64,000 nucleotides of DNA from Candidatus Cloacimonadota bacterium. Lineage in GTDB: Bacteria > Cloacimonadota > Cloacimonadia > Cloacimonadales > Cloacimonadaceae. The stretch is taken from NCBI GenBank assembly GCA_028681035.1, contig JAQUJJ010000001.1, positions 1 to 64,000 of the forward strand. Reading direction: 5' to 3'. A program made the position numbers and the translations under genes. The notes beneath the pieces were generated by a model that searched no databases, was not told the DNA's origin, and saw only the letters and a list, made by a program, of their open reading frames with translations. Of the stretch, positions 1 through 64,000 are shown in pieces (position 1 is the stretch's first letter; each line of letters begins with the position of its first letter).

Positions 1-1837
1 TATCAATCATTCCCTGTGAGCCAAGGCTGGTAACGATATTCTCTATCTCTTTGTGCTTGCCTACTCTTTTATTTATTTCTTCACAAATGATTGCTGTTTG
101 CTGTAAGTTATATCCTTGGGGAAGCTCTACTTTTACACTGATGGTTCCACGATCCATACTCGGGAACAGTTCCATGCCAATTATCGGTAATATTGGCAAG
201 CTGGCAATTAATACTGCTATAGTCAACAGCATAATAGTTAAGCTTCTTTTCTTAGAATGCAATACGGAGGATAAAAACCGGGAATAAACTTGGGCAAACT
301 TGTTAAACATCGCATCAAACTTCAGCCCAAACTTGCTGTCGTGCTTGCCTTCTGGGATTATCATGGAAGCCAACATTGGGGTAATTGTGAATGATGATAT
401 TAGAGAGAACATAGTAGCGAAAGTAACCGTTAAAGCAAACTCTTTAAAGAACTGACCTACCATGGAAGCCATAGAGGCTATTGGTAGGAACACCACAATA
501 TTGGTGAGTGTAGAGGCTAAAACAGCAACAGTTATCTCTGCTGTACCAATGTTTGCTGCTTCTTTGCGGGAGTTTCCCAAGTCTTTATGCCTAAAGATAT
601 TCTCCAGCACAACCACAGAGTTGGATACCAATATCCCAACTGAGGTGGATAGCCCCATCAAAGTCATCACATTTAAGGTAAATCCAGCCATCTTTAAGAA
701 CGCAAAAGTGGAGATAATTGAGATAGGCATGGATAGTGCCACAATAAGAGTGGAACGTAGGTCGTGCAGGAAGAGGAATAGCACAAGCCCTGTTAACAGA
801 ATTCCTATCAGAATATTGCCCAAGGTATCGTTAACAGTTGCTTTGGTGAAGCTACTGTCGTCGCTAATTACTTCCAATTTAACACCCTCGGGCATTTCCT
901 TTTGCAGACCGGGCAGCTTTTGTTGCACTTCTTTGGCTATATTCACTATGTTCCCATCGGAGCTTTTCGTAAGAGAAAGACGAATAATGTTTTCCTCTAT
1001 CTGATTCTTGGGGACGTTGTAATAGATAGCACGGCTGCGAACCTCTTCATTGCTGTCTATAACCTCAGCGAGATTCTTTAATTTCTTAGAGCCAAACCTG
1101 GTTGGGATATCTGTTTCTCCAATGTCTTCGAGATTCTGATATTCTCCTTTTAGGCGTACAGAATACTCTTGCGTACCGCGTTTAAAGTTACCAGCCGGCA
1201 TATCCATATTCTGGGCAGCGAGTATCTGAGTAAGCATAGGCAGTGATAGCTGGTTTTCATAGATAACTCTATCTTGCAGGAGAACGTCTATTTGCCTTTT
1301 AGTGCCACCGGTAAGGCTAACTTGGGCTACTCCGGGTATCTGTGAAAGGCGGTCTTTAATCTTGGTATCTGCAAGCTCGTACAATGCTTTTCCATCCATG
1401 TTGCCAGATAGCACGATATCCAGGAATGGCATAGCACCAAAATCTAGTTTCTGGATTACTGGTTTTTCGGCAGCAGCGGGGAAATCACGCAGGATTGCAT
1501 CCACCTTATCTTTCACTTCCTGATTGGCAATATCTACATCTTTACCCATTTTGAAAGCGATAACCACGATAGATACGCTTTCCATAGAATAGGATTGCAC
1601 ATAGTCTATTTGGCTGATTGTAGCTATTGTGTCTTCTATTTTCTTCGTTATCTGAGTTTCTATTTCACGTGGCCCGGCACCGGGATATACTGATTGGATG
1701 GATACAACAGGCAATGTAACATCCGGCATCAAGTTCAGGGGCATACCAATAAAACCTAATAAGCCGAAAACAACAAACACAAGTATGCCCATCGTTACCA
1801 GTACAGGTTTTTCTATTGCTAGTTTAGAGAGAAACAT
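1..1837 (-). CDS. RND-family efflux pump, inner-membrane subunit (partial, 3' end off the left edge)
   Basis: The frame is open from an ATG at 1837 through the left edge: 612 complete codons, roughly the first 60% of a usual RND permease (about 1,020-1,060 residues). The N-terminus (MFLSKLAIEKPVLVTMGIL) is the typical first membrane helix, followed by a periplasmic porter region with conserved text such as PGAGPREIE. Next come the helix bundle around residues 330-480, with a 'VGILVSNSVVVLENI' helix corresponding to the hydrophobic-gate segment, and the start of the second porter half. It should use the proton gradient to drive substrates into a TolC channel. It is the last gene of tolC - adaptor - RND, starting 11 bases after the adaptor stop. 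The substrate cannot be told from sequence. Being cut by the window is the only truncation seen. Confidence 0.95.
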   Translation of the reverse strand, partial: MFLSKLAIEKPVLVTMGILVFVVFGLLGFIGMPLNLMPDVTLPVVSIQSVYPGAGPREIETQITKKIEDTIATISQIDYVQSYSMESVSIVVIAFKMGKDVDIANQEVKDKVDAILRDFPAAAEKPVIQKLDFGAMPFLDIVLSGNMDGKALYELADTKIKDRLSQIPGVAQVSLTGGTKRQIDVLLQDRVIYENQLSLPMLTQILAAQNMDMPAGNFKRGTQEYSVRLKGEYQNLEDIGETDIPTRFGSKKLKNLAEVIDSNEEVRSRAIYYNVPKNQIEENIIRLSLTKSSDGNIVNIAKEVQQKLPGLQKEMPEGVKLEVISDDSSFTKATVNDTLGNILIGILLTGLVLFLFLHDLRSTLIVALSMPISIISTFAFLKMAGFTLNVMTLMGLSTSVGILVSNSVVVLENIFRHKDLGNSRKEAANIGTAEITVAVLASTLTNIVVFLPIASMASMVGQFFKEFALTVTFATMFSLISSFTITPMLASMIIPEGKHDSKFGLKFDAMFNKFAQVYSRFLSSVLHSKKRSLTIMLLTIAVLIASLPILPIIGMELFPSMDRGTISVKVELPQGYNLQQTAIICEEINKRVGKHKEIENIVTSLGSQGMID

Positions 1838-1848
1838 CTTATATCTTC

Positions 1849-2868
1849 CTATTCGATTATGCGAAGCTTGGCGTTATCATTAAGTGTATGAATTCCCTCT
1901 GTAACTAAAATGTCGCCAACAGACATGCCCGATATAACCTCAAACTCAAGAGTGTTATCAAGCCCCGTTACGATTGGGGTTTTCACTGCTTTGTTATCTA
2001 TGTTCAGCCAAACGAACTTGTCGCCATTTTCGCGTACTATAGTTTCTCGGGGTACAACAATAACATTCGGTTTACTGGAAACTTCGATTTTAATCTCAGC
2101 GGTTACCCCATAATTAATTTTACGGTTCATACCGGGGAACATAATCTCCACCCGAAAAGCCTTGCTGTTCACATCCATAGCAAGGGATATCTGGCTTACC
2201 TTTCCTGTAATAGTTTCGTCCAGCGTGCTTGCAGTTGCTTTTATACCTTTCTTTATCATTCCGATCTCAGTTTCAGGTATCATCAGCACAGCTTTGTAAC
2301 CACCCGTTGAAACAACCGTGAATAGTTCCTTGCCTGGAAACACTTTCTCACTGGGATTAACCATCATTGCGGCAATAATACCCGATATCGGTGCTCGCAC
2401 GTTTATCATCTGTTCACTTGCAGCCAGATTAGCCTTGCTTACATTGTATTGTGTCTCCACGTTATCCAAATCCTGACGGCTGATAGCTCCCTGGTTATTC
2501 AAGCGTTTCATGCGTTCGTAAACAGTTTTGATACTATTAAACGCAGAGCTTGCTTGCTCATACTGCGCGGCAGGAGTATTGGAAGGGAAGCTTACGATAA
2601 TCTGGTCTTTGCTTACTTTATCACCCACCTTGGCATTTATCTTGGTGATAATATCCGATACCATTGCCGTAGCCGTAGATTCTTCGTTTCCGCTGAGGCT
2701 TGCATTATAAATAAGTTCTTGACGGAAGGTAGTGGTTTCCACAATTATCTGGCGAACAGGGATGCCTTCTTCATTCTGGATTTGTTCCATGTTCTTACTG
2801 GAATCTTGCTTTTTTCCACAGCCAAAAAGCAGCACTGTGAGGGATAGGACGATAAGGATTTTCTTCAT
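1849..2868 (-). CDS. Periplasmic adaptor (membrane fusion) lipoprotein of the RND pump
   Basis: The protein has 339 residues from the start chosen here. An ATG 12 bases upstream (2880) overlaps the tolC stop, but the GGAG lying in between (six bases before 2868) makes the second ATG the better start. The N-terminus MKKILIVLSLTVLLFGC is a lipoprotein signal with a lipobox cysteine, so it is probably anchored by lipid in the periplasm. Order of parts: a lipoyl/barrel-sandwich half, a short alpha-hairpin rich in E/Q/N around residues 110-150, the second half (RAPISGIIAAMMVNPSEKV), then beta-barrel and membrane-proximal domains. It bridges the RND permease and the TolC channel. It is translationally coupled to tolC. 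Confidence 0.93.
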   Translation of the reverse strand: MKKILIVLSLTVLLFGCGKKQDSSKNMEQIQNEEGIPVRQIIVETTTFRQELIYNASLSGNEESTATAMVSDIITKINAKVGDKVSKDQIIVSFPSNTPAAQYEQASSAFNSIKTVYERMKRLNNQGAISRQDLDNVETQYNVSKANLAASEQMINVRAPISGIIAAMMVNPSEKVFPGKELFTVVSTGGYKAVLMIPETEIGMIKKGIKATASTLDETITGKVSQISLAMDVNSKAFRVEIMFPGMNRKINYGVTAEIKIEVSSKPNVIVVPRETIVRENGDKFVWLNIDNKAVKTPIVTGLDNTLEFEVISGMSVGDILVTEGIHTLNDNAKLRIIE

Positions 2869-2879
2869 TATATTCTCCA

Positions 2880-4256
2880 TTACAAACGGATTCCGATTGA
2901 TTTATTTAAGTTGCTATCAGCCATGATGATTTGGTAGATAGACTGAAAGTACTGTAGTTTAATAGCTTGAAGCATGATTTGAGCGTCGAATACTTCCAAC
3001 TGAATGCCCACCTGGTTATCGTAACGAACCTGGGCAAGTTCAAGGCTACGCTGTGCTAAACTGATATTCTGAGTTTGAACTTCATAGTTACTTCTGGCAT
3101 GTTGTAGTATCTGATGATTCTGCTTAATCTGCAAGCTTATCAGCTCTTCTGCATCTCTTTGTTGCAAGCGAGCTTGCTGATAATCATGGTTTGCAAAGCT
3201 ACGCTTTGAGCTATTGGAAAAGCCCGTAAACAAAGGGATTTGAAAGCCAATACCTACACCGTATTTAGAACCAAAATCGTCTCTTTCAATCCCATAATCA
3301 TCCGCTGCTGTAAACAGAGAATAATCAGCGGTAAGTGCTATATTAGGAAGGTAGTTCCCTTTCTCTGCATTATACCTAATCTGCATGATTTGGCTGTTTA
3401 TGTCAGCAAGTTCCAATTCAGTGCGATTTGCCAATCCTTGTGTAGTAGCTTCATCAAGGCTTATCTCGGAATCAGGCGGAAGTACAAAATCACCTTCGGG
3501 GACTACCGTTAAATCTTCGGAGCCGATCTGTTTTCTGAATGCCGAAACAGCAAGAGTGTAGTTATTCTCTGCCTGTAGAACTTGAGGTTCCAGCTTAGCT
3601 ACTTCCAATCTGGCACGCAAAACATCAAACTCAGCTACTTGTCCCTCTGTAGCAAAAAGCTGCACTCGTTGCAAATGTCTATTTGCCAAAGCCAAGCCAT
3701 CAATCTGCACATCCCATAGCTTCTTTGCTAAAAGACATTGGTAAAAAACCTCAGAAGTTTGCAGCACTACATCCTGCTCGGTAAGAGTATAGCGGAGTTT
3801 CTGAATGCTGCGAAATCGATCCACCGCACGGATGCCATTAATCAGCTTTCCGCCTAAGAATACTACCTGATCCATCTTCAACTGCATGGCAAAAGAGCCT
3901 TCTTTCATGGGTGAAGAGGGGATCATGGAATTCACCACTCCCGCCATTACACCCGCCAGATAGTTATCATCATCTGTAGCAGTGGCACTCAAACCACCGG
4001 AAATATCAACGGGAGAAGGAACAGCAGATTTTGGCAGATTGGTTGCCGAAAGACCGTAGGCTCCCTGAAGGCTTAGCTGCGGAAGCAAGTTTCCACGCAC
4101 ATCTTTATAAGTTTGTTCTGCTTTATACACATCTTCCATTGCCATCAGCAATTCTTTGTTATTTTTCTTAGCTTGGCTGATGCTGTCATTCAAGCTAATT
4201 CCCCATAACAGGGAGAACAGAACAAGTGGAACTATGGTTAATAGAATTCTCTTCAT
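2880..4256 (-). CDS. TolC-family outer-membrane efflux channel
   Basis: This is a 458-residue protein with a Sec signal peptide (MKRILLTIVPLVLFSLLWG) and two repeats of the outer-membrane efflux protein fold, long alpha-helical with ALA-rich heptads (for example LDEATTQGLANRTELELADI and the C-terminal NISLAQRSLELAQVRYDNQ segment). Trimers would form the exit duct for the adaptor and RND pump encoded just downstream. The start has GAGG eight bases upstream. The stop TAA shares a base with an upstream ATG of the adaptor gene. It is the first gene of the pump operon, behind a promoter overlapped by a palindrome. Confidence 0.93.
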   Translation of the reverse strand: MKRILLTIVPLVLFSLLWGISLNDSISQAKKNNKELLMAMEDVYKAEQTYKDVRGNLLPQLSLQGAYGLSATNLPKSAVPSPVDISGGLSATATDDDNYLAGVMAGVVNSMIPSSPMKEGSFAMQLKMDQVVFLGGKLINGIRAVDRFRSIQKLRYTLTEQDVVLQTSEVFYQCLLAKKLWDVQIDGLALANRHLQRVQLFATEGQVAEFDVLRARLEVAKLEPQVLQAENNYTLAVSAFRKQIGSEDLTVVPEGDFVLPPDSEISLDEATTQGLANRTELELADINSQIMQIRYNAEKGNYLPNIALTADYSLFTAADDYGIERDDFGSKYGVGIGFQIPLFTGFSNSSKRSFANHDYQQARLQQRDAEELISLQIKQNHQILQHARSNYEVQTQNISLAQRSLELAQVRYDNQVGIQLEVFDAQIMLQAIKLQYFQSIYQIIMADSNLNKSIGIRL

Positions 4257-4321
4257 TATTTAAACCTCAACTATCGATTATAATTAGATATAGGCAACTT
4301 ACTGAGTTTTTGTAGCATAAT

Positions 4322-4359
4322 ATTATAGCTCAAACTGCCTATGGTGACATTACTGTCAA
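4322..4359 (-). promoter_or_regulatory. Promoter region of the efflux operon with overlapping palindrome
   Basis: On the minus strand a perfect -10 (TATAAT, 4322-4327) lies about 65 bases upstream of the tolC ATG. Upstream sits TGACA-ttac-TGTCA (4345-4358), a perfect 5-bp inverted repeat that contains a TTGACA match (4354-4359) 26 bases from the -10. That distance is too long for a normal -35, so the real -35 is uncertain. The palindrome is placed as an operator for the neighbouring TetR protein would be; the binding itself is inferred. Confidence 0.55.
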
Positions 4360-4373
4360 GCAAATTGATGTAG

Positions 4374-5069
4374 TCAAACATTCTTCTGTACAACGGTTAT
4401 ATGGTTGATTACTGCTTCCCAAAGCACATCAAGCATCTTGGTGAAATTCAAGTTCTTAATCTGTATCAACATATCATATTCATGCGTTTCATTACATTTC
4501 CCTTTTTGATAAGGCGAATCTTTAATCTGGTCCATAAGATTAATTATCCCTATGCTACCCATCCACAAGGTCATGCCTACCTCAAGTGGATCAATATCTG
4601 CCCTAAATATTCCTTGCTTGATGCCTTCGGCAATCGGGTTACACACGAGCTGCCATATTCTTTTGTTAGCTACTACCAAATCATAACTAATCTCATACTT
4701 TGTAAAGACGATTTCATCAGTTAGTTCAAGGGTATTCAGCAATTTGTAGTAAGCCGGATATTTATGGAAAAAGGACAAATATGCCCTTCCCAGAGCATGA
4801 AGGTTTTCCCGAACTGTATTTTTAGAGTTTTGAGAAGCCTCAATAGCCTCGCAAAAAACATTCACCACGATGAGGAGAACAGTTAAAAATAACTCTTCCT
4901 TGTTTTTGAAATACAGATAAAGTGTCGCCTTGCTCAGTTCTGCCTGCGTAGCTATCTCATCCATCGTTGCATCTGCTAGTCCTTTTTTAAAAAAGACCTG
5001 GGATGCCGCTTCGATGATATCGTCTCGGCGCTGTTCTTTTTCCCGCTGTCTTCGTTCACGGATTCCCAT
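4374..5069 (-). CDS. TetR/AcrR-family transcriptional regulator
   Basis: A 231-residue protein with an N-terminal TetR helix-turn-helix (about residues 15-60: IIEAASQVFFKKG, then ELSKATLYLYFKNKEELF) and a helical C-terminal ligand domain. AGGAG stands seven bases before the ATG. It lies directly upstream of the tolC-adaptor-RND operon on the same strand, separated by a promoter with a palindrome, and its own 5' region carries three GGTCA-type half-sites. Local control of the pump and autoregulation are the natural inference. The ligand is unknown. The gene lies between two palindromic regions, so it is probably its own transcription unit. Confidence 0.93.
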   Translation of the reverse strand: MGIRERRQREKEQRRDDIIEAASQVFFKKGLADATMDEIATQAELSKATLYLYFKNKEELFLTVLLIVVNVFCEAIEASQNSKNTVRENLHALGRAYLSFFHKYPAYYKLLNTLELTDEIVFTKYEISYDLVVANKRIWQLVCNPIAEGIKQGIFRADIDPLEVGMTLWMGSIGIINLMDQIKDSPYQKGKCNETHEYDMLIQIKNLNFTKMLDVLWEAVINHITVVQKNV

Positions 5070-5094
5070 AAATCATCTCCTGTTAATAACCAGC

Positions 5095-5118
5095 GGTCAT
5101 ATGGTTGACCGATGGTCA
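5095..5118. promoter_or_regulatory. Operator-like half-site cluster upstream of tetR
   Basis: Three half-sites occur in 24 bases: GGTCA (5095-5099), TGACC (5106-5110) and GGTCA (5114-5118). The first two form a perfect inverted repeat with a 6-bp spacer; the last two form a second one sharing the middle half-site. They lie 26-49 bases upstream of the tetR start. A TTGACA (minus strand, 5153-5158) lies upstream and could be the -35. The layout fits TetR autoregulation, which is inferred. Confidence 0.5.
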
Positions 5119-5219
5119 CAAACAAATTCAGGGTTACTATACTGTCAAGCGGTATTTTGGATTTTGACTTTTTTAAAATCGGCGACGGTATCTTCCAAGA
5201 CAAGGATTGCTATATTCAA

Positions 5220-5423
5220 ACTCCTCTTATTGGGCTGCCAATCTCCGAATTGGCAGAGACAGTGAAACTGTCTGAAAAGCATTCTACGGATGCTGTGGCA
5301 AATCGTAGTTTGCCACCCCATGCACCAGCATAGGTTTCTCCTTGCTTGCATTGCCCTATCATTGCCCACCTAATGCCCACCACAAGGGCAATGAGTGGGC
5401 AATGATAGGGCAGTGCAAGCAAG
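5220..5423 (+). repeat. Composite hairpin element, copy A (four hairpins plus 11-bp-phased palindrome)
   Basis: From 5235 four hairpins follow almost without gaps: CTGCCAAT/ATTGGCAG (5235-5256), AGACAGT/ACTGTCT (5257-5273), AGCATTC/GGATGCT (5278-5294, one T-G pair) and GTGGCAAA/TTTGCCAC (5295-5316). After a 24-nt link comes a large palindrome, 5341-5423, with 29-nt arms (one wobble) and a further paired core. Its TGCCC boxes start at 5352, 5363 and 5374 and the mirrored GGGCA boxes at 5386, 5397 and 5408, all 11 bp apart. The whole element is present in reverse orientation at 21146-21336, with matching loop sequences. No protein is encoded. It lies between tetR and the terminator of the lipoprotein gene. 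Confidence 0.85.
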
Positions 5424-5475
5424 CTTACATGTAGAACGGCATTCCGATACTGCTGATTGAGAAAAGTAACTCAAG

Positions 5476-5502
5476 AAAAAAAACCGACCTAAGTAGGTCG
5501 GT
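5476..5502 (-). terminator. Rho-independent terminator of the folD/lipoprotein operon
   Basis: On the minus strand an ACCGACCT/AGGTCGGT stem with a 4-base loop is followed by seven or more T residues. It lies about 30 bases past the stop of the lipoprotein gene. The stem is perfect, a textbook intrinsic terminator. Confidence 0.9.
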
Positions 5503-5531
5503 TTACAATTATACCTTATCTATTGGTGCAG

Positions 5532-7964
5532 CTATTGTACGCCGCACTCACTAATGATTGTATTAATCATCGCTCTGGCATCATCCGCTACCATATAGGA
5601 CAGCGGGAAACCAAATGTGTAAGCTTTCCCGCCAGAGGGATTGGTCTTGCGTATTCCCACAGGTTGGTTAGCAAATGAATTGAAAATAGTTGAATCTGCT
5701 GGAGAATAGTTATCAGTTCCAACAGGTTTGCATCCCAGCTTATAAATTGTTTCTCCAGTAGCACTCTTGAAATAGGCAACTGAACCTATGCCTTTATAGC
5801 GAGTGTTAATAAGATTAAAGTAACTGTCGGTTGTATTCAACGCTATATCATTAAAGCCTGTAGCACTGGAGATAGCTTTGTAAAAGAATGGGTTAGTATT
5901 AACAGATGTGCTCATTATTTTAAGTGCACTACTATTAGGAATGCCCATGGCGTTAATTAAGGTGTTCCTTCTTCCAAATGGTGAAACATCTGTGATCGCA
6001 GCCGTTAGCCTGCTAGTGTGAGAAACTACAAGATTTCCTCCATTTAGCATATACAAAGCTAAAGCATCGGCATTATTTACTAGACCATCTGGTTCCTCTA
6101 AACGCCCGGCAGCACTTGGATTGTCATTGTGATACAAAACCATCTTATACTTTTGCAAATCACTCAAAGCAAGCTGTCTGTTTCTCGCATCGGAATATGT
6201 ATCCTGGTCATTAAGTCCTGCCTTTGATTGATTAATGAAACGGGGAGTACCTGTATAGTTTTGGAATAATGATTCATAGTAACTCTGCACAGCAACTTGA
6301 GGCGAATAACTGTTGTGTATCTTATCGTCATCAATCACTAACACACCGCTACGCAATGAGGGAGGATTATATCTATGCAGATAGAATCTAAATTCTGCGG
6401 GAATGGGATCTACCACACCTTGTAAATCTTCACAGGCAATTTGGAAAACATGTTCTCCTGGCTCGGCATTATCTGGAATTGGTAATCCAGTAAGCAAAAT
6501 TGATTGACCAATTACCGAAGTAACGGGAATTCTAAGCCACCAATCTCCGCTAGCATCCTGTGTCCTAAGATGAGCATATGGTGGGAAATCATAAGCGTCA
6601 TTATCATAACGCAACCAATAATAAGTAATCTCACTTAAGTAATTCACTCCCGTATTTCTATCACGGACAACATCTACCTTTTTGCCATAAGGGTTTTGGT
6701 CTTCATAGATGAACACTGTGTCATTTTCTACTTTTGCATATTCTCCAGACCAGCCCCAACGGAGCCACAGTTTCAAATTATTCGAATACACGGCGGTATT
6801 CTTACCTTCCAAATCTTTGAAAAATGGAGTAGCCCATCTCTGAGCACCTTGAGTGAATTGAGTGGGTAAAACCTCTGGAGTAGTGGCGTCTCCCCAGTCC
6901 TCATAATGATAATCACCCATAGCATAGGTCTTTTTTCCATAGACTAAGCTCTTTGGGCTAAAACCAGCTTTAACTTGGAAAGTCATTACCGTACCAGAAC
7001 TCGTAAGCGAAACAACACCACCCCTGTCTGTAACTCTGGCAATAACACGAGTTTTAGAGATGGCATTACCATTGGCATCATAATCGTAGCTAATAGGAGG
7101 GTTAGATCTGAGATTTAAAAGGAACTGATTAATCTGCAATAACTGACCTGCTTCAACATGTTGAGTTTTAGTATCTATCCACACTAGGCTTTCAGGGGGA
7201 GTAATCACAGTGCCTAAAAGATCTGTTTTCTGAAGCTGGAATTCGTATTTGAATGGAATAGTCGGCAGAGCTGGATCACCACCTCCCATAGAAAAACTTA
7301 GTTTAAGTCCTGCACCAACAATTTTACCATTGGCATTACCTTTGGTAGTAGATACAACGCAGGTAGGACGAATCGATGTTGTAGCAAAATTACGCCAGGC
7401 TACATTGGAGGTTATTGCCCCGCGATTATCAATAGCAACCACTTCAAAACGGCTTGCTTTCTGCAAAGGATTTCCATCTTCATCAGCAGCGGGGAAATTG
7501 ATTTCTGCATACTTCTGTGATGTCCAAATTGTACGCCTTGTTGCTAGTGAGTCTAGAGAATTGGTTTCGTCCTCGCCCGGAACGTAGTGGATAACCCATC
7601 CACCTCTTGGGTCAAGGTCAAGCAAATTTTGCGGGATGAGATTGTCTGCGGCGGAAGATAGATGCTCATAGCCAGGAGTTGCAATAGGTTTTCCATTTTC
7701 ATCCAAAACTCTGAAAGCATAGCCTGTTACAATACCGTCTTTATCCCAAGCATGCCAGTATATACGTTGATGAAAACTGTAAACTAGGGCTGTATTATAT
7801 CCTGCGGCAACATAGGTGCTGTCCCAACCTTCAAACGAGGTTATCTGTATTTCAGGTGCTTGGTTACCCAAGCGGTTTCCAGATTTGCCACAGCCTGTAA
7901 TAATTAGCATGACTGTTAGCATCATTAACATGATGGACAAGAGTTTAAAGCTCTTAATTTGCAT
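5532..7964 (-). CDS. Large surface lipoprotein of unknown function
   Basis: The protein has 810 residues from the start chosen here, the second ATG of an ATGATG pair, four bases after GGGAGG. It has a lipoprotein signal ending LIITGC, then a long extracytoplasmic region of beta-rich, Ig/fibronectin-like segments (ITSFEGWDSTYVAAGYN and others). The C-terminal third looks like a Rossmann-type or GATase-like fold: GVLVIDDDKIHN, YKMVLYHNDNP and LYMLNGGNLVVSHTSR recall the DUF4350/ThuA style, but I do not recognise a named family with confidence. Its start lies inside the folD 3' end, so the two are translationally coupled, although no functional link is evident. It is the last gene before a strong terminator. 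Confidence 0.85.
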   Translation of the reverse strand: MQIKSFKLLSIMLMMLTVMLIITGCGKSGNRLGNQAPEIQITSFEGWDSTYVAAGYNTALVYSFHQRIYWHAWDKDGIVTGYAFRVLDENGKPIATPGYEHLSSAADNLIPQNLLDLDPRGGWVIHYVPGEDETNSLDSLATRRTIWTSQKYAEINFPAADEDGNPLQKASRFEVVAIDNRGAITSNVAWRNFATTSIRPTCVVSTTKGNANGKIVGAGLKLSFSMGGGDPALPTIPFKYEFQLQKTDLLGTVITPPESLVWIDTKTQHVEAGQLLQINQFLLNLRSNPPISYDYDANGNAISKTRVIARVTDRGGVVSLTSSGTVMTFQVKAGFSPKSLVYGKKTYAMGDYHYEDWGDATTPEVLPTQFTQGAQRWATPFFKDLEGKNTAVYSNNLKLWLRWGWSGEYAKVENDTVFIYEDQNPYGKKVDVVRDRNTGVNYLSEITYYWLRYDNDAYDFPPYAHLRTQDASGDWWLRIPVTSVIGQSILLTGLPIPDNAEPGEHVFQIACEDLQGVVDPIPAEFRFYLHRYNPPSLRSGVLVIDDDKIHNSYSPQVAVQSYYESLFQNYTGTPRFINQSKAGLNDQDTYSDARNRQLALSDLQKYKMVLYHNDNPSAAGRLEEPDGLVNNADALALYMLNGGNLVVSHTSRLTAAITDVSPFGRRNTLINAMGIPNSSALKIMSTSVNTNPFFYKAISSATGFNDIALNTTDSYFNLINTRYKGIGSVAYFKSATGETIYKLGCKPVGTDNYSPADSTIFNSFANQPVGIRKTNPSGGKAYTFGFPLSYMVADDARAMINTIISECGVQ

Positions 7965-8907
7965 CATTCCTCCCAAACATCTGATTTTTATCTTCTTGAT
8001 TGGCATTAAAAATGAACGTGATAAATTCGTCAATAGTTTTATTGACACCTATTTGTACAAAGCAGGCTTTTATTAGATTCAGAAACAAAACTGAGGTGGT
8101 TATTCTTCCTATACCGCCAGGTACAGGAGTGATAGCTATAGCTTTGTCTAAGCACGAGTTGTAGTCAACGTCACCCACGTACTTAGATTTTCCTTCTTCG
8201 TTAATAATCTCGTTAATACCCACATCCAACAATATGGCATTTTCTTTCACCATATCGGAACCTACAAAGTTACTTTTACCAATCGCCGCAATTAAAATAT
8301 CGGCATTCCGGGTAATGTCTTTCAGATTATTGGTTTTGCTGTGGCATACTGTAACAGTTGCATTAGTAAATGCTTTTTTCCATAGTAATATGTTTGCCAA
8401 AGGCTTTCCAACAACGCTGCTTCTGCCTAGGATTACGAGATTCTTTCCCATTGGGTCTATATGGTAATAACGCATTAAATAATAAACCGCAGCAGGAGTG
8501 CAGGGCAATAATCCATCTGCCTCAATCATTATCTTGCCGAGATTTAGGGGGTGTAAACAATCCAGGTCTTTATCTGGATTTATAGCGAAATTGATAGCGT
8601 TGTCGTTGATATGCTTAGGCAAAGGTTTCTGAATCATGATGCCATTAATCGCAGGATCAGAATTGGCAGCTTTGATAAAATCCAGCAATTCCTGTTCAGA
8701 GGTATTCTCTGGTAATTGCTTTAGGGTTGTTTTACATCCAAGCTTTGTTCCGTGTTTAATAATGCTTTGAACATAATATGCCGATGCAGAGTCATTGCCA
8801 ACTTGAATCAATAACATTTGGGGTATTATGCCATGTTCGTTAATCAGTTTTATGGAAGCCCTGTCTAGTAAGGTTGCAACAGGTTTTCCATTAAGCACTT
8901 TTTCCAT
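7954..8907 (-). CDS. folD: FolD-family methylene-THF dehydrogenase/cyclohydrolase with altered active site
   Basis: This 317-residue protein has the FolD landmarks in order: QVGNDSAS, GIMIQKPLPKHI, DKDLDCLHPLN, the Rossmann motif VILGRSSVVGKP, LLDVGINEI, GDVDY and ITPVPGGIG. FolD normally oxidises methylene-THF and hydrolyses methenyl-THF in the cytoplasm. Two changes stand out. The YVxxK motif carrying the catalytic lysine reads YVQSI, so the lysine is isoleucine. The PGGVGPMT loop reads PGGIGRIT, with arginine for proline. Loss of the lysine would be expected to impair the cyclohydrolase step. The gene sits seven bases after ymdB and overlaps the lipoprotein gene. About 25 residues after the conserved end are extra. 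Confidence 0.92.
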   Translation of the reverse strand: MEKVLNGKPVATLLDRASIKLINEHGIIPQMLLIQVGNDSASAYYVQSIIKHGTKLGCKTTLKQLPENTSEQELLDFIKAANSDPAINGIMIQKPLPKHINDNAINFAINPDKDLDCLHPLNLGKIMIEADGLLPCTPAAVYYLMRYYHIDPMGKNLVILGRSSVVGKPLANILLWKKAFTNATVTVCHSKTNNLKDITRNADILIAAIGKSNFVGSDMVKENAILLDVGINEIINEEGKSKYVGDVDYNSCLDKAIAITPVPGGIGRITTSVLFLNLIKACFVQIGVNKTIDEFITFIFNANQEDKNQMFGRNDAN

Positions 8908-8914
8908 AATCTCC

Positions 8915-9715
8915 TCATCTTAGTGAAAGCGAATCGGTTAACACAACATCACGCTTTATTCGGGTTATATCGGTAGCAATTCCGGTTTCATCGTCTAACT
9001 CTACAAAGACAGCGTTTACTTGAAGACCAGTATCAGCAGCTTCATAACGGTTGGGGATTCCGGTAGTGAATTTATCCAGGATTATATTCTTCTTTACTCC
9101 GATAACACTGTCATGCGCTCCCGTCATACCTGCATCAGTAATGTATGCACAGCCTAAGGGGAGTATTTCTTCATCAGCAGTTTGAATATGTGTATGAGTG
9201 CCGATTACTACGTTTACTTTACCATCAGCAAACCAACTCATTGCACGTTTCTCACTGGTTGATTCTGCATGGAAATCTAGCAATAAGGGGAATTCATCTG
9301 TTCTGCTTTCCAAGAATTGTTCCAAATTGCTAAAGGGACTATCGCAACTTGGCATATAAGTTTGCCCGCAAAGACAGGTTACTCCTAGTTTATATTGCTT
9401 ATTTTGAAGCACCAAATAAGGGTTGCCAGGTATGCCTGAGGGGTAGTTCATCGGCTTAACTATACGTAGTTCTTTGCGGATGTAATCCAAAGATTCGGCT
9501 CTATCCCACAGGTGATTTCCACCGGTTACGGCATCCACACCGCTACTAAATATGGGATGAAGGGTCTTTTCGGTAACACCTCTGCCATCAGCAAGGTTTT
9601 CTGCATTAGCGATAATAAAATCCGGCTTGAATTCTAGCTTCAAGCCGGGTAAAGCAGTTAGTAATGCTTGTCTTCCGGCTTTGCCAAAGACATCGCCAAA
9701 GAAGAGTATTCTCAC
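8915..9715 (-). CDS. ymdB: YmdB-family metallophosphoesterase (cyclic-nucleotide phosphodiesterase type)
   Basis: A 266-residue protein of the TIGR00282 family. Metal and catalytic motifs are all visible: FFGDVFG near the N-terminus, ANAENLADGRG, TGGNHLWDR, LLDFHAE and GTHTHIQTADE, followed by DAGMTGAHDSVIGV. The Bacillus member acts on 2',3'-cyclic nucleotides and on RNA-linked signalling. The start is GTG, placed directly after the TAG stop of rny with no gap, so the two genes are coupled. The rny-ymdB pairing is the same as in Firmicutes, which supports a joint role in RNA turnover. Confidence 0.95.
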   Translation of the reverse strand: MRILFFGDVFGKAGRQALLTALPGLKLEFKPDFIIANAENLADGRGVTEKTLHPIFSSGVDAVTGGNHLWDRAESLDYIRKELRIVKPMNYPSGIPGNPYLVLQNKQYKLGVTCLCGQTYMPSCDSPFSNLEQFLESRTDEFPLLLDFHAESTSEKRAMSWFADGKVNVVIGTHTHIQTADEEILPLGCAYITDAGMTGAHDSVIGVKKNIILDKFTTGIPNRYEAADTGLQVNAVFVELDDETGIATDITRIKRDVVLTDSLSLR

Positions 9716-11287
9716 CTATTTTGCCATTGCAATCTGGCGTGTTTCGCGAATAACAGTTACTTTAATTTGACCGGGATACTGCACTTGTTTTTCAATTGAC
9801 GCTGCAATTTCGGTTGCCAATAATGCGGTAGTTCCTTCATCCACAACGCTCGGCTCTACAATAATGCGTAGTTCGCGTCCAGCTTGTATAGCATAAGACT
9901 TGCTTACGCCTTCCACAGAATTGGCAATATCTTCTAGCTTGGCAAGACGCTGCATATAGGTTTCCAGCATTTCGCGTCTAGCTCCAGGACGTGCTCCAGA
10001 AATGGCATCGGAGGCTTGAACTAAAGCAGCATATACGGACGTGGCTTCAACTTCTTCATGGTGAGCCTCGATAGCGTTAACGATCAGTTTGCCTTCGCCA
10101 TTCTTGCGGGCAAGGTTTGCTCCGATTATGGCATGGGTGCCATCAAATTCATGGTCAACAGCTTTTCCGATATCATGAAGCATACCTGTTCTGCGAGCTA
10201 TTTCCTGGTCTAAACCAAGCTCGGCTGCCAGTATGCCACAAATCCAAGCTGCTTCAATGGAGTGTTGTAAGACATTCTGTCCATAACTGGTACGGTAATG
10301 GAGGCGTCCCAATACTTTAATAAGATTTGGGGAGATATTGTGGATGTTGGTTTCCAGAACTGCTTTCTCACCTATCTTAGTAAGGGTTTCGTCCATTTCT
10401 TTGGTGGTTTTAGCAACTACTTCTTCAATCCTTCCCGGATGGATTCTACCATCGGAGATTAGCTTCTCTAGAGATAAACGAGCTATCTCTCTACGAACTG
10501 GATCGAAACATGAAAGCACGACTGCTTCGGGAGTATCGTCTATAATAAGATCAACACCAGAGGCTTTTTCGAAGGTACGAATGTTTCTACCTTCTCTGCC
10601 GATAATACGACCCTTCATTTCATCTGACGGAAGCGATACGACGGAAACGGTTGTTTCAGAAACATGGTCAACAGCCATCCGTTGGATAGCTGTAGATAGA
10701 ATTTCCGCAGCTTTCTTACTCGTATCTAGTTTCAGTTGTTCAATAGTTAAGCGGGCGTCATTAGCTGCTACTTGGCGAGCTTGGGAGATTAGTTCTTCAC
10801 GTAAACGAGCAACCGCTTCTTCGCGGGTTAGCCCTGCAATCTCGGCAAGCTTGCTTTTTTGGTCAGTAATAATTGTCTCATATTCTGTCTTTTTATGGCT
10901 TAACTCGTCTTCCTTACTTTTTAGTTTCCTTTCTTGTTCGGTTAAGTTGTTCTCTTTTACATCTAGAGAATCAAGCCTTTTATCCAATGTTCCAAGGCGC
11001 TCATTGTATTTCTTTTCTTGCACGCGCAGTTCTTTTTGGCGTTCCTTGATTTCTTCGTCCATTATCCGCTTTTGTTTGAACCACTCTTCTCGGGCTTCTA
11101 ACATCGCAGTTTTCTTGGCATTATCGGCTTCTTTTTTAGCGTCTTTCTTGATATCTTCTGCGATTTGTGATGCTTGAGAGATAAGCTTAAAAGTGCTGTT
11201 GCGCCTAACAATATAGATGATAAGCGCAATTACAAAACCGATAAGCAGCCCTATTCCAAGTGCTAGGATGGGATTTATTGCTTGCAT
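9716..11287 (-). CDS. rny: Ribonuclease Y (membrane-anchored endoribonuclease)
   Basis: This 523-residue protein has the normal length for the family. It has an N-terminal membrane helix (about residues 8-28), a long charged coiled coil (30-190) and a KH domain with MKGRIIGREGRNIRTFE. An HD domain with LHDIGKAVDHEFDGTHAIIG and EAHHEE gives the metal-binding histidine/aspartate set. RNase Y starts decay of many mRNAs at the membrane. Upstream lies a 226-bp non-coding stretch that holds a likely 6S-like RNA; downstream ymdB follows without a gap. Confidence 0.97.
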   Translation of the reverse strand: MQAINPILALGIGLLIGFVIALIIYIVRRNSTFKLISQASQIAEDIKKDAKKEADNAKKTAMLEAREEWFKQKRIMDEEIKERQKELRVQEKKYNERLGTLDKRLDSLDVKENNLTEQERKLKSKEDELSHKKTEYETIITDQKSKLAEIAGLTREEAVARLREELISQARQVAANDARLTIEQLKLDTSKKAAEILSTAIQRMAVDHVSETTVSVVSLPSDEMKGRIIGREGRNIRTFEKASGVDLIIDDTPEAVVLSCFDPVRREIARLSLEKLISDGRIHPGRIEEVVAKTTKEMDETLTKIGEKAVLETNIHNISPNLIKVLGRLHYRTSYGQNVLQHSIEAAWICGILAAELGLDQEIARRTGMLHDIGKAVDHEFDGTHAIIGANLARKNGEGKLIVNAIEAHHEEVEATSVYAALVQASDAISGARPGARREMLETYMQRLAKLEDIANSVEGVSKSYAIQAGRELRIIVEPSVVDEGTTALLATEIAASIEKQVQYPGQIKVTVIRETRQIAMAK

Positions 11288-11309
11288 ATAAACAATCCTT
11301 TTTTTGTAA

Positions 11310-11480
11310 ATCTATGAAACTTTGGAGATCCAAAGCGAATTAAAGTGCCCGCATGAACCGTGTATGCTTGTCCTTACAAAGCCAAGCATTAAGTGGGTAT
11401 CTACCTTGTGAGCTTTATGTATCCGGAGCTTGCCGGCTCGCACGCCACTCATGGCACGATTCCCGATATTTTATTAGCTT
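11310..11480 (-). ncRNA. ssrS: Probable 6S-like small RNA (ssrS) between zapA and rny
   Basis: The 226 bases between zapA and rny hold no ORF and can fold into a long interrupted rod. On the minus strand the 5' side GTGCC-ATGA (near 11450-11458) can pair with TTCAT-GC-GGGCAC (near 11345-11356), bounded by GAAT/ATTC. Inside are GC-rich stems, including GCTTG/CAAGC. A CTTTGGA/TCCAAAG hairpin followed by T-rich sequence (11320-11335) looks like its terminator. Position after zapA is a classic site of 6S RNA, and a zapA-6S-rny order is known to me from other phyla. The fold was judged by eye, so end points are approximate and the identity is inferred. Confidence 0.5.
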
Positions 11481-11513
11481 TTATACAACTCATAACACGA
11501 ATTCTGCAGGCAA

Positions 11514-11783
11514 TTATACTTCAGGAATGATCATTGAGATCATCTGATTCATGCGTTCAAGATCAGAGCTTAACTCGCTGTTCTTGTCGCCTAGTAAAAA
11601 TATCTGTTCTTGTTGTTGAAGGCAGACTAGCAGCAGGATTTTGGTAAAATCGAGGTTTTCGTAGCTTGCAGTTAGTTCCCCGATTTGACGGTTTATCTCG
11701 TCAGCTATCCTTTTTGTTCGAAGAGGATCATCGCTACGCAAACGAAAGCGTCGCCCGAAAATCTCCACTTCAACAGATTGCAT
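11514..11783 (-). CDS. zapA: Cell division protein ZapA
   Basis: An 89-residue protein with the ZapA pattern: N-terminal beta segment VEVEIFGRRFRLRSDD, a helix around ADEINRQIGEL, and a long C-terminal coiled coil. ZapA binds FtsZ and bundles protofilaments at midcell. The gene follows the zapB-like gene by three bases and precedes the presumed 6S RNA. This pheT-zapB-zapA order recurs in several phyla and supports both assignments. Confidence 0.85.
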   Translation of the reverse strand: MQSVEVEIFGRRFRLRSDDPLRTKRIADEINRQIGELTASYENLDFTKILLLVCLQQQEQIFLLGDKNSELSSDLERMNQMISMIIPEV

Positions 11784-11786
11784 GGT

Positions 11787-12110
11787 TTATTCCCCACCTT
11801 CAATAAGGGGGAAAATGCTATCAATTTTCTTAATCGCACCTTCAGCTATGCTCTCGAACCCTGAAAGCATTTTTTGGAGCTCGTTGTAACGGTTTTCCAG
11901 TGTGTTAAATTCGTTTTGTAAAGTCTGTAATTTCTGCGCTTGCTCGCTGCTAGTTTGTCCACTTTCTTCAATCTGACTGAAGAGCTGAAAGTTTTCCTCA
12001 GAAAGCTGCTTATTTTGTGTTTCCATTTCTTCCAGTCTCTTTTTATCAAGAGTGTACTGGTCAATTAACTTCTGTATTTTGTCTTGTAAATTCACTGCAT
12101 GATTTTCCAT
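11787..12110 (-). CDS. ZapB-like coiled-coil protein
   Basis: This 107-residue protein is almost wholly coiled coil (residues about 8-80: LQDKIQKLIDQYTLDKKRLEEMETQNKQL is its start), with a short acidic tail. It has no enzyme motif. Size, composition and position between pheT and zapA suggest a ZapB-type division factor that would partner ZapA. Coiled coils resemble one another by composition, so the name rests mainly on context. It begins seven bases after the pheT stop. Confidence 0.65.
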   Translation of the reverse strand: MENHAVNLQDKIQKLIDQYTLDKKRLEEMETQNKQLSEENFQLFSQIEESGQTSSEQAQKLQTLQNEFNTLENRYNELQKMLSGFESIAEGAIKKIDSIFPLIEGGE

Positions 12111-12117
12111 AATCTTA

Positions 12118-14673
12118 TTACCTCAAGTTTATTTGCCAAGTGTTCTTTAGTTTTGTCTTCACAGAATCAACAAGATGATCAATGCGTTCATCTGTCAATG
12201 TTTTTTCCAAATCCTGAAACTTTACGTGAATTGAAAGGCTCCTATAACCGCTTGGTATCTGCTTTCCGCGGTACTCATCAAAAACTGTTAATTCGTTAAT
12301 TAATGTGCTATCGACGCTTTTTATGCTAGCAGCGATGTCATGATAAGGAATGCTTTCCTCTATAAGAAATGAGATATCCCTTGTAACTGCGGGATAGCGG
12401 GGTATTGGGACAAATGTTAAACGATTGTGACGTGTAGCTTCTGTTAATAAACTAGCGTCGAAATGCAGAACCCAAACATCTTGTTTAAGTTCTATCAGGT
12501 CAATCCCGAAACTTTCCGCCACCGAAGCCGACAACTTGCCAAAATATCCTATATCCGTTCCATTGATGCTGTAGGATACAGATTCCTGCTTATTGAGAAA
12601 GGGTAAACACGCTTGTTTCGACTGGTAGCTTGATATACCTATAAGTTCCAGCAACTCATCAAGCATCCCTTTAACAGTAGTTTCTCCGAGCAGCGTGGCT
12701 TTTTCTTGCCAGTGTTCTTCGCGTAAGTTTCCGCTTAGGATTGCGCTTAGATACATCGGCTCAGTAATCAGACCATCCTTGCTTGTATATGCCTTTCCTA
12801 ATTCAAACAGTTTAATGTCTCGTTCGCCGTGATTAAAGTTATAAGCAAGATTTTGCAGAAGTTGGGGAATCAGCGAGGTACGCATTACGCTCATTGTCCC
12901 GCTCTGTGGATTCTTCAGCTTTATCATTTGCATTTCTGGTTCTGTTTCTTGATATCCCAGTTTTACCATTAGAGCTGGATCAGTAAAGCTATAGTTAAGC
13001 GTCTCAAAACATCCTCGGCTAACAATATAATCTGTCATTTGCCGCATAAGCCGGTATGCGTGCCTATCCATTATCCTGCTTGGCAGAGTTTTAACTGGAA
13101 CTTTATCGTATCCATCCAATCTTGCCAGTTCCTCAATCAAATCAATCTCTCGCTCTAAATCCTTTCTGTAGGTGGGAACTTCGAAATACAAGGAGTGAAT
13201 GCAATCTGGGAGCTCAGAGAATTCAGTTATTCCCTGTTTCAGTTCTTCGCCATGGTGACAATATACTTCTGAGATATCGCTTATCACACCAGGTTTCCAG
13301 CTTCCGTATTGCAAGAACTTTAGCCCTAGCTTACCGAGATAGTCTTTAATGGTATCAGATTCCAGCGGGTAACCGATCACCTGTTCATAACGAGCAGGTC
13401 TGATTCCCAAAATGATGGACTGGGATGGATTGCTCCAATTATCATACACCTTTTCACACAATTCAGCACCCGTCAAATCGCAAATCAATTGAGTTGCCCT
13501 CTTTGATACCTCATCAACAGAACGATCGCTTAAGTGCCTCTCAAAGCGGTAAGATGAATCTGTGCTTATCTTATGTTTATAGGATGTTTTGCGGATTGAG
13601 CCAGGATGGAAAGCAGCGGTTTCAAGAGCTATATTTACACTTCCTTCGCCAATTGCGGATAAATCTCCCCCCATAACCCCAGCCAAAGCTGATGGTTTTT
13701 CTCCATCTGCGATAACCAGCTCATCTCCATCGAGGAGATAACTTTTGCCATCAAGTGCAGTGAAAGGTTCTTTGGCATTGGCAAGGCGAATGACAATAGC
13801 AGGATTATCCGTTTTCTGGGGAATTGCCCAAAGCTTATCATAATCGAAAGCATGCAAGGGATGCCCGTATTCTAACAGCACATAGTTAGTGATATCTACG
13901 AGGTTGTTGATAGGTCGTAATCCAGATTTTATCAGTGCGCGCTTCATCCATAGGGGAGATTGGGCAATAGAAACATTTCTGAATACACGGGCTAGATAGC
14001 GGGGACAAAGCTCACTTTCATTATTGATAAGGGTTAGAGGAAGTTCTTGGGCAGCAAATGTCTTAGTCTGTAAAACTATTTCAGGGAGCTTGAGAGGTCT
14101 ATTCAGCTTAGCAGAAAGGTCTCTGGCAATCCCTATATATCCTAGTAAATCTGGACGGTTTGGCGTTATCTCCAGTTCAAAGATAGTATCTGGAAGTTCG
14201 TATAGCTCGTTTGCGCTTATACCTATTGCAGTCTCATCTGGAAGTTCGATAATACCCGCATGGTTATCTGATATTCCTAATTCCTTCTCAGAGCACAGCA
14301 TCCCGTGTGATTCTACACCTCTAATCTTTGCCTTGGTAATCGTTATATCTGCAAGTTCAGTTCCGGGCATAGCGATTAGTGCCATCATGCCAGATTTGCA
14401 ATTGGGCGCACCACAGATAACTTGCACATACCCGTCTTCAGTTTTTTCAGGATAGGGATATGCTCCCACATCCACTGTGCAACTCTGCAAATGGTCGGAT
14501 TTGGGAACAGCTACTGCGCTGATAACTTTGGCACTAAAAACGCTATCTGGCAGGGCTTGTAAGCGTTTTACGCTTTCAACTTCGATACCGGCGAAGGTTA
14601 GCAGTGTCTCAAGTTCTTCCACTGATACGGGCAAATCGATATATTTGGATAGCCAGTTCAAGGATATCTTCAT
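12118..14673 (-). CDS. pheT: Phenylalanine--tRNA ligase, beta subunit
   Basis: This 851-residue protein has the full bacterial PheT layout. The N-terminal tRNA-binding (EMAP-like) domain covers about residues 40-150 (CGAPNCKSGM). The B3/B4 editing domain includes ITPNRPDLLGYIGIARDLSAK and LVDITNYVLLEYGHPLHAFDYDK. B5 and the catalytic-like core follow, with a C-terminal anticodon-binding FDX domain (FVPIPRYPAVTRDISFLI). It pairs with PheS as a heterotetramer to charge tRNA-Phe. Its ATG overlaps the pheS stop by four bases, so the subunits are coupled. Confidence 0.98.
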   Translation of the reverse strand: MKISLNWLSKYIDLPVSVEELETLLTFAGIEVESVKRLQALPDSVFSAKVISAVAVPKSDHLQSCTVDVGAYPYPEKTEDGYVQVICGAPNCKSGMMALIAMPGTELADITITKAKIRGVESHGMLCSEKELGISDNHAGIIELPDETAIGISANELYELPDTIFELEITPNRPDLLGYIGIARDLSAKLNRPLKLPEIVLQTKTFAAQELPLTLINNESELCPRYLARVFRNVSIAQSPLWMKRALIKSGLRPINNLVDITNYVLLEYGHPLHAFDYDKLWAIPQKTDNPAIVIRLANAKEPFTALDGKSYLLDGDELVIADGEKPSALAGVMGGDLSAIGEGSVNIALETAAFHPGSIRKTSYKHKISTDSSYRFERHLSDRSVDEVSKRATQLICDLTGAELCEKVYDNWSNPSQSIILGIRPARYEQVIGYPLESDTIKDYLGKLGLKFLQYGSWKPGVISDISEVYCHHGEELKQGITEFSELPDCIHSLYFEVPTYRKDLEREIDLIEELARLDGYDKVPVKTLPSRIMDRHAYRLMRQMTDYIVSRGCFETLNYSFTDPALMVKLGYQETEPEMQMIKLKNPQSGTMSVMRTSLIPQLLQNLAYNFNHGERDIKLFELGKAYTSKDGLITEPMYLSAILSGNLREEHWQEKATLLGETTVKGMLDELLELIGISSYQSKQACLPFLNKQESVSYSINGTDIGYFGKLSASVAESFGIDLIELKQDVWVLHFDASLLTEATRHNRLTFVPIPRYPAVTRDISFLIEESIPYHDIAASIKSVDSTLINELTVFDEYRGKQIPSGYRSLSIHVKFQDLEKTLTDERIDHLVDSVKTKLKNTWQINLR

Positions 14674-15704
14674 CTGGATTCTCCCTTAAACTGCCGCAAC
14701 ATACGCAGGTCGTTTTCAAATAATATCCGCATATCGGGAATGTTGTATTTTAACATGGCAATGCGTTCTATACCAAGCCCAAAAGCGAAACCTGTGTATA
14801 TCTCGGAATCAATGCCAAGAATGTTAAACACATTGGGATCCACCATTCCTGCGCCGCCCATTTCCAGCCAACCGGAGTATTTACACACCCTGCATCCTGC
14901 TCCGCCACATGCCACACAAGAGATATCCATCTCTGCGCTTGGCTCTGTAAACGGGAAGAAATGAGGGCGTATCCTGCTGCCCGCATTTGCACCAAACATA
15001 ATAGATGCAAATTGTGAGAGGGTATCTGTCATATCCGCCAAACTAATTCCTTTGTCCACCACTAAAGCTTCCACCTGATGGAAAACAGGGGAGTGAGAAG
15101 GATCAGGTTTGTCGTTTCGATAACACCTTCCGGGAGAGATAATCCTAATGGGAGGGGCATATCTTTCCATCACCCTAATCTGAACAGTTGAAGTCTGGGT
15201 GCGCAACAAGCCACCATTTTCCAGATAGAAAGTATCTGCGAGATTACGGGAGGGATGGTTAGCAGGAGTATTAAGCGCATCGAAGTTATGGAAATCGTCT
15301 TCGATATCTGGTCCTTCTGCGATCTCAAAACCCATGCTTAAGAAAACATCGTCAATCTCTCTGCGGATAATAGTAAGAGGGTGAAACCCACCACGAGAAC
15401 CATGAATTCCCTGCATGGATAAATCAATAGCTTTACCGCCTTCACGGTTATTCCACGCTGCTTCTTTAACCTTTTGGCTTTGTGCCTCCAGCAATGTCTC
15501 AATCCTGTTACGGCTTTCGTTGATTAGATTTCCAAAAGCTGGACGTTCATCCGCGGGTAGCTCTCTCAAACGGGCATAGAGCCCGTTTAGCAGACTCTTT
15601 TTGCCTAAATACTGAGCTTTCACGTTCATCACGTCATTAGGATTCTGGCAAGCCAAAATGTCTGTTTCGGCTTGCCGAACTAGTTCTATCAACTGCTCTC
15701 GCAA
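14670..15704 (-). CDS. pheS: Phenylalanine--tRNA ligase, alpha subunit (TTG start)
   Basis: A 344-residue class II synthetase subunit. It has an N-terminal coiled coil (residues 1-85) and motif 1/2/3 text such as HPLTIIRREIDDVFLSMGFE, DTFYLENGGLLRTQTSTVQIR, CYRNDKPDPSHSPVFHQVE and GFAFGLGIERIAMLKY. A short cysteine pair region (CVACGGAGCRVCKYSGW) is present, as in many bacterial PheS. The start is TTG: an in-frame TAA lies eight codons upstream with no ATG or GTG between, and AAGGA stands seven bases before the TTG. The gene follows rplT at a distance of about 100 bases. Confidence 0.97.
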   Translation of the reverse strand: MREQLIELVRQAETDILACQNPNDVMNVKAQYLGKKSLLNGLYARLRELPADERPAFGNLINESRNRIETLLEAQSQKVKEAAWNNREGGKAIDLSMQGIHGSRGGFHPLTIIRREIDDVFLSMGFEIAEGPDIEDDFHNFDALNTPANHPSRNLADTFYLENGGLLRTQTSTVQIRVMERYAPPIRIISPGRCYRNDKPDPSHSPVFHQVEALVVDKGISLADMTDTLSQFASIMFGANAGSRIRPHFFPFTEPSAEMDISCVACGGAGCRVCKYSGWLEMGGAGMVDPNVFNILGIDSEIYTGFAFGLGIERIAMLKYNIPDMRILFENDLRMLRQFKGESR

Positions 15705-15802
15705 AGTGCTTTCCTTATCAGGGCGTTACGGTTATGGGTTTTATTGGCTAAAGTTATTATCCTTTTTGCCATTGTACACAGCTAAGTGTGTGAAATGTTC
15801 GT

Positions 15803-16153
15803 TTACAAACCTTTGGCAATCTCCACCAAGCGAGCGAATGCCGGAGCATCGTGCCAAGCAAGATGAGCAAGGGTTTTACGGTTAATATCTATATTAGCTT
15901 TATTCAAACCATTGATAAACTTGCTGTAGCTCATATCGTTAATGCGGCAGGCAGCGTTTATACGGGTAATCCACAATCTACGGAACTGGCGTTTTTTTAG
16001 TTTACGGTGGGCAAATGAAAAAGCCATTCCACGTTCGACAGTTTGTCTAGCAACGCGGTATGTTTTACTCCGGCAACCAAAAAAGCCCCGGGCTTTGAGC
16101 ATATATTTCTTTCTTCTACGATGGGCGGCGACATTATTTGCACTTCTTGGCAT
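15803..16153 (-). CDS. rplT: 50S ribosomal protein L20
   Basis: A 116-residue, highly basic protein with the L20 hallmarks PRSANNVAAHRRRKKYMLKA, FAHRKLKKRQFRRLWITRINAA and NRKTLAHLA. L20 is an early assembly protein that contacts 23S rRNA, and in many bacteria it also represses the infC-rpmI-rplT operon. It follows rpmI by 15 bases. Operon position and family length are both as expected. Confidence 0.98.
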   Translation of the reverse strand: MPRSANNVAAHRRRKKYMLKARGFFGCRSKTYRVARQTVERGMAFSFAHRKLKKRQFRRLWITRINAACRINDMSYSKFINGLNKANIDINRKTLAHLAWHDAPAFARLVEIAKGL

Positions 16154-16168
16154 CTTCTCATTCCTCTC

Positions 16169-16363
16169 TTATAATCCCAGCATCCGGTAAATTCTGCCTT
16201 CATCACATTTGCGAACTATGGCACTCTTGCGAAGGTTACGTTTCAGTTTTGGCGATTTCTTGGTTTTAATGTGTGCGCTTTTGGCATGATGACGCACAAT
16301 CTTACCCGATCCGGTAACCTTGAAACGCTTGGCGGCAGATCTGTTTGTTTTGATCTTAGGCAT
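16169..16363 (-). CDS. rpmI: 50S ribosomal protein L35
   Basis: A 64-residue basic protein beginning [20 protein letters not shown], the standard L35 signature, with the second conserved block [11 protein letters not shown]. It lies between infC and rplT as in most bacteria. An AAGGAGAT sequence precedes the start. The 85 bases separating it from infC contain an AGCCTT/AAGGCT hairpin (16398-16415), which may shape relative expression. Confidence 0.98.
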
Positions 16364-16448
16364 TTTCTATCTCCTTAGGTACATTAATACTTATCTTAAA
16401 AGCCTTAAACAAAAGGCTCTTTTTATCGATATTTTGTTTCTGGTAAAT

Positions 16449-17198
16449 CTATATGGTCTCTGGTTCCTTTTTCTTTCTCGGGGGCTTTACAGCCTTGGGT
16501 TCTGCTATTTTAACTACAGTTTCCACAACTGGGATTTCAATAGTTTCTTCAGCAACAGCAGCAGGTATTACAGCAGCTACGTCAACAGGAGATTCAACCG
16601 TTTCAACAGCCCCATCGCCTGGGTTGGCTTCTTTAGCAAGGATACGGTCAATTTCCTTTTTGGGGGATACAACCATGGAAAGCAGGTTTCTATCCGATAC
16701 TGGTTCGCTATCGATATCCACAATGTAGCCAAGTTCAGCTTTCAGCTTGTCCAAAACTCTGTAACCAAGTTCCTTATGAGCCATCTGGCGTCCCCTGAAT
16801 CTAATGGTGAATTTCACCTTGTTGTGTTGCTTCAGGAATTTGATGGCGTTGTTTTTCTTGAAGTTAAAATCGTGCTCTTCAGTATTAGGCCCGAACTTGA
16901 TTTCTTTCACTTCCACTTCATGTTGTTTCTTGCGAGCTTCTTTGGCTTTCTTTTCTTTCTCGAAGTAGTATTTGCTAAAATCCAAAATACGGCATACTGG
17001 CGGATCGATATTGGGGGATATCTCTACGAGATCGAGATTGGCTTCTTCCGCTCTACGCAGAGCTTCACGTACGGATACCACACCAATTTGTTTGCCATCG
17101 GCACCAATCAAGCGAACTTTATCCGCACTGATTTGGTTGTTGATACGCTCTTTTGGAACCACTTCCTTGGTTCTGGCTTTACCCTTTTTGATCCGGAT
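16449..17198 (-). CDS. infC: Translation initiation factor IF-3 with non-AUG start
   Basis: The protein has 249 residues from the start chosen here. The N-terminal domain has NNQISADKVRLIGADGKQIGVVS; the linker has YYFEKEKKAKEARKKQ; the C-terminal domain has KEIKFGPNTEEHDF and VKFTIRFRGRQMAHKELG. After the conserved end there is a roughly 70-residue Ala/Val/Pro-rich tail ending in a basic PPRKKKEP patch, longer than usual. A GTG at 17162 would drop conserved basic residues and has no Shine-Dalgarno. AGGAGG (17207-17212) stands eight bases before ATC (17198) and five before ATA (17201), so AUC or AUA is the likely start, as in the AUU-type autocontrol of E. coli infC. Confidence 0.93.
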   Translation of the reverse strand: MRIKKGKARTKEVVPKERINNQISADKVRLIGADGKQIGVVSVREALRRAEEANLDLVEISPNIDPPVCRILDFSKYYFEKEKKAKEARKKQHEVEVKEIKFGPNTEEHDFNFKKNNAIKFLKQHNKVKFTIRFRGRQMAHKELGYRVLDKLKAELGYIVDIDSEPVSDRNLLSMVVSPKKEIDRILAKEANPGDGAVETVESPVDVAAVIPAAVAEETIEIPVVETVVKIAEPKAVKPPRKKKEPETI

Positions 17199-17229
17199 TA
17201 TAAGAACCTCCTTCTTACCGGAAATGAAA

Positions 17230-17262
17230 CAGGCGGCATTCTCATCTAAAGAATTCCGCCTG
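17230..17262 (-). promoter_or_regulatory. Leader hairpin of the infC-rpmI-rplT operon
   Basis: A hairpin with CAGGCGG/CCGCCTG and ATTCT/AGAAT stem blocks, one mismatch between them and a 7-base loop, ends 17 bases before the infC Shine-Dalgarno sequence. It lies in a 150-nt leader behind a strong promoter. Such leaders often bind L20 or act as attenuators. There is only a short T-rich stretch after it, so which mechanism applies is open. Confidence 0.5.
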
Positions 17263-17357
17263 CTTCACAGTAACATTTTATCTTTATGTCTATGTTTCAT
17301 AGCCTTACGAACACATCAGGTAGTAAGGCAGAAGCATGCGGCTTCATTTCTCTGCGC

Positions 17358-17386
17358 ATAACATTTGAAGTGGCAGTTTCTGTCAA
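17358..17386 (-). promoter_or_regulatory. Sigma-70 type promoter of infC operon
   Basis: On the minus strand TTGACA (17381-17386) and TGTTAT (17358-17363) are separated by exactly 17 bases. Transcription would start near 17350, giving a leader of about 150 nt before infC. Confidence 0.75.
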
Positions 17387-17478
17387 GCAGAGAATGATTC
17401 AAACAAATCTGTCGGCTTGCTTCGTGCCAAAATTAAAGTAGTAGCTTAGTTTTATCTTTTGCGATGGTTAATTCTTCC

Positions 17479-17516
17479 AGCTAGCATCTTGATGATAAAA
17501 TTAAAAGATGCTAGCT
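17479..17516. repeat. Perfect 12-bp inverted repeat between infC promoter and the Omp28-like gene
   Basis: AGCTAGCATCTT (17479-17490) and AAGATGCTAGCT (17505-17516) form a perfect stem with a 14-base loop. There is no T-tract on either side, so it is not a typical intrinsic terminator, though it lies past the 3' end of the Omp28-like gene region and upstream of the infC promoter. Nothing else is seen between 17390 and 17606. Confidence 0.6.
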
Positions 17517-17606
17517 CCCATTTACTGCTAAAAGAAAACATCCTCACAATAACCTGTCTCGAATGAACATAATCTAGGCTACAGAAGATACAGAATAGCT
17601 GGCAAG

Positions 17607-19505
17607 CTATTTAACGATCATTAGTTTGCCGGTTAAACGGTCATTACCACTACCTATACTATAGAAGTAGATTCCGTTCATGGCTGTAAGTCCATTATCA
17701 GTTTTACCATCCCATTTCACAGTTGCTGTTCCTTTAGAATTGGGGGATACTAGCAAACTCCTTACTAACTGTCCCTTTACATTGTAGATATTCAAACTAG
17801 TTGGTTGAATAGCTTTTAAAGAAACGCTAAAAGTAGTATTTGTGCTGAATGGATTGGGGTTCACACTTATCTTCTGTTCTAAGCTGGCGATTTCATCATC
17901 ATTGGCAGTATTGCCAACAATAACGGTAACAACTGGGCTGGGATCCGAGAGATAATAAGGGTTTTGAAACATTGAACAAATCTTGTATTCATAAGTTCCA
18001 TCATCCAAGAAAGTATCTGTGAAAGTAAGTGTGTTGGGATTGGTAATTGTAGCCACATTGAGATCGTTCCTATACAATTTATATCCCAGTAAACCACGTG
18101 TATCATAGTATTGTGGCTTTTGCCAAGTGCATATTACAGTGTTGGGGGGATCAACAACTGCGTTAAAGTTCTGCGGGATGGGAAGGTCGATAACTACTGC
18201 ACTGGGAGAGGACATTACAGGTGTTCCGGCAAAGCCATGAATATCAACAGGTGTTACTTCAAAAGCGATATTAGCTCCAACATCGTTTACAGTAATCTGG
18301 TAATCGAGTTCATTTGCTCCGTTAATCAAAATTGGAGTTCCATCAATTATTTGATACCACTTCATCAAAGAACTGCCCTCGTCATGGTTTTCCGGATCGG
18401 TAAAAACATAGCCACCGTTTAATGTCTGATGCAGAACAGGTATCCCTGTTTGAACTACTTCGCTGGCAGTTGGTGCCGTGTTTGTAAATGCCATCCCGTT
18501 TAGAATAACGAGGAATTCCTGGCTATCCATAAAGTTTCCGGTAACAGTCATAAAGCCTTCATAGGATAGTGCCTGAGTTGGGTTAAAGCCAATCTCCACA
18601 ATTTGGATTGATGTGGGGGGAATGGAAAAGTTAGTTGCACTACTTGTGAATACCGGGTTATCTATGTTAATATTGCCGGTAACTGTAGAGCTGCTATAGT
18701 TTGCCAAAACTAGCTGTTTTGTTGTAGTGGAGTTTACCGAAATATATGGGAACATCATAAAGTCTGTTTGTACAGAAGCTCCGGCAGCTATTGCGTTTAA
18801 CGCATATTTCTTGCCTTGCAGTATTTCTTTAGTAACCGTGTTTTGTAACCAAAGAACCAATTCTAAATTTTGCACGGGCCAGGAAGACTGAATCGTAAAG
18901 TTCAAGGGTATCGAAGTTTGTTCTCCTGTTGCCAAATCTACCGGAGTTCCATTGTGATCAGGAGCCATCAGCCTCATAGCATTGTTTACTTGAGTTTGCC
19001 CCTGCCAATTCATAGCAATGTTAGATTGAGTTAATGCAGAATGTAGCACAACATTAGTATTGGTATCTTCCTCTGGTTTATCTATGTTAACCACAACCAT
19101 GTAATTGTTGCCAGTGTGCGCACCAGATGCGTTGATGGTGTAATGAGATGGAACAGCTAAACGAGCGTTCACACGCGGCAAAAATGTAGAGTATAGAGAC
19201 TGAGTATTACTGCCACCTGAGTATCGGTTTAAACCATCAAATAGGGAGGTTGGGTAGCCGTTAACTGCATAGTAGTTGTTTCTGGCGTTAGATGCGGTAT
19301 TGGCAAAAGAATCTTGGTTGTGGTTTTTAACTACAGCTACTGCGATTCCATTAGTTAGCAAGTCATGTGCACCCATTGATGCTCCGGGGCAATGCTGACA
19401 CCAGGTTCCAGTGGCGATTTCAACCACCACGAGTTCCCGTGGTACTGAGTTCAATCCTGAAAGTATTCCCAACAGGATTATAATAATGAGCAATGTTTTC
19501 TTCAT
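17607..19505 (-). CDS. Secreted Omp28-like protein with thioredoxin-type CxxC and C-terminal sorting module
   Basis: This 632-residue protein begins with a Sec signal peptide (residues 1-20). A thioredoxin-like region follows with VEIATGTWCQHCPGASMGAH, a CxxC motif as in Omp28-related outer-membrane proteins, and a cis-Pro-like GYPTSLFDG. Next come beta-sandwich and Ig-like segments (residues 250-450) and a fibronectin type III-like unit (about 450-530). The C-terminal 80 residues (SVNPNPFSTNTTFSV, LNIYNVKGQLVRSLL, NGIYFYSIGSG) are the type IX/FlgD-like sorting module of FCB bacteria. It is therefore probably exported to the cell surface. Whether the CxxC is redox active is unknown. Confidence 0.88.
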   Translation of the reverse strand: MKKTLLIIIILLGILSGLNSVPRELVVVEIATGTWCQHCPGASMGAHDLLTNGIAVAVVKNHNQDSFANTASNARNNYYAVNGYPTSLFDGLNRYSGGSNTQSLYSTFLPRVNARLAVPSHYTINASGAHTGNNYMVVVNIDKPEEDTNTNVVLHSALTQSNIAMNWQGQTQVNNAMRLMAPDHNGTPVDLATGEQTSIPLNFTIQSSWPVQNLELVLWLQNTVTKEILQGKKYALNAIAAGASVQTDFMMFPYISVNSTTTKQLVLANYSSSTVTGNINIDNPVFTSSATNFSIPPTSIQIVEIGFNPTQALSYEGFMTVTGNFMDSQEFLVILNGMAFTNTAPTASEVVQTGIPVLHQTLNGGYVFTDPENHDEGSSLMKWYQIIDGTPILINGANELDYQITVNDVGANIAFEVTPVDIHGFAGTPVMSSPSAVVIDLPIPQNFNAVVDPPNTVICTWQKPQYYDTRGLLGYKLYRNDLNVATITNPNTLTFTDTFLDDGTYEYKICSMFQNPYYLSDPSPVVTVIVGNTANDDEIASLEQKISVNPNPFSTNTTFSVSLKAIQPTSLNIYNVKGQLVRSLLVSPNSKGTATVKWDGKTDNGLTAMNGIYFYSIGSGNDRLTGKLMIVK

Positions 19506-19541
19506 AGCACTATCCTTTTATTGTTAAATGTCGTTAGAGAA

Positions 19542-19570
19542 AGAATATGCAATTTGTAGTCCAAGTGCAA
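19542..19570 (-). promoter_or_regulatory. Probable promoter of the Omp28-like gene
   Basis: On the minus strand TTGCAC (19565-19570) and TATTCT (19542-19547) stand 17 bases apart, about 37 bases upstream of the start codon. The match is moderate. Confidence 0.45.
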
Positions 19571-19591
19571 GGATAATTTTCGTGATACAAG

Positions 19592-19620
19592 AAAAATACC
19601 TGCTCCAGAGTTGGAGCAGG
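19592..19620 (-). terminator. Rho-independent terminator of gdhA
   Basis: On the minus strand a perfect CCTGCTCC/GGAGCAGG stem with a 6-base loop is followed by TATTTTT. It lies 27 bases beyond the gdhA stop. Confidence 0.85.
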
Positions 19621-19646
19621 CATATTGAAGTTATGTTTTTAGGTAT

Positions 19647-20984
19647 TTACACGACACCCATGTCGCACATGGCGTTGGCTACTTTTAAGAAACCAGCAAT
19701 ATTGGCTCCTTTAACGTAGTTTACATAGCCATCGGCTTGCTTGCCATTGGTATAGCAGGCAGTATGAATGTTACGCATGATTTCGTGAAGTTTTTCGTCC
19801 ACTTCGTCTCTGTTCCAGTTCAGGCGCATGGAGTTCTGGGTCATTTCCAAGCCACTGGTAGCGACTCCACCTGCGTTAGCAGCTTTGCCGGGTGCGAAAA
19901 GAATCTTGGCATTTTGGAATATTCCAACTGCTTCGGGTGTGCAAGGCATATTGGCGCCTTCAGTTACGCACATAGTGCCATTAGCGATAATGGATTTGGC
20001 ATCGTTAACATCAAGTTCGTTTTGTGTGGCGCAAGGTATTGCCACATCCACTTTCACTTCCCATGGGCGTTTGCCGGGGAAGAACTTGGCATTGGGATAC
20101 ACTTTGGCATAATCGCTAACACGGTCATTATTGGAAGCACGAAGCTCCAGCAGATATTCTACTTTTTCGCCGCTAATGCCTTCTTCGTCCAAGATATAGC
20201 CATCAGGACCAGAAATGGTAACTAATTTGCCACCCAATTCATTTACTTTCTGAGCTGCGCCCCAAGCAACGTTGCCGAAGCCAGAGAGAGCTACTCTTTT
20301 GCCTTTAAAATTGGTGCCGTGGCTTTTCAGCATTTCTTCGGTAAAATAGATGATACCAAAGCCGGTAGCTTCTGGACGGATGAGGCTTCCGCCCCAATTT
20401 CTGCCTTTGCCGGTTAAAACGCCAGTAAATTCGTTCTTCAGTTTCTTATACATCCCGTACATATAGCCAATTTCTCGACCGCCCACGCCGATATCACCGG
20501 CGGGAACATCTGTATTGGGACCAATGTAACGGAATAATTCAGCCATGAAGGATTGGCAAAAACGCATAATTTCTGCATCGGATTTACCTTTGGCGTCAAA
20601 ATCTGAACCACCTTTTCCTCCGCCCATAGGCAGAGTTGTTAGGCTATTCTTAAAGATTTGTTCAAATCCTAAGAACTTTAAGATGGATAAGTTCACACTG
20701 GGGTGAAAGCGTAAGCCACCTTTGTAAGGACCTATAGCACTGTTAAACTGGACACGATAGCCGCGATTAACATGCACTTCACCTTTATCGTCCATCCACG
20801 GGACGCGGAAGATAATGGATCTTTCAGGTTCGACGATACGATCGAGGATATTTGCCTTCACAAAACGGGGATTACTTTCGTAAACATCCCATACAGTTTC
20901 GACAACTTCTTTAACAGCTTGCAAGAATTCCGGTTCACCCGGGTTCTTGGCAGCGACCTTTGCCATGAATTCATGAATGGTCAT
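19647..20984 (-). CDS. gdhA: Glutamate dehydrogenase (NADP-type)
   Basis: This 445-residue protein has the hexameric family length. Substrate-domain motifs include YKGGLRFHPSVN, PMGGGKGGSDFDAKGKSD (catalytic lysine region) and DVPAGDIGVGGREIGYMYG; the Rossmann domain has ALSGFGNVAWGAAQKVNELGG. It interconverts 2-oxoglutarate plus ammonia and glutamate in the cytoplasm. In an amino-acid fermenter it could run in the catabolic direction. GGAGG stands six bases before the ATG. It is monocistronic between a clear promoter and a clear terminator. Cofactor choice is judged from overall type only. Confidence 0.97.
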   Translation of the reverse strand: MTIHEFMAKVAAKNPGEPEFLQAVKEVVETVWDVYESNPRFVKANILDRIVEPERSIIFRVPWMDDKGEVHVNRGYRVQFNSAIGPYKGGLRFHPSVNLSILKFLGFEQIFKNSLTTLPMGGGKGGSDFDAKGKSDAEIMRFCQSFMAELFRYIGPNTDVPAGDIGVGGREIGYMYGMYKKLKNEFTGVLTGKGRNWGGSLIRPEATGFGIIYFTEEMLKSHGTNFKGKRVALSGFGNVAWGAAQKVNELGGKLVTISGPDGYILDEEGISGEKVEYLLELRASNNDRVSDYAKVYPNAKFFPGKRPWEVKVDVAIPCATQNELDVNDAKSIIANGTMCVTEGANMPCTPEAVGIFQNAKILFAPGKAANAGGVATSGLEMTQNSMRLNWNRDEVDEKLHEIMRNIHTACYTNGKQADGYVNYVKGANIAGFLKVANAMCDMGVV

Positions 20985-21020
20985 TTGGTTCCTCCATGTA
21001 GTATTTTGTTATTTTTACCC

Positions 21021-21048
21021 ACTATAATAAATGGCATTTTTGTGTCAA
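21021..21048 (-). promoter_or_regulatory. Promoter of gdhA
   Basis: On the minus strand TTGACA (21043-21048) and TATAGT (21021-21026) are separated by 16 bases and lie about 40 bases upstream of the gdhA start. Confidence 0.7.
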
Positions 21049-21145
21049 GTGAAGAAAGATGCAAACGAGAGCTATTTATTGATATTTTGAAAAGTAACAA
21101 TGGAATCACAATGCAGATGATAGGTTTTAACAGCACTCTTACAAG

Positions 21146-21336
21146 CATTTCCCTAACATTGCCCACTCATTGCCCTTATTGTGGGCATTGGGTGGGCAAT
21201 GATAGGGCAATGCAAGCAAGGAAGAAGCTGGTGAATGGGGTGGCAAACTACGATTTGCCACAGCATCCGCAGGATGCTTTTCAGACAGTTTCACTGTCTC
21301 TGCCAATTCGGAGATTGGCAGCCCAATAAGGGGAGT
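21146..21336 (-). repeat. Composite hairpin element, copy B (inverted relative to copy A)
   Basis: The same module as at 5220-5423, reversed. Palindrome boxes are TGCCC at 21160 and 21171 (the outer one decayed to TTCCC at 21149) and GGGCA at 21183, 21194 and 21205, again 11 bp apart. Then come the four hairpins: GTGGCAAA/TTTGCCAC (21240-21261), AGCATCC/GGATGCT (21262-21278), AGACAGT/ACTGTCT (21283-21299) and CTGCCAAT/ATTGGCAG (21300-21321). Three of the four hairpin loops match copy A exactly. In the third hairpin the T-G pair of copy A is a C-G pair here. The outer palindrome arm on the low-coordinate side is degenerate. It lies between gdhA and the PFK gene. Confidence 0.85.
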
Positions 21337-21377
21337 TAAAATAGAAAAAAACCGCATGTTTAACATTTTAACTCATA

Positions 21378-21431
21378 AAGCGGCGAATGTGTAAATATCA
21401 GCGTTCTATCACGAAGATATAGTCGCCGCTT
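21378..21431. terminator. Long-loop hairpin past the PFK gene, possible terminator
   Basis: AAGCGGCGA (21378-21386) and TCGCCGCTT (21423-21431) form a perfect 9-bp stem with a 36-base partly structured loop, about 40 bases beyond the PFK stop. There is no clear T-tract, so termination is only suggested. Between it and copy B lies AGTTAAAAT/ATTTTAACT (21334-21372), another inverted repeat. Confidence 0.4.
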
Positions 21432-21471
21432 AATAAGTCAAAATCACTGCTACATTAAAAGCAGATAATAG

Positions 21472-22704
21472 CTATTTCCCGTCCAATAGCTTTGCTACTT
21501 TAGGCGCACGCAGCCTGTGAGCTACAGGAAATCCTGAGCCAAGCAAAGGGCGCAGATAAAAACGGAAGTCGTCGGTGATACCATTGCCGGTAGCGTTTAT
21601 GTATTCATCTGGCATAAGTTTGGTTTTGCCGGCTATATCGCTAAGTTTTTCAAGCTGGTAATTCACCGAGTAATACCCCGATCTTTGGATAGAGATGGAG
21701 CCGTCCATATTATACCAAATGGCATAATGAGCAGCGCGTTCGCCCACCTCTCTGGCTTCGCGCTGGTCTACATCAGACACGCATCCCATAAAAGAACGTT
21801 GCAGATAACCGAAAGTATCACTCCGCACTCGCTTTATCTTAAGTTTGCTTCGTATCAGGTCGCATAAAAGGTCGCCAAGCATGCCTGTTCCAGATAGCTG
21901 TACATTGCCGTGGGCGTCTTTCTCGATATTTTGGGATAGTTTGCTGATAATGGGGATTCCCTTTTCGTCCACAATTCCTTCAGAAACAGCGACTACACAC
22001 TTGCCATATTGTTTGTAAACACGCAGTACATCTTTAAGAAAGCTAGCTCTATGGAAGGGACGCTCGGGCATGTAAATTAAGTGCGGTCCATCATCAGGAT
22101 ACTTTTGTGCTAAGGCAGATGCAGCGGTTAAAAAACCTGCGTGACGCCCCATCACCACTCCGATATAAACACCGGGTAGGGCGCGGTTATCCAAGTTTAC
22201 TCCCGTAAAAGCGGAAGCTACAAAACGAGCCGCAGAGCCAAAGCCGGGAGTATGGTCACTTAACACCAAATCGTTATCTATGGTTTTGGGGATGTGGATG
22301 GCACGAAATTCATAATCTGCTTGATCGGCTTGTTCGTTTACTATCCTTACTGTATCTGCTGAGTCGTTACCGCCGATATAGAAGAAATAGCGCACATCAT
22401 GAGCTTTTAAAACCTTGAAGATTTCTTTGCAATACTTTTCGTCTGGCTTATCTCTTGTGGAGAGTAGCGCTGAAGAGGGGGTGTCTGCCACTTGTTCCAG
22501 ATTGTGGGTGGTTTCCTGAGTAAGATCAACAAAATCCTCATTAACAATGCCTTGAACTCCGTATAAAGCACCATAAACTCTTGTTACTTGGTTGAATTTT
22601 CGGGCTTCCAAAGCAGCTCCAACCAACGATTGATTGATTACTGCGGTGGGTCCGCCACCTTGAGCAATAACAACTTTTCCTTCCAGTTTCATTTGAACCT
22701 CCAT
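21472..22704 (-). CDS. 6-phosphofructokinase, probably PPi-dependent type
   Basis: A 410-residue PFK-family protein. It has the N-terminal GGGPTAVINQSLVGAALEA, GALYGVQGIVNED and FFYIGGNDSADTV. PKTIDNDLVLSDHTPGFGSAA follows, then VVMGRHAGFL and the hexose-phosphate region MPERPFH. The lysine in PKTIDND (ATP enzymes have glycine there) is the usual mark of pyrophosphate use, and the GGNDS box replaces the ATP-type GGDGS. It would phosphorylate fructose 6-phosphate reversibly in glycolysis, saving ATP in an anaerobe. GGAGG stands six bases before the ATG. Phosphoryl donor is inferred from the motif, not shown. Confidence 0.9.
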   Translation of the reverse strand: MEVQMKLEGKVVIAQGGGPTAVINQSLVGAALEARKFNQVTRVYGALYGVQGIVNEDFVDLTQETTHNLEQVADTPSSALLSTRDKPDEKYCKEIFKVLKAHDVRYFFYIGGNDSADTVRIVNEQADQADYEFRAIHIPKTIDNDLVLSDHTPGFGSAARFVASAFTGVNLDNRALPGVYIGVVMGRHAGFLTAASALAQKYPDDGPHLIYMPERPFHRASFLKDVLRVYKQYGKCVVAVSEGIVDEKGIPIISKLSQNIEKDAHGNVQLSGTGMLGDLLCDLIRSKLKIKRVRSDTFGYLQRSFMGCVSDVDQREAREVGERAAHYAIWYNMDGSISIQRSGYYSVNYQLEKLSDIAGKTKLMPDEYINATGNGITDDFRFYLRPLLGSGFPVAHRLRAPKVAKLLDGK

Positions 22705-23703
22705 ATTGTTGGAAGAGACTAATATTTCTTTTAACCAATCTTTTTAGCGGGGGGAGATTCTGTCCAGAAGAAAACACGCAGCTCCTGAAAAAATGGACAA
22801 GCACCAACAACAAAGCTAACTCTGCAAAAGTGAATGAAAGTTGCGATACTGGAGCAGCAGGCATCTTGCCTATGCTGGAGTAGCAGGCATCTTGCCTGCG
22901 TTAACAAACGGGACACCTGTTGTTCCAGTACAGGCGTCCCACTCTAAGGTTCTTTTAACTCCTTAACTCTTTGTTTATCAGTCCTTTAGTTTACATATCC
23001 TATTTCTTCCGGTTTCGGGTCTTGATCAACAAAGCTGGCTGTTGACAAACCTCGATAGAGGTGGAATACTTTAGCCTGAGGTGTGAACCTCAGGTATGAA
23101 TAGGAGTATCAAACAAACCACATGGGGGTGACACAATAATTGGTAACACATTGCTATAATGTTATATATGTCGCCCCAAAAGGGCTTTATATCTCTCTTA
23201 ATGCTGACCTGGGGTTTCGCTTCGCTACACCCCAGGCTAAGATATTTCGTCCCTGCGGGACTTTGTCAACAGCCTGAGCCCGTTAGGGCGACATCCGATA
23301 GCGACGGGTTCGCAGCATTGCGGATAGCAATGTGAAGACCCTCGACAAATGCAAGAATCAGTTTAGCCCCATTGGGCGACATATAATGCCATTTGATATA
23401 TTATCGGTCGTTTAGAAATATTCAAAAAACCCATGTTGCGCAATCTATACAATATTGATGGTAGATTGTGTCGCCCCAAGGGGCTAAATCGTAGGTTCAT
23501 GTTACGAGGGTCTCCATGCCTTCGGCATTCCGAACCCGTCGGTATCGGATGTCGCCCTCACGGGCTTTAATGAGGGTACCCATTACAATTGATATCTCTA
23601 AAAACAATGGGTAGGTAAAATTCAATTCCTTGGTATCACTAGCTGTTTCAACAAAGGTGGTAACCCATTAGCATAGATTACAGCCTTTACAGAAACGTTA
23701 GTT
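22705..23703. other. Non-coding, repeat-rich interval of about 1 kb
   Basis: No credible gene is seen. From 22850 two GCAGGCAtctTGCCT-type palindromes repeat in tandem. From 23160 the DNA is full of GTCGCCC/GGGC palindromes and carries a large inverted repeat described separately. At 23622-23736 the minus strand can be read as a frameshifted continuation of the upstream metalloprotease-like gene (see findings). Confidence 0.6.
23286..23557. repeat. Widely spaced 27-nt inverted repeat pair
   Basis: The 27 bases at 23286-23312 (starting GGGCGACATCCGATA) and those at 23531-23557 (starting CGAACCCGTCG) are reverse complements with one mismatch, 218 bases apart. Similarity continues inward (GAAGACCCTCG near 23333 against CGAGGGTCTCC near 23504) and the interior holds GTCGCCCC-type palindromes. 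The whole block is an imperfect palindrome of roughly 300 bases. Confidence 0.75.
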
Positions 23704-25926
23704 TCATTGTGATAGAAGCAATGGCTTTTTGATTGAGGGGGATGCATCAATTGCCACAACTACATCAATGCCATTGTCCTTCACCATAAATCCCGGTTCG
23801 GTTCTGCCATCAAAGCCATCCATTACGTCAGCAGCACTGAAGGCAAAGTGGATTGTATCATCTGGTGTAGTGGGGCTGCCAATATCCACTATTATGTCAT
23901 ATTCACCCTCTTCGGTGGCTACCCATATTTGCCCGTCCCAATCTCCGGAGGCATCTGTGGTAGCCGTTGTATTGGGTGAAAAGCCATTGGGATAGAAGCT
24001 GCTTAAGGATGATATAGGTGCACCATCTGTATAAGTGTAATCCCCGTGTTTTACCACATAGATATTTATCCGGGTATTCTGGGGGCAATTAGTTACCTTC
24101 ACGTTCACAGGATCATTAAGCCCAAAGATGTTCCTGCCTTTCTGCCCGGAACTATAACTCTCCACCGTGGGATAGAAATGCAAGCCACGGCTGTTGTAAG
24201 CATCTTTAATTATATTCTGGGTTGCAGTATTTGCATTTTGCATAAGTAGGTTAAAAAAATATCTTGGCTTGTGTTTATCTTGATCATCCTCTATGACAGC
24301 CTCTAAAGCTTCAAGCAATTTACTGTCGAAATTATCAAACCAGAGACTCACTCGGATATTATCCCAAACTGCTGCAATAGGCATACCACAATAATACCAC
24401 GAATAGAAATCTTCGTTTAGAGGCAATCCTTGGGGGTTATAGATTGAAGAAGACTGAACATTATAAATGTCGAGCAAATCAATCGCAATTGAATTCCCAT
24501 CATAATTCCGAATAAAGCTGTTGGTATCAAGACCTTTTCCCAACCAATATTCTGCGAATGCTTCGTCCATTGCGTCATTACCCATTGTTGAGGCAAATGT
24601 TGCATTATTCATTCGGTTGTAGGTGAAGAAATGAGATAATTCATGCATTATTATGTATGGGTTGTATCCATTTTGGTAATGGATTGCTAGTGCACCAGTA
24701 TTAAGATTAACTTCAAAAATTCCTCCCCAGTCATTTGCTGGCAAAGCTTCATTATCATTGAAAATAACTGGATAGTTTACATCTGAGAATGAAGAGCTTA
24801 GATTTGTAAAGACACTGTCTATTTTCTGGAGATGATAGTAAATGTTTGCAGCATACAAGGAGGGATCTGTTGGATTAAGTAAATCTTGGGTATCTATAGT
24901 GTCCTGGATAATGGTCTCGTAGTTCATCGAATCGATTTCTGTATAGTAGTGTACGTTTAACGCGTTTGTGCCACAATAAATTGACCTAATGTCCCATCTT
25001 TCGCTTTCCAAGCTTACTGTAAAATTGTCTTGGGGAACAGAAGATAATTGGATGATCCCATTAAGATCAGTATAATCAGCTTCACTGCCATTCTCAACAT
25101 GTATAGCCTTTAACGGTGATATAGGAGGGGTCGTAGGATCAAACACTAACCCGCTAATAGTTGGCTTGTACGTTTTGCCTTTTACTGAATAATTATAGTA
25201 TTTCATAGTATTTTCGTATTGGTATATTTCTAAAGTTTCTGCATCAATACTGTAAGAAACCTGAAAAAACATCATTGACCAAAATAATCTATATGGCGTT
25301 GGATCTCCAACTGTTGAAATTCTGTGATAGCCAATACTTGGTTCTTGGGAACTCCCCCTTATACGTCCATTATAGAACTCTGACTTTTTATATTCATTGA
25401 TCATAATCTCTTTAGCATCATCTTTACTGATGTTTATGGGAATCGGTGTATTGGGTATATCTGCTGTAGCATCAGAGATAACAAACTCATTAGTTGAGAT
25501 GTTGTAAGCTATCCGTATATATCCCCCTGGATAAACGCCATAACCATTAACCCTTTGCTCCCATTTCTTTGATACCGCAGATTGGTTACTTTCGATATTT
25601 AGGGGGAAAAGTTGACCTTCACGAGCTGATGTGAAGGGAGACATCGTTAGCATCACTTGATCGAGTGCGCGTTCAGCTAATTCCTCATTTTGAGGGTCTT
25701 TCAATTGGATATTATAAAATGTCCCATGAAGTATGGAAAATTTCGCTTTCTGTAGATTGTAACTAATATCACCCTCAAACCCCGTTTCTGCCTTGAATCT
25801 TTCAGAGAGTGCTTTTAGTTCTCTGGTTTTACGCTGATACTCCGCATTCTCGTTGGGATCATCGCTGCAATACAATATGGCTACTACCACTAGTAGCAGG
25901 ATTGCTAGAAATACTCTTGTTTTCAT
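23704..25926 (-). CDS. Secreted zinc-metalloprotease-like protein (HExxH), possibly frameshifted at its end
   Basis: A 740-residue protein with an export signal (residues 1-20, Cys20 could be lipidated but the lipobox is poor). Residues about 85-185 resemble a thermolysin-type propeptide. Residue 428 starts HELSH and residue 455 lies in DEAFAEYW, giving the HExxH...E zinc set of gluzincins. A beta-rich C-terminal module of about 110 residues (GDYTYTDGAP to EPGFMVKDNGIDVV) is nearly duplicated in the next gene upstream. The final residues read AIDASPSIKKP before a stop; deleting one C from a run of five (23737-23741) would extend the frame to 23622. The neighbouring paralogue supports that alternative ending. 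Start has AGGAG eight bases upstream. Confidence 0.82.
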   Translation of the reverse strand: MKTRVFLAILLLVVVAILYCSDDPNENAEYQRKTRELKALSERFKAETGFEGDISYNLQKAKFSILHGTFYNIQLKDPQNEELAERALDQVMLTMSPFTSAREGQLFPLNIESNQSAVSKKWEQRVNGYGVYPGGYIRIAYNISTNEFVISDATADIPNTPIPINISKDDAKEIMINEYKKSEFYNGRIRGSSQEPSIGYHRISTVGDPTPYRLFWSMMFFQVSYSIDAETLEIYQYENTMKYYNYSVKGKTYKPTISGLVFDPTTPPISPLKAIHVENGSEADYTDLNGIIQLSSVPQDNFTVSLESERWDIRSIYCGTNALNVHYYTEIDSMNYETIIQDTIDTQDLLNPTDPSLYAANIYYHLQKIDSVFTNLSSSFSDVNYPVIFNDNEALPANDWGGIFEVNLNTGALAIHYQNGYNPYIIMHELSHFFTYNRMNNATFASTMGNDAMDEAFAEYWLGKGLDTNSFIRNYDGNSIAIDLLDIYNVQSSSIYNPQGLPLNEDFYSWYYCGMPIAAVWDNIRVSLWFDNFDSKLLEALEAVIEDDQDKHKPRYFFNLLMQNANTATQNIIKDAYNSRGLHFYPTVESYSSGQKGRNIFGLNDPVNVKVTNCPQNTRINIYVVKHGDYTYTDGAPISSLSSFYPNGFSPNTTATTDASGDWDGQIWVATEEGEYDIIVDIGSPTTPDDTIHFAFSAADVMDGFDGRTEPGFMVKDNGIDVVVAIDASPSIKKPLLLSQ

Positions 25927-26125
25927 TTGCTTATCTCCTTTTGCCTATCGTTGTTTTGTTACCATGTTAGCCATTTAGCTAACGCCATATACTCTCTATG
26001 TGTTACACTGCCAATCCACTGTAGTCAGAGCTTGCCAAAGCTCTGCTATTGTATGTTTACACTGCTAATCCGCATAGCTAGAAACCCATTTACAAGGATT
26101 ATTAACTCTGCAGAAGTGGCAAGCT

Positions 26126-26683
26126 TTATTTCTTTGATTGTAGGGCTTTGCTTTGAGCTGCCAAAACAACCATAGCCATCACCACATCTATATTTATGTC
26201 CTTCACCATAAATCCCGGTTCAGTTCTGCCATCAAAGCCATCCATTACGTCAGCACCACTGAAGGCATAATGAATTAATCCATCTGGTGTAGTGGGGCTG
26301 CCAATATCCACTATTATATCATATTCACCTTCTTCGGTGGCAACCCATATCTGCCCGCTCCATACTCCAGAGGCATCTGTGGTAGCCGTTGTATTGGGTG
26401 TGAAGCCATTGGGATAGAAGCTGCTTAAGGCTGATACCGGCGCACCATCTGTATAAGTGTAATCCCCATCTCTATTATCTATTTGAGCAACATTGTAGCC
26501 CATGCCACTTATCAATTCTAAGATTTGTGCTCTTTCAATCTCTGTATAGGCATTCCCACTTTCTCTATTGGACATAAGCGTATAACATCCTAAGGGATAC
26601 TCTTCAAAACTTACTGCTCCAAGTAAAGAGAGAAATATCGCGAAGGCAGCACATAAACCGAATTTCATCTGCGTGTTTAACAT
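26126..26683 (-). CDS. Small exported protein, paralogue of the metalloprotease C-terminal module
   Basis: A 185-residue protein: signal peptide (residues 1-25), about 40 unique residues (YTEIERAQILELISGMGY), then about 110 residues almost identical to the tail of the preceding metalloprotease-like protein (DGDYTYTDGAP to DGFDGRTEPGFMVKD). The DNA of the shared module (26172-26470 and 23751-24050) is about 90% identical by eye. It may be a deletion remnant of a second full-length copy or a real short partner. AAGGAG stands six bases before the ATG, so it is probably translated. Function unknown. Confidence 0.7.
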   Translation of the reverse strand: MLNTQMKFGLCAAFAIFLSLLGAVSFEEYPLGCYTLMSNRESGNAYTEIERAQILELISGMGYNVAQIDNRDGDYTYTDGAPVSALSSFYPNGFTPNTTATTDASGVWSGQIWVATEEGEYDIIVDIGSPTTPDGLIHYAFSGADVMDGFDGRTEPGFMVKDINIDVVMAMVVLAAQSKALQSKK

Positions 26684-26695
26684 CTTAAACTCCTT

Positions 26696-28345
26696 TTAGT
26701 AATTGGTTAATTTCCGTGTGCTTAGCTGAATACCATCTTTTGAAATGGATATGATGAGTACTCCCTTTGGCAATTTGTCAGACTCAAGATTCAGACTACC
26801 GTCTTTTATGTCTTCCGTATGTATGGCTTGCGATAACAATTTCTGTCCTTTTATGTTATACATATCCAAGTGATAGTTAGCTGTGTCTTTGTATCCAGTG
26901 CCCTTGAATATGATGCTGAATCCTGTATCCTGAATGGTTACGGGATTGGGATAGACTTCAATTTGCCACAAATTTGAACCTAAAGCGGGGATAAGCACGT
27001 CCTCATTAGCAACCGTTGTCTCATGTAAATCGGCATTGCCAGCCATGATATAGACCCTTCCCGTTGAGTTATGATTGCTGAGTGGTCCCCACCAGGGGGC
27101 ACCAACCGCCACATCGCAATAGCCATCGGCATTAAAGTCACCAGTCGCCTTTGACCAGCCATAATTCATGCTATCGTAGCCTGTAATTCCCAGACTTACA
27201 AAATCCAGTGTTCCGTTCATGGCAGGGCTACCCATCCACAGATATAGATAACCGCTATAGTACCCTGCTTCACTATCAAAGCCTATCACATCCTGATAGC
27301 CATCTCCATTCAGGTCTCCATGCACCATAGGATAACCGCTGCCTCTTTCGCTTATTTGGTGGGGTAATCCATTGTTGTCTCCCGAAAGGTCAAGGCTCCA
27401 GTTCTCCGTAAGCACCTCTCCACCCAGCCATAAATGCTGGGTATAATCATATATCAGACTGCCAGCCGTGAAATCGTCGTACCCGTCTCCATTCACATCT
27501 CCAAGGGGGCAAGACCATGATTTGATAATAGCGTTGGAATCCTCGCAGATGGTCAGGCTATCTGTCTCAGGGAAATTGGGGCTACCATAATAGAGAACCA
27601 GGCGATTATGGGTCTCTCCTGAGGGATTATTCGGGATGTGTAAGAGAGTGTCATCAAAGCCATCATTGTTTACGTCACCGATTCCGCATAAACGGGTTAA
27701 CCTCTGTCCGTTCAAAGTGCTTATGAATGGTATAGGTTGTTCCATAATATCTTTCCAGACCTGCATGATCCTCAAGTTACCTGAATCTTCTCCAGTCATT
27801 AAACATACATCAGATCTTTCATCATCATTTATATCTCCTAGTGATATCACACCCCCAACTGAATAATAGGGATATTCATAAGTAAGTACCACATCAGGCT
27901 CAGGTTGAGGATTCAATCTGCCAAAATACAGAGTAACAAGCCTGTTATAACTGGATGATCTCTGAACCAAGATAAGATCGTCGATACCATCGCCATTCAT
28001 ATCCCCGGCGTTAACAACACCAGTACCTGGCCCCATCTGCCAATTGTAAGCACCAGGGATAACAAAATCTGGGATGTTATCGAAATTGGGACCTCCCCAG
28101 TAGAAATACAGCTTACCCCAGCGATTTTGATCGGCAAAGGTCAGATTGGGATTCCATGCACCTGATGAAACTACCAAGTCCATATAACCATCTCCATTAA
28201 AATCAAGGCTGGCTATAGATTCTCCAAACTCGCAGCCTCCAAATTCACCACTCATGTAAGTCATTACATTCAGGTAATTAGCTTGGGCAGCTAAAGCACT
28301 GCTTGTTACCATCAGTGCCAAAAACAAGATTAGCTTGATACGCAT
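26696..28345 (-). CDS. Secreted FG-GAP/VCBS repeat protein with C-terminal sorting module
   Basis: The protein has 549 residues from the ATG at 28345, chosen because AAGGAGG lies directly before it and the signal peptide (MRIKLILFLALMVTSSALA) starts there; the frame is open a further 14 codons. At least seven DxNxDGxxD calcium-binding loops occur (DFNGDGYMD, DMNGDGIDD, DVNNDGFDD, DVNGDGYDD, DLNGDGYQD and DFNADGYCD are clear), as in an integrin-alpha-like beta-propeller. The tail (IEVYPNPVTIQDTGF, LDMYNIKGQKLL) is a sorting module of the type IX kind. It is a likely surface or released adhesin-like protein. It lies 12 bases upstream of the small paralogue and may be cotranscribed. Confidence 0.87.
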   Translation of the reverse strand: MRIKLILFLALMVTSSALAAQANYLNVMTYMSGEFGGCEFGESIASLDFNGDGYMDLVVSSGAWNPNLTFADQNRWGKLYFYWGGPNFDNIPDFVIPGAYNWQMGPGTGVVNAGDMNGDGIDDLILVQRSSSYNRLVTLYFGRLNPQPEPDVVLTYEYPYYSVGGVISLGDINDDERSDVCLMTGEDSGNLRIMQVWKDIMEQPIPFISTLNGQRLTRLCGIGDVNNDGFDDTLLHIPNNPSGETHNRLVLYYGSPNFPETDSLTICEDSNAIIKSWSCPLGDVNGDGYDDFTAGSLIYDYTQHLWLGGEVLTENWSLDLSGDNNGLPHQISERGSGYPMVHGDLNGDGYQDVIGFDSEAGYYSGYLYLWMGSPAMNGTLDFVSLGITGYDSMNYGWSKATGDFNADGYCDVAVGAPWWGPLSNHNSTGRVYIMAGNADLHETTVANEDVLIPALGSNLWQIEVYPNPVTIQDTGFSIIFKGTGYKDTANYHLDMYNIKGQKLLSQAIHTEDIKDGSLNLESDKLPKGVLIISISKDGIQLSTRKLTNY

Positions 28346-28560
28346 TGTTCCTCCTTCTTTATAAGTTTTGCCTTCGATAAAATACACGAGCAGCAGCTTG
28401 CATATTTCTCACTTGACTTTCTTTTTGTTTAGTAACAACTGGATGTTGCTTGCTATGTTTATCATGGCATTCTACTTTTTTGTTAAACAAATATCTCTGC
28501 TATTCTCTGTTTTTCTCTGCTTCTCTCTGTGTTAAAAAAAGAACTCTGCTTTAACAGTTA

Positions 28561-28642
28561 CTCTTCAGCAGGATTGGAATCCTGCTCTACAATGAAACTT
28601 GCCTCTTGGCGTTCAGCAGGATCGGAATCCTGCTCTACAATG
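28561..28642. repeat. Tandem pair of GTAGAGCAG-type palindromes
   Basis: AGCAGGATT-gg-AATCCTGCT (28567-28586) and AGCAGGAT-cgga-ATCCTGCT (28615-28634) repeat with a 48-base period, each followed by CTACAATG. Reversed, related members occur at 28933 (GTAGAGCAGCATTCC...) and 34182 (GTAGAGCAGCACTCC...). Confidence 0.8.
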
Positions 28643-28962
28643 TAGCTTGTTCTTGGCTTTGCTTCATGTCATTATGTAATAGGAATCCATCTCTTAAAAA
28701 CCTTCAAGCGCATTGGAAATCTCTAAGCAAATTATGTCAAGTTATAAATGCTAAATATTTCGCTACTTGATATATTGTTTCTTAGGAACATGAATTCTTA
28801 GCTTTGGAAATATAAATCGCAATTCTGTCCCAAAATCTCAGATTTGTCCCCCTTACATTATAGAAGCTTTTATTCTTTGATATGTGTATAGAGTGTTTAT
28901 GTGTTAGAAAGTCGAGGAGTCGAGATGTATGATGTAGAGCAGCATTCCAATGCTGCTGAGGG

Positions 28963-29060
28963 TGGAAGGGTGGAAGAGTGGAAGGGTGGAAGGGTGGAAG
29001 GGTGGAAGGGTGGAAGGGTGGAAGAGTGGAAGAGTGGAAGGGTGGAAGAGTGGAAGGGTG
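28963..29060. repeat. Octamer tandem repeat TGGAAGRG, about 12 units
   Basis: The unit TGGAAGGG, with some TGGAAGAG variants, runs without interruption for about 12 copies. Because 8 is not a multiple of 3 the tract stays open in several frames on both strands and produces spurious repetitive ORFs. It looks like a slippage-prone minisatellite. Confidence 0.9.
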
Positions 29061-29395
29061 GAAAGGTGAAACAAATGGATAGTTTGAGTTGCATAGCTAG
29101 AGATTAAGAACGGCTCTTTTTTACTTTTTGTAAAACAATGTTTTAGCAAGACTGTAGTCCTGCAACCGGTAACAACAGCCGCCCTCGGCTGTTTTCACAC
29201 GAGGCGTGTGAACTTACAAGCGTGTATATTCTCGCTATCCATCGCGGTAGTCCTTGCCCCAGTGTAACTAATTGGATAGTTAAAGTATGCTGTTGTGGCA
29301 ACGACTCCAGACTCAGCCGTAGAGTAGCTTATCCTGCCCAGCAGAAAATGCTTGCCCAAATAAAGAGTATAAAAAATGATGGCTTGGGAGTATAG

Positions 29396-30994
29396 ATGAG
29401 TTATATAGTATTAGCCAGAAAATACCGACCGCAAAGCTTTAAAGAAGTGTACGCTCAGGATCACGTAACAGAGATTCTGCAATCTGCGATATCATCAGCA
29501 CGCATTGCCCATGCATATTTGTTTACCGGACCTCGTGGAGTGGGGAAGACCTCGCTGGCACGAATCATGGCAAAAAGCTTGAATTGTGTGCATGGACCCA
29601 CCATAAGCCCCTGTAATATCTGCTCAAATTGCGTGGAGATAACTACAGGTACGTCCACGGATGTAATAGAAATAGATGGTGCCTCAAACACCGGTGTAGA
29701 TGATATTCGAGAGTTACAGCGTGAGTTGCTATATGCGCCCAGTGCTTCCAAGTTTAAGATTTATATCATTGATGAAGTGCACATGCTGTCCAAGAATGCC
29801 TTCAATGCGCTGCTTAAAACGCTGGAAGAGCCACCGGATAATGTAATATTCATCTTTGCTACCACCGAACCACAAAAAGTATTGGCTACTATCATTTCCA
29901 GGTGTCAGAGATACGATTTCAAACGCATTCCTATAGAGGCAATAGTAACAAGGCTAAAAGAACTTAGCATTGCCGAAAATATCAAGATAGATAACGAATC
30001 TCTTTATCTGATAGCTCGTAAGGCAGATGGCGGATTGCGTGATGCGCTTTCGTTGTTAGATCAGGCAATATCCTACTGTATGGATAATATTACTATCGAT
30101 AAGGTTCGCCAAATCTTTGGGCTTATCCCGAACCAACTATATTACCAGTTTATGCAGCTAATCAATGCCAAAGATGCTAAGGGATTGATTGGCGAATTGC
30201 ATCAGGTCTTTGAACAAGGCACTGATTTGCACGAGTTCATTACTAATATGCTGGAGTTTCTCCGCGTGCTTATCTTGCGTAAGTTGGGAGTGGAAATAAG
30301 AGATATAAGCTCTGATGAACTGCCTTTCTTCGATGAATTAGGAGAGCTGTATCCCCAAAACAAGCTGTTGTATATGATGAGCTATCTTATTGCCTGCAAA
30401 ACAGACTTGAAAACCAGCTCAAATCCCTATCTGATACTGGAAGCTTTGATGATTAAGCTATGTAAGATGGACGAAATGGAGGATATTTCCAGCCTGATAA
30501 ACAAGCTATCGTTCGGTGTAGCTAGTCCCAGTCCTCAGGCTAAGCCTGTTAACCCCACTAAACCATCCCCACAGGCAGCTAAGCCTGCCTATAAGCCAGA
30601 GCCTGTATATGAAGAAGAACCGGAGTTTAGTAAACTGGATTTCAATCAAGAAAACCTGAATAAGCTGTGGAATAGGGTTGTTGCCAGAGCAAAGAAGAGC
30701 AGTAATATGTGTTCAGTAGCTCTGGAAAAAGCCTTGAGTAAAGAGGCAAAAGCAAATACCCTGATTATCACTCTGGATACGCAAACAAATCTTGCTACCA
30801 TCAAGAACAATATGGAGCGTATCCAAGCAGTTCTATCCGATCTCTTTAATCAAAGCATTACTCTGGAATTGAAGCTGATTCAGAAAGAAAGCCCCACGCA
30901 GGTTCATATCCAACGCCGTACAATAGATGATGTAAAAGCAGAAAGCCCGGAGATTGCCAAGTTTATTGAGGTTACCGATTCTGTTCTGGCTTAG
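29396..30994 (+). CDS. dnaX: DNA polymerase III subunit gamma/tau
   Basis: This 532-residue protein starts MSYIVLARKYRPQSFKEV. Walker A is GPRGVGKTS; the zinc-binding cysteines are C-x8-C-x2-C-x2-C around CVHGPTISPCNICSNCVE; the sensor text IIDEVHMLSKNAFNALLKTLEEPP is present. Domain III follows, then a proline-rich linker (about residues 380-410) and a C-terminal tau-like domain. It loads the sliding clamp and organises the replisome. GGGAG stands seven bases before the ATG. I looked for a DnaX frameshift site (A-AAA-AAG type) in the linker and saw none that is convincing. It is followed eight bases later by a glycosyltransferase gene. Confidence 0.97.
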   Translation: MSYIVLARKYRPQSFKEVYAQDHVTEILQSAISSARIAHAYLFTGPRGVGKTSLARIMAKSLNCVHGPTISPCNICSNCVEITTGTSTDVIEIDGASNTGVDDIRELQRELLYAPSASKFKIYIIDEVHMLSKNAFNALLKTLEEPPDNVIFIFATTEPQKVLATIISRCQRYDFKRIPIEAIVTRLKELSIAENIKIDNESLYLIARKADGGLRDALSLLDQAISYCMDNITIDKVRQIFGLIPNQLYYQFMQLINAKDAKGLIGELHQVFEQGTDLHEFITNMLEFLRVLILRKLGVEIRDISSDELPFFDELGELYPQNKLLYMMSYLIACKTDLKTSSNPYLILEALMIKLCKMDEMEDISSLINKLSFGVASPSPQAKPVNPTKPSPQAAKPAYKPEPVYEEEPEFSKLDFNQENLNKLWNRVVARAKKSSNMCSVALEKALSKEAKANTLIITLDTQTNLATIKNNMERIQAVLSDLFNQSITLELKLIQKESPTQVHIQRRTIDDVKAESPEIAKFIEVTDSVLA

Positions 30995-31001
30995 TTAGCT
31001 A

Positions 31002-32105
31002 ATGAATCTGTTGTTTACTGTTTTCACTGCTCTATACTCGCTTTTCATGCTGTGGCTGGATAGGGGAGTGCAAGCTATAGGCAAAGAAAGCAAAAGCAAG
31101 GTTATACCAGATAAGCACCAGCCTATATCTATCATTATCGCTGCCAGAAACGAACTAAGTAATTTGCCCCGCTTGTTGAAATCCCTAAATGAGCTGTGCT
31201 ATCCCCAAGAGTGCTATGAGATTATTCTCATCAATGATCATTCCGATGATGGCAGCAGAGCATATCTTGATACGCAGACCATCTTCCCCAAACTGAAAGT
31301 TATCCACTTCTATCACGATACTCCCCCTCTGGTGGGAAAAAAAGCAGCCTTGCAGCAGGGGATTGATATGGCGGCTAATGATATCTTTGCCTTCACAGAT
31401 GCAGATTGCATAGTTCCTCCCACCTGGTTGAGCGAGATAAACCGCAGTATGACGGAAGATGTAGATTACCTCTTAGCCTATTCGCTGATGAAGTACAAAC
31501 CCGAAAGCGGCATATTCAGGCTGAAGAACTTTGAGCGTAGCGTTTATTACGCTCTGGCGGCTGCTGGTCTTTACTATCATATTCCCTTTACTAGCAGTGC
31601 CTGTAATATGGTTTACCGCAAGCGTTTATTTAACGAATCAGGTGGTTTTGATGGTATTGGGCACCTACTATCCGGTGATGATGACCTACTACTTATGAAG
31701 ATGATGCCACAGCTTAACAGGGGAGCCTACAATCCTTCTGTGCAAATGCAAGTGTGTTCCATCGATGGCACGGATGTAAAAAAGCATCACAACACTAATA
31801 TACGCCGGGCATCGAAGTTCTTGTTACATCCTTGGTGGCTAAAGGGATTGTCCGCATTTGTGTTTGTCTATTTTTGCCTGTTTTACCGCAGTTTATGGCA
31901 GCTATTGATGGGTAAGGCGACAGCTTTGCCAAGCTTAAGTTTGGGGCTAAAAACAGCCACCGAGCTTATCTTCAGCCTTCGTCATTTAAAACTAATCGGC
32001 AGAATAAAGCTCGGTGTCCTATATCCGTTACAAATACTTGTGTTTCCCGCACAATTCATATACTATGCGTTGCGGGGAACATTGGGTAGATATCGCTGGA
32101 AGTAA
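31002..32105 (+). CDS. Membrane-associated family 2 glycosyltransferase
   Basis: A 367-residue protein with an N-terminal hydrophobic segment (1-20) and a GT-A fold: SIIIAARNELSNLPRLL, ILINDHSDDGS, FTDADCIVPPTW (DxD-like) and GGFDGIGHLLSGDDDLLL (acceptor/catalytic acidic residues). C-terminal membrane helices follow (about residues 280-360). It would add sugars to a lipid or polysaccharide at the inner membrane. The acceptor is unknown. It starts eight bases after dnaX with a poor ribosome site, so it may depend on translation of dnaX. Confidence 0.87.
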   Translation: MNLLFTVFTALYSLFMLWLDRGVQAIGKESKSKVIPDKHQPISIIIAARNELSNLPRLLKSLNELCYPQECYEIILINDHSDDGSRAYLDTQTIFPKLKVIHFYHDTPPLVGKKAALQQGIDMAANDIFAFTDADCIVPPTWLSEINRSMTEDVDYLLAYSLMKYKPESGIFRLKNFERSVYYALAAAGLYYHIPFTSSACNMVYRKRLFNESGGFDGIGHLLSGDDDLLLMKMMPQLNRGAYNPSVQMQVCSIDGTDVKKHHNTNIRRASKFLLHPWWLKGLSAFVFVYFCLFYRSLWQLLMGKATALPSLSLGLKTATELIFSLRHLKLIGRIKLGVLYPLQILVFPAQFIYYALRGTLGRYRWK

Positions 32106-32106
32106 T

Positions 32107-32355
32107 TTACATTTCTACAATCTGTGCCTGTACATAATTAACTGCTTTCAGTGCAGTCAACATGGCGGTTAGCTCGTCTTGCTTTCCTTCTACTTCCAAA
32201 ACAATCAAGCCGTCATTGGCGCAGAACTCTTTGGAAACTTCATGCAAACCCAAGCGAACTTTGATGTTGCATCCGTACTGAGTTAGAATATCCTGAACTA
32301 CGCTAGCCTCTGTGCTGCGATGGTCAATTTTGATTAAAACAACCTTATAAGTCAT
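32107..32355 (-). CDS. Small ACT-like (TM1266-like) protein
   Basis: An 82-residue protein with a beta-alpha-beta-beta-alpha-beta pattern of the ACT/ferredoxin-like fold: YKVVLIKIDHR, ASVVQDILTQYGCNIKVRLGLHE, then a CANDGLIVLEV strand and a final helix. It resembles the small TM1266-type regulators linked to [FeFe] hydrogenases, and a clearer member of that family is encoded at 63590. AAAAGGAGG precedes the ATG. It ends two bases from the end of the opposing glycosyltransferase gene and lies just downstream of glnS. Role and ligand unknown. Confidence 0.7.
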   Translation of the reverse strand: MTYKVVLIKIDHRSTEASVVQDILTQYGCNIKVRLGLHEVSKEFCANDGLIVLEVEGKQDELTAMLTALKAVNYVQAQIVEM

Positions 32356-32381
32356 TTTAGCCTCCTTTTTGGTATATTTTA

Positions 32382-34088
32382 TTATTTACCGGCTTTCGCA
32401 AGCCATCTATCTTTAAGTGTGATTATTCTGTTAAAAACAGGTTTTTCAGGCTTGCTATCGGCATCCACGCTAAAATAACCTTGTCTTAGGAATTGGAAAC
32501 ACTCTCCCACTTTTACATCTTGCAGCGAAGCTTCTGCCATAGCGTGCTTGTTTAATATTAGCGATTCTGGGTTAAGGTAGTCCTTGTATGTTTTACCCTC
32601 TTCAATATCGCTCATATCAGGCATAGTGAAAAGCCTATCATATAAACGTAGTTCCACTGGTACTGCATGTGGTGCGGAAACCCAATGCAGAGTTCCTTTA
32701 ACCTTGCGTCCGTCGGCAGTTCCGCCACCCTTGGATTCGGGGTCATAAGTGCAAAGTAACTCTACTATCTCACCATTTTCGTCTTTAAGGGCTTCGTAGC
32801 ATTTGATATAGTAAGCATGTTTTAGCCGCACTTCGTTATTCAAACCTAAGCGAAACCAGCCTTTAGGCGGATTTTCGCTAAAGTCGTCTCTTTCAATGTA
32901 TAGATTAGGGGAAAACTTAAGCAAGCGTTTACCAGCATTCTCATCTCCGGGGTTGTTATCGGCTTCCAGTTCTTCAACCTTATCCTTGGGATAGTTAGTA
33001 ATGGTAAGCTTAACGGGGTTCAACACAGCCATAACACGAGTGGCAGATTTATTCAGGTCTTCGCGTACACAGAACATAAGAAGTTCATCATCCACCATCG
33101 AGCTTGCTTTAGCCACACCTATTCTATCGGCAAATTCACGTATTGCAGAGGCGGTAAACCCGCGCCTTCTCATTCCGGCGATTGTAGGCATACGCGGGTC
33201 ATCCCATCCCTTCACCAAGCCCGTAGTAACCAGCTCTAATAAAAGGCGTTTACTCATCACCGTATAGGATAGATTCAGGCGGGCAAACTCAATTTGCTGG
33301 GGATGGCAAGGGACGGACAACTGGTCTAAAAACCAATCGTATAGGGGACGGTGGTCTTCAAATTCCAGCGTGCAGATGGAATGGGTAATCCCTTCCAGAG
33401 CATCGGAAATGCAATGCGTGTAATCGTACATCGGGTAGATTTGCCAATCGCTACCGGTGCGGTGATGATGTGTTTTCTTTATTCTGTAAATCACAGGGTC
33501 ACGCATATTTAGGTTGGGTGAGTTCATGTCTATTCTAGCCCTTAAACTTCTGCTGCCATCAGGAAATTCACCGTCGCGCATGGCACGAAACAGCTTTAAG
33601 TTTTCTTCCACACTTCTTTCGCGATAAGGACTATTCTTGCCTGGAACAGTTAATGTCCCGCGGTAGGTACGCAGTTCTTCAAAACTTAGGTCGCAAACAA
33701 AGGCTTTGCCTTGTAGGATAAGGTCTTCTGCAAAACCGTAAAGCTCTTCAAAGTAGTCTGATGCATAGTACAGGTGTTCGTTCCAATCAAAACCCAGCCA
33801 GCGAACATCATCCATAATCGAATCTACGTATTCCACATCTTCTTTCACAGGATTAGTATCGTCGAAACGAAGGTGGCAACGTCCCTTGTAATCACGCGCT
33901 AAACCAAAATTAAGACATATTGATTTGGCGTGACCAATGTGCAAATATCCGTTTGGTTCAGGCGGGAAACGGGTAACAATTCCGCTGTGCTTTCCGCTCT
34001 CCAGATCTTTATCTATAATAAAACGTATAAAGTTCGAAACTGGCTTGCTCTCGCTAGTGCCTTCGATAGTAGTCTCTTTATTTTCCAT
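32382..34088 (-). CDS. glnS: Glutamine--tRNA ligase
   Basis: A 568-residue class I synthetase. The HIGH motif is in [21 protein letters not shown], the KMSKS-like motif is VMSKR, and GlnRS text is clear: [57 protein letters not shown]-terminal anticodon-binding beta-barrel follows. It charges tRNA-Gln directly, so a GatCAB route need not be the only source of Gln-tRNA. AGGAAAG precedes the start. The promoter is uncertain: TTGACG occurs near 34150 on the minus strand with only a weak -10. Confidence 0.97.
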
Positions 34089-34534
34089 TTCTTTCCTATG
34101 TCCTTAAGTCTTCCTATATTCAAATAACATATTTCACATCCTGCATATCCCGTCAAGAATAATCACAACAAACCGCTAATTTTGCTGTAGAGCAGCACTC
34201 CTCTGCTGCTTATGGGCTTCTTCGCCACTTGCTGAAATCTCAGGTGATCCCCACGTGATCCCCACGTGATTCCCACGTGAAAGCGAGGGAATCACGCAGG
34301 AAATTCCTCAGTAACACCAAAGATTGCTGCATGAGCATAACAAAGCAGAGTGAAAAAAAGAGAAAAACAGAAGGGGGGAGTGAGTCTGGAGTCGCAGACG
34401 CCAATGTAAACAACCATAAGTATGTATCTTCAAAGGCGTTAAGGACTACAGCGAAGGATGGCGGCGTTACTGAGGGGATATCCAATTGGTTGAGTTAAAA
34501 TCTTTCTGCTTAGTCTCTCCAATTTCTATTGACT
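34089..34534. other. Non-coding interval with a GTGATCCCCAC triple repeat
   Basis: No gene is supported. A GTAGAGCAG-type palindrome lies at 34182-34212. At 34241-34280 the unit GTGATCCCCAC occurs three times in succession (the last GTGATTCCCAC), creating CACGTG palindromes at the junctions. The open frame at 34277-34498 has unnatural composition and no ribosome site. The glnS promoter must lie between 34089 and about 34160. Confidence 0.5.
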
Positions 34535-35251
34535 TTAGCAACTCCCGACAAGAAAATGTAGTTTAGCAGCTTTGTTAACTATTTCAACGTAATCCAGAGC
34601 TTCATCAATACTTTCTGCCCTACAAAGCAAGCCATGCCCTTCCCAAATAAGGGCTTGCTTATCGCCAAACTTTCGGCAGCTTAATTCTGCCAATTCCTTA
34701 CTGCCCGGCTTTTGGTAATTGGTAGTAGCAATTCCATTTGGCAGGTATAAGGGCAATTCAGGTAGAAGTTGGGCAAGATGACTGTTGAGTGCTTTTTCGT
34801 CTCTGTAAAGAGCTGTTTGCGACAATGCAATGATCTCAGTGGGATGCGTGTGCAGAATACAGGGGTATGAGGTAGTTAAATCACTTTTATGTATCAAGCG
34901 GTGGCAATTCCATTCTGATGTTGGTTTTGCAATAGCGGGAAAGTATTCTTCAATATCGGAGACCTTCACCAGCATCAAGCCACTGGCTGGTTCGTCTGCA
35001 ATATCGCGAAATCGGCTTCCAGATTTTGAAACAAGATATAATTCACTTTCTGCCCAATCTATACCTATTTGCTTAAGGCGTGGTTTTACTATGCTGCCAA
35101 TTCGAATAGATAGGTTACCCGCATTAGCTTCAGCCCATCCATGAGCATGCAGTACAGAAGCTACTTTAGCAATTCGCTTTAGTAGGGATACTATTTCTGG
35201 AATTTGTGTGAAACAGTATTCATCGAAAGATGGCTGGTTACTTATCCCCAT
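34535..35251 (-). CDS. Class II aldolase/adducin-family protein
   Basis: A 238-residue protein with the zinc set of class II aldolases: NAGNLSIRI near residue 45, HTHP (CILHTHPTEIIALSQ) and the third histidine in IWEGHGLLC. Relatives cleave or epimerise sugar phosphates such as fuculose- or rhamnulose-1-phosphate. The substrate cannot be told here. Its start lies 14 bases inside the end of the acyl-ligase gene, so the two are coupled. An aldolase next to an acyl-activating enzyme is an unusual pairing with no obvious shared pathway. Confidence 0.87.
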   Translation of the reverse strand: MGISNQPSFDEYCFTQIPEIVSLLKRIAKVASVLHAHGWAEANAGNLSIRIGSIVKPRLKQIGIDWAESELYLVSKSGSRFRDIADEPASGLMLVKVSDIEEYFPAIAKPTSEWNCHRLIHKSDLTTSYPCILHTHPTEIIALSQTALYRDEKALNSHLAQLLPELPLYLPNGIATTNYQKPGSKELAELSCRKFGDKQALIWEGHGLLCRAESIDEALDYVEIVNKAAKLHFLVGSC

Positions 35252-36770
35252 TATTGCTCTTTTGGCGGCAGATAGTTTCTACAGCGCGGAAATTAACCTT
35301 ACCGCTTGCCATCATGGGAATATCTTCTATAACATAAAATTGACGTGGCACAGCTATGGAAGGGAGTTCTTTCTTTAATTGTTTCAAAACCTTATGCATA
35401 TCAAAATCGCCAGTAGCGACTGCTGCCACAACATCAGCTCCTTTTGTAAGATTGGGAACATCTACCACGCAACAGATAACATTATCTGGTAAAAGGCGGC
35501 TAAGCACATCTTCCACTTTAACAAGAGAGACCATTTCTCCGCCAACTTTCACAAACCGTTTCAGCCTTCCCTTGTGCCACATAAAGCCATCATCATCAAC
35601 TAAGCCAATGTCACCAGTATCATACCAGCCATTACGTATTCTTAGGGATGTTTCTTCCAAATCTCCGAGGTATCCTTCCATAACCAGGTCGCCTTTCACT
35701 AATATCTTACCTTCCAAATTATTGCCAAGGATTTTGTCTGTTTTGACATCAACAATTCGCACCTGCACTCCAGGTATGGGCTTTCCGATGCTACCAAGTT
35801 TATGCAGTCCAGGGAATGTAGCCGATATTACAGGACTTGTTTCTGTAGTACCATATCCTTCAAATACGGGGATGCCATGTTTCTTCATAAAGCCATCATA
35901 CACTTTGTCAGGGAGTTTGTCTGCGCCGGAAATGGCGATACGAATAGAGGAAAAATCCCCCTCGCTGGATTTCTGGAGATAGCCATAAAAGAATGAAGGC
36001 GTGGCTGCGATAAAAGTAGCTTGGTATTGTCGGGTTAACTCAGATACCGTCTTGTAATCCAAAGGATTGGGATAGGTAACCATGTATGCCCCCAACAACA
36101 GTGGTAACCAAAAATCTACCGTTAAGCCAAAGACATGAAACATGGGCAGGATACTCATAAATACATCAGTATGGTCAAGCTTGATTAGTTGAGGTATAGC
36201 ATCCACATTATGCAGAATATTGCGATGCGACAATTGCACAGCTTTGGGTTCCTTTTCGCTGCCGCTGGTAAAAAGAATTACAGATACTTCGTTGATATCT
36301 CCACTGTGCATCATTTTTAAAATCACGGGCGTGGGAAGTTTAGAAAGAAATGCAGCCCTTAGCTTTGCTGCTGTTGTTACTTCAGCAAGGATATCCTCTA
36401 TAAATATCATATGCTCTATAGGCTCTAGGTTAAGCTTTTCTAGTAGCTTCTTGCTGGTAAGAATGGTTTTAAACTGGCATTTGTTTCTGGCATAGCGGGA
36501 GTTATCAATTGCCCCAGTGGCATAATTTATCATCACTGGTATTTTCCCGTTCATCAGTGTGCCAAGAATCGAAAGCATGCAACCCATCGAAGTGGGGAGG
36601 AGGATTCCCACATACTTACCCTTAATCTTGCCGATATGCTCTTTTAAGATAAGAGCTGCAATAAGCATGCGCGAATAAGTGTAATCAGTATTAGTTGCTT
36701 TATCATACACTGCTATTTTAGAACCATGTTTTTTTGCTACTTGTACAAAGCGTTGATGTAATTGGAGCAT
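35238..36770 (-). CDS. AMP-forming acyl ligase (acyl-CoA/acyl-ACP synthetase type)
   Basis: A 510-residue ANL-superfamily enzyme. Core motifs are SVILFTSGSEKEPKAVQLSH (P-loop), EGYGTTETSPV, GWYDTGDIG and GRLKRFVKVGGE. The C-terminal catalytic lysine is in ASGKVNFRAV. The style is closest to the synthetase half of Aas-type acyl-ACP synthetases. It would activate a fatty or other carboxylic acid through an acyl-adenylate; the acceptor (CoA or carrier protein) is open. AAAGGA stands six bases before the ATG. It is the first gene of a two-gene unit with the aldolase-family gene. Confidence 0.88.
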   Translation of the reverse strand: MLQLHQRFVQVAKKHGSKIAVYDKATNTDYTYSRMLIAALILKEHIGKIKGKYVGILLPTSMGCMLSILGTLMNGKIPVMINYATGAIDNSRYARNKCQFKTILTSKKLLEKLNLEPIEHMIFIEDILAEVTTAAKLRAAFLSKLPTPVILKMMHSGDINEVSVILFTSGSEKEPKAVQLSHRNILHNVDAIPQLIKLDHTDVFMSILPMFHVFGLTVDFWLPLLLGAYMVTYPNPLDYKTVSELTRQYQATFIAATPSFFYGYLQKSSEGDFSSIRIAISGADKLPDKVYDGFMKKHGIPVFEGYGTTETSPVISATFPGLHKLGSIGKPIPGVQVRIVDVKTDKILGNNLEGKILVKGDLVMEGYLGDLEETSLRIRNGWYDTGDIGLVDDDGFMWHKGRLKRFVKVGGEMVSLVKVEDVLSRLLPDNVICCVVDVPNLTKGADVVAAVATGDFDMHKVLKQLKKELPSIAVPRQFYVIEDIPMMASGKVNFRAVETICRQKSNNGDK

Positions 36771-36866
36771 AGTTATTCCTTTATTATGTAGGTTGTTTTA
36801 TCTTTAGCATATACTGTGGAAATCTTCTTGGCTTACGTAATTGCAAGATTATCCGTGAATATAGAC

Positions 36867-37505
36867 CTAATTAATGATGTGTAACCAGTCTTTTAATAGA
36901 AACTCTAGCCTGCCTATTAAGAGAGATACGCGAGCCATTACTGTGTATCCAAACGATGCGCCAAAGCTTATCATAAGAAACCAGATGCCGATTTTAGAGG
37001 GAACGGCAGATATCCCTTCCTGCTTTTTACTAAAATAGAAATAGTAAACACCACAAAGCGTACCAATAATTAGCAGGAAGTTACCAATTATTCTTGAGGT
37101 GGTTTCACCGGCAAATGGATTGATCATAGTAGCAGAGATTTGGCTTAACAGATCGCTTTTGGCATAGCGAACCATGCTAATCCCAGCCGATGTTCCAATC
37201 ATAATCGCAATGGGAAAACGGCTTAACCACTGAGTTTTAGGAATAAGGCGCATTAACATCATAACTCCCAAGGCGGCAGGGATGAGCAGAATGACATTAC
37301 CCTTAAAATCAGTAATCAGCTTGGTGAACAGATTTGGCAACATGATACTGTAGAACAAATAAACAAGCCAGTAAGCCGCTGAAAGCCCTACAAATATCTG
37401 CTCTGCTAGCTTGTAAAAGGGATTGTCTTTATAGAGAAAACTGAAGATGCTGAATGTGAAGAACACAGACACCCACAGACCAAATACGCTCATAAAATGG
37501 CTCAT
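36867..37505 (-). CDS. Uncharacterised multi-pass membrane protein (cassette gene 4)
   Basis: A 212-residue protein with about six predicted membrane helices, for example FGLWVSVFFTFSIFSFLY, EQIFVGLSAAYWLVYLFY, VILLIPAALGVMMLM and IIGNFLLIIGTLCGVYYFYF. I recognise no family with a known job. Its ATG overlaps the stop of the preceding gene by four bases. It is the last member of a coupled set of four membrane proteins, suggesting a stoichiometric inner-membrane complex. No catalytic motif is seen. Confidence 0.83.
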   Translation of the reverse strand: MSHFMSVFGLWVSVFFTFSIFSFLYKDNPFYKLAEQIFVGLSAAYWLVYLFYSIMLPNLFTKLITDFKGNVILLIPAALGVMMLMRLIPKTQWLSRFPIAIMIGTSAGISMVRYAKSDLLSQISATMINPFAGETTSRIIGNFLLIIGTLCGVYYFYFSKKQEGISAVPSKIGIWFLMISFGASFGYTVMARVSLLIGRLEFLLKDWLHIIN

Positions 37506-38332
37506 AAGGCTCTCCTTCTGCGTGCCCTTAGGGCTTTAATGTTTCCTGCAGCAATGAAAATTAGTATCAACATGTGAGCTACCGACTGGGCATCCATTTT
37601 AACAGTTGCAGAACCAACTCTATTTATCAATGTCTCGTATTCGGAGGCTGCTTTCAATCCCCCCAGCAATCCGTATAATTGCCTCTGACTGTTTACATAG
37701 GGAATAAGCCCCGGTGCGCTTACAGCGGTTGTGCCTCCCGTAACAGGAGTGTGATAAACATCCCTCGCTGCCATAACCCATTCCTTTATCCCCGGAGTGC
37801 CGGAGGAAAGTGAATTAACATAGCTTACATCTTTCAAAGTCTTAATTTCCTTTAGCAGGGGGATGTCTTTATACTTAGTTCCAGATTGGTCTGCTGGGAA
37901 CACTTCTTCCATATTCTTTCCCATCGCCTGAATGGCTACAATTCCGGCAACCTTATAGCCCATGAAAGCATAATCCTGCCCGTAGCTGATATGAGGATGA
38001 TACGCTTTTACCACATTGATGGCTTGGTCTGCCATTTGCATTCCCTGAGGCCATAATGCAGTAATTATAATCTTTTGATTGCGAGAGAAAGCATGGTCAA
38101 GCATAGCTTCAGCCATTGGCTGCAATTCCGTCATGGTGGATGGATCATAATCGAAAGAAAATATAACCACGGATGAATCTGGCGTAGATTCGATTAGCTC
38201 CCATGCCATTTTTGTATAGTTAGTAACCCCTGTTTTCCATCCAATAGGGAAGATAAGAGGTAAAGCGACCGCTATAAGAAGGAGCAGAAATACTATTCTT
38301 CGCTCTGTTTGAGAGCTGTTTACAATACTCAT
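37502..38332 (-). CDS. Uncharacterised membrane-anchored protein (cassette gene 3)
   Basis: A 276-residue protein with one membrane helix near the N-terminus (residues 12-30, VFLLLLIAVALPLIFPIG) and one near the C-terminus (about 248-265), ending in a basic RARRRRA tail. The roughly 210 residues between look like an alpha/beta domain: DSSVVIFSFDYDPSTMTEL, QKIIITALWPQGMQMAD, then AGIVAIQAMGKNMEEVFPAD. By charge this domain should face the periplasm. I do not recognise the family. It overlaps both neighbours by four bases (ATGA type). Confidence 0.83.
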   Translation of the reverse strand: MSIVNSSQTERRIVFLLLLIAVALPLIFPIGWKTGVTNYTKMAWELIESTPDSSVVIFSFDYDPSTMTELQPMAEAMLDHAFSRNQKIIITALWPQGMQMADQAINVVKAYHPHISYGQDYAFMGYKVAGIVAIQAMGKNMEEVFPADQSGTKYKDIPLLKEIKTLKDVSYVNSLSSGTPGIKEWVMAARDVYHTPVTGGTTAVSAPGLIPYVNSQRQLYGLLGGLKAASEYETLINRVGSATVKMDAQSVAHMLILIFIAAGNIKALRARRRRAL

Positions 38333-39027
38333 TTATCGCTCCCCAAATATGATCTTTCAATGCCCAGAATAATCCTTAAACTGCTGCCAATGATACCTAA
38401 GGCTGCACTTATCATGATGGCTCTCTGGGCGGCAGAATTAGGGAACTCCATAATAAAATCGCTTAGGTTGGGCAACTGCCAAAACCTATAGCTTTCTGGT
38501 ATCCAAGCTGTAAGCATACCACCGAAGCTTGTTCTTCCCAGAATAACAATAACTGCTGTTAGCATTAAGAGGTTGGATTCGAAACTGCGGATAATAAACG
38601 CCCGGTAAGCTGCCGATGCAATGAAAAAAGCTAATAAAGAGAACATCGTGGCAGACAAAGGCATATAGGCAAAATCAAAGAGATAATCGAAAGGTTTCGA
38701 GCCTATTAAAGCTTGTACATTTGCACCATGACCAAATATACCTCCAGTTTCCTGTGTGCCCCAAAGCAACCCTACAATAAGCATTACACAAAAGCTGATT
38801 AACCCGGCAAGATAGAATATCCAACCGCTTTCTTTTTGTTTTATCTTACTTATATTGGATTGAAACAAACTGATTTGCCCTAAGATAATTGCAAAACTAG
38901 AGATAATCATAAACCAGTTCTGCAAAGTATCTATCATTATGCTGAAGGGACGATGAGGAATAAACTCCGAAGCTATTACTAAGATGCCACAAAAAAAGGC
39001 GAAAAAGAGAGGTAGATTACGCTTCAT
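38329..39027 (-). CDS. Uncharacterised multi-pass membrane protein (cassette gene 2)
   Basis: A 232-residue protein with about six hydrophobic helices (for example LPLFFAFFCGILVIASEFI, WFMIISSFAIILGQI, FYLAGLISFCVMLIVGLLW and LLMLTAVIVILGR). No signal peptide cleavage site or enzyme motif is evident. It is coupled to the following gene by an ATGA overlap and shares its last base with the first base of the preceding gene. Its function is unknown; its value lies in the conserved-looking tight cassette. Confidence 0.83.
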   Translation of the reverse strand: MKRNLPLFFAFFCGILVIASEFIPHRPFSIMIDTLQNWFMIISSFAIILGQISLFQSNISKIKQKESGWIFYLAGLISFCVMLIVGLLWGTQETGGIFGHGANVQALIGSKPFDYLFDFAYMPLSATMFSLLAFFIASAAYRAFIIRSFESNLLMLTAVIVILGRTSFGGMLTAWIPESYRFWQLPNLSDFIMEFPNSAAQRAIMISAALGIIGSSLRIILGIERSYLGSDK

Positions 39028-40127
39028 TACTGTGCCCCTTCAAAGAATGCTTTAAACCAGTGCCAACCAAGTATCTCAGTAACTACCCCTGTGAGAATTA
39101 AGATAATTACCATCAGCTTACCAAAATCGTGTCCCTTCAAGCTGCCTAACTGCTGCGGATCACGAGAAAGATATGCCGAGGCAGCAAATAGCTCTTCTCC
39201 AATTAATGTATAATCGCAAGAAACTACAAAGAATGGAAGTTGGCTAGCCTGTGCAGTGCCTGAAGTTTGAATAGCCCCAGTGCTATAGCCTGTCTCGGCA
39301 AGGATGAGGGACTCGGCGTAAAAACTACCTAGGAAGAAATTGGCTGCTGGTTGCTCACGAACCATGATTCCATCTATGCCTGCGACATATCCGAACTGAT
39401 CGTCTGTAAGATAGAAAATGTGATCTTCCCTGTAAGTATCAGGTTTGCCTACTCTTAGGTAAGCTTCTTTAACCACTTCACGCGCTGCTGAGAGCACCAT
39501 AGAGAAACGGCAAGGAACGATAAGCTCTGTATCGTATTCGGCAGAACGCTGAGCCAAATGGCTTAAAATAGTTAAGCTGGCGATGGTTTGTATATCATCC
39601 AAATCACCAATACCGGGAACAAAAAGAATGGGTTTCCCTTTTTCGGTAGCTCTTCCAATTGCCTCTTCCATGGAATCTAAACCGCCAATTCGCCTAATAA
39701 AATAATCCTTACCCCTTTTTGCGCTTTGGATATAGTACATTATTGCACCGCTAATGACGAGGAGAATGAGCAGATAGGATAGTTTATGTAGATAAAACCA
39801 TTGCTCTACTGTCATAGCCTCGGCTGTATAGAAAAGGCTATCGGAAGTTGCTTTTTGTGGAATTACCAATCTATAAGAGTAATTTTCTCCTGGGTTTAGA
39901 TCACTGTCTGTAAATATAGGTGGTTGGCTGGAACCGCTAAAAATTGTTATCCATACTCCCAGAGAATCTGCCTTTTGAATCTGTATCGAGTCGGCAGGAG
40001 TGTTCCAATTGAGATTTAAGGCTTTACCTTCATCCCATGGTACATCTTGAACCCAGAAGGTTTGTTGGGCAGCAAACAAACTAAGTGAAAATAGAATCAG
40101 CCCAATAACAAGAAACAATGCTTTCAT
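39027..40127 (-). CDS. Fibronectin III-like membrane protein, probable DUF6754 family (cassette gene 1)
   Basis: A 366-residue protein: signal peptide (1-19), a fibronectin type III-like domain (about 20-105; DSIQIQKADSLGVWITIFSG and LNPGENYSYRLVI), then a membrane helix near residue 120 (YLLILLVISGAIMYYI). A cytoplasmic domain of about 200 residues follows (GGLDSMEEAIGRATEKGKP, LFVPGIGDLDDIQTIASLTI, FGYVAGIDGIMVREQ), and a last helix near 340-360. The cytoplasmic part matches my memory of DUF6754, whose role is unknown. It is the first of four coupled membrane genes. TAAGGAA precedes the start. Confidence 0.8.
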   Translation of the reverse strand: MKALFLVIGLILFSLSLFAAQQTFWVQDVPWDEGKALNLNWNTPADSIQIQKADSLGVWITIFSGSSQPPIFTDSDLNPGENYSYRLVIPQKATSDSLFYTAEAMTVEQWFYLHKLSYLLILLVISGAIMYYIQSAKRGKDYFIRRIGGLDSMEEAIGRATEKGKPILFVPGIGDLDDIQTIASLTILSHLAQRSAEYDTELIVPCRFSMVLSAAREVVKEAYLRVGKPDTYREDHIFYLTDDQFGYVAGIDGIMVREQPAANFFLGSFYAESLILAETGYSTGAIQTSGTAQASQLPFFVVSCDYTLIGEELFAASAYLSRDPQQLGSLKGHDFGKLMVIILILTGVVTEILGWHWFKAFFEGAQ

Positions 40128-40141
40128 AATTTCCTTAAACT

Positions 40142-40165
40142 AAGGGGCGTTTGTTAACGCCCCTT
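40142..40165. terminator. Strong hairpin between the lipoprotein and membrane cassette
   Basis: AAGGGGCGTT and AACGCCCCTT form a perfect 10-bp stem with a 4-base loop in the 49-base gap. There is no long T-tract, so it may only attenuate or act as a processing/stability barrier between the lipoprotein and the four membrane genes. Confidence 0.5.
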
Positions 40166-40176
40166 AAATGATATTA

Positions 40177-40974
40177 TTACTTTTGAAAAACTGTTTTTAC
40201 CTGTTCGGTGAGTTTAAGTATCTCATCAAGTTGCTGTTGGGAATAAGTTTTATCTTTATCAGCGGCTATCACTGCTTTTATTTGTTCCACAAGTGAGAGA
40301 GCTTCTTTGAACTCCGGTTGGTTTACTATTTGCTCTGCATTAATCTGTTTCAAATTACCAACCAAGCTGTTAAAAGTACCCTTCTGATCAAGAACTTTAG
40401 TTTTATCTGCAGAATAGTTTTGCTTAATAAGCCAAGCAACTCTATTTGCTGCTTCAACCCATCCGCCCATTAACATCAGAGTATAGTTATCATAGCTTTC
40501 GCTGTCCCAGAGCTTATCTTCCACTTTCTTTTTATGCACGTCTAAGGCTGCTTCCAAATCGTCCCACTTCTCTTTTTCGATAAGCGTTTTGATATCAGCA
40601 CCCATCTGATTAACTTCACTTTCCAAGCCAAGCAAGGCAGTGAGGTTCATCATTTGTGCAGAGATATCACCCAAACGGGCTTTATTTCTTCCCTTAGCTG
40701 CTAAGGTTGCGTCGGCGGTTAACACTCCCAATGAAAAGGCATTACGCACTTCTTCCTGTTTGGTTTTGTATAAAGTAGTAGGAATAGCAGCCGTGATGTC
40801 TTTCACTTGCAGTTGATCAAGCACACGAAAGACCTCTTTGAAGGTAGGTAGTGGCGCATAAGTAGTAATTGCGGCAGATACTTCTTCAGCGGGCAAAGTA
40901 TCGGCTTTCTTTTTGCAGCCCATGATACTGACTAGAACTAACACTGCTAAAACGATAATAAACCGTGTTTTCAT
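40177..40974 (-). CDS. Helical lipoprotein of unknown function
   Basis: A 265-residue protein with a lipoprotein signal ending LVSIMGC. The mature part is mostly alpha-helical, with repeated Lys/Glu/Ala/Asp-rich helices (RNAFSLGVLTADATLAAKG, KWDDLEAALDVHKKKVEDKL, QIKAVIAADKDKTYSQQQL). I recognise no named family. AAGGAG stands six bases before the ATG. It lies between the ABC transporter gene (11 bases upstream) and the hairpin that precedes the membrane cassette, so it may serve either. Confidence 0.83.
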   Translation of the reverse strand: MKTRFIIVLAVLVLVSIMGCKKKADTLPAEEVSAAITTYAPLPTFKEVFRVLDQLQVKDITAAIPTTLYKTKQEEVRNAFSLGVLTADATLAAKGRNKARLGDISAQMMNLTALLGLESEVNQMGADIKTLIEKEKWDDLEAALDVHKKKVEDKLWDSESYDNYTLMLMGGWVEAANRVAWLIKQNYSADKTKVLDQKGTFNSLVGNLKQINAEQIVNQPEFKEALSLVEQIKAVIAADKDKTYSQQQLDEILKLTEQVKTVFQK

Positions 40975-40984
40975 GTTTTTCTCC

Positions 40985-43900
40985 TTATTCTTTGAAATAA
41001 TACTTCAGTTTAACAGCCGTTATGCCATTAAACAGCATAAAGTATAAAAGCAACACTGCTATATTGAAGTTCCATGTTCTCATAAGTATGTTCCCCACAG
41101 CTTTAAAACTAGACAAGAACCTATTCTTATGCTTTAAAAGAACTTCTCCATCCATCACGCTAACAGATGCATTAAGATTGCTGTTCAGCAACTCGTCCGG
41201 ATTCCATCTCTGCGTAATGCGAACCTTCTCATAATACATCTTTGTCTTCATCTTTTCATAGTCGGAACTCGAAATTTCAGCATCTCTGAAACTATGCATT
41301 TGTGTCAATTTCTTTTTTTCATGTTTTGCCATGGCACGGTGAAAAGCAGTGTTTTTTGCATATGCAGTAACCATCCCTTCAAACAACCAGCGTGAAGGAA
41401 TTGTTTGTACGATTTCCGGGATAGGGTGTTGTTCATATATCGTTAAGCTTCTATTCATGCGCTCGAATTCTATCACCGCACCACCAAAGATAATCTGTGG
41501 TATCAGGATGAGGGGAAGCAAGTTGATAATAGCTTTCTTTTCTTTTATGAAGGAGGAGCACATTAACCCCAACGATACACCTATCAAACCAGATAAAAAC
41601 AGATAGCCTACACTAATACCAAATAATCCCCGGATTTCTAAAACACATGAAGAAACACTCTGATACAAAACAGCCTGAATAAAAACAAACAAACTAAGCG
41701 TGATAAGCTTGGAAACCTGATAATAGCTTATTTTCAGATTCATTTGTTTTTCCCGTATAATAATCTTGCGCTCATCAAGTATTTCTTCTATGCTATTGGA
41801 AATCCCTAAGAATATAAAGGCTATAACACTTACGAACACAAATATGCCAATATTATTGTTTTCTGCATAGTGGTAGGGAGGGCTGAGAGGAGTGTAGCGC
41901 AGTATAAACGAAACTACTAATCCAAGAAGCGGTGCCTGCACAAAGGTTATCAAATTGTTGGTGTGGTTACGCAGTTTCATTTTTAAGCTGCGTCCAATAT
42001 AACCATAAATTTGAACCAACATTGCAGAAAAGCTTTGTTTAGCTCGGTTTCTTTTTGGTGTAGAGGCAGTATTGTTTATTTTGCTTGTATCATGATGAAT
42101 CATAGCATAGAGCATCTTACGCTTAAATTTATCGCGCCAATACTCCGGAGAAAACTTTCTTTTGGGCTGGATGTATTTATTAATCTGCTCGTAAACCGGC
42201 TCATTATATTCGTTATATTCTGGATAAGTTATCACATCATACATAAAGTCCGAGGTCATAAGCTGTTTCTTTCGCTCTATCTCGTGTGCCCTCACCGTCA
42301 GCGAGGCTAGTTCTTCATCAAAGTAAGCAAAACAATCTGTAGGAGAACCCGTATATGCCATCCTGCCGCCCATATCCATCAGCATCACAGAATCGAACTT
42401 GCGAAATATACTGCTATTGGGTTGGTGTATGGTAACAATTACTATTTTCCCCTGTTTGGTGAGAGAGCTAAGGATATCTATTATCTGTTCAGCATCAGTA
42501 AAAGACAGCCCGCTGGTAGGTTCATCACAGATAATAACGGTTGGTTCAAAGAGTAGCTCTAGGGCAATATTAAGGCGTTTGCGTTCGCCTCCGCTCAGGT
42601 TTTTCTTCTTGAATTCGCCTACTTTTGTATCACGTTGATGGGTAAGATTCGTTTGGTGTAAGATATTATTTATCTTCTGGTCTAGGCTTGCTTTAGAAAT
42701 ATTAGGCATTCGCAGCCGTAACCTGTACCACAAATTCTCATACACGCTAAGATATGGGTACAATAAATCATCTTGGGGAACATAGCCAAAGAACTGAAGG
42801 TAATAGGCAGCATTTAGAGAGAAATCCTTTCCATCTACCAGTAATTGCCCATAGGTGGGCACAATTTCGCCTGAAAGAACCTTCACCAAAGTAGATTTAC
42901 CACAACCGCTTTGTCCCAATATCCCGATTAACTGCCCTTTTTTTGCCTCACTTGAAATACCGTCCAGTGCCAATTGTCCATCTGAAAAATAGTGTTTAAC
43001 ATCCACAAGGTACAGAGATTGCAATTCGAATGGGGTTTCGATAAGGTCATAAAAATCGTTGATGCGGAAATTACGTTTATCTATGGTGATAATATCCGAG
43101 TTCAAGGTAATAGGGCTGGATTCTTCAATCTTCTTTTGATTCAAATAAATCGTCCAGCCGCTTTTGGGTGGTTGAACGAAAAAGACTCCCTCAATCAGCT
43201 CAATTTTAGTAATACTTTTAGCACTTTCAACCCTGGACATATCGAAGTAATCACGTTCATGATTAATATACAGTGCTTTGGGAATCATATCGTCCAAGCC
43301 GATACTGCTACGGCTTTCAATAAGGTCAGTGAGATTCCAGGGGGCATAATTTCGGATTTGGATTACGTCATCATAGTATATCTCATAGCGTTTATTGTGC
43401 GACATAACTTTATGATTTAGGGATATGCTGCCACCTCGGATAGTAAGCGAATACCATAAACCACGTTTATTAACAATAAAGTCGTAGCTACTTTTATGAA
43501 ACGCAATTTCGTCGTTGGCATCACGATGTTCATAAATCTTTGTTAAACAGCTATAATTGTAGAGAATGCCGCCGATGCTTACCTGGCTTTCCGGATGTAG
43601 CAACACGATTTTATTAGGGCTAATAGGTTTATCATTTAGATGTAGGCTGGTGTTTGCTCCCACACCAATGAATATGTGTTTATCTATGGCATACAGAGTC
43701 ATCTCATAAGCAGCCAAATCATCGTTTCGGTACCTGATATCTGCACTTACGGATGAACCGAATACTATGTAATCCGAGAACAAAGAATGCCTTACATGGG
43801 CTATTGAGTGTTCGCAAGAGATGGATATGTCGCCGCTACTGCCAGATTCAAAATAATCTATCAAGTTAACAAATCCATCTGGGCTTAGGCTTAGTTTCTT

Positions 43901-44248
43901 ACAGAAATCTAGCAGTTCAGTTATCGTAGAGATACTAAGTTCACCCTCTGTTTTAGCTAGTATTACCAGGCTTTGCAGTATCCGCACTTTATCCAATTGG
44001 GATAAATGTCGGTTCAGATATTCAAGTACTTCTTCAATCTGGTAATCGGAAGCCGTGATATCCCTTACATAGGCTTCCCAAGATACATCAACGTGGGCAA
44101 ATAAATTGGTTAATAGCGAATATAGAACACCAATTTCCGCTGAACTGATTTGCTCATCAGAATTCATTGAGTAAACATATAGCTTGGTAACGTTGTCGAT
44201 GGTTACCTTAAGCCTATCTTGAGCTTCCTTTATTTCCATATTACGCAT
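40985..44248 (-). CDS. ABCG-type transporter with TerB-like and FHA-like N-terminal domains
   Basis: A 1,087-residue protein. Residues 1-135 are helical and acidic, like a TerB/DjlA-type domain. About 140-250 and 250-390 are beta-rich, FHA-like segments (for example SDYIVFGSSVSADIRYRNDD). The ATPase domain spans about 410-640, with Walker A GQSGCGKST (near 445), Q-loop GYVPQDDLL, signature NLSGGERKRL and Walker B VIICDEPTSGL. The C-terminal 340 residues hold an ABC2-type membrane domain with about six helices. This resembles the ABCG half-transporters with FHA domains, which move lipids or act with signalling kinases. The substrate is unknown. Its start overlaps the DUF2851 gene by eight bases. 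Confidence 0.9.
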   Translation of the reverse strand: MRNMEIKEAQDRLKVTIDNVTKLYVYSMNSDEQISSAEIGVLYSLLTNLFAHVDVSWEAYVRDITASDYQIEEVLEYLNRHLSQLDKVRILQSLVILAKTEGELSISTITELLDFCKKLSLSPDGFVNLIDYFESGSSGDISISCEHSIAHVRHSLFSDYIVFGSSVSADIRYRNDDLAAYEMTLYAIDKHIFIGVGANTSLHLNDKPISPNKIVLLHPESQVSIGGILYNYSCLTKIYEHRDANDEIAFHKSSYDFIVNKRGLWYSLTIRGGSISLNHKVMSHNKRYEIYYDDVIQIRNYAPWNLTDLIESRSSIGLDDMIPKALYINHERDYFDMSRVESAKSITKIELIEGVFFVQPPKSGWTIYLNQKKIEESSPITLNSDIITIDKRNFRINDFYDLIETPFELQSLYLVDVKHYFSDGQLALDGISSEAKKGQLIGILGQSGCGKSTLVKVLSGEIVPTYGQLLVDGKDFSLNAAYYLQFFGYVPQDDLLYPYLSVYENLWYRLRLRMPNISKASLDQKINNILHQTNLTHQRDTKVGEFKKKNLSGGERKRLNIALELLFEPTVIICDEPTSGLSFTDAEQIIDILSSLTKQGKIVIVTIHQPNSSIFRKFDSVMLMDMGGRMAYTGSPTDCFAYFDEELASLTVRAHEIERKKQLMTSDFMYDVITYPEYNEYNEPVYEQINKYIQPKRKFSPEYWRDKFKRKMLYAMIHHDTSKINNTASTPKRNRAKQSFSAMLVQIYGYIGRSLKMKLRNHTNNLITFVQAPLLGLVVSFILRYTPLSPPYHYAENNNIGIFVFVSVIAFIFLGISNSIEEILDERKIIIREKQMNLKISYYQVSKLITLSLFVFIQAVLYQSVSSCVLEIRGLFGISVGYLFLSGLIGVSLGLMCSSFIKEKKAIINLLPLILIPQIIFGGAVIEFERMNRSLTIYEQHPIPEIVQTIPSRWLFEGMVTAYAKNTAFHRAMAKHEKKKLTQMHSFRDAEISSSDYEKMKTKMYYEKVRITQRWNPDELLNSNLNASVSVMDGEVLLKHKNRFLSSFKAVGNILMRTWNFNIAVLLLYFMLFNGITAVKLKYYFKE

Positions 44249-45545
44249 AAAGACTGCTTTGCTGTTTACACTGAGAACATAGATGGTAACGGCAGCTACG
44301 GTAAAAGATATCCATCAATCCCTGTTGATAAAGAGATTTCTTGCTAACCAGCTTTACTTGGTTAGGGCTGATATGACGACACATAAATCGTATGATATGG
44401 TTCTCTTGCAGAGCAGCAAAAGTATTCCAAGATTCTAACACAGATTGTTTCATCACTTCATCAGCCATTTTCTGTGCATATAGGTACATTATGGGGAGGT
44501 AGATATTAAGAAAGATATTGTTTATCACCGAATGTCCCAAACCATTCTTACTCGGCAGCAAGGTGTCCATTTGGGAAGAGAAGAGCATCGTGAAACGTTT
44601 GTATCTTATGGCTGGTTCTGGGCTATGGAATTCAACTTCTGTCAGCAATCTATTTAGCAATCCTTCCACAAAGCACGAATATATGAATTCCGCTACCATG
44701 ATAATTCTTAGCATAGGGTGGTTTAGGGGACGAATTCTGAAGAGTTGCCAATCACATTGAACTCTTTTAGCCTGAAATGATTGCACTTCATATGCGTGCA
44801 TAAGGGTAGTAAATAAATCTTCTGCTAGCCTGGTCTTACTCTTTATTAACAGCCCGCTTGAGCCACTTAATATGCTTATCATGCCAGTGCAATCCAAGCC
44901 ATCTCTATGCCATTCACGCAAGCTGTGAAAAGGGATGCTCTGGGCAAGTTGCAGCATATTCAGCTTATTTTTGTCATAACCAGCAGCTTCCATTATCCCT
45001 TCAAATAGGATTTGGTCAAAATCGCTCACGTTTAGGGATGCATTAAAGCGGCGCACTTTGCCCAAAAATCGTTGCTTACCGTGCAGAGCAAGTAGAGCAA
45101 ACAAATGGTCATTATCTATTGCTGAAAGTAGCTCACAATAGGTATCACTTTGTGAAATAGGAGTATCATAAGCAGTCTCAACAAGTTTAAGTATCTCATC
45201 GGACAATTGCTCTTTCAGCTCCAGTATTTCGCTTAGTTCGCCATTTTCTTTTATAGTACAGGAGCTTGTGCTATTATGGTTGAATACTACATGTAAGATT
45301 ACTTGATTGTAAAACTCATCTTCTTGATGAGCGTGTTTCACCCAATCTTGGGTGTTTACATGTATCTCCACTCCCCCGCGGAAATCTTCGCCATCTATGC
45401 TGATAATCGCATTCACAAAATCTGGTCCCCGGAATGTGTTAAACTGTCCCTGATATCCTATTTTTACTTGTTTACCACTTACGGTGTGTAAGTTCAAGTT
45501 CAAATGCCCTGCATCCCAAATATGGTAAAGAAATTTCTCTTCCAT
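44241..45545 (-). CDS. DUF2851 family protein
   Basis: A 434-residue soluble protein. The text EEKFLYHIWDAGHLN, GPDFVNAIISIDGEDFRGGVEIHVNTQDWVKHAHQEDEFYNQVILHVV and the C-terminal QQGLMDIFYRSCRYHLCSQC is what I know as DUF2851, common in Bacteroidota and relatives. Its function is not established. The N-terminal third has an acidic/histidine pattern that looks nuclease-like (EIH, HxxD), which is only a suggestion. It starts one base from the mtgA stop, and its end overlaps the ABC transporter gene, so it is internal to a long operon. Confidence 0.83.
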   Translation of the reverse strand: MEEKFLYHIWDAGHLNLNLHTVSGKQVKIGYQGQFNTFRGPDFVNAIISIDGEDFRGGVEIHVNTQDWVKHAHQEDEFYNQVILHVVFNHNSTSSCTIKENGELSEILELKEQLSDEILKLVETAYDTPISQSDTYCELLSAIDNDHLFALLALHGKQRFLGKVRRFNASLNVSDFDQILFEGIMEAAGYDKNKLNMLQLAQSIPFHSLREWHRDGLDCTGMISILSGSSGLLIKSKTRLAEDLFTTLMHAYEVQSFQAKRVQCDWQLFRIRPLNHPMLRIIMVAEFIYSCFVEGLLNRLLTEVEFHSPEPAIRYKRFTMLFSSQMDTLLPSKNGLGHSVINNIFLNIYLPIMYLYAQKMADEVMKQSVLESWNTFAALQENHIIRFMCRHISPNQVKLVSKKSLYQQGLMDIFYRSCRYHLCSQCKQQSSLYA

Positions 45546-46216
45546 CAGAAGTATCTTTGCATCAGGTTGTAACGCTGTCTTGCGGAGGCAGATTTAGCAT
45601 AGCTTTGAGGGCGGAATTTTATTGGGTTGGTTAAGATGCTTATCAGCCGCATGGATTGGTCTCTGGATAGATTTCGACAGCTTGTCCCGTAATAATATTT
45701 CGAGGCTGTTTCAATGCCATATATCCCCTTTCCCCATTCCACATAGTTTAGATATAGCTCCAACATCCGCTTTTTGGTCATGCAGATTTCCATTATCACA
45801 GTGGCTTGGATTTCTAGGTATTTGCGCAGGTAATTACGGTCTGTAGTTAGAAACATAGTTCTGGCAAGTTGATTACTTAAAGTGCTTGCCCCAAAACGTA
45901 TTTTTCCTGCTTTTTGGTTACGCTCATAAGCTTCGCGCACCATATTCCACTGAAAGCCAAAGTGTTTGTAATAATTACCATCTTCGATAGCAATCAACAT
46001 GCTTTGAGTTCTTTTGGGTATCTTCTCTAAGCTAACGTAATAACGATGCTGCAGCGGATATCCTCGCCACAAATACCTTTGCAGCATCAGAGGGGTTAGG
46101 GGAGGATTGATAAAGCTGTAGAGTAAAGATAAAGCTGCTATTATCCCCCAAAACCACAAGTGGGCAAAAACAAAGACCATCATCGCTCGCAACCAAAAAG
46201 GACGCTTACGTTTCAT
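45545..46216 (-). CDS. mtgA: Monofunctional peptidoglycan glycosyltransferase
   Basis: A 223-residue GT51 enzyme: N-terminal membrane helix (about 10-32), the catalytic glutamate in MLIAIEDGNYYKHFGF, FGASTLSNQLARTMFL, RKYLEIQATVIMEICMTK and ELYLNYVEWGKGIYGIETAS with YYYG. There is no transpeptidase domain. It polymerises glycan strands from lipid II on the outer face of the inner membrane. It follows the rpsT terminator and heads a long run through DUF2851, the ABC transporter, the lipoprotein and the membrane cassette. Confidence 0.93.
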   Translation of the reverse strand: MKRKRPFWLRAMMVFVFAHLWFWGIIAALSLLYSFINPPLTPLMLQRYLWRGYPLQHRYYVSLEKIPKRTQSMLIAIEDGNYYKHFGFQWNMVREAYERNQKAGKIRFGASTLSNQLARTMFLTTDRNYLRKYLEIQATVIMEICMTKKRMLELYLNYVEWGKGIYGIETASKYYYGTSCRNLSRDQSMRLISILTNPIKFRPQSYAKSASARQRYNLMQRYF

Positions 46217-46225
46217 ATTACAAAA

Positions 46226-46245
46226 AAAGCCCAGTGAAGGGCTTT
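46226..46245 (-). terminator. Rho-independent terminator of rpsT
   Basis: AAAGCCC/GGGCTTT with a 6-base loop is followed on the minus strand by a further run of T. It lies between the rpsT stop and the mtgA start. A-runs on both sides make it potentially bidirectional. Confidence 0.85.
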
Positions 46246-46253
46246 AAAAAAGA

Positions 46254-46511
46254 TTAGGCGTTGCTTTTATTTACTAATTCAGCAAGTCTGGCTTTGCGTC
46301 TGGAGGCTGTTCTCTTGTGGATCACACCTTTTTTTGCGGCTTTATCTAATTGTGAGTACAGCTCAGAAAGTATCTTATCCCTGGCTTCAGTAGTTGTTTC
46401 AATTTTAAGCTGTTTAGCCATAGTTTTGATGGTGCGCTTTACATAATTGTTACGTGCGGCTCTTTTTTTGTCCGTTATCATTCTTTTTTCGGGTGATTTG
46501 TGTTGGGGCAT
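46254..46511 (-). CDS. rpsT: 30S ribosomal protein S20
   Basis: An 85-residue basic protein starting MPQHKSPEKRMITDKKRAARN, with the S20 pattern of long basic helices (RTIKTMAKQLKIE, DKAAKKGVIHKRTASRRKARL). The start at 46511 is chosen over an in-frame ATG 54 bases upstream because AGAGGA stands six bases before it and the family begins here. S20 binds 16S rRNA early in 30S assembly. It is monocistronic with its own promoter and terminator. Confidence 0.96.
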   Translation of the reverse strand: MPQHKSPEKRMITDKKRAARNNYVKRTIKTMAKQLKIETTTEARDKILSELYSQLDKAAKKGVIHKRTASRRKARLAELVNKSNA

Positions 46512-46548
46512 GTTATCCTCTTTCACATTTATTTTAATTCTATGTGCA

Positions 46549-46576
46549 CATATAATTTGCCCCACCTATCTGTCAA
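46549..46576 (-). promoter_or_regulatory. Promoter of rpsT
   Basis: On the minus strand TTGACA (46571-46576) and TATATG (46549-46554) are 16 bases apart, about 40 bases upstream of the rpsT start. Confidence 0.65.
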
Positions 46577-46676
46577 GGATATTCTCTCGATATCATGCAT
46601 CACGCCGTTAATGACTCCAGACTAAATAACTTCACCAATAAACCAACACTTTGACACACCAAAACTCCATAACCTA

Positions 46677-46761
46677 CCTTGCTTGAATTGCCCTATCATT
46701 GCCCACCCAATGCCCACCACGAGGGCAATGAGTGGGCAATGATAGGGCAATTCAAGCAAGG
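46677..46761 (+). repeat. Phased palindrome, copy C (without the hairpin chain)
   Basis: An almost perfect 85-base palindrome with outer arms CCTTGCTTGAATTGCCC and GGGCAATTCAAGCAAGG. TGCCC boxes start at 46689, 46700 and 46711, and GGGCA boxes at 46723, 46734 and 46745, spacing 11 bp throughout. Compared with copy A, a C-G pair in the outer arm is an A-T pair here, changed on both sides. The four-hairpin chain is absent. It lies between rpsT and the glycosyltransferase fusion gene. Confidence 0.88.
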
Positions 46762-46816
46762 GTGACCAAGGATTCATAAAAAGAATGGAAAAGTTAACAG
46801 GCTGGTTGTTGGTTGT

Positions 46817-49180
46817 TTAGCGTGAAAGGGAGCTGCTCAATAGCTTGCTAACCTGATTGTTTACATCCAGAAAATCAAGGTTACCAGTAGAGCGTTTATA
46901 GTTACCTTGTTGCCATTGTTCATACTGGAAAACGATGTGTTTCCTAATATCAACGGTGCTATTAACAGCTATTCCACTCTGACTTTTCAAGATAATCTCT
47001 TCAGCCTCGCCACCGGGTTTGGAAAGGCACAAGATAGGAGTGCGAGAGCCAATGTATTCGAATAGCTTTGTCGTAAGCATGCCTTGGCTACCTTCGTAAT
47101 CATTGATAATAAGCACCAATAGCTCTGCATTTACTAATTCATCAAGAGCTTCACGGTGGGGAAGGAAGGGGATAATACGAAGGGGTAAATTGGTTTTGGG
47201 AATATTGCGTGTACCGATAAAAGAAAATTCCAAATCTTCTACACTATCAAGCTTAGATAGTTCTTCTAACAAAGAAGTTACATCCTGCCCTGCGGTTAGC
47301 TGCCCCACATATTTAATGCGAAACTTATCGGCAGGAGCATAGTGCAATCCTTCAAAATCGGCAGGATCAAAGCCGTTGTATAAAACAAGCTTCTTGCCTT
47401 TGGGCAAAGCGTTTGCGATGCTACGGCTTATTATGCAGTTACAATCGGCAGAGGCGATTATCTTGCGCTCGAGATACTTGTGCATCAGCATCGTTATAGA
47501 TGAAGGGGGATTCAGCTTCAAATAATAGATATCAGACCAAGGGTCTCGGAAATCTGTGCACCAGTTTATGCCGAATTGCCTCTTCAGCTTCATGCCAATA
47601 AAGTGGGTGGAGTGGGGAGGACCACTGGTAAAAACTACATCGTAATTGTTAGTCTTCAGTTCGTCTGCGGCAAGTTTATATGCGCTGGGATTCCAGCCGG
47701 CACGCATATCGGGGACAATAAGGTTTAGCCTAATCCAATATAATGCCCGTTTTAGCCAAGTATCATGCGAGTTGCTTTCCAGGCTACCATAGGGAAGCTC
47801 TTTCTGCCCTAGCAAGCTCCATAAAGAGCCAAAGCTTAGCGGGCTGCTACGCAGTATTTTAAGCTGCGGAGATAGCTTTTTTAGCAAGCTTTCATCCCGA
47901 TAAGGATAATCGCCGTTTTTAGTGGTAATTACGGTTACCTGAACATCCCTGCGCTCTAATGCTGCTATGAAACGTAACCATCTTTGCACAGCAGCCCCGC
48001 CACAAGGAGGGAAATAGTAGCTAATCAGCATTATCTTGTTTATTTGGTGTGGAGTAGAGGATGCCTGCCTTGCATCGGCTGACTTAAAGGTATTTTGGAT
48101 AATCAAATCAGCAAGGCTGCTCCACGAATGACGTTTGTTATATTCCATGATAGACGGGCGCATATCCTTTTCTTGCGAAAAGTGATTGATAATGCCTTCC
48201 GCCAGTTTAACAGGGTTGTTGGGCGACACCAGATCACCCGTTTCACCGGGAAGAATATACTCGCCTGAGCCGCCTACATCCGAGGCTAAGACAGGCACTC
48301 CAAAGCTGTATGAAGTGGCGATAACACCGCTTTGTGATGCGCTTTTATAGGGGAGGATACACAGGTTTGCGTTGCTAAAAAATGACGATACTTCTGGTTC
48401 ACTGATATAACGGAAATGGGTCTCAACGGAGCGGGCAATACCAAGATAGTCTATTTGTTTATGATAAGGGCTGCTATCTCCATATACTTCACCTGCAATA
48501 ACAAGCTTTGCATCGGGGATTTTACTCAATACCAAAGGCATGGCATCGAGCAGAACATCCAAACCCTTGTATGGCTTTATCAAGCCAAAGAATAGCATGT
48601 TATGGGCATTTGAGGCTTCTACTGCCTCCCCTTTTGTGTAGCAATCGTAGATGGGGTGATACCCTAATACACTTTGTTTAGAGATAGATAAAGGCAACTT
48701 CCTGATAAGCTCTGTTAAGGTAGCCTTGCTAAGTACCGCTATCTTATCTGCTTTAGTAAATACAAACCTAGTTAAATATCCTGCTAAAGCCCACTTTTCA
48801 TGAGAAGCAACATTATGAGCGAGAATAACCTTAGGTATCCCGGTTAACTTGCTTAGAATCATCCCATAGGCAGGCGCAAAGAAGGGCAGAAACCACGATA
48901 CTATTAACAAATCCGGCTGGAAATCCTGAATAACCTTAACCGTTTTTGTCCAAGTGTGCGGAAGCCATGGTGTTAATGTCCTATAGTTAAGGAATTCATG
49001 TTCGTTAAGGCTGCTATCATATTGATCTTTACCAGGGAAAAGTAGCCTTGGGTATTGCGCAGCAAAGTTAAAGAAAGCCACTTCATGACCTGCCTCTCGC
49101 CATGCTCTTGCTAACATTAGAGCAAAAAGCGAAATACCACCACGATAAGGAGGAGCAGGACCAAGAATAGCTATCTTCAA
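46817..49180 (-). CDS. Tandem fusion of two family 4 glycosyltransferases
   Basis: A 787-residue protein made of two GT-B enzymes. Residues 1-375 form one (MKIAILGPAPPYRGGIS, LFFGLIKPYKGLDVLLDAMP, LPYKSASQSGVIATSYSFG with PVLASDVGGSGEYI). Residues about 388-787 form another, starting afresh with NKIMLISYYFPPCGGAAVQRW and including GINWCTDFRDPWSD, KYVGQLTAGQDVTSLLEEL and KLFEYIGSRTPILC. A Ser/Ala/Gln-rich linker joins them. It probably adds two successive sugars to a surface glycan. The start is TTG; it overlaps the TGA that would end a read-through asparaginase frame (TTGA), evidence of an ancestral tight operon. Confidence 0.87.
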   Translation of the reverse strand: MKIAILGPAPPYRGGISLFALMLARAWREAGHEVAFFNFAAQYPRLLFPGKDQYDSSLNEHEFLNYRTLTPWLPHTWTKTVKVIQDFQPDLLIVSWFLPFFAPAYGMILSKLTGIPKVILAHNVASHEKWALAGYLTRFVFTKADKIAVLSKATLTELIRKLPLSISKQSVLGYHPIYDCYTKGEAVEASNAHNMLFFGLIKPYKGLDVLLDAMPLVLSKIPDAKLVIAGEVYGDSSPYHKQIDYLGIARSVETHFRYISEPEVSSFFSNANLCILPYKSASQSGVIATSYSFGVPVLASDVGGSGEYILPGETGDLVSPNNPVKLAEGIINHFSQEKDMRPSIMEYNKRHSWSSLADLIIQNTFKSADARQASSTPHQINKIMLISYYFPPCGGAAVQRWLRFIAALERRDVQVTVITTKNGDYPYRDESLLKKLSPQLKILRSSPLSFGSLWSLLGQKELPYGSLESNSHDTWLKRALYWIRLNLIVPDMRAGWNPSAYKLAADELKTNNYDVVFTSGPPHSTHFIGMKLKRQFGINWCTDFRDPWSDIYYLKLNPPSSITMLMHKYLERKIIASADCNCIISRSIANALPKGKKLVLYNGFDPADFEGLHYAPADKFRIKYVGQLTAGQDVTSLLEELSKLDSVEDLEFSFIGTRNIPKTNLPLRIIPFLPHREALDELVNAELLVLIINDYEGSQGMLTTKLFEYIGSRTPILCLSKPGGEAEEIILKSQSGIAVNSTVDIRKHIVFQYEQWQQGNYKRSTGNLDFLDVNNQVSKLLSSSLSR

Positions 49181-50151
49181 TTTAAACTCTGTAAGAAAAA
49201 GCGACGGACAAGGTCTGGATCGTGATACTTGCCAAACAGTGCCATCAACTTCAAGCGTATTTTAACACCTTTCATATCTCCGGCAAGAATAGCGCCTAAT
49301 TAATGCAGATGTTTGCCTCCACCCTCGTAGCCATATTCTGGTAATACTCTGCCAGTATAGGTGCGAGAGGCAATAACGACTAATACATTATGCTCTATAG
49401 CGTCCTTGATGTCTGGGATAATTGTAGGGGGTAGATTGCCACGCCCAAAAGCTTCTATTACAATGGCTACTGCGCCGCTATCTAAGCTGCAGCGGATAAA
49501 TTTGCTATCCATACCTGCCACTGCTTTAATAAGATCCACACGAGTATCTAGCTTATCTGTCCACACACTTTCACGGTACAATGTAGAGCGGTGGTAAATT
49601 ACAATATCGGGATCAACATTGCCTAAAGGTCCATAGCCCATTGAAATGAAGGCATCAACCTTGCCTGTATCGGATTTAACCACATCACGGGCGGTGTGAA
49701 TCTCATCGTTCATCACCACTAACACACCCTTGTCCATGGAATCGTGATGGCTGGCAACTCGTACGCTGCCTATTATATTACGTGGACCGTCCAAGCCCAA
49801 ATCGTTGCCGCTACGCATAGCTGCGGTAAAAATCACCGGTTTGCGGGTAGTAAGCACTAAATCGCACAAAAAGGCACTTTCTTCTAGAGTATCTGTGCCA
49901 TGAGTTACCACCACTCCATCATAGTCTATAATCTTGAGGTCAATCATTTTAGCGAGGTCAAACATCATTTGGGGTGTCATAAAGGGGCTGGGTACATTTA
50001 AGTAATCCATCACATCTACTTGGGCTACATTGCTAAGCTGGGGGAACTTGTGTAAGAACTCAGCAAACTCGGGGCTTGGTACAACTCCAGTGTTACCAGA
50101 GGATTTCATGGCTATTGTGCCACCGGTGAGTATTATAAGTATTTTCTTCAT
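49177..50151 (-). pseudogene. ansA: Type I L-asparaginase interrupted by an in-frame stop near its C-terminus
   Basis: The main frame (49300-50151) gives 283 residues, with LTGGTIAMKSSG, the second threonine motif VVTHGTDTLEESAF, AMRSGNDLGLDGPRNI and the fold through SRTYTGRVLPEYGYEGGG. It stops at TAA (49300-49302), right after GGGKHLH. The same frame continues past the stop with LGAILAGDMKGVKIRLKLM and 24 more residues to a TGA at 49177-49179, the expected C-terminus of this family. So a single nonsense codon cuts off 43 residues. The enzyme hydrolyses asparagine. It follows queC by four bases. It may be a recent pseudogene, a shortened working enzyme, or a sequencing error. Confidence 0.82.
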
Positions 50152-50155
50152 CTTC

Positions 50156-50839
50156 TCACTTTAATTTATCGTTTATTATGTTGTACGGAATGGGGTCTTT
50201 ATGTCCAGCATTGGCAAAGGCTTTCAGGCGCAAGTAACAACTATCGCAAACCCCGCAAGCTGCGTCGTTATTAACATAGCAGCTCCACGATAAGTTAAAT
50301 GGAGCTTCTAATTCCATGCCAAGCTTTACTATTTCGGCTTTATTGAGGTGCAATACTGGCGTTATGATACTTATTTTAGCACCCTTTTCGCTGCCCGTGA
50401 TGATGGCTTTGGAGAAAGCATCAAAGAACACTTCCCTGCAATCAGGATAACCCGAGCTATCTTCTTCCACAGCACCGATGTAGATGGAATCTGCATCTAT
50501 CACTTCCGCCCAGGCTACTGCTGCACATAACAAAGTAGCATTGCGGAAGGGGACATAAGTATTGGGGATACTGGTATCAGGGCTATGTGCGCCTATCAAT
50601 AGAGCGCTATCGGTCAAGGCAGAACCGCCAATCTCGCTAAGCCAATGGTAATCCACCACTTTCGCCCGTTTAGGCTGATAGTGCTTCACCAAAGCTTCAA
50701 AGCAAGCTAGTTCTTTTTGCTGCGTACGCTGCCCGTAACTGAAATGGAGGAAATTCACTTCGTCACAGTCTTTCACTGCACTGGCAGCGCAAACCAAAGA
50801 GTCCATCCCTCCGCTAAGTAATACTATTGCCCGGCTCAT
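50156..50839 (-). CDS. queC: 7-cyano-7-deazaguanine synthase
   Basis: A 227-residue enzyme with the PP-loop LLSGGMDSLVCAA near the N-terminus, HFSYGQRTQQKELACFE, TYVPFRNATLL, GAVEEDSSGYPDCREVF and a C-terminal zinc site, CYVNNDAACGVCDSCYLR. It turns carboxy-deazaguanine into preQ0 for queuosine. No other queuosine gene is near. I looked for a preQ1-type riboswitch in the 100 bases upstream and saw none. TTGACA at 50889-50894 (minus strand) is a possible -35 with a weak -10. It heads the queC - asparaginase - glycosyltransferase unit. Confidence 0.96.
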   Translation of the reverse strand: MSRAIVLLSGGMDSLVCAASAVKDCDEVNFLHFSYGQRTQQKELACFEALVKHYQPKRAKVVDYHWLSEIGGSALTDSALLIGAHSPDTSIPNTYVPFRNATLLCAAVAWAEVIDADSIYIGAVEEDSSGYPDCREVFFDAFSKAIITGSEKGAKISIITPVLHLNKAEIVKLGMELEAPFNLSWSCYVNNDAACGVCDSCYLRLKAFANAGHKDPIPYNIINDKLK

Positions 50840-51340
50840 AATCCTTCCACGTTTATACTTTTCTCAAAGATGCCTGACGGGCTAATTATGTCAAGAAACA
50901 AATGTTTCAGGGTTAAAAGAAAAACTGTTCCGACTTACAGGATATATTTAACTCACAATTACGCTGTGTGATAGCATGGCGTGCTTATCTCGGAAACTAT
51001 CGCTGCGTAATTGTAAGTCAGATCGACTCTACACTTACCTGTAACAGCACTCCTCGAGTGCTAACAGCCGAGGGCGGCAGTTTTACGGGACGGTGATCTG
51101 AGAGTGGCTGTTATTACCATCCTCTTTGCTCCCTTTTCAGCCACCCAAAAGCCTCTAAAGCACTTCGCACAAGAAGTGGGAGATGCGTAAACACAAGACT
51201 AAAGAATAAACACTAAGCAAAAGATAGGTTTATAGAGTTTATGGCAACAAAAAGGCTTGACGAGTATCCAAGGATAAAAAAAGTGGTCTGATACTGTTAA
51301 AATGTAGATAATAAAACGAGATAAAGATACGAGGAAGAAC
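50840..51340. other. Non-coding interval with inverted repeats
   Basis: No gene is supported. A 14-bp inverted repeat with one mismatch (50951-50964 against 51005-51018, core ACAATTACGC/GCGTAATTGT) encloses 40 bases. An AGCACT/AGTGCT palindrome lies at 51046-51062, and an AACAGCCGAGGGCGGC element follows at 51063, matching in reverse those near 29170 and 61805. The EF-G-like gene promoter should be here, but no strong pair is evident; TAAAAT at 51299-51304 is a possible -10. Confidence 0.5.
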
Positions 51341-53395
51341 ATGAAAGAATACCAAATGAAGAAGATACGCAATCTTTTGTTCATCGGAGCCAGCGGAGCG
51401 GGCAAGACAACTCTTGCAGAGCAAATATTCTATTTATCCCATACAATTACCCGCTTGGGCAAAGTGGATGAAGGTAATACCGTGATGGATTTTGATCCCG
51501 AGGAAGCAGCCAAGAAGATGTCTTTGGGTTTGTCGATTGGCTTTGTTAACTATAAAGACCATAAAATAAACCTGCTTGATACAGCCGGTTATCCTGATTT
51601 CATCGGTGATGCCATCGTGGCACTACCAGCCGTGGAAAATGCCGTAATCGTGGCAAATGCAACGGGTGGATATGAAGTTGGTTTGGAGCTTGCCATCGAG
51701 CAGCTAGAAAATAGCAAGGTTGGCAAAGTTATCGTGGTTAATCGCATGGATAATGAACATGCGGATTATGATAAAACCCTTGAAGCCATTGCCGAGAATA
51801 CAGGTATCAAGCCTGTTAAAGTTCATATTCCCATCGGCAAAGAAGGCGCATTTGAGGGCGTGGTGGACGTAATTCGCCAAAAAGCTATCCGTAATGGGGT
51901 GGAAGGCGAAATCCCCGCTAATATGATAGATGCCGTGGAAGATGCCCGTATGCACTTGATGGAGGCTGTCGCCGAAACTGATGAAGAGCTGTTGAACGAG
52001 TTTTTAGAGAACATGGAACTTAGCGAAGAAAAGCTTATTAAGGGCTTAAGAAAGGCAGTTGCCAACGGTGAAGTATCTCCTTCTTTTGCTTGTTCGGCAG
52101 GAACAGGTACCGGCGTACTTTCTTTCTTGGACGGCGTAGTTGCCTATCTTCCTTCACCCGAAGATGCGGCGGAAATGGATATATTGGATGATGAAAAGCC
52201 CGTAAAGTTTATAGCTTCCCCCAATGGTGAACTGTTGGGATATATCTTTAAGCTGTATGCAGACCCAAGTATGGGCGATTTTGCCTATGTTCGTCTCTAT
52301 TCCGGCACCATTAAAACAGGAACCGAGTTCTTTATCCCCGAAAAAGATGCCAAAGACAAGATTGGCAACATGTACTTTATGTTAGGGAAGAACCGTAACG
52401 ATTGCACAGAGATTAAGGCTGGTGATATCGGCGCTCTGGTGAAACTAAAAAATGCCAAAGTGATGAATACCATCGCTGCTCCTAATTCCGAAAAGTCGGT
52501 TATCCCCGTGGAACTGCCTACTTCCACCACATGGCAGGCACTAAAAGCTGTTAATCAATCCGATGAAGATAAAATCGGCTCTGCTCTGCAAAGAGTTATC
52601 GCCGAAGACCCCACCATCCGCTATGAGCTGAATGTGGAAACCCACGAAAACGTACTTTCTGGAATGGGCGATCAGCAATTGCAACTGGTGCTTAGGAAGC
52701 TGAAAAACCGTTACAAAGTAGATTCCCTGTTAAAAGAGCCGCGCATTCCTTACAAGGAAACCATCATGGCAAGCGCAGAATCTAATTACAAGCATAAAAA
52801 GCAATCCGGTGGACGTGGACAATATGGCGATGTGTATTTCCGTATTAAGCCCACTGAACGTGGAGAAGGATTCCAGTTTATCAATGCCATCGTGGGTGGA
52901 GTTATCCCTTCCAACTTTGTGCCAGCCATCGAAAAAGGCTTGGTGGAAACCATGGAAAAGGGTATCATCGCCGGTTATCAGGTGGTGGACGTAGCAGTGG
53001 AAGTTTATTATGGCAGTTACCACGATGTGGATAGCTCCGAAATGGCTTTCAAGATTGCATCATCCATGGCGTTGAAAGAAGGCTTTAAGAAATGCAAGCC
53101 TATATTGCTAGAGCCGATTCACGAGATCGTGATAATTGTCCCAAGTGAATATATGGGTGACGTGATGGGAGATATCTCCACTCGCAGAGGCAGAATTATG
53201 GGTATGGAACAACGCGGTAAAAAGCAATACCTGAATGCTCAGATGCCGATGGCAGAGATGTTTGCCTACTATCCTGCATTGAAGTCTTTCACACAGGGTC
53301 GCGGACGTTTTACCCAAAAGTTCTCTCACTACGAGAAGGTGCCGGAAGATATTACCCAGAAAGTAGTAGCTGCCTGGCAGGATTCAGAAGCATAA
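51341..53395 (+). CDS. Elongation factor G-like GTPase (EF-G2 type)
   Basis: A 684-residue five-domain GTPase. G1 is GASGAGKTT and G4 is NRMD. G3 is DTAGYPDF, where true EF-G has DTPGHVDF, so the catalytic histidine is tyrosine. Domain II has SGTIKTGTEFF; domain IV has KKQSGGRGQYGDV and the tip region; domain V ends in STRRGRIMGMEQRG. This is the EF-G-like class found besides the housekeeping EF-G and often lacking full translocase activity. Its role is not settled. AGGAAG stands three bases before the ATG; a second ATG five codons on is less well placed. It is monocistronic with a terminator. Confidence 0.92.
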   Translation: MKEYQMKKIRNLLFIGASGAGKTTLAEQIFYLSHTITRLGKVDEGNTVMDFDPEEAAKKMSLGLSIGFVNYKDHKINLLDTAGYPDFIGDAIVALPAVENAVIVANATGGYEVGLELAIEQLENSKVGKVIVVNRMDNEHADYDKTLEAIAENTGIKPVKVHIPIGKEGAFEGVVDVIRQKAIRNGVEGEIPANMIDAVEDARMHLMEAVAETDEELLNEFLENMELSEEKLIKGLRKAVANGEVSPSFACSAGTGTGVLSFLDGVVAYLPSPEDAAEMDILDDEKPVKFIASPNGELLGYIFKLYADPSMGDFAYVRLYSGTIKTGTEFFIPEKDAKDKIGNMYFMLGKNRNDCTEIKAGDIGALVKLKNAKVMNTIAAPNSEKSVIPVELPTSTTWQALKAVNQSDEDKIGSALQRVIAEDPTIRYELNVETHENVLSGMGDQQLQLVLRKLKNRYKVDSLLKEPRIPYKETIMASAESNYKHKKQSGGRGQYGDVYFRIKPTERGEGFQFINAIVGGVIPSNFVPAIEKGLVETMEKGIIAGYQVVDVAVEVYYGSYHDVDSSEMAFKIASSMALKEGFKKCKPILLEPIHEIVIIVPSEYMGDVMGDISTRRGRIMGMEQRGKKQYLNAQMPMAEMFAYYPALKSFTQGRGRFTQKFSHYEKVPEDITQKVVAAWQDSEA

Positions 53396-53480
53396 ACATA
53401 CAGTAAATGAGGTGAGATAATTATATTATGAACAGACCAGGAATTATTGCAGCCTTTAAGCATAGAATAGTATAATACTT

Positions 53481-53511
53481 GGGAAGCGGCGTGAAAACTG
53501 CTTCCCTTTTT
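53481..53511 (+). terminator. Rho-independent terminator after the EF-G-like gene
   Basis: GGGAAGC (53481-53487) and GCTTCCC (53500-53506) form a stem with a 12-base loop, followed by TTTTT. It stands 86 bases past the stop codon and three bases before a TTGACA. Confidence 0.8.
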
Positions 53512-53513
53512 AC

Positions 53514-53543
53514 TTGACAGCAAAGCAGGTCTTTTGCTTTGAT
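53514..53543 (+). promoter_or_regulatory. Probable promoter of yebC
   Basis: TTGACA (53514-53519) with a weak -10, TTTGAT (53538-53543), 18 bases away. The -35 nearly abuts the terminator of the preceding gene. Confidence 0.45.
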
Positions 53544-53582
53544 GAATCCAAGAGATATTAGTAAAAAGATAAAGAGGTTTGT

Positions 53583-54329
53583 ATGTCTGGACACAATAAG
53601 TGGAGCTCCATTAAACACAAAAAAGGCGCAACCGACGCTAAACGCGGGAAGATATTTACCCGTATTGTGAAAGAAATTATTCTGGCTGCCAAATCCAGCG
53701 GAGATCCGGAAATGAACCCGCGTCTGCGTACAGCTATCAATACCGCCAAAGAAGCCAATATGCCCAAGGAAAACATCGATAGAGCCATCAAACGTGGCAC
53801 TGGCGAAATTGAAGGTGCAGCCTATGAAGAAATTACCTACGAAGGCTATGGACACAACGGTGTCGGCATCGTTATTGATGTGATGACCGATAACAGAAAC
53901 CGCAGTGTAGCAGAGCTGAGGCATGCTTTCACCAAGCATGGCGGTAATCTGGCAGAAAGTGGAGCCGTAGCATGGAACTTTGATCAAAAGGGCTTTATGA
54001 ATGTTCCTGCTGCCGGGCTTGATGAAGATGAGTTTATGATGCAAGCTATCGAAGCCGGTGCAGACGATGTGGAATTGAACGATGACCATTTTGATGTTTA
54101 TACCTCGATATACGATTTCCACTCCGTAATCCACAATCTGGAAGAGGCCGGTTTTCCAGTACTTAACGCCGAGCTTACACGGATACCCAAAACTACTATT
54201 AACGCAGATGATGTGGCAGCAAAGCTGTTACGTTTGATAGATGTTTTAGAAGACTTGGACGACGTTCAGAAAGTGTACTCCAATTTTGAACTATCAGACG
54301 AAGTTATGGAGCAATTAGAAAAAGAATGA
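53583..54329 (+). CDS. yebC: YebC/PmpR-family regulatory protein
   Basis: A 248-residue protein of normal family length, beginning MSGHNKWSSIKHKKGATDAKRGKIF, with MPKENIDRAIKRGTGE and YEGYGHNGVGIVIDVMTDNRNRS. Members are described as transcription factors and, more recently, as factors that help translation of proline stretches. Here it directly precedes ruvC-ruvA, a very common order. AGAGG stands five bases before the ATG. Confidence 0.96.
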   Translation: MSGHNKWSSIKHKKGATDAKRGKIFTRIVKEIILAAKSSGDPEMNPRLRTAINTAKEANMPKENIDRAIKRGTGEIEGAAYEEITYEGYGHNGVGIVIDVMTDNRNRSVAELRHAFTKHGGNLAESGAVAWNFDQKGFMNVPAAGLDEDEFMMQAIEAGADDVELNDDHFDVYTSIYDFHSVIHNLEEAGFPVLNAELTRIPKTTINADDVAAKLLRLIDVLEDLDDVQKVYSNFELSDEVMEQLEKE

Positions 54330-54396
54330 GAATTTCATTGTGAGAGCAAGCAAGTGAGATTTCAAAGCTATAATGGTAACCTTAAGTAAGCCTTAA

Positions 54397-54876
54397 GTGA
54401 TTATCATTGGAATTGACCCTGGCAGCCGCTATTGCGGCTATGGCTTAATCCAAATGGAAGGCAGGAAAGTGCTTGCAGCAGGATGTGATGTAATTGATGT
54501 TAGCAAAGAGAAGACCTTACCGCAGCGGCTTTTATTGCTGCATGAACAGATATGTGCGGTTCTGGATGAATACAAGCCTGAAATCGCTGCCGTAGAAAGT
54601 ATGTTTTTCCATAAACAGATTAAGAGTATTTTCACACTGGGACATGCCAGAGGGGTTATCTTGCTTGCCTTGGCGAGTAAGGGAATTGGCTTGGTTGAAT
54701 ACAGCCCCCGAGAGATTAAGAAATCTGTGGTGGGCAATGGTAATGCCAGTAAAGCCCAGGTTCGGTATATGATTAATCAGCTTTATAACTTGAAAGAAAG
54801 CCCGAAACGTGATGATGCCTATGATGCTCTTGCTATTGCCACCTGCCATTACAATCGCATGAAGTGGATGATATGA
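54397..54876 (+). CDS. ruvC: Holliday junction endonuclease RuvC
   Basis: A 159-residue nuclease with all four acidic residues in place: IIIGIDPGSRYCGYGL, AAVESMFF, and KRDDAYDALAIA. KSVVGNGNASKAQV is also present. It cuts Holliday junctions as a dimer with RuvAB. The start is GTG. Its stop overlaps the ruvA ATG (ATGA). No ruvB lies nearby in the window. Confidence 0.97.
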   Translation: MIIIGIDPGSRYCGYGLIQMEGRKVLAAGCDVIDVSKEKTLPQRLLLLHEQICAVLDEYKPEIAAVESMFFHKQIKSIFTLGHARGVILLALASKGIGLVEYSPREIKKSVVGNGNASKAQVRYMINQLYNLKESPKRDDAYDALAIATCHYNRMKWMI

Positions 54877-55472
54877 TACAGTATTTGAAAGGAACTTTAA
54901 CGCATAAAAGCCCTGTCTTGGCTGTAATTGAGACAATGGGTATCGGATGGGAAATAAAGATACCTATCAGTACCTTTGAGCTTCTTCCTGCCATTGGGGT
55001 AGAATGTACCTTACTCACTTATCTTAGCCTTAGCCAAGATGATATACGGATATTTGGCTTTGCAAGCTCCGCAGAGAGAGAGCTGTTCCAAATGCTTACT
55101 CGCGTAAGTGGCATAGGTCCCAAGATAGCCCTTTCCATACTCTCTACCTTAAGCATCCCTGCCTTCATGCGAGCCGTAAACTCTGGCGAAGAGGGGCTGC
55201 TAACCAGAGTGCCGGGTATTGGAAAGAAATCTGCCCAGCGTTTAATAGTGGAGCTTAGAGACGCTGTCCACAAGCTGGCTGAACATATAGACCAGAAAGA
55301 TATAGGGGCTATAGATAACTGTTCAGAAGTGGAAAGCGCATTGATATCGCTTGGATTTAACATTGTTCAAATCCACAAAGAGCTAAGTCTTTTGGGAACA
55401 GAAACCCAGGGCTTTAGCACCGAAGCATTGATAAAAGAGATTATTAAAAGAATCTACCAAAGGAACAGATGA
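54873..55472 (+). CDS. ruvA: Holliday junction DNA helicase subunit RuvA
   Basis: The protein has 199 residues from the ATG at 54873, which overlaps the ruvC stop and gives the family start MIQYLKGTL. It has an N-terminal OB domain, two helix-hairpin-helix motifs (MLTRVSGIGPKIALSIL and LTRVPGIGKKSAQRLIVELRD) and the C-terminal RuvB-binding domain (EVESALISLGFN). An ATG three codons earlier is in frame but lies inside ruvC and is less likely. It ends inside the rsmB start (ATGA overlap). Confidence 0.97.
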   Translation: MIQYLKGTLTHKSPVLAVIETMGIGWEIKIPISTFELLPAIGVECTLLTYLSLSQDDIRIFGFASSAERELFQMLTRVSGIGPKIALSILSTLSIPAFMRAVNSGEEGLLTRVPGIGKKSAQRLIVELRDAVHKLAEHIDQKDIGAIDNCSEVESALISLGFNIVQIHKELSLLGTETQGFSTEALIKEIIKRIYQRNR

Positions 55473-56785
55473 ACTTCCGACAAGAAGCTTATTCCACTAT
55501 TCTCAAAGTTCTGAAAAATGGAGATTTCTCAGATGCGCTGTTGCAACAACGGGCAAAAAAGCTGAAGTCCGGTGGGGAAGATGTGAGCCTGTATTACAAT
55601 CTGGTAAAAGGAGTTATTAAACAACGGCTTAAGCTAGATTACATCCTATCTAATTTTACGGATGCCAAGAAATTCTCTAATACAGACCTGAAGATAAAGA
55701 CTATTCTCTATTCTGCTCTTTACCAGATAATGTATTTATCTTCCATTCCAGAACACGCTGCGGTGAATGAAAGCGTGGAGCTGGCAAAAACCCTATTCAA
55801 TCCGCAGGTAGCAGATTTCGTGAATGCCGTGCTTAGGAATTATCTCCGCAATCCGGAAGTTAAATACCCAGAAGAGCCTTATCTGCGCATAGCCTACGAA
55901 CATTCTTTCCCGCCAGAGCTTGTTAAACAGTGGATAGCTTTTTGGGGCGAGGAAGATACTGAATATCTAGCACTGTATTTTAATGAGAATCCAGAGCTAC
56001 ATATCAGAGTGAATGGTACCGCCACAAGCCCGGAGAAGCTGCTTTCTTATTATCAGAAAAGAGGTATCACGATTATTCCATCCTCCGCGAGCAAGATGAT
56101 GTTTCATACTGCTCAAACTACTGAAGTACTGGATGACGTCGCCTTTTCGGAAGGATATTTCTCGGTTCAAGATACTTCAGCGGCATTAGTTGTGGAGTTA
56201 CTAGCCCCACAGAAGGAACAAAGTGTGCTAGATTTATTTGCCGCTCCGGGTGGCAAGTGCACCTACATAGCTGAGTTAATGGAAAACACAGGCGAGATAA
56301 TCGCAGTGGATAAAATCCCCAACAAAATGAAACTGTTAAAACAAGCTGCCGATAGGCTTCAGCTTACTAACATCAGCTTAGTAGTAAACGATGCTTTTAA
56401 GTATGGACCTGTAGCACCGGCTTTTGATGGAGTGTTGGTGGATGCGCCTTGCTCTGGCTGGGGTGTGTTCAGCAGAAAGGCAGATTTGCGTTGGCAGGTG
56501 CATCAGAACATTCCTGAGCTACTTAAGATACAGGAAAAAGCTTTGGACTATGCTGCTAACTTTGTGAAACTAGGTGGTTTTATGGTATATTCTACCTGCA
56601 CGATGAATCCACAGGAAAATGAAGAGCAAATAGTTGCATTTCTAAAAAAGAATAAAAGGTTTGAATTGGTAAATGCAAATGGGCTTGTACCTGCTATATA
56701 TACAGACAATGGTTTCCTTCGCACCATCCCTTTCAAGCATCACATGGATGGTGCTTTTGCTGCTAAGTTGCAGCGTATCAAATAG
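55469..56785 (+). CDS. rsmB: 16S rRNA (cytosine-967-C5)-methyltransferase
   Basis: A 438-residue protein: NusB-like N-terminal domain (about 1-140; AAVNESVELAKTLF), then an AdoMet domain with LDLFAAPGGKCTYIAELM, VDAPCSGWGVFSRKADLRW (Pro-Cys motif) and YSTCTMNPQENE (catalytic Thr-Cys). It methylates C967 of 16S rRNA. It is coupled to ruvA upstream, and a PASTA-domain protein follows 11 bases later. Confidence 0.95.
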   Translation: MNFRQEAYSTILKVLKNGDFSDALLQQRAKKLKSGGEDVSLYYNLVKGVIKQRLKLDYILSNFTDAKKFSNTDLKIKTILYSALYQIMYLSSIPEHAAVNESVELAKTLFNPQVADFVNAVLRNYLRNPEVKYPEEPYLRIAYEHSFPPELVKQWIAFWGEEDTEYLALYFNENPELHIRVNGTATSPEKLLSYYQKRGITIIPSSASKMMFHTAQTTEVLDDVAFSEGYFSVQDTSAALVVELLAPQKEQSVLDLFAAPGGKCTYIAELMENTGEIIAVDKIPNKMKLLKQAADRLQLTNISLVVNDAFKYGPVAPAFDGVLVDAPCSGWGVFSRKADLRWQVHQNIPELLKIQEKALDYAANFVKLGGFMVYSTCTMNPQENEEQIVAFLKKNKRFELVNANGLVPAIYTDNGFLRTIPFKHHMDGAFAAKLQRIK

Positions 56786-56796
56786 GGGCATGAGTT

Positions 56797-57372
56797 ATGC
56801 ATAGCAGCAAACTTAAGCAAGCTGGATACCTACTTGGAATTGGATTAGGGATAGTTATAGTAACAGCTTTTGCCTTTAGTCAAATCATCTTTCCAGTAAT
56901 CCTAGGGCGCACACCGAAAGTGGAGATTCCTGAAGTAACAGGGCTAACCTTACTTCAAGCCAAACGGATGCTCCAGGATGAAAAGCTGCACGTTGTGGTG
57001 AAAGATTCGCTTTTCAGTGAATCAGCTAGAGTCGAAACTGTTTTAGAACAAAACCCTATAGCAGGAGAGAAGATTAGACAAGATGGTACGGTGTATCTAA
57101 TTATCAGCAAGGGTTCACCCAACGTTGTTGTTCCGTCGATTATCGGCAGACCCTTTCAAGAGGTGATTGTTTCTCTTAGGTCTTTGGGTTTACACACTTT
57201 GGTTGCGGATTCAACATATTCTGATATCTACACGGTAAATGCTGTCATGCGAAGTATTCCATCTTCTGGAAGCAAAGTAAACAAGGGATCTACAGTACGG
57301 CTAATTCTTAGCAGAGGTAGTATGCAAATCATAGACACATTATCAACATCGCTGCCCGTTTATCCATATTGA
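56797..57372 (+). CDS. Membrane-anchored two-PASTA protein
   Basis: A 191-residue protein with an N-terminal membrane helix (about 10-33) and two PASTA repeats facing the periplasm (VEIPEVTGLTLLQAKRMLQDEKL and VVVPSIIGRPFQEVIVSLRSLGL). There is no kinase or transpeptidase domain. PASTA units bind peptidoglycan fragments or act as spacers. rsmB followed by a PASTA protein is common in the FCB group. In this window the gene occupies the place where nqrA would normally precede nqrB. Confidence 0.88.
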   Translation: MHSSKLKQAGYLLGIGLGIVIVTAFAFSQIIFPVILGRTPKVEIPEVTGLTLLQAKRMLQDEKLHVVVKDSLFSESARVETVLEQNPIAGEKIRQDGTVYLIISKGSPNVVVPSIIGRPFQEVIVSLRSLGLHTLVADSTYSDIYTVNAVMRSIPSSGSKVNKGSTVRLILSRGSMQIIDTLSTSLPVYPY

Positions 57373-57383
57373 AGGCGGAAACT

Positions 57384-58313
57384 ATGTTTGAAAGAATATT
57401 AAAACAAACAGTTATGAACAGAGTGTTATATGCTCTGGCACCTCTTCTATTGTTTTCTATCTACCTGTTTGGTTGGCGTGTATTAGCAGTGGTAGCAGTG
57501 GCTAATATCTTCGCTTACTTCACAGAATATCTGTTTATCTTCAAGAAGAAAGCCGGAAAGGTAACTATGGCAGCCTTTGTAACTGCCACGCTTGTAGCGT
57601 TGACTTTGCCTCCCACGATACCGCTTTGGATTGCCGCTGTTTCTGCGATTGTATCAATAGCATTCGGCAAGATGGTATTCGGTGGTTTTGGCACGAATCT
57701 CTTTAATCCTGCTATTCTGGGACGCACCTTCGTGTATATTTCCTTCCCTAACCAGATGACCATTTCTTGGATGCAGCCTTTTACTGGTTTTCCAGGAGGG
57801 TTTGCTCACTGGAGCGGAAACAAGGCTATGGAAACGGGGGCAACCATTCTAAATCAGCATCGGTTGGGAATTGAGAAACTGTATGATTCAAAAGAAGCGT
57901 TTCTTGGTTTTGTCAGCGGTTCTTTGGGTGAAACTTCCGCAGTTCTAATTATACTTGCCGGGCTGTACCTGATATATACCAAGACAGCCAAATGGCAGCC
58001 AATGTTGGGCACAGCGGCAAGCATTATACTGTTCAATGTAATCTTCTATCCATCGATGAACCCATTGTATTTCTTGTTTAGTGGAGGGGCGATGTTTGGC
58101 ATAGTATTTATGGTTACCGATCCCGTTTCTCAGCCTAAGGGTAAGCTATCTATATGGATTTATGCTCTGCTGATAGGTTTCTTTACGGTGTTCATTCGCA
58201 AGTTATCGCTCTTTGCAGAGGGCTTTATGTTTGCCTTGCTACTCACCAATTCCTTCATGCCTCTCATAGATTATGCTGTGGATAGCCTAAGCAAGAAGAA
58301 GGCAACGAAATGA
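57384..58313 (+). CDS. nqrB: NqrB/RnfD-family membrane subunit
   Basis: The protein has 309 residues from the ATG at 57384, preferred to a TTG at 57369 because AAGGCGG stands just before it. It has about nine helices and a conserved ETGATIL segment whose threonine is the expected covalent FMN site of NqrB/RnfD. It is shorter than usual NqrB (about 410) and closer to RnfD (about 350), lacking an N-terminal extension. The NqrB name rests on the cluster ending with an NqrF-type subunit. It would take part in coupling NADH oxidation to sodium export. It is coupled to the next gene by an ATGA overlap. Confidence 0.87.
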   Translation: MFERILKQTVMNRVLYALAPLLLFSIYLFGWRVLAVVAVANIFAYFTEYLFIFKKKAGKVTMAAFVTATLVALTLPPTIPLWIAAVSAIVSIAFGKMVFGGFGTNLFNPAILGRTFVYISFPNQMTISWMQPFTGFPGGFAHWSGNKAMETGATILNQHRLGIEKLYDSKEAFLGFVSGSLGETSAVLIILAGLYLIYTKTAKWQPMLGTAASIILFNVIFYPSMNPLYFLFSGGAMFGIVFMVTDPVSQPKGKLSIWIYALLIGFFTVFIRKLSLFAEGFMFALLLTNSFMPLIDYAVDSLSKKKATK

Positions 58314-58993
58314 GCACGAAGAGTTTTAAGGATACCATGCTATACCCGATTGTGTTTATGCTGGTTATGTCGATTGTTTTCGTGGGCGTATTGGCGGTAA
58401 TGTATCGGGGTAGCCAAGCCAAGATTGAGGCATATAAAAAGGAAACTTATCAGAAGATGGTGCTTAGCTTGCTTGCCACTTCTATCGGCGAAGCTACCAA
58501 TACCAAGCCTTTCCACATTAATGCAGATTACCCCAATTCCTATAACCAATACGTAAAAGAGATTACTTTTAGCGGCTTAGATAAACGTGTTTTTATCGCA
58601 GAAGTTGATGCAGTGGTTTTGGGTTATTGCGTGGATATTAGCGGCAAGGGATTATGGGGAACTATGCGCGCACTTGTTGCTCTATCACCAGATTTTAAGA
58701 CCTTGCATGGCATATCTATCTACGATCAAATGGAAACGCCCGGTTTGGGAGCGCGTATTGGTGAAGATTGGTTTGTAAACCAGTTTAACAATTTCCCAAT
58801 TCTGAAAGCAGATGGCAAGCCGGGGGATTATGTGTTAGACACGCAGCTTATCCCAGAGGATGCAAAAGCTGAACAAACAAATCAAATACGGCAAATCACG
58901 GGGGCGACAATAACGACTTTCAGTGTGATAAAAATGCTGCAAAGCGAAATTAACCTCGTTTATGCAGCGTATCTTAGGCAGGCAAAGCTATGA
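58310..58993 (+). CDS. nqrC: NqrC/RnfG-family FMN-binding subunit
   Basis: A 227-residue protein with an N-terminal membrane helix (about 10-32), a periplasmic FMN-binding domain with ISIYDQMETPGLGARIGEDWF, and the flavinylation motif QITGATITTFSV (threonine of the [S/T]GAT[IL]T type). It carries covalent FMN outside the inner membrane. Family length is slightly short. It overlaps both neighbours by four bases. Maturation needs an ApbE-type flavin transferase, which is not in this window. Confidence 0.92.
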   Translation: MSTKSFKDTMLYPIVFMLVMSIVFVGVLAVMYRGSQAKIEAYKKETYQKMVLSLLATSIGEATNTKPFHINADYPNSYNQYVKEITFSGLDKRVFIAEVDAVVLGYCVDISGKGLWGTMRALVALSPDFKTLHGISIYDQMETPGLGARIGEDWFVNQFNNFPILKADGKPGDYVLDTQLIPEDAKAEQTNQIRQITGATITTFSVIKMLQSEINLVYAAYLRQAKL

Positions 58994-59586
58994 CAAAGAA
59001 AGAAATATTCAGCATTAGCGCATTCAAAGAGAACTCTGTCTGGCGTCAGATACTTGGTATCTGTTCGGCTTTGGCAGTAACCAATCTGATGATGAACAGC
59101 CTTATTATGGGCTTGGGAGTTATCTTTGTTCTTGCTTTATCCGGTTTCACCATCTCTCTGTTGCGAGCTTGGACTCCGCGCAGCATAAGGATGATGGTGC
59201 AAACTCTAATCATAGCAACATATGTGATTATAGTGGATATCTTCTTGCAAGCTTATTATCCCACCGTTAGCAAGCAGCTAGGTCCCTATGTGGGTCTAAT
59301 CATCACCAATTGCATCTTAATGGGCAGAGCCGAAGCTTTTGCATCGCAAAACAAGCCTCTGGATTCGTTAGTTGACGGTGTAGGAGCTGGGGTTGGATAC
59401 ACCTTTGTCTTGCTGGTTATCAGTTTTATCCGTGAGTTGTTTGGTTTTGGCAGTTTATTTGGCATCAAGGTTTTAGGGGATTGGTGGACAAACTGGTCTA
59501 TCATGGTGATGGCTCCCAGTGCCTTCTTTATTCTGGCGATGTTCATTTGGGTTATTAACGTTAAATACTATAAGAATAAGGCTTAA
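58990..59586 (+). CDS. nqrD: NqrD/RnfE-family membrane subunit
   Basis: A 198-residue protein with six helices and the signature ITNCILMGRAEAFASQNKPLDSLVDG region (half of the conserved NqrD/NqrE cysteine pair is the Cys of TNCILMG). It forms with NqrE a pseudo-symmetric pair holding an iron site in the membrane. It starts with an ATGA overlap and ends four bases before nqrE. Confidence 0.93.
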   Translation: MTKKEIFSISAFKENSVWRQILGICSALAVTNLMMNSLIMGLGVIFVLALSGFTISLLRAWTPRSIRMMVQTLIIATYVIIVDIFLQAYYPTVSKQLGPYVGLIITNCILMGRAEAFASQNKPLDSLVDGVGAGVGYTFVLLVISFIRELFGFGSLFGIKVLGDWWTNWSIMVMAPSAFFILAMFIWVINVKYYKNKA

Positions 59587-59590
59587 GAAA

Positions 59591-60178
59591 ATGGATATTA
59601 GTGTTTTCGTGCTGTTTTGGGCTGCTATCTTCACCAGCAACATTCTGCTTACCAATTTCTTGGGGATGTGTTCTTATCTTTCTGTTTCCAGAGACATAGA
59701 ATCTTCTTTTGGACTTGGCATTTCGGTAATATTTGTATTGACCATAACAACGGGTTTAAACTGGCTGGTTTACCGATACATCCTTGTTCCCTTTGATATC
59801 ATTTATCTGCAATACATCGTGTTTATCATTGTTATCGCCGCATTTGTACAGCTCCTAGAGCTTATTATCGAACGCTATGCTCCAGCTTTGTATTACACTC
59901 TAGGTATCTTTTTACCTCTCATAACCGTGAACTGCGCTATCTTTGGGGTTAGCTTGTTTATGGTAATCCGCAGCTACAATTTCTTACAGTCCATCGCCTA
60001 TGGCGCAGGCAGTGGAATTGGCTGGCTGATGGCAATAATGATGCTGGCAGCTATACGCCGCAAACTGAAAGAAAAGCTAGTTCCTGTAGGATTGCAAGGT
60101 GTGGGCATTAGCTTGATAATAACCGGAATCATGGCTTTGGCTTTTGTCGGCTTTTCCGGCATTGTTCAGGTTCAATAG
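59591..60178 (+). CDS. nqrE: NqrE/RnfA-family membrane subunit
   Basis: The protein has 195 residues from ATG 59591, where the family starts (MDISVFVLFWAAIFTSNILLTNFLGMCSY); the frame is open further upstream inside nqrD. It has six helices, with conserved ILLTNFLGMC near the N-terminus and ITVNCAIFGVSLF in the middle, the two cysteines facing the shared iron site with NqrD. Partner of nqrD. Confidence 0.94.
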   Translation: MDISVFVLFWAAIFTSNILLTNFLGMCSYLSVSRDIESSFGLGISVIFVLTITTGLNWLVYRYILVPFDIIYLQYIVFIIVIAAFVQLLELIIERYAPALYYTLGIFLPLITVNCAIFGVSLFMVIRSYNFLQSIAYGAGSGIGWLMAIMMLAAIRRKLKEKLVPVGLQGVGISLIITGIMALAFVGFSGIVQVQ

Positions 60179-60186
60179 GGGATATT

Positions 60187-61293
60187 GTGTTTATTGATAT
60201 TCTAAAAGACATCGCTTTTTTAAGTATTATCAGTGTGTCCCTCGCCACGATAATGGTGATAGCCCAAAAGTGGTTAAGTAATTATGGTGACTGCAAGATT
60301 GATATCAATGGCAAGCGTGAAGTTACCGTTACCGGTGGCAATAGCCTTTTATCTTCTCTTTCTGACAAACAGATATTTCTTCCTTCAGCTTGTGGGGGAC
60401 GGGGTACCTGTGGCGCATGTAAATGTAAAGTTATCTCTGGTGGTGGTCCCTTGCTGCCCACAGAAAAGCCAGTTCTAACCGCAGAGGAGATAGCGGCTGG
60501 TGATATTCGCTTATCGTGCCAGGTAAAGGTGAAGAGTGATATTAAGATAGAAATCCCCTCCAGTATCTTTAATATTCGTCGTTTCCAAGCCGTAATAGAA
60601 GAAGTAATTGACTATACATACGATATTAAGGGCATAACATTCAAGCTGGATAAGGATGATAAGATAGATTTCAAAGCTGGACAGTATGTTCAGCTTGATA
60701 CAGCGCCTTATGCTAAGGTGAAACAAAACGTATCCAGAGCCTATTCTATATCCTCCAAACCGGAGATTAACGACGCTTTACAACTGATTATACGATATGT
60801 ACCAGAAGGTATTTGCACTACATGGGTGCATCAGTTTCTTAAAGTCGGAGACCGTGTTAGTTTAACCGGACCCTATGGCGATTTTTGTCTAAGGGATACT
60901 GAAGCAGACATTATTTTCGTTGCAGGAGGCTCTGGAAAAGCCCCCATTAAATCGATGTTAGAACATTTACAGGTGGTGGGAACGAATAGAAAGATGACAT
61001 ATTTCTTTGGAGCAAGAACCCCAAAGGATTTATATTTAACAAATGAGATGAAAGCTATGGAACAAGAGTTTCCTGATTTCAAATACGAACCTATCCTTTC
61101 TGCCGCAGAGCCGGAAGATAAATGGACAGGCAAAACAGGATTTGTTATGCCATATTTTGCAGAAGCAATACGCGACCCCAAGAACACCGAGGCTTACTTG
61201 TGCGGTAGCCCCGGAATGATTAGTGCTGTAACGAAATCTCTTATTGAAAACGGGATTCCAAAGGACAAAATTTACTACGACAGTTTTGGATGA
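60187..61293 (+). CDS. nqrF: NqrF-type NADH dehydrogenase subunit
   Basis: A 368-residue protein: N-terminal membrane helix (residues 3-25), a plant-type [2Fe-2S] domain with C-x5-C-x2-C (ACGGRGTCGACKCKV) and the fourth cysteine in LSCQV, an FAD domain with SRAYSISSKP, and an NAD domain with VAGGSGKAPIKSML and YLCGSPGMISAV. This arrangement marks NqrF and is absent from Rnf complexes, so the cluster is NQR-like. The start is GTG. It feeds electrons from NADH into the membrane subunits. It is somewhat shorter than typical NqrF (about 405). Confidence 0.95.
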   Translation: MFIDILKDIAFLSIISVSLATIMVIAQKWLSNYGDCKIDINGKREVTVTGGNSLLSSLSDKQIFLPSACGGRGTCGACKCKVISGGGPLLPTEKPVLTAEEIAAGDIRLSCQVKVKSDIKIEIPSSIFNIRRFQAVIEEVIDYTYDIKGITFKLDKDDKIDFKAGQYVQLDTAPYAKVKQNVSRAYSISSKPEINDALQLIIRYVPEGICTTWVHQFLKVGDRVSLTGPYGDFCLRDTEADIIFVAGGSGKAPIKSMLEHLQVVGTNRKMTYFFGARTPKDLYLTNEMKAMEQEFPDFKYEPILSAAEPEDKWTGKTGFVMPYFAEAIRDPKNTEAYLCGSPGMISAVTKSLIENGIPKDKIYYDSFG

Positions 61294-61297
61294 TATT

Positions 61298-61750
61298 ATG
61301 AAAGAAACAAAAACAGAACAAAGAATCCGTGCTCGCATGTTGCCGGGTGCGATTACCCTCTCGGGTTTCATTGGCAAAGATAAAAGAGCACTTTATGCCA
61401 TTATCAGTGCAGATGAACAAGAACTTGAAAGACTTGGTAAAACTGCGGAAGAACTGGCAGACCGCATGCTATACTTCACGGATGCAAGCTTTAGTACATT
61501 CGACGGGACAATAACTGTTGATGAACACTATATTGTGGAGACTGAAGTTACACGCGGTAAGCTGCCCTGTCCTTTTGCACATGGCGGTGTTTTCCGTAAA
61601 GCAATTACCAAGCTTACCAATACGAAGAACAACACTACAGCATCTTGGTCATTTCTCAACATTCATTTGATTAAAGAGCATCACTTCTTCGAAGGTAAAG
61701 GCTCAACCTTTAGAATCGAACCTGCCAAGCTTGTAGAAGTTCTATTTTAG
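61298..61750 (+). CDS. Conserved 150-residue protein downstream of nqrF, function unknown
   Basis: Length is 150 residues from the ATG at 61298, four bases after nqrF; an earlier in-frame ATG lies inside nqrF and is unlikely. The sequence (MLPGAITLSGFIGKDKRALYAIISADEQELERLG, then a C-terminal VTRGKLPCPFAHGGVFRKAI) is compact and soluble, with one cysteine. I do not recognise its family. Position as the last gene of the ruvC-to-nqrF run hints at a link with the NQR complex, but this rests on context alone. Confidence 0.75.
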   Translation: MKETKTEQRIRARMLPGAITLSGFIGKDKRALYAIISADEQELERLGKTAEELADRMLYFTDASFSTFDGTITVDEHYIVETEVTRGKLPCPFAHGGVFRKAITKLTNTKNNTTASWSFLNIHLIKEHHFFEGKGSTFRIEPAKLVEVLF

Positions 61751-61910
61751 CAAAATATGCAACCTAGAGCACTAGCTTTGGGTTGCATTCTTCTTGCTCT
61801 GTAACAACAGCAGCCTCGGCTGTTAGCTTCATTCTTAGCTATAGCTATTTTAGGCTCAAGTTCATTTATGGTGGGTAAGGAGACTTGATCACCAAAAATG
61901 TAAAAGAGAA

Positions 61911-62107
61911 GTCCCAGCGGGACAAAAGGTATTAGCGACGGGTTTTAACCCGGCGACAATGGAGAAAAAGAACATTGCTAGTCCCAGCGGGACGACAGAT
62001 GTAATCATATATGTTCGTAAGTATTAACGCAAAGAAAAAGCTACCTGTCACCCCGTTTGGTTCATTTATATGACGTATTTATCACGCCGGGTTAAAACCC
62101 GTCGCTA
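61911..62107. repeat. GTCCCAGCGGGAC palindromes and a perfect 23-nt inverted pair
   Basis: GTCCCAGCGGGAC occurs at 61911-61923 and 61981-61993. The 23 bases at 61933-61955 (TAGCGACGGGTTTTAACCC...) are the exact reverse complement of 62085-62107. Each also has an internal CGGGTT/AACCCG palindrome. The group resembles the GTCGCCC cluster at 23286-23557 in style (GACGGGTT is shared). Confidence 0.8.
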
Positions 62108-62234
62108 GTACCGATCATCCCTAAAGGGTCTAAAATTGAACAGCCTAAACTAGTTGCCAAGCAGCCCACATATACAATCACCCACTCTAATTGAACTTGA
62201 GCCCTATTTTAGCCGAATGGACTCTCCAGTTCCC

Positions 62235-62316
62235 TGCTTGAATATCCCTATCATTGCCCACTCATTGCCCTCTTTGTGGGCATTGGGTGGGCAATGATAG
62301 GGCAGTGCTTGCAAGA
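62235..62316 (-). repeat. Phased palindrome, copy D
   Basis: A palindrome in the orientation of copy B. TGCCC boxes start at 62255 and 62266 (the outermost is ATCCC at 62244), and GGGCA boxes at 62278, 62289 and 62300: every spacing is 11 bp. The outer arms (GCTTGAATATCCC, GGGCAGTGCTTGC) are partly degenerate. The four-hairpin chain is absent. The element ends about eight bases from the intrinsic terminator of the C39-like gene. Confidence 0.85.
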
Positions 62317-62323
62317 AAGATGC

Positions 62324-62350
62324 AAAAAAAACCGGCTTATCGCAGCCGGT
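62324..62350 (-). terminator. Rho-independent terminator of the C39-like gene
   Basis: On the minus strand ACCGGCT/AGCCGGT with a 6-base loop is followed by eight T residues, 35 bases past the stop. Confidence 0.92.
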
Positions 62351-62384
62351 AAAAGTCAGTATTTAGCTCATTACAAAGGCTATG

Positions 62385-63341
62385 TTACTGCCCTGTATTG
62401 CTGGTTTGGTTTATGATGCCTTTATCTGGCAGGCGGGTTGTGTCGTTCATCGATGGAACATCAGAGAAGTATTTACTATAAACGATACGGAGATTCTGCT
62501 TGTTACTATTCAGCGTAGAAACATCTGGAAGTTCGTATAAAAGATCAACTTTAGCACTGGCAAGTACATCTGAATACTGGTAATCAACTGTACGGAGAAA
62601 CTTTCCCTCTATATCAAACAAACCAAGAATAAAGAATCCTGAAATATCAACAGAAAGCTTGTTTTGCAGGGTTACATATACATCTGCTGGGTGGGGCAGC
62701 TTATTTATATCATATAAAAAGAACTCATCATTTTGAACAGGAACAACGTAGATTTCACTTTCTAGCTCAAACGCTTCTTCATCTAACCAGTTTCCTGAAT
62801 AAGAACGCGCTGAACGAAAACCACCAAAGTACGCCAAAGTTCGTTGCTCGAATTTATCCATGCCGGGGTCATTAACTATATATGATGAAGCTTTCTTGGG
62901 ATCACCCTCTCTTTTTACTACCAGCACCCAATGGCTACGTCTGCCTGCCACTTTTACAATTACTTTATTGCCTAGATCAAGTTGTGTGGACAAAAAGTCC
63001 CAATCGTTGCGTTTGGTACATTGGGCAACTAGTTCCAAACCTAAACCGCTACCATCCATCTCTCCGGGTATTTGCCAGCGCATATTGTTGCCAGCATATC
63101 CGCCGTTTTGGCGCAACCAGTCATTAAGACGGTCGGGAGTAATATGGGGATTGGATGCTTCGGCATTAAGCAGCATAGAGAGGCAGCTAAGCACACATCC
63201 GCTGCTGCCAATAGAAGAGCCGCTACTGCCTAAGCGGTCTTTATTCCAGCGCGTATCGCTCTGTGAGAACCAACTGAAATTGTCGGCAATAAGAGGTAAG
63301 GACAGTGTCATTATCAAGATTAGTGTCGTTATTTTTTTCAT
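62385..63341 (-). CDS. Exported C39-like papain-fold peptidase
   Basis: A 318-residue protein with a Sec signal peptide (1-19). The catalytic cysteine lies in SSGCVLSCLSMLL, after FSQSDTRWNKDRLG, which is the usual 'Q.d.rW....lG' opening of C39_2-type domains; the histidine is in RRSHWVLVVKR and the Asp/Asn in YIVNDPGM. The last 110 residues form a beta-rich domain (DVYVTLQNKLSVDISGFF). It is expected to be a periplasmic or surface cysteine peptidase or amidase. It is monocistronic, with a strong terminator. Confidence 0.87.
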   Translation of the reverse strand: MKKITTLILIMTLSLPLIADNFSWFSQSDTRWNKDRLGSSGSSIGSSGCVLSCLSMLLNAEASNPHITPDRLNDWLRQNGGYAGNNMRWQIPGEMDGSGLGLELVAQCTKRNDWDFLSTQLDLGNKVIVKVAGRRSHWVLVVKREGDPKKASSYIVNDPGMDKFEQRTLAYFGGFRSARSYSGNWLDEEAFELESEIYVVPVQNDEFFLYDINKLPHPADVYVTLQNKLSVDISGFFILGLFDIEGKFLRTVDYQYSDVLASAKVDLLYELPDVSTLNSNKQNLRIVYSKYFSDVPSMNDTTRLPDKGIINQTSNTGQ

Positions 63342-63421
63342 ATAGTTTCTGCTTCGTTTAGTGGTAAAGATAACAATAAGTTACAGCATTTAGGACACTC
63401 AAAGTGATATACGATATCTGT

Positions 63422-63442
63422 CAAGTTAGTTTTTTTAACTTG
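63422..63442. repeat. CAAGTTA/TAACTTG inverted repeat in the divergent promoter region
   Basis: A 7-bp inverted repeat with a T-rich 7-base loop sits between the C39-like gene and the hydrogenase-maturation genes, which diverge. On the minus strand it includes TTGACA (63419-63424). A second hairpin, GGTGAAAAG/CTTTTCGCC (63521-63541), lies in the plus-strand leader about 50 bases before the TM1266-like start. Either could be regulatory. Confidence 0.45.
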
Positions 63443-63589
63443 CCAAATATCTTAGGGTGCAAACAATGGCTAAGAATGAAAAAGATAGACCTGCGATGAG
63501 AGATTTTGTCTGGCATCAAGGGTGAAAAGATTCTTTTCGCCTCTTGTATCCCCTTCTTAATCTGCCTCCCGCAGCCAAAGGAATATATT

Positions 63590-63862
63590 ATGCCCCTTAA
63601 ACGCCATGTAGTAAGCATCATTGTGGAAGATATCGAACACGCTTTTCAGCCAGTTTCAGAGCTACTGCACAACTATGCATCCAATATCCTTATGCGGGTT
63701 GGATACCCAATGCGTGATTGGGGTGTATCTGTGATATTTCTCATTATGGAACTTAGCATTGCAGAGATGGGTGCTTTTTCCGGTAAACTTGGGCAGATAA
63801 AATCTGTTAAAGTAAAAGCCCAAACCTTGAAGATTGAAAAAGGAGATATACATGAAGATTAG
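63590..63862 (+). CDS. TM1266-like [FeFe]-hydrogenase system regulator
   Basis: The protein has 90 residues from the ATG at 63590 (AAAGGA eight bases before it; an earlier in-frame ATG at 63506 adds a cysteine/hydrophobic stretch unlike the family). The ACT-like pattern HVVSIIVEDIEHAFQPVSELLHNY, ILMRVGYPMRDWGVSVIFLI and AFSGKLGQIKSVKVKAQTL matches the small regulators encoded beside hydG/hydE in Thermotoga and others. The signal sensed is unknown. Its 3' end overlaps hydG by 11 bases. Confidence 0.87.
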   Translation: MPLKRHVVSIIVEDIEHAFQPVSELLHNYASNILMRVGYPMRDWGVSVIFLIMELSIAEMGAFSGKLGQIKSVKVKAQTLKIEKGDIHED

Positions 63863-64000
63863 CATTGAAGGAGTTCGCTCATTCATCCCTAATGGCGAAA
63901 TTGAGAGACTGTTGGAAGCCGGGAAGAATGCCGACGCAAGCCGTATCAAAGAAATTATCGCAAAGTCACTGGATAAAAACCGCCTCAATCCAGATGAAAC
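63852..64000 (+). CDS. hydG: [FeFe]-hydrogenase maturase HydG (5' part only)
   Basis: Only 49 codons lie in the window. They read MKISIEGVRSFIPNGEIERL, then EAGKNADASRIKEIIAKSLDKNRLNPDE, the usual HydG opening before the radical-SAM core. AGGAG stands six bases before the ATG. HydG splits tyrosine to make the CO and cyanide ligands of the H-cluster. The radical-SAM CxxxCxxC is beyond the edge, so identification rests on the N-terminal pattern and on the TM1266-like gene directly upstream. Confidence 0.78.
   Translation, partial: MKISIEGVRSFIPNGEIERLLEAGKNADASRIKEIIAKSLDKNRLNPDE

What the first reader, a model, noticed from the sequence alone, without database searches (positions are those of the whole stretch)
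5341..62316. Four dispersed palindromes with six TGCCC boxes set exactly 11 bp apart
Copies A (5341-5423), B (21146-21215), C (46677-46761) and D (62235-62316) each carry three TGCCC boxes on one arm and three GGGCA boxes on the other. I counted the spacing in every copy: 11 bp each time, about one helical turn, so all boxes of an arm face the same side of DNA. Copies differ in loop and outer arms but keep the spacing, and one outer pair has changed from C-G (A) to A-T (C) on both strands. They sit only between genes, often beside 3' ends or terminators, about 15-25 kb apart. Phasing suggests protein binding (nucleoid organisation, supercoiling or segregation) as well as cruciform or RNA folding. 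The function is inference; the spacing is seen.
Basis: partly seen in the sequence, partly recalled or inferred. Interest (0 to 1): 0.78.

Follow-up and report, generated by a model that had tools for sequence, protein, structure and literature searches.

The report
Repeats built in 11-letter steps
Scattered between the genes of this uncultured bacterium and its relatives are palindromic DNA repeats that share the same ends but carry different, species-specific interiors, built in 11-base-pair steps, which points to a mobile-type element recognised by a repeating protein assembly that has not been identified.

Summary
The four palindromes are real and intergenic, and their 11-bp register is exact. 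Only A and C carry six TGCCC/GGGCA boxes; B and D carry five. The best-matching genome, Ca. Cloacimonetes HGW-Cloacimonetes-3 (G001), has about 31 copies of this family (FA). A hairpin scan of G001 plus the window found 135 long hairpins; in 127 the arms repeat best at 11 bp. I group them in nine families (202 places). One end sequence, CTTCTTCCTTGCTTG and its complement, recurs in seven families with unrelated interiors. Where found, it starts 44, 55 or 66 bp from the centre in 209 of 233 arms. A search for the end pair alone found other 11-bp ladders in six further Cloacimonadota genomes. In five genomes, 70 of 98 listed ladder matches are 85-86 bp, 25 are 107-108 bp and none is 96 bp; two other genomes break this length rule. 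Terminators, RAYT/REP elements and strand-specific RNA are disfavoured. Best explanation: a miniature, non-autonomous mobile-type repeat whose ends and ladder are read by a two-fold-symmetric oligomeric DNA-binding protein, probably its recombinase. The protein is unknown and mobility is indirect. A nucleoid or partition role is not excluded.

The parts
5340..5423 (+). Copy A: ladder palindrome, six boxes (TGCCC at 5352, 5363, 5374; GGGCA at 5386, 5397, 5408), CCTTGCTTG end at 5340-5348, CAAGCAAG end at 5416-5423
21137..21220 (-). Copy B: same family, opposite orientation, five boxes (TGCCC at 21160, 21171; GGGCA at 21183, 21194, 21205; left outer box is TTTCCC)
46677..46761 (+). Copy C: 85 bp, near-perfect palindrome, six boxes (TGCCC at 46689, 46700, 46711; GGGCA at 46723, 46734, 46745)
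   Evidence: folds at -69.2 kcal/mol as RNA, shuffles -23.0
62232..62315 (-). Copy D: same family, opposite orientation, five boxes (TGCCC at 62255, 62266; GGGCA at 62278, 62289, 62300; left outer box is TATCCC)
5213..5339 (.). Tail of copy A with several small hairpins (by eye); with the ladder it forms a unit repeated in inverted orientation at copy B
   Evidence: blastn of the window against itself: 5213-5416 versus 21343-21145, 90.7% over 204 bp
21221..21343 (.). Tail of copy B, counterpart of 5213-5339

Best explanation
The four palindromes belong to a class of miniature, non-coding, mobile-type repeats of Cloacimonadota ('ladder palindromes'). SHOWN: elements have an interior of three or more 11-bp units per arm mirrored about a short centre; many carry the same end, CTTCTTCCTTGCTTG and its complement, which where found sits 4, 5 or 6 x 11 bp from the centre in 209 of 233 arms. 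Box sequences differ between families and species while the step does not. INFERRED: the recurring ends are read by a recombinase or transposase supplied in trans, and the 11-bp units are equivalent subsites, about one helical turn apart, for a two-fold-symmetric row of protein subunits (the same enzyme or a partner). All units of an element then have to suit the same subunit, so boxes change together while the step stays fixed, and units tend to be gained or lost in both arms at once. INFERRED: new copies are born as near-perfect palindromes through a fold-back or hairpin stage, after which the arms drift apart. INFERRED from their size: no gene is carried, so the elements are non-autonomous.
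For: Hairpin scan of 2.61 Mb of G001 plus the window: 135 hairpins with at least 25 of 33 pairs; best arm self-shift (5-16 tested) is 11 in 127. The same scan found 0 hairpins in 150 kb of E. coli, in 85 kb of viral loci and in 750 kb of block-shuffled G001. Nine families by my grouping, 202 places. Arms with the end sequence at up to 2 mismatches, with shuffled arms in brackets: FA 23 of 70 (2), FB 62 of 142 (2), FC 21 of 52 (1), FD 20 of 32 (1), FE 12 of 58 (2), FI 7 of 18 (0), FF 5 of 12 (1), FG 0 of 18, FH 0 of 2. End-to-centre distance 44, 55 or 66 (integer part) in 209 of 233 arms at up to 3 mismatches. Outside catalogued elements the end is rare: 5 intergenic matches, 3 of them missed ladders. 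End-pair pattern with free interior: 30 of 124 genomes match, many of the single matches not ladder-like; G032 44, G049 32, G007 19, G001 13. Of 98 listed ladder matches in G001, G006, G007, G032 and G049, 70 are 85-86 bp, 25 are 107-108 bp, 3 other, 0 at 96 bp. Seven representatives from six other genomes have best shift 11. Mobility, indirect: 199 of 202 outside predicted genes (186 between two genes, 13 at contig edges); the GDH-PFK gap holds an FA copy in the window, an FI copy in G001 and no ladder in G006 and G007; copies A and B lie in a 204-bp inverted duplicate; FA found in 1 of 49 genomes of the family. Arm coupling: in G049 the two arms agree at four variable columns in all 23 listed copies, with 7 haplotypes; FC has 37 both-side changes against 21.7 in shuffles, 0 of 300 as high.
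Against: No clear target-site duplication was found, no larger element with these ends was seen in G001, and no candidate enzyme was identified. FA is clustered on a few contigs (p 0.0002 against contig length) while FB-FE are not, which a domain-bound binding site would explain as well. FA and FB show no arm coupling, and 5 of 23 G049 copies differ between arms at the innermost pair. The length rule is not universal: of 68 G001/window elements with both ends found, 46 are equal, 4 differ by exactly 11 and 18 by other amounts, often 4; in G046 and G004 the matches that repeat at 11 are 98, 109 and 97 bp long. Most arms of the families do not carry the end at 2 mismatches. Of the four 15-kb stretches of other genomes, L235 and L237 showed no hairpin at 23 of 33 although each was chosen around a weak family match.
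Confidence: 0.5

Rival explanations
1. Host chromosome sites: each ladder is a binding array for a nucleoid, macrodomain or partition protein (works like matS or parC), spread over the chromosome by selection rather than by transposition.
For: Fixed 11-bp register and two-fold symmetry; FA copies concentrate on contigs C15, C30, C3 and C20 (22 of 31) and are absent from the contig with dnaA (C4); window density is about one per 16 kb.
Against: Patchy presence, interiors that differ between sister species, several families side by side in one genome of which, among FA-FE, only FA is clustered, and shared end sequences that look like terminal inverted repeats.
Confidence: 0.2
2. The functional form is a folded strand: a single-stranded DNA hairpin handled by a hairpin-reading enzyme, or an RNA hairpin whose A-form helix has about 11 bp per turn.
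For: Very stable folding of copy C; mirrored arms at four variable columns in G049 and coupled arms in FC; 11 bp fits A-form (recalled) better than B-form.
Against: No arm coupling in FA or FB; no significant strand preference relative to flanking genes in any of five families, n 7-42 each; common in divergent gaps (47 of 186); no Rfam match at any ladder in the window and three G001 loci searched.
Confidence: 0.16
3. By-product of replication: slippage and template switching at palindromes made the tandem units and mirrored arms, with no protein read-out.
For: Tandem units and arm correction can arise this way in principle (recalled: quasipalindrome mutation).
Against: Does not explain one step length in unrelated sequences, ends that recur across genomes, or zero 96-bp elements among 98.
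Confidence: 0.07
4. REP/REPIN elements moved by a RAYT (Y1 transposase).
For: Intergenic dispersed palindromes; G001 has six Y1_Tnp matches, one with an FA copy 399 bp away; 36 of 49 genomes of the family have a Y1_Tnp match.
Against: G032, with 44 end-pair matches, has no PF01797 match (draft genome caveat); GTAG/CTAC is not enriched at the ends (50 of 404, 12.4%, against 13.8% background); the Y1 gene at C15 is flanked by a different repeat; elements are longer than REPs.
Confidence: 0.05
5. Bidirectional intrinsic terminators or mRNA 3' stabilisers.
For: Stable hairpins, some next to 3' ends; copy D lies beside a terminator-like hairpin; convergent gaps are somewhat over-represented over all families, 41 of 186 against 99 of 683.
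Against: T5 follows 10 of 404 ends against 3.9% background; divergent gaps are as common as expected, 47 of 186 against 157 of 683.
Confidence: 0.02

Closest known systems
REP / REPIN / BIME elements with TnpAREP (RAYT)
   Same: Short, intergenic, dispersed, palindromic, many copies, sequence differs between species; two close pairs in G001 recall BIMEs
   Different: 85-109 bp rather than 20-50 nt (PMC8266576, passages read); no GTAG enrichment at the ends; 11-bp ladder; ends shared by families with unrelated interiors; a genome with 44 end-pair matches has no Y1_Tnp match
MITEs (miniature inverted-repeat transposable elements; definition recalled)
   Same: Inverted terminal sequence, no gene, many intergenic copies
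   Different: No clear target-site duplication, no parent element found, interior built as an 11-bp ladder
ParR/parC centromere of plasmid R1
   Same: [quoted passage not shown] phased array for an oligomer
   Different: Direct repeats at one plasmid locus, not inverted ladders dispersed over a chromosome; no protein shown here
matS/MatP type chromosome-domain sites (recalled)
   Same: A few dozen dispersed sites, FA regionally clustered
   Different: matS is one short conserved motif in a conserved system; here interiors turn over between sister species

Membership tests
REP/RAYT | Palindrome of 20-50 nt preceded by GTAG-type tetranucleotide | tested here: not met
   Listed ladder matches 85-109 bp; GTAG/CTAC near ends 50 of 404 against 13.8% background
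REP/RAYT | Cognate Y1 transposase in the genome, often flanked by the repeat | tested here: not met
   G032: 44 end-pair matches, 0 Y1_Tnp matches, draft genome; the six Y1 matches of G001 lie 0.4-7.2 kb from the nearest ladder
MITE | Terminal inverted repeats | tested here: met
   CTTCTTCCTTGCTTG ends in part of the arms of FA-FE, FI and FF, far above shuffled arms except FF (5 of 12 against 1)
MITE | Target-site duplication | tested here: inconclusive
   None clear, but exact boundaries are unknown
MITE | Full-length relative with transposase and the same ends | tested here: inconclusive
   None seen in 2,608,869 of 2,636,210 bases of contigs C1-C31 of G001 at up to 2 mismatches in a 15-mer; contig C32 not fetched
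Intrinsic terminator | T-run after the hairpin | tested here: not met
   10 of 404 ends, background 3.9%
ParR/parC-like site | Array of 11-bp repeats | tested here: met
ParR/parC-like site | Bound by a ribbon-helix-helix ParR with ParM | not tested
   No protein candidate was searched for
matS/MatP-like site | Restricted to one chromosome domain | tested here: inconclusive
   FA clustered by contig, contig order unknown; FB-FE not clustered
Structured RNA | Compensatory changes and strand preference | tested here: not met
   None for FA; arm coupling in FC and G049 fits DNA fold-back as well

The most novel reading that the evidence does not exclude
A categorically new class of bacterial repeat: a modular DNA ladder with fixed ends and a freely changing, internally repeated 11-bp code, copied through a hairpin stage and read by an unknown symmetric protein filament that counts helical turns, so that length changes by whole units in both arms at once and the code turns over in concert from species to species.
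Probability: 0.35. Interest if true: 0.9.

Novelty: new variant of a known kind. Interest (0 to 1): 0.77.

Why it matters
Dispersed palindromic repeats are common in bacteria, but I found none described whose architecture is quantised in helical-turn units across unrelated sequences (searches; open-access library only, listings plus passages). The rule (ends at 4, 5 or 6 x 11 bp from the centre, arms mostly changed together) looks like the footprint of a repeating symmetric protein assembly. It is directly testable and makes an uncharacterised mobile or chromosome-organising system of a poorly known phylum approachable.

Tried and rejected
Bidirectional terminator: rejected on missing T-runs and presence in divergent gaps. 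RAYT/REP: rejected as membership. An early guess that window 16449-17162 was a RAYT was wrong: it is infC. Strand-specific RNA: no significant strand bias, no Rfam match at the ladders searched. Compensatory change in FA: not there. Target-site duplications: none clear. Larger element with the same ends: none seen. The 18-mer hits in Alkaliphilus and Capnocytophaga look like chance. The hit in a low-coverage Geobacteraceae MAG contig (L005) is a real FA copy, but its three ORFs with a match are only 29-47% identical to G001, so its owner is unresolved. Chromosome position of FA-rich contigs: GC skew gave no clear order. GDH search in viral contigs gave relatives of no use here. At a laxer hairpin cut (23 of 33) four hairpins appear in the viral and Capnocytophaga loci, one of them AT-rich with best shift 11, so single weak hairpins prove little. 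The genome paper of Ca. Cloacamonas acidaminovorans is not held. The reading is limited: the intergenic DNA is too diverged to fix exact insertion boundaries.

Dropped rows: copy C30:107313 was left out of the 31-copy alignment because its interior is of another type; members below a score cut were dropped from the catalogue. In the length tally I left out G001 C25 (90 bp) and G006 C33 and C198 (108, 109 bp), which one search shows to be no ladders; the three G046 matches (83 no ladder; 98 and 109 repeat at 11 but off-centre); and all genomes with one or two matches, many of them not ladder-like by eye, though G008, G010 and G014 each show a 107-bp FD-type ladder and G004 a weak 97-bp one. Matches counted but not listed (3 of G007, 9 of G049) could not be measured.
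Full report
Observation. The four palindromes are present at the stated places. GGGCA-N6-GGGCA occurs 14 times in the window, all inside the four copies; 100 dinucleotide shuffles give 0.13 on average and never more than 2. Copies A and C carry six boxes. B and D carry five, because their left outer boxes read TTTCCC and TATCCC. By the sequence around the loop, B and D lie in the opposite orientation to A and C. All four lie between predicted genes.

Relatives. No genome is held for the window. The 18-mer GTGGGCAATGATAGGGCA hits 19 stretches of genome contigs, 16 of them in Ca. Cloacimonetes bacterium HGW-Cloacimonetes-3, here called G001; no viral contig has it. The window's glutamate dehydrogenase is 88% identical to that of G001 and 82-88% to those of ten other genomes of the family, out of 13 genomes searched, so the window comes from a Cloacimonadota species. 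By blastn FA is found in 1 of the 49 genomes of G001's family. Thirty-one copies (4 window, 27 G001; one odd copy dropped) align over 101 columns without a gap; they had been cut to equal length on a gap-free consensus, which favours that result. Mean pairwise identity is 72% within G001 and 84-93% between the window copies, which suggests that the window copies are younger.

What the copies keep and lose. The step is kept; the boxes are not. Only 2 of 31 copies have six TGCCC boxes. Base pairing is no better than in shuffles, so the paired change between A and C is not the rule. Neighbouring boxes of one arm resemble each other more than in shuffles (p 0.0035 for outer and middle, 0.0005 for middle and inner), outer and inner do not (p 0.24), and opposite arms do not (p 1.0, 0.92, 0.05).

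The wider class. I fetched 2,608,869 of the 2,636,210 bases of contigs C1-C31 of G001 (joined). A scan that asks only for a hairpin (33 pairs, at least 25 formed, loop 3-10) found 135 in G001 plus the window. In 127 the arms match themselves best when shifted by 11 out of the shifts 5-16; the other eight have 7, 8, 9, 14 or 15. The same scan found none in 150 kb of E. coli K-12, 85 kb of viral loci, 8 kb each of Alkaliphilus and Capnocytophaga, and 750 kb of block-shuffled G001. I group the hairpins into nine families: FB (unit ATTACGCATGA) 71, FA 35 including the window's four, FE (ATAACCCTCCC) 29, FC (AATTCCCTAAC) 26, FD (TTAATCAAGCG) 16, FG 9, FI 9, FF 6, FH 1; 202 places in all, of which 186 lie between two predicted genes, 13 at contig edges and 3 overlap a predicted gene (my own simple gene caller).

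Shared ends and quantised length. Conservation beyond the core shows the same outer sequence, CTTCTTCCTTGCTTG or parts of it, in FA-FE, although their interiors are unrelated. At up to 2 mismatches in TTCCTTGCTTG it is found in 23 of 70 FA arms, 62 of 142 FB, 21 of 52 FC, 20 of 32 FD, 12 of 58 FE, 7 of 18 FI, 5 of 12 FF and 0 of 20 FG and FH arms; shuffled arms give 0-2 per family. Matches to the 15-mer outside catalogued elements are few: 5 intergenic with up to 2 mismatches, three of which are ladders that the catalogue missed, and 16 inside genes; a shuffled genome has 5. The start of TTCCTTGCTTG lies 44 bp from the centre in 22 of the 23 FA arms, 58 of 62 FB and 10 of 12 FE, and 55 bp from it in 16 of 21 FC and 18 of 20 FD; in FI and FF 4 of 7 and 4 of 5 lie at 55.5 or 66.5. 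With up to 3 mismatches over all families, 209 of 233 arms lie at 44 (136), 55 or 55.5 (67), or 66 or 66.5 (6); three more lie at 77 or 88. Of 68 elements with both ends found, 46 have equal distances, 4 differ by exactly 11 and 18 by other amounts, often 4. Copies within a family are related and do not count as independent; the independent support is the agreement between families and between genomes.

Other genomes. The pattern CCTTGCT-N66-96-AGCAAGG leaves the interior free. In 124 genomes of the phylum 30 have a match: 44 in G032, 32 in G049, 19 in G007, 13 in G001, 5 in G006, 0-3 elsewhere; many of the single matches do not look like ladders. The reversed-pattern control is 0 or 1 in nearly all genomes, but 2 in G106 and 11 in G105, the latter unexplained. 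Listed lengths: G007 107 bp in 16 of 16 listed (19 counted); G032 85 bp in 42 of 44; G049 86 bp in 23 of 23 listed (32 counted); G001 107 bp in 8, 85 in 3, 108 in 1 and one non-ladder of 90; G006 85, 85 and 89 plus two non-ladders. Over these ladder matches, 70 of 98 are 85-86, 25 are 107-108, 3 are 89 or 99 and none is 96, although 80-110 were allowed. The two size classes differ by 22 bp, one unit in each arm. The rule is not universal: in G046 the two matches that repeat at 11 are 98 and 109 bp long with an off-centre or poorly paired hairpin, and in G004 a weak one is 97 bp. Seven representatives that I chose by eye from G049, G032, G006, G007 (two), G046 and G004 all repeat best at 11 (0.44-0.78; in G004 the second-best shift, 14, is close at 0.50 against 0.58); two non-ladder matches repeat best at 12, weakly.

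Mobility, indirectly. The gap between glutamate dehydrogenase and phosphofructokinase holds copy B in the window and an FI element in G001, and is only 90 and 116 bp long in G007 and G006, without a ladder. G003 has an FB element just past the other end of the dehydrogenase gene. Copies A and B are parts of a 204-bp inverted duplicate at 90.7% identity. In G049 the 23 listed copies fall into seven haplotypes at four columns where both arms always agree (read by eye; tallied). Against this, 5 of the 23 differ between arms at the innermost pair, and one of them has further one-arm changes in its inner unit. FC shows coupled arms (37 both-side changes against 21.7 +- 4.0, 0 of 300 shuffles as high), FE weakly (59 against 48.8, 20 of 300); FA, FB, FD, FI and FF do not. 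A simple reading is that copies are born symmetric and later drift. No clear target-site duplication and no parent element were found.

What it is not. Ends are followed by five T's in 10 of 404 cases against 3.9% background. In tandem gaps none of five families prefers a strand. Gap types are near background, with convergent gaps raised (41 of 186 against 99 of 683) and divergent ones as expected (47 of 186 against 157 of 683). GTAG/CTAC is not enriched at ends. G032 has no Y1_Tnp match, and the Y1 gene at C15 of G001 has its own flanking repeat. Rfam finds nothing at the ladders in the window and three G001 loci.

Mechanism. One step length in unrelated sequences, ends in register with it, and unit changes mostly in both arms together are what a two-fold-symmetric row of identical protein subunits would impose. 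Eleven bp is about 17 degrees more than a 10.5-bp turn of B-DNA (recalled), so successive units stay roughly on one face with a slow twist; in an A-form helix they would be aligned. I judge a recombinase-type complex most likely (0.5), because the ends recur across genomes while the interiors turn over. A chromosome-organising protein remains possible (0.2), mainly because FA, unlike FB-FE, is clustered by contig (p 0.0002 against contig length, 0.005 against the other families) and absent from the dnaA contig.

Novelty. Dispersed palindromic and MITE-like repeats are known. Searches of the open-access library returned no paper whose title or abstract start describes an 11-bp-quantised ladder. 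Of the papers returned I read only passages of PMC8266576, PMC9426499 and PMC7111523, and ran a term search in PMC3733652 that returned no passage. I call it a new variant of a known kind, with a fair chance (0.35) that it is a class of its own.

Noticed in passing
window 5213-5416 and 21145-21343: Copies A and B lie in a 204-bp inverted duplicate (90.7%); its tail holds further small hairpins, among them the 20-mer TGGCAAACTACGATTTGCCA, not found in G001 at up to 2 mismatches.
   Followed up: partly
window 23208-23262 (+): Match to Rfam RF01687 Acido-Lenti-1 RNA, 48.1 bits (cut-off 37), in a Cloacimonadota sequence.
   Followed up: no
window 28959-29070: Tandem array of an 8-bp unit GGGTGGAA/GAGTGGAA, about 14 units, outside predicted genes.
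   Followed up: no
window 23745-24044 and 26167-26466: Two 300-nt direct repeats 88% alike inside two neighbouring predicted genes without a Pfam match.
   Followed up: no
window 62320-62355: Terminator-like hairpin with a T8 run (minus strand) right beside copy D, so D is probably not that gene's terminator.
   Followed up: no
G001 C15:74100-75170 (L067, L141): A Y1 transposase gene flanked on both sides by GTAGTCGTGACGACTAC repeats, a separate REP-like set in the same genome.
   Followed up: partly
G001, family FG (for example C28:17556, C1:70888): FG ladders sit inside a longer outer palindrome (CCCTTTAAGCTCCATCTCT...) and lack the common end sequence; their full extent was not determined.
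   Followed up: no
G001 contigs C15, C30, C3, C20: Family FA is concentrated on a few contigs (22 of 31 catalogued G001 copies on these four) while FB-FE are even; cause unknown.
   Followed up: partly
L005 32-104 (JAQUHN010000149.1): A clear FA copy at the end of a low-coverage contig binned as Geobacteraceae; whether it is misbinned or shows spread outside the phylum is open.
   Followed up: partly
G105: The reversed control pattern, not the real one, has 11 matches in this genome; unexplained, perhaps another repeat.
   Followed up: no
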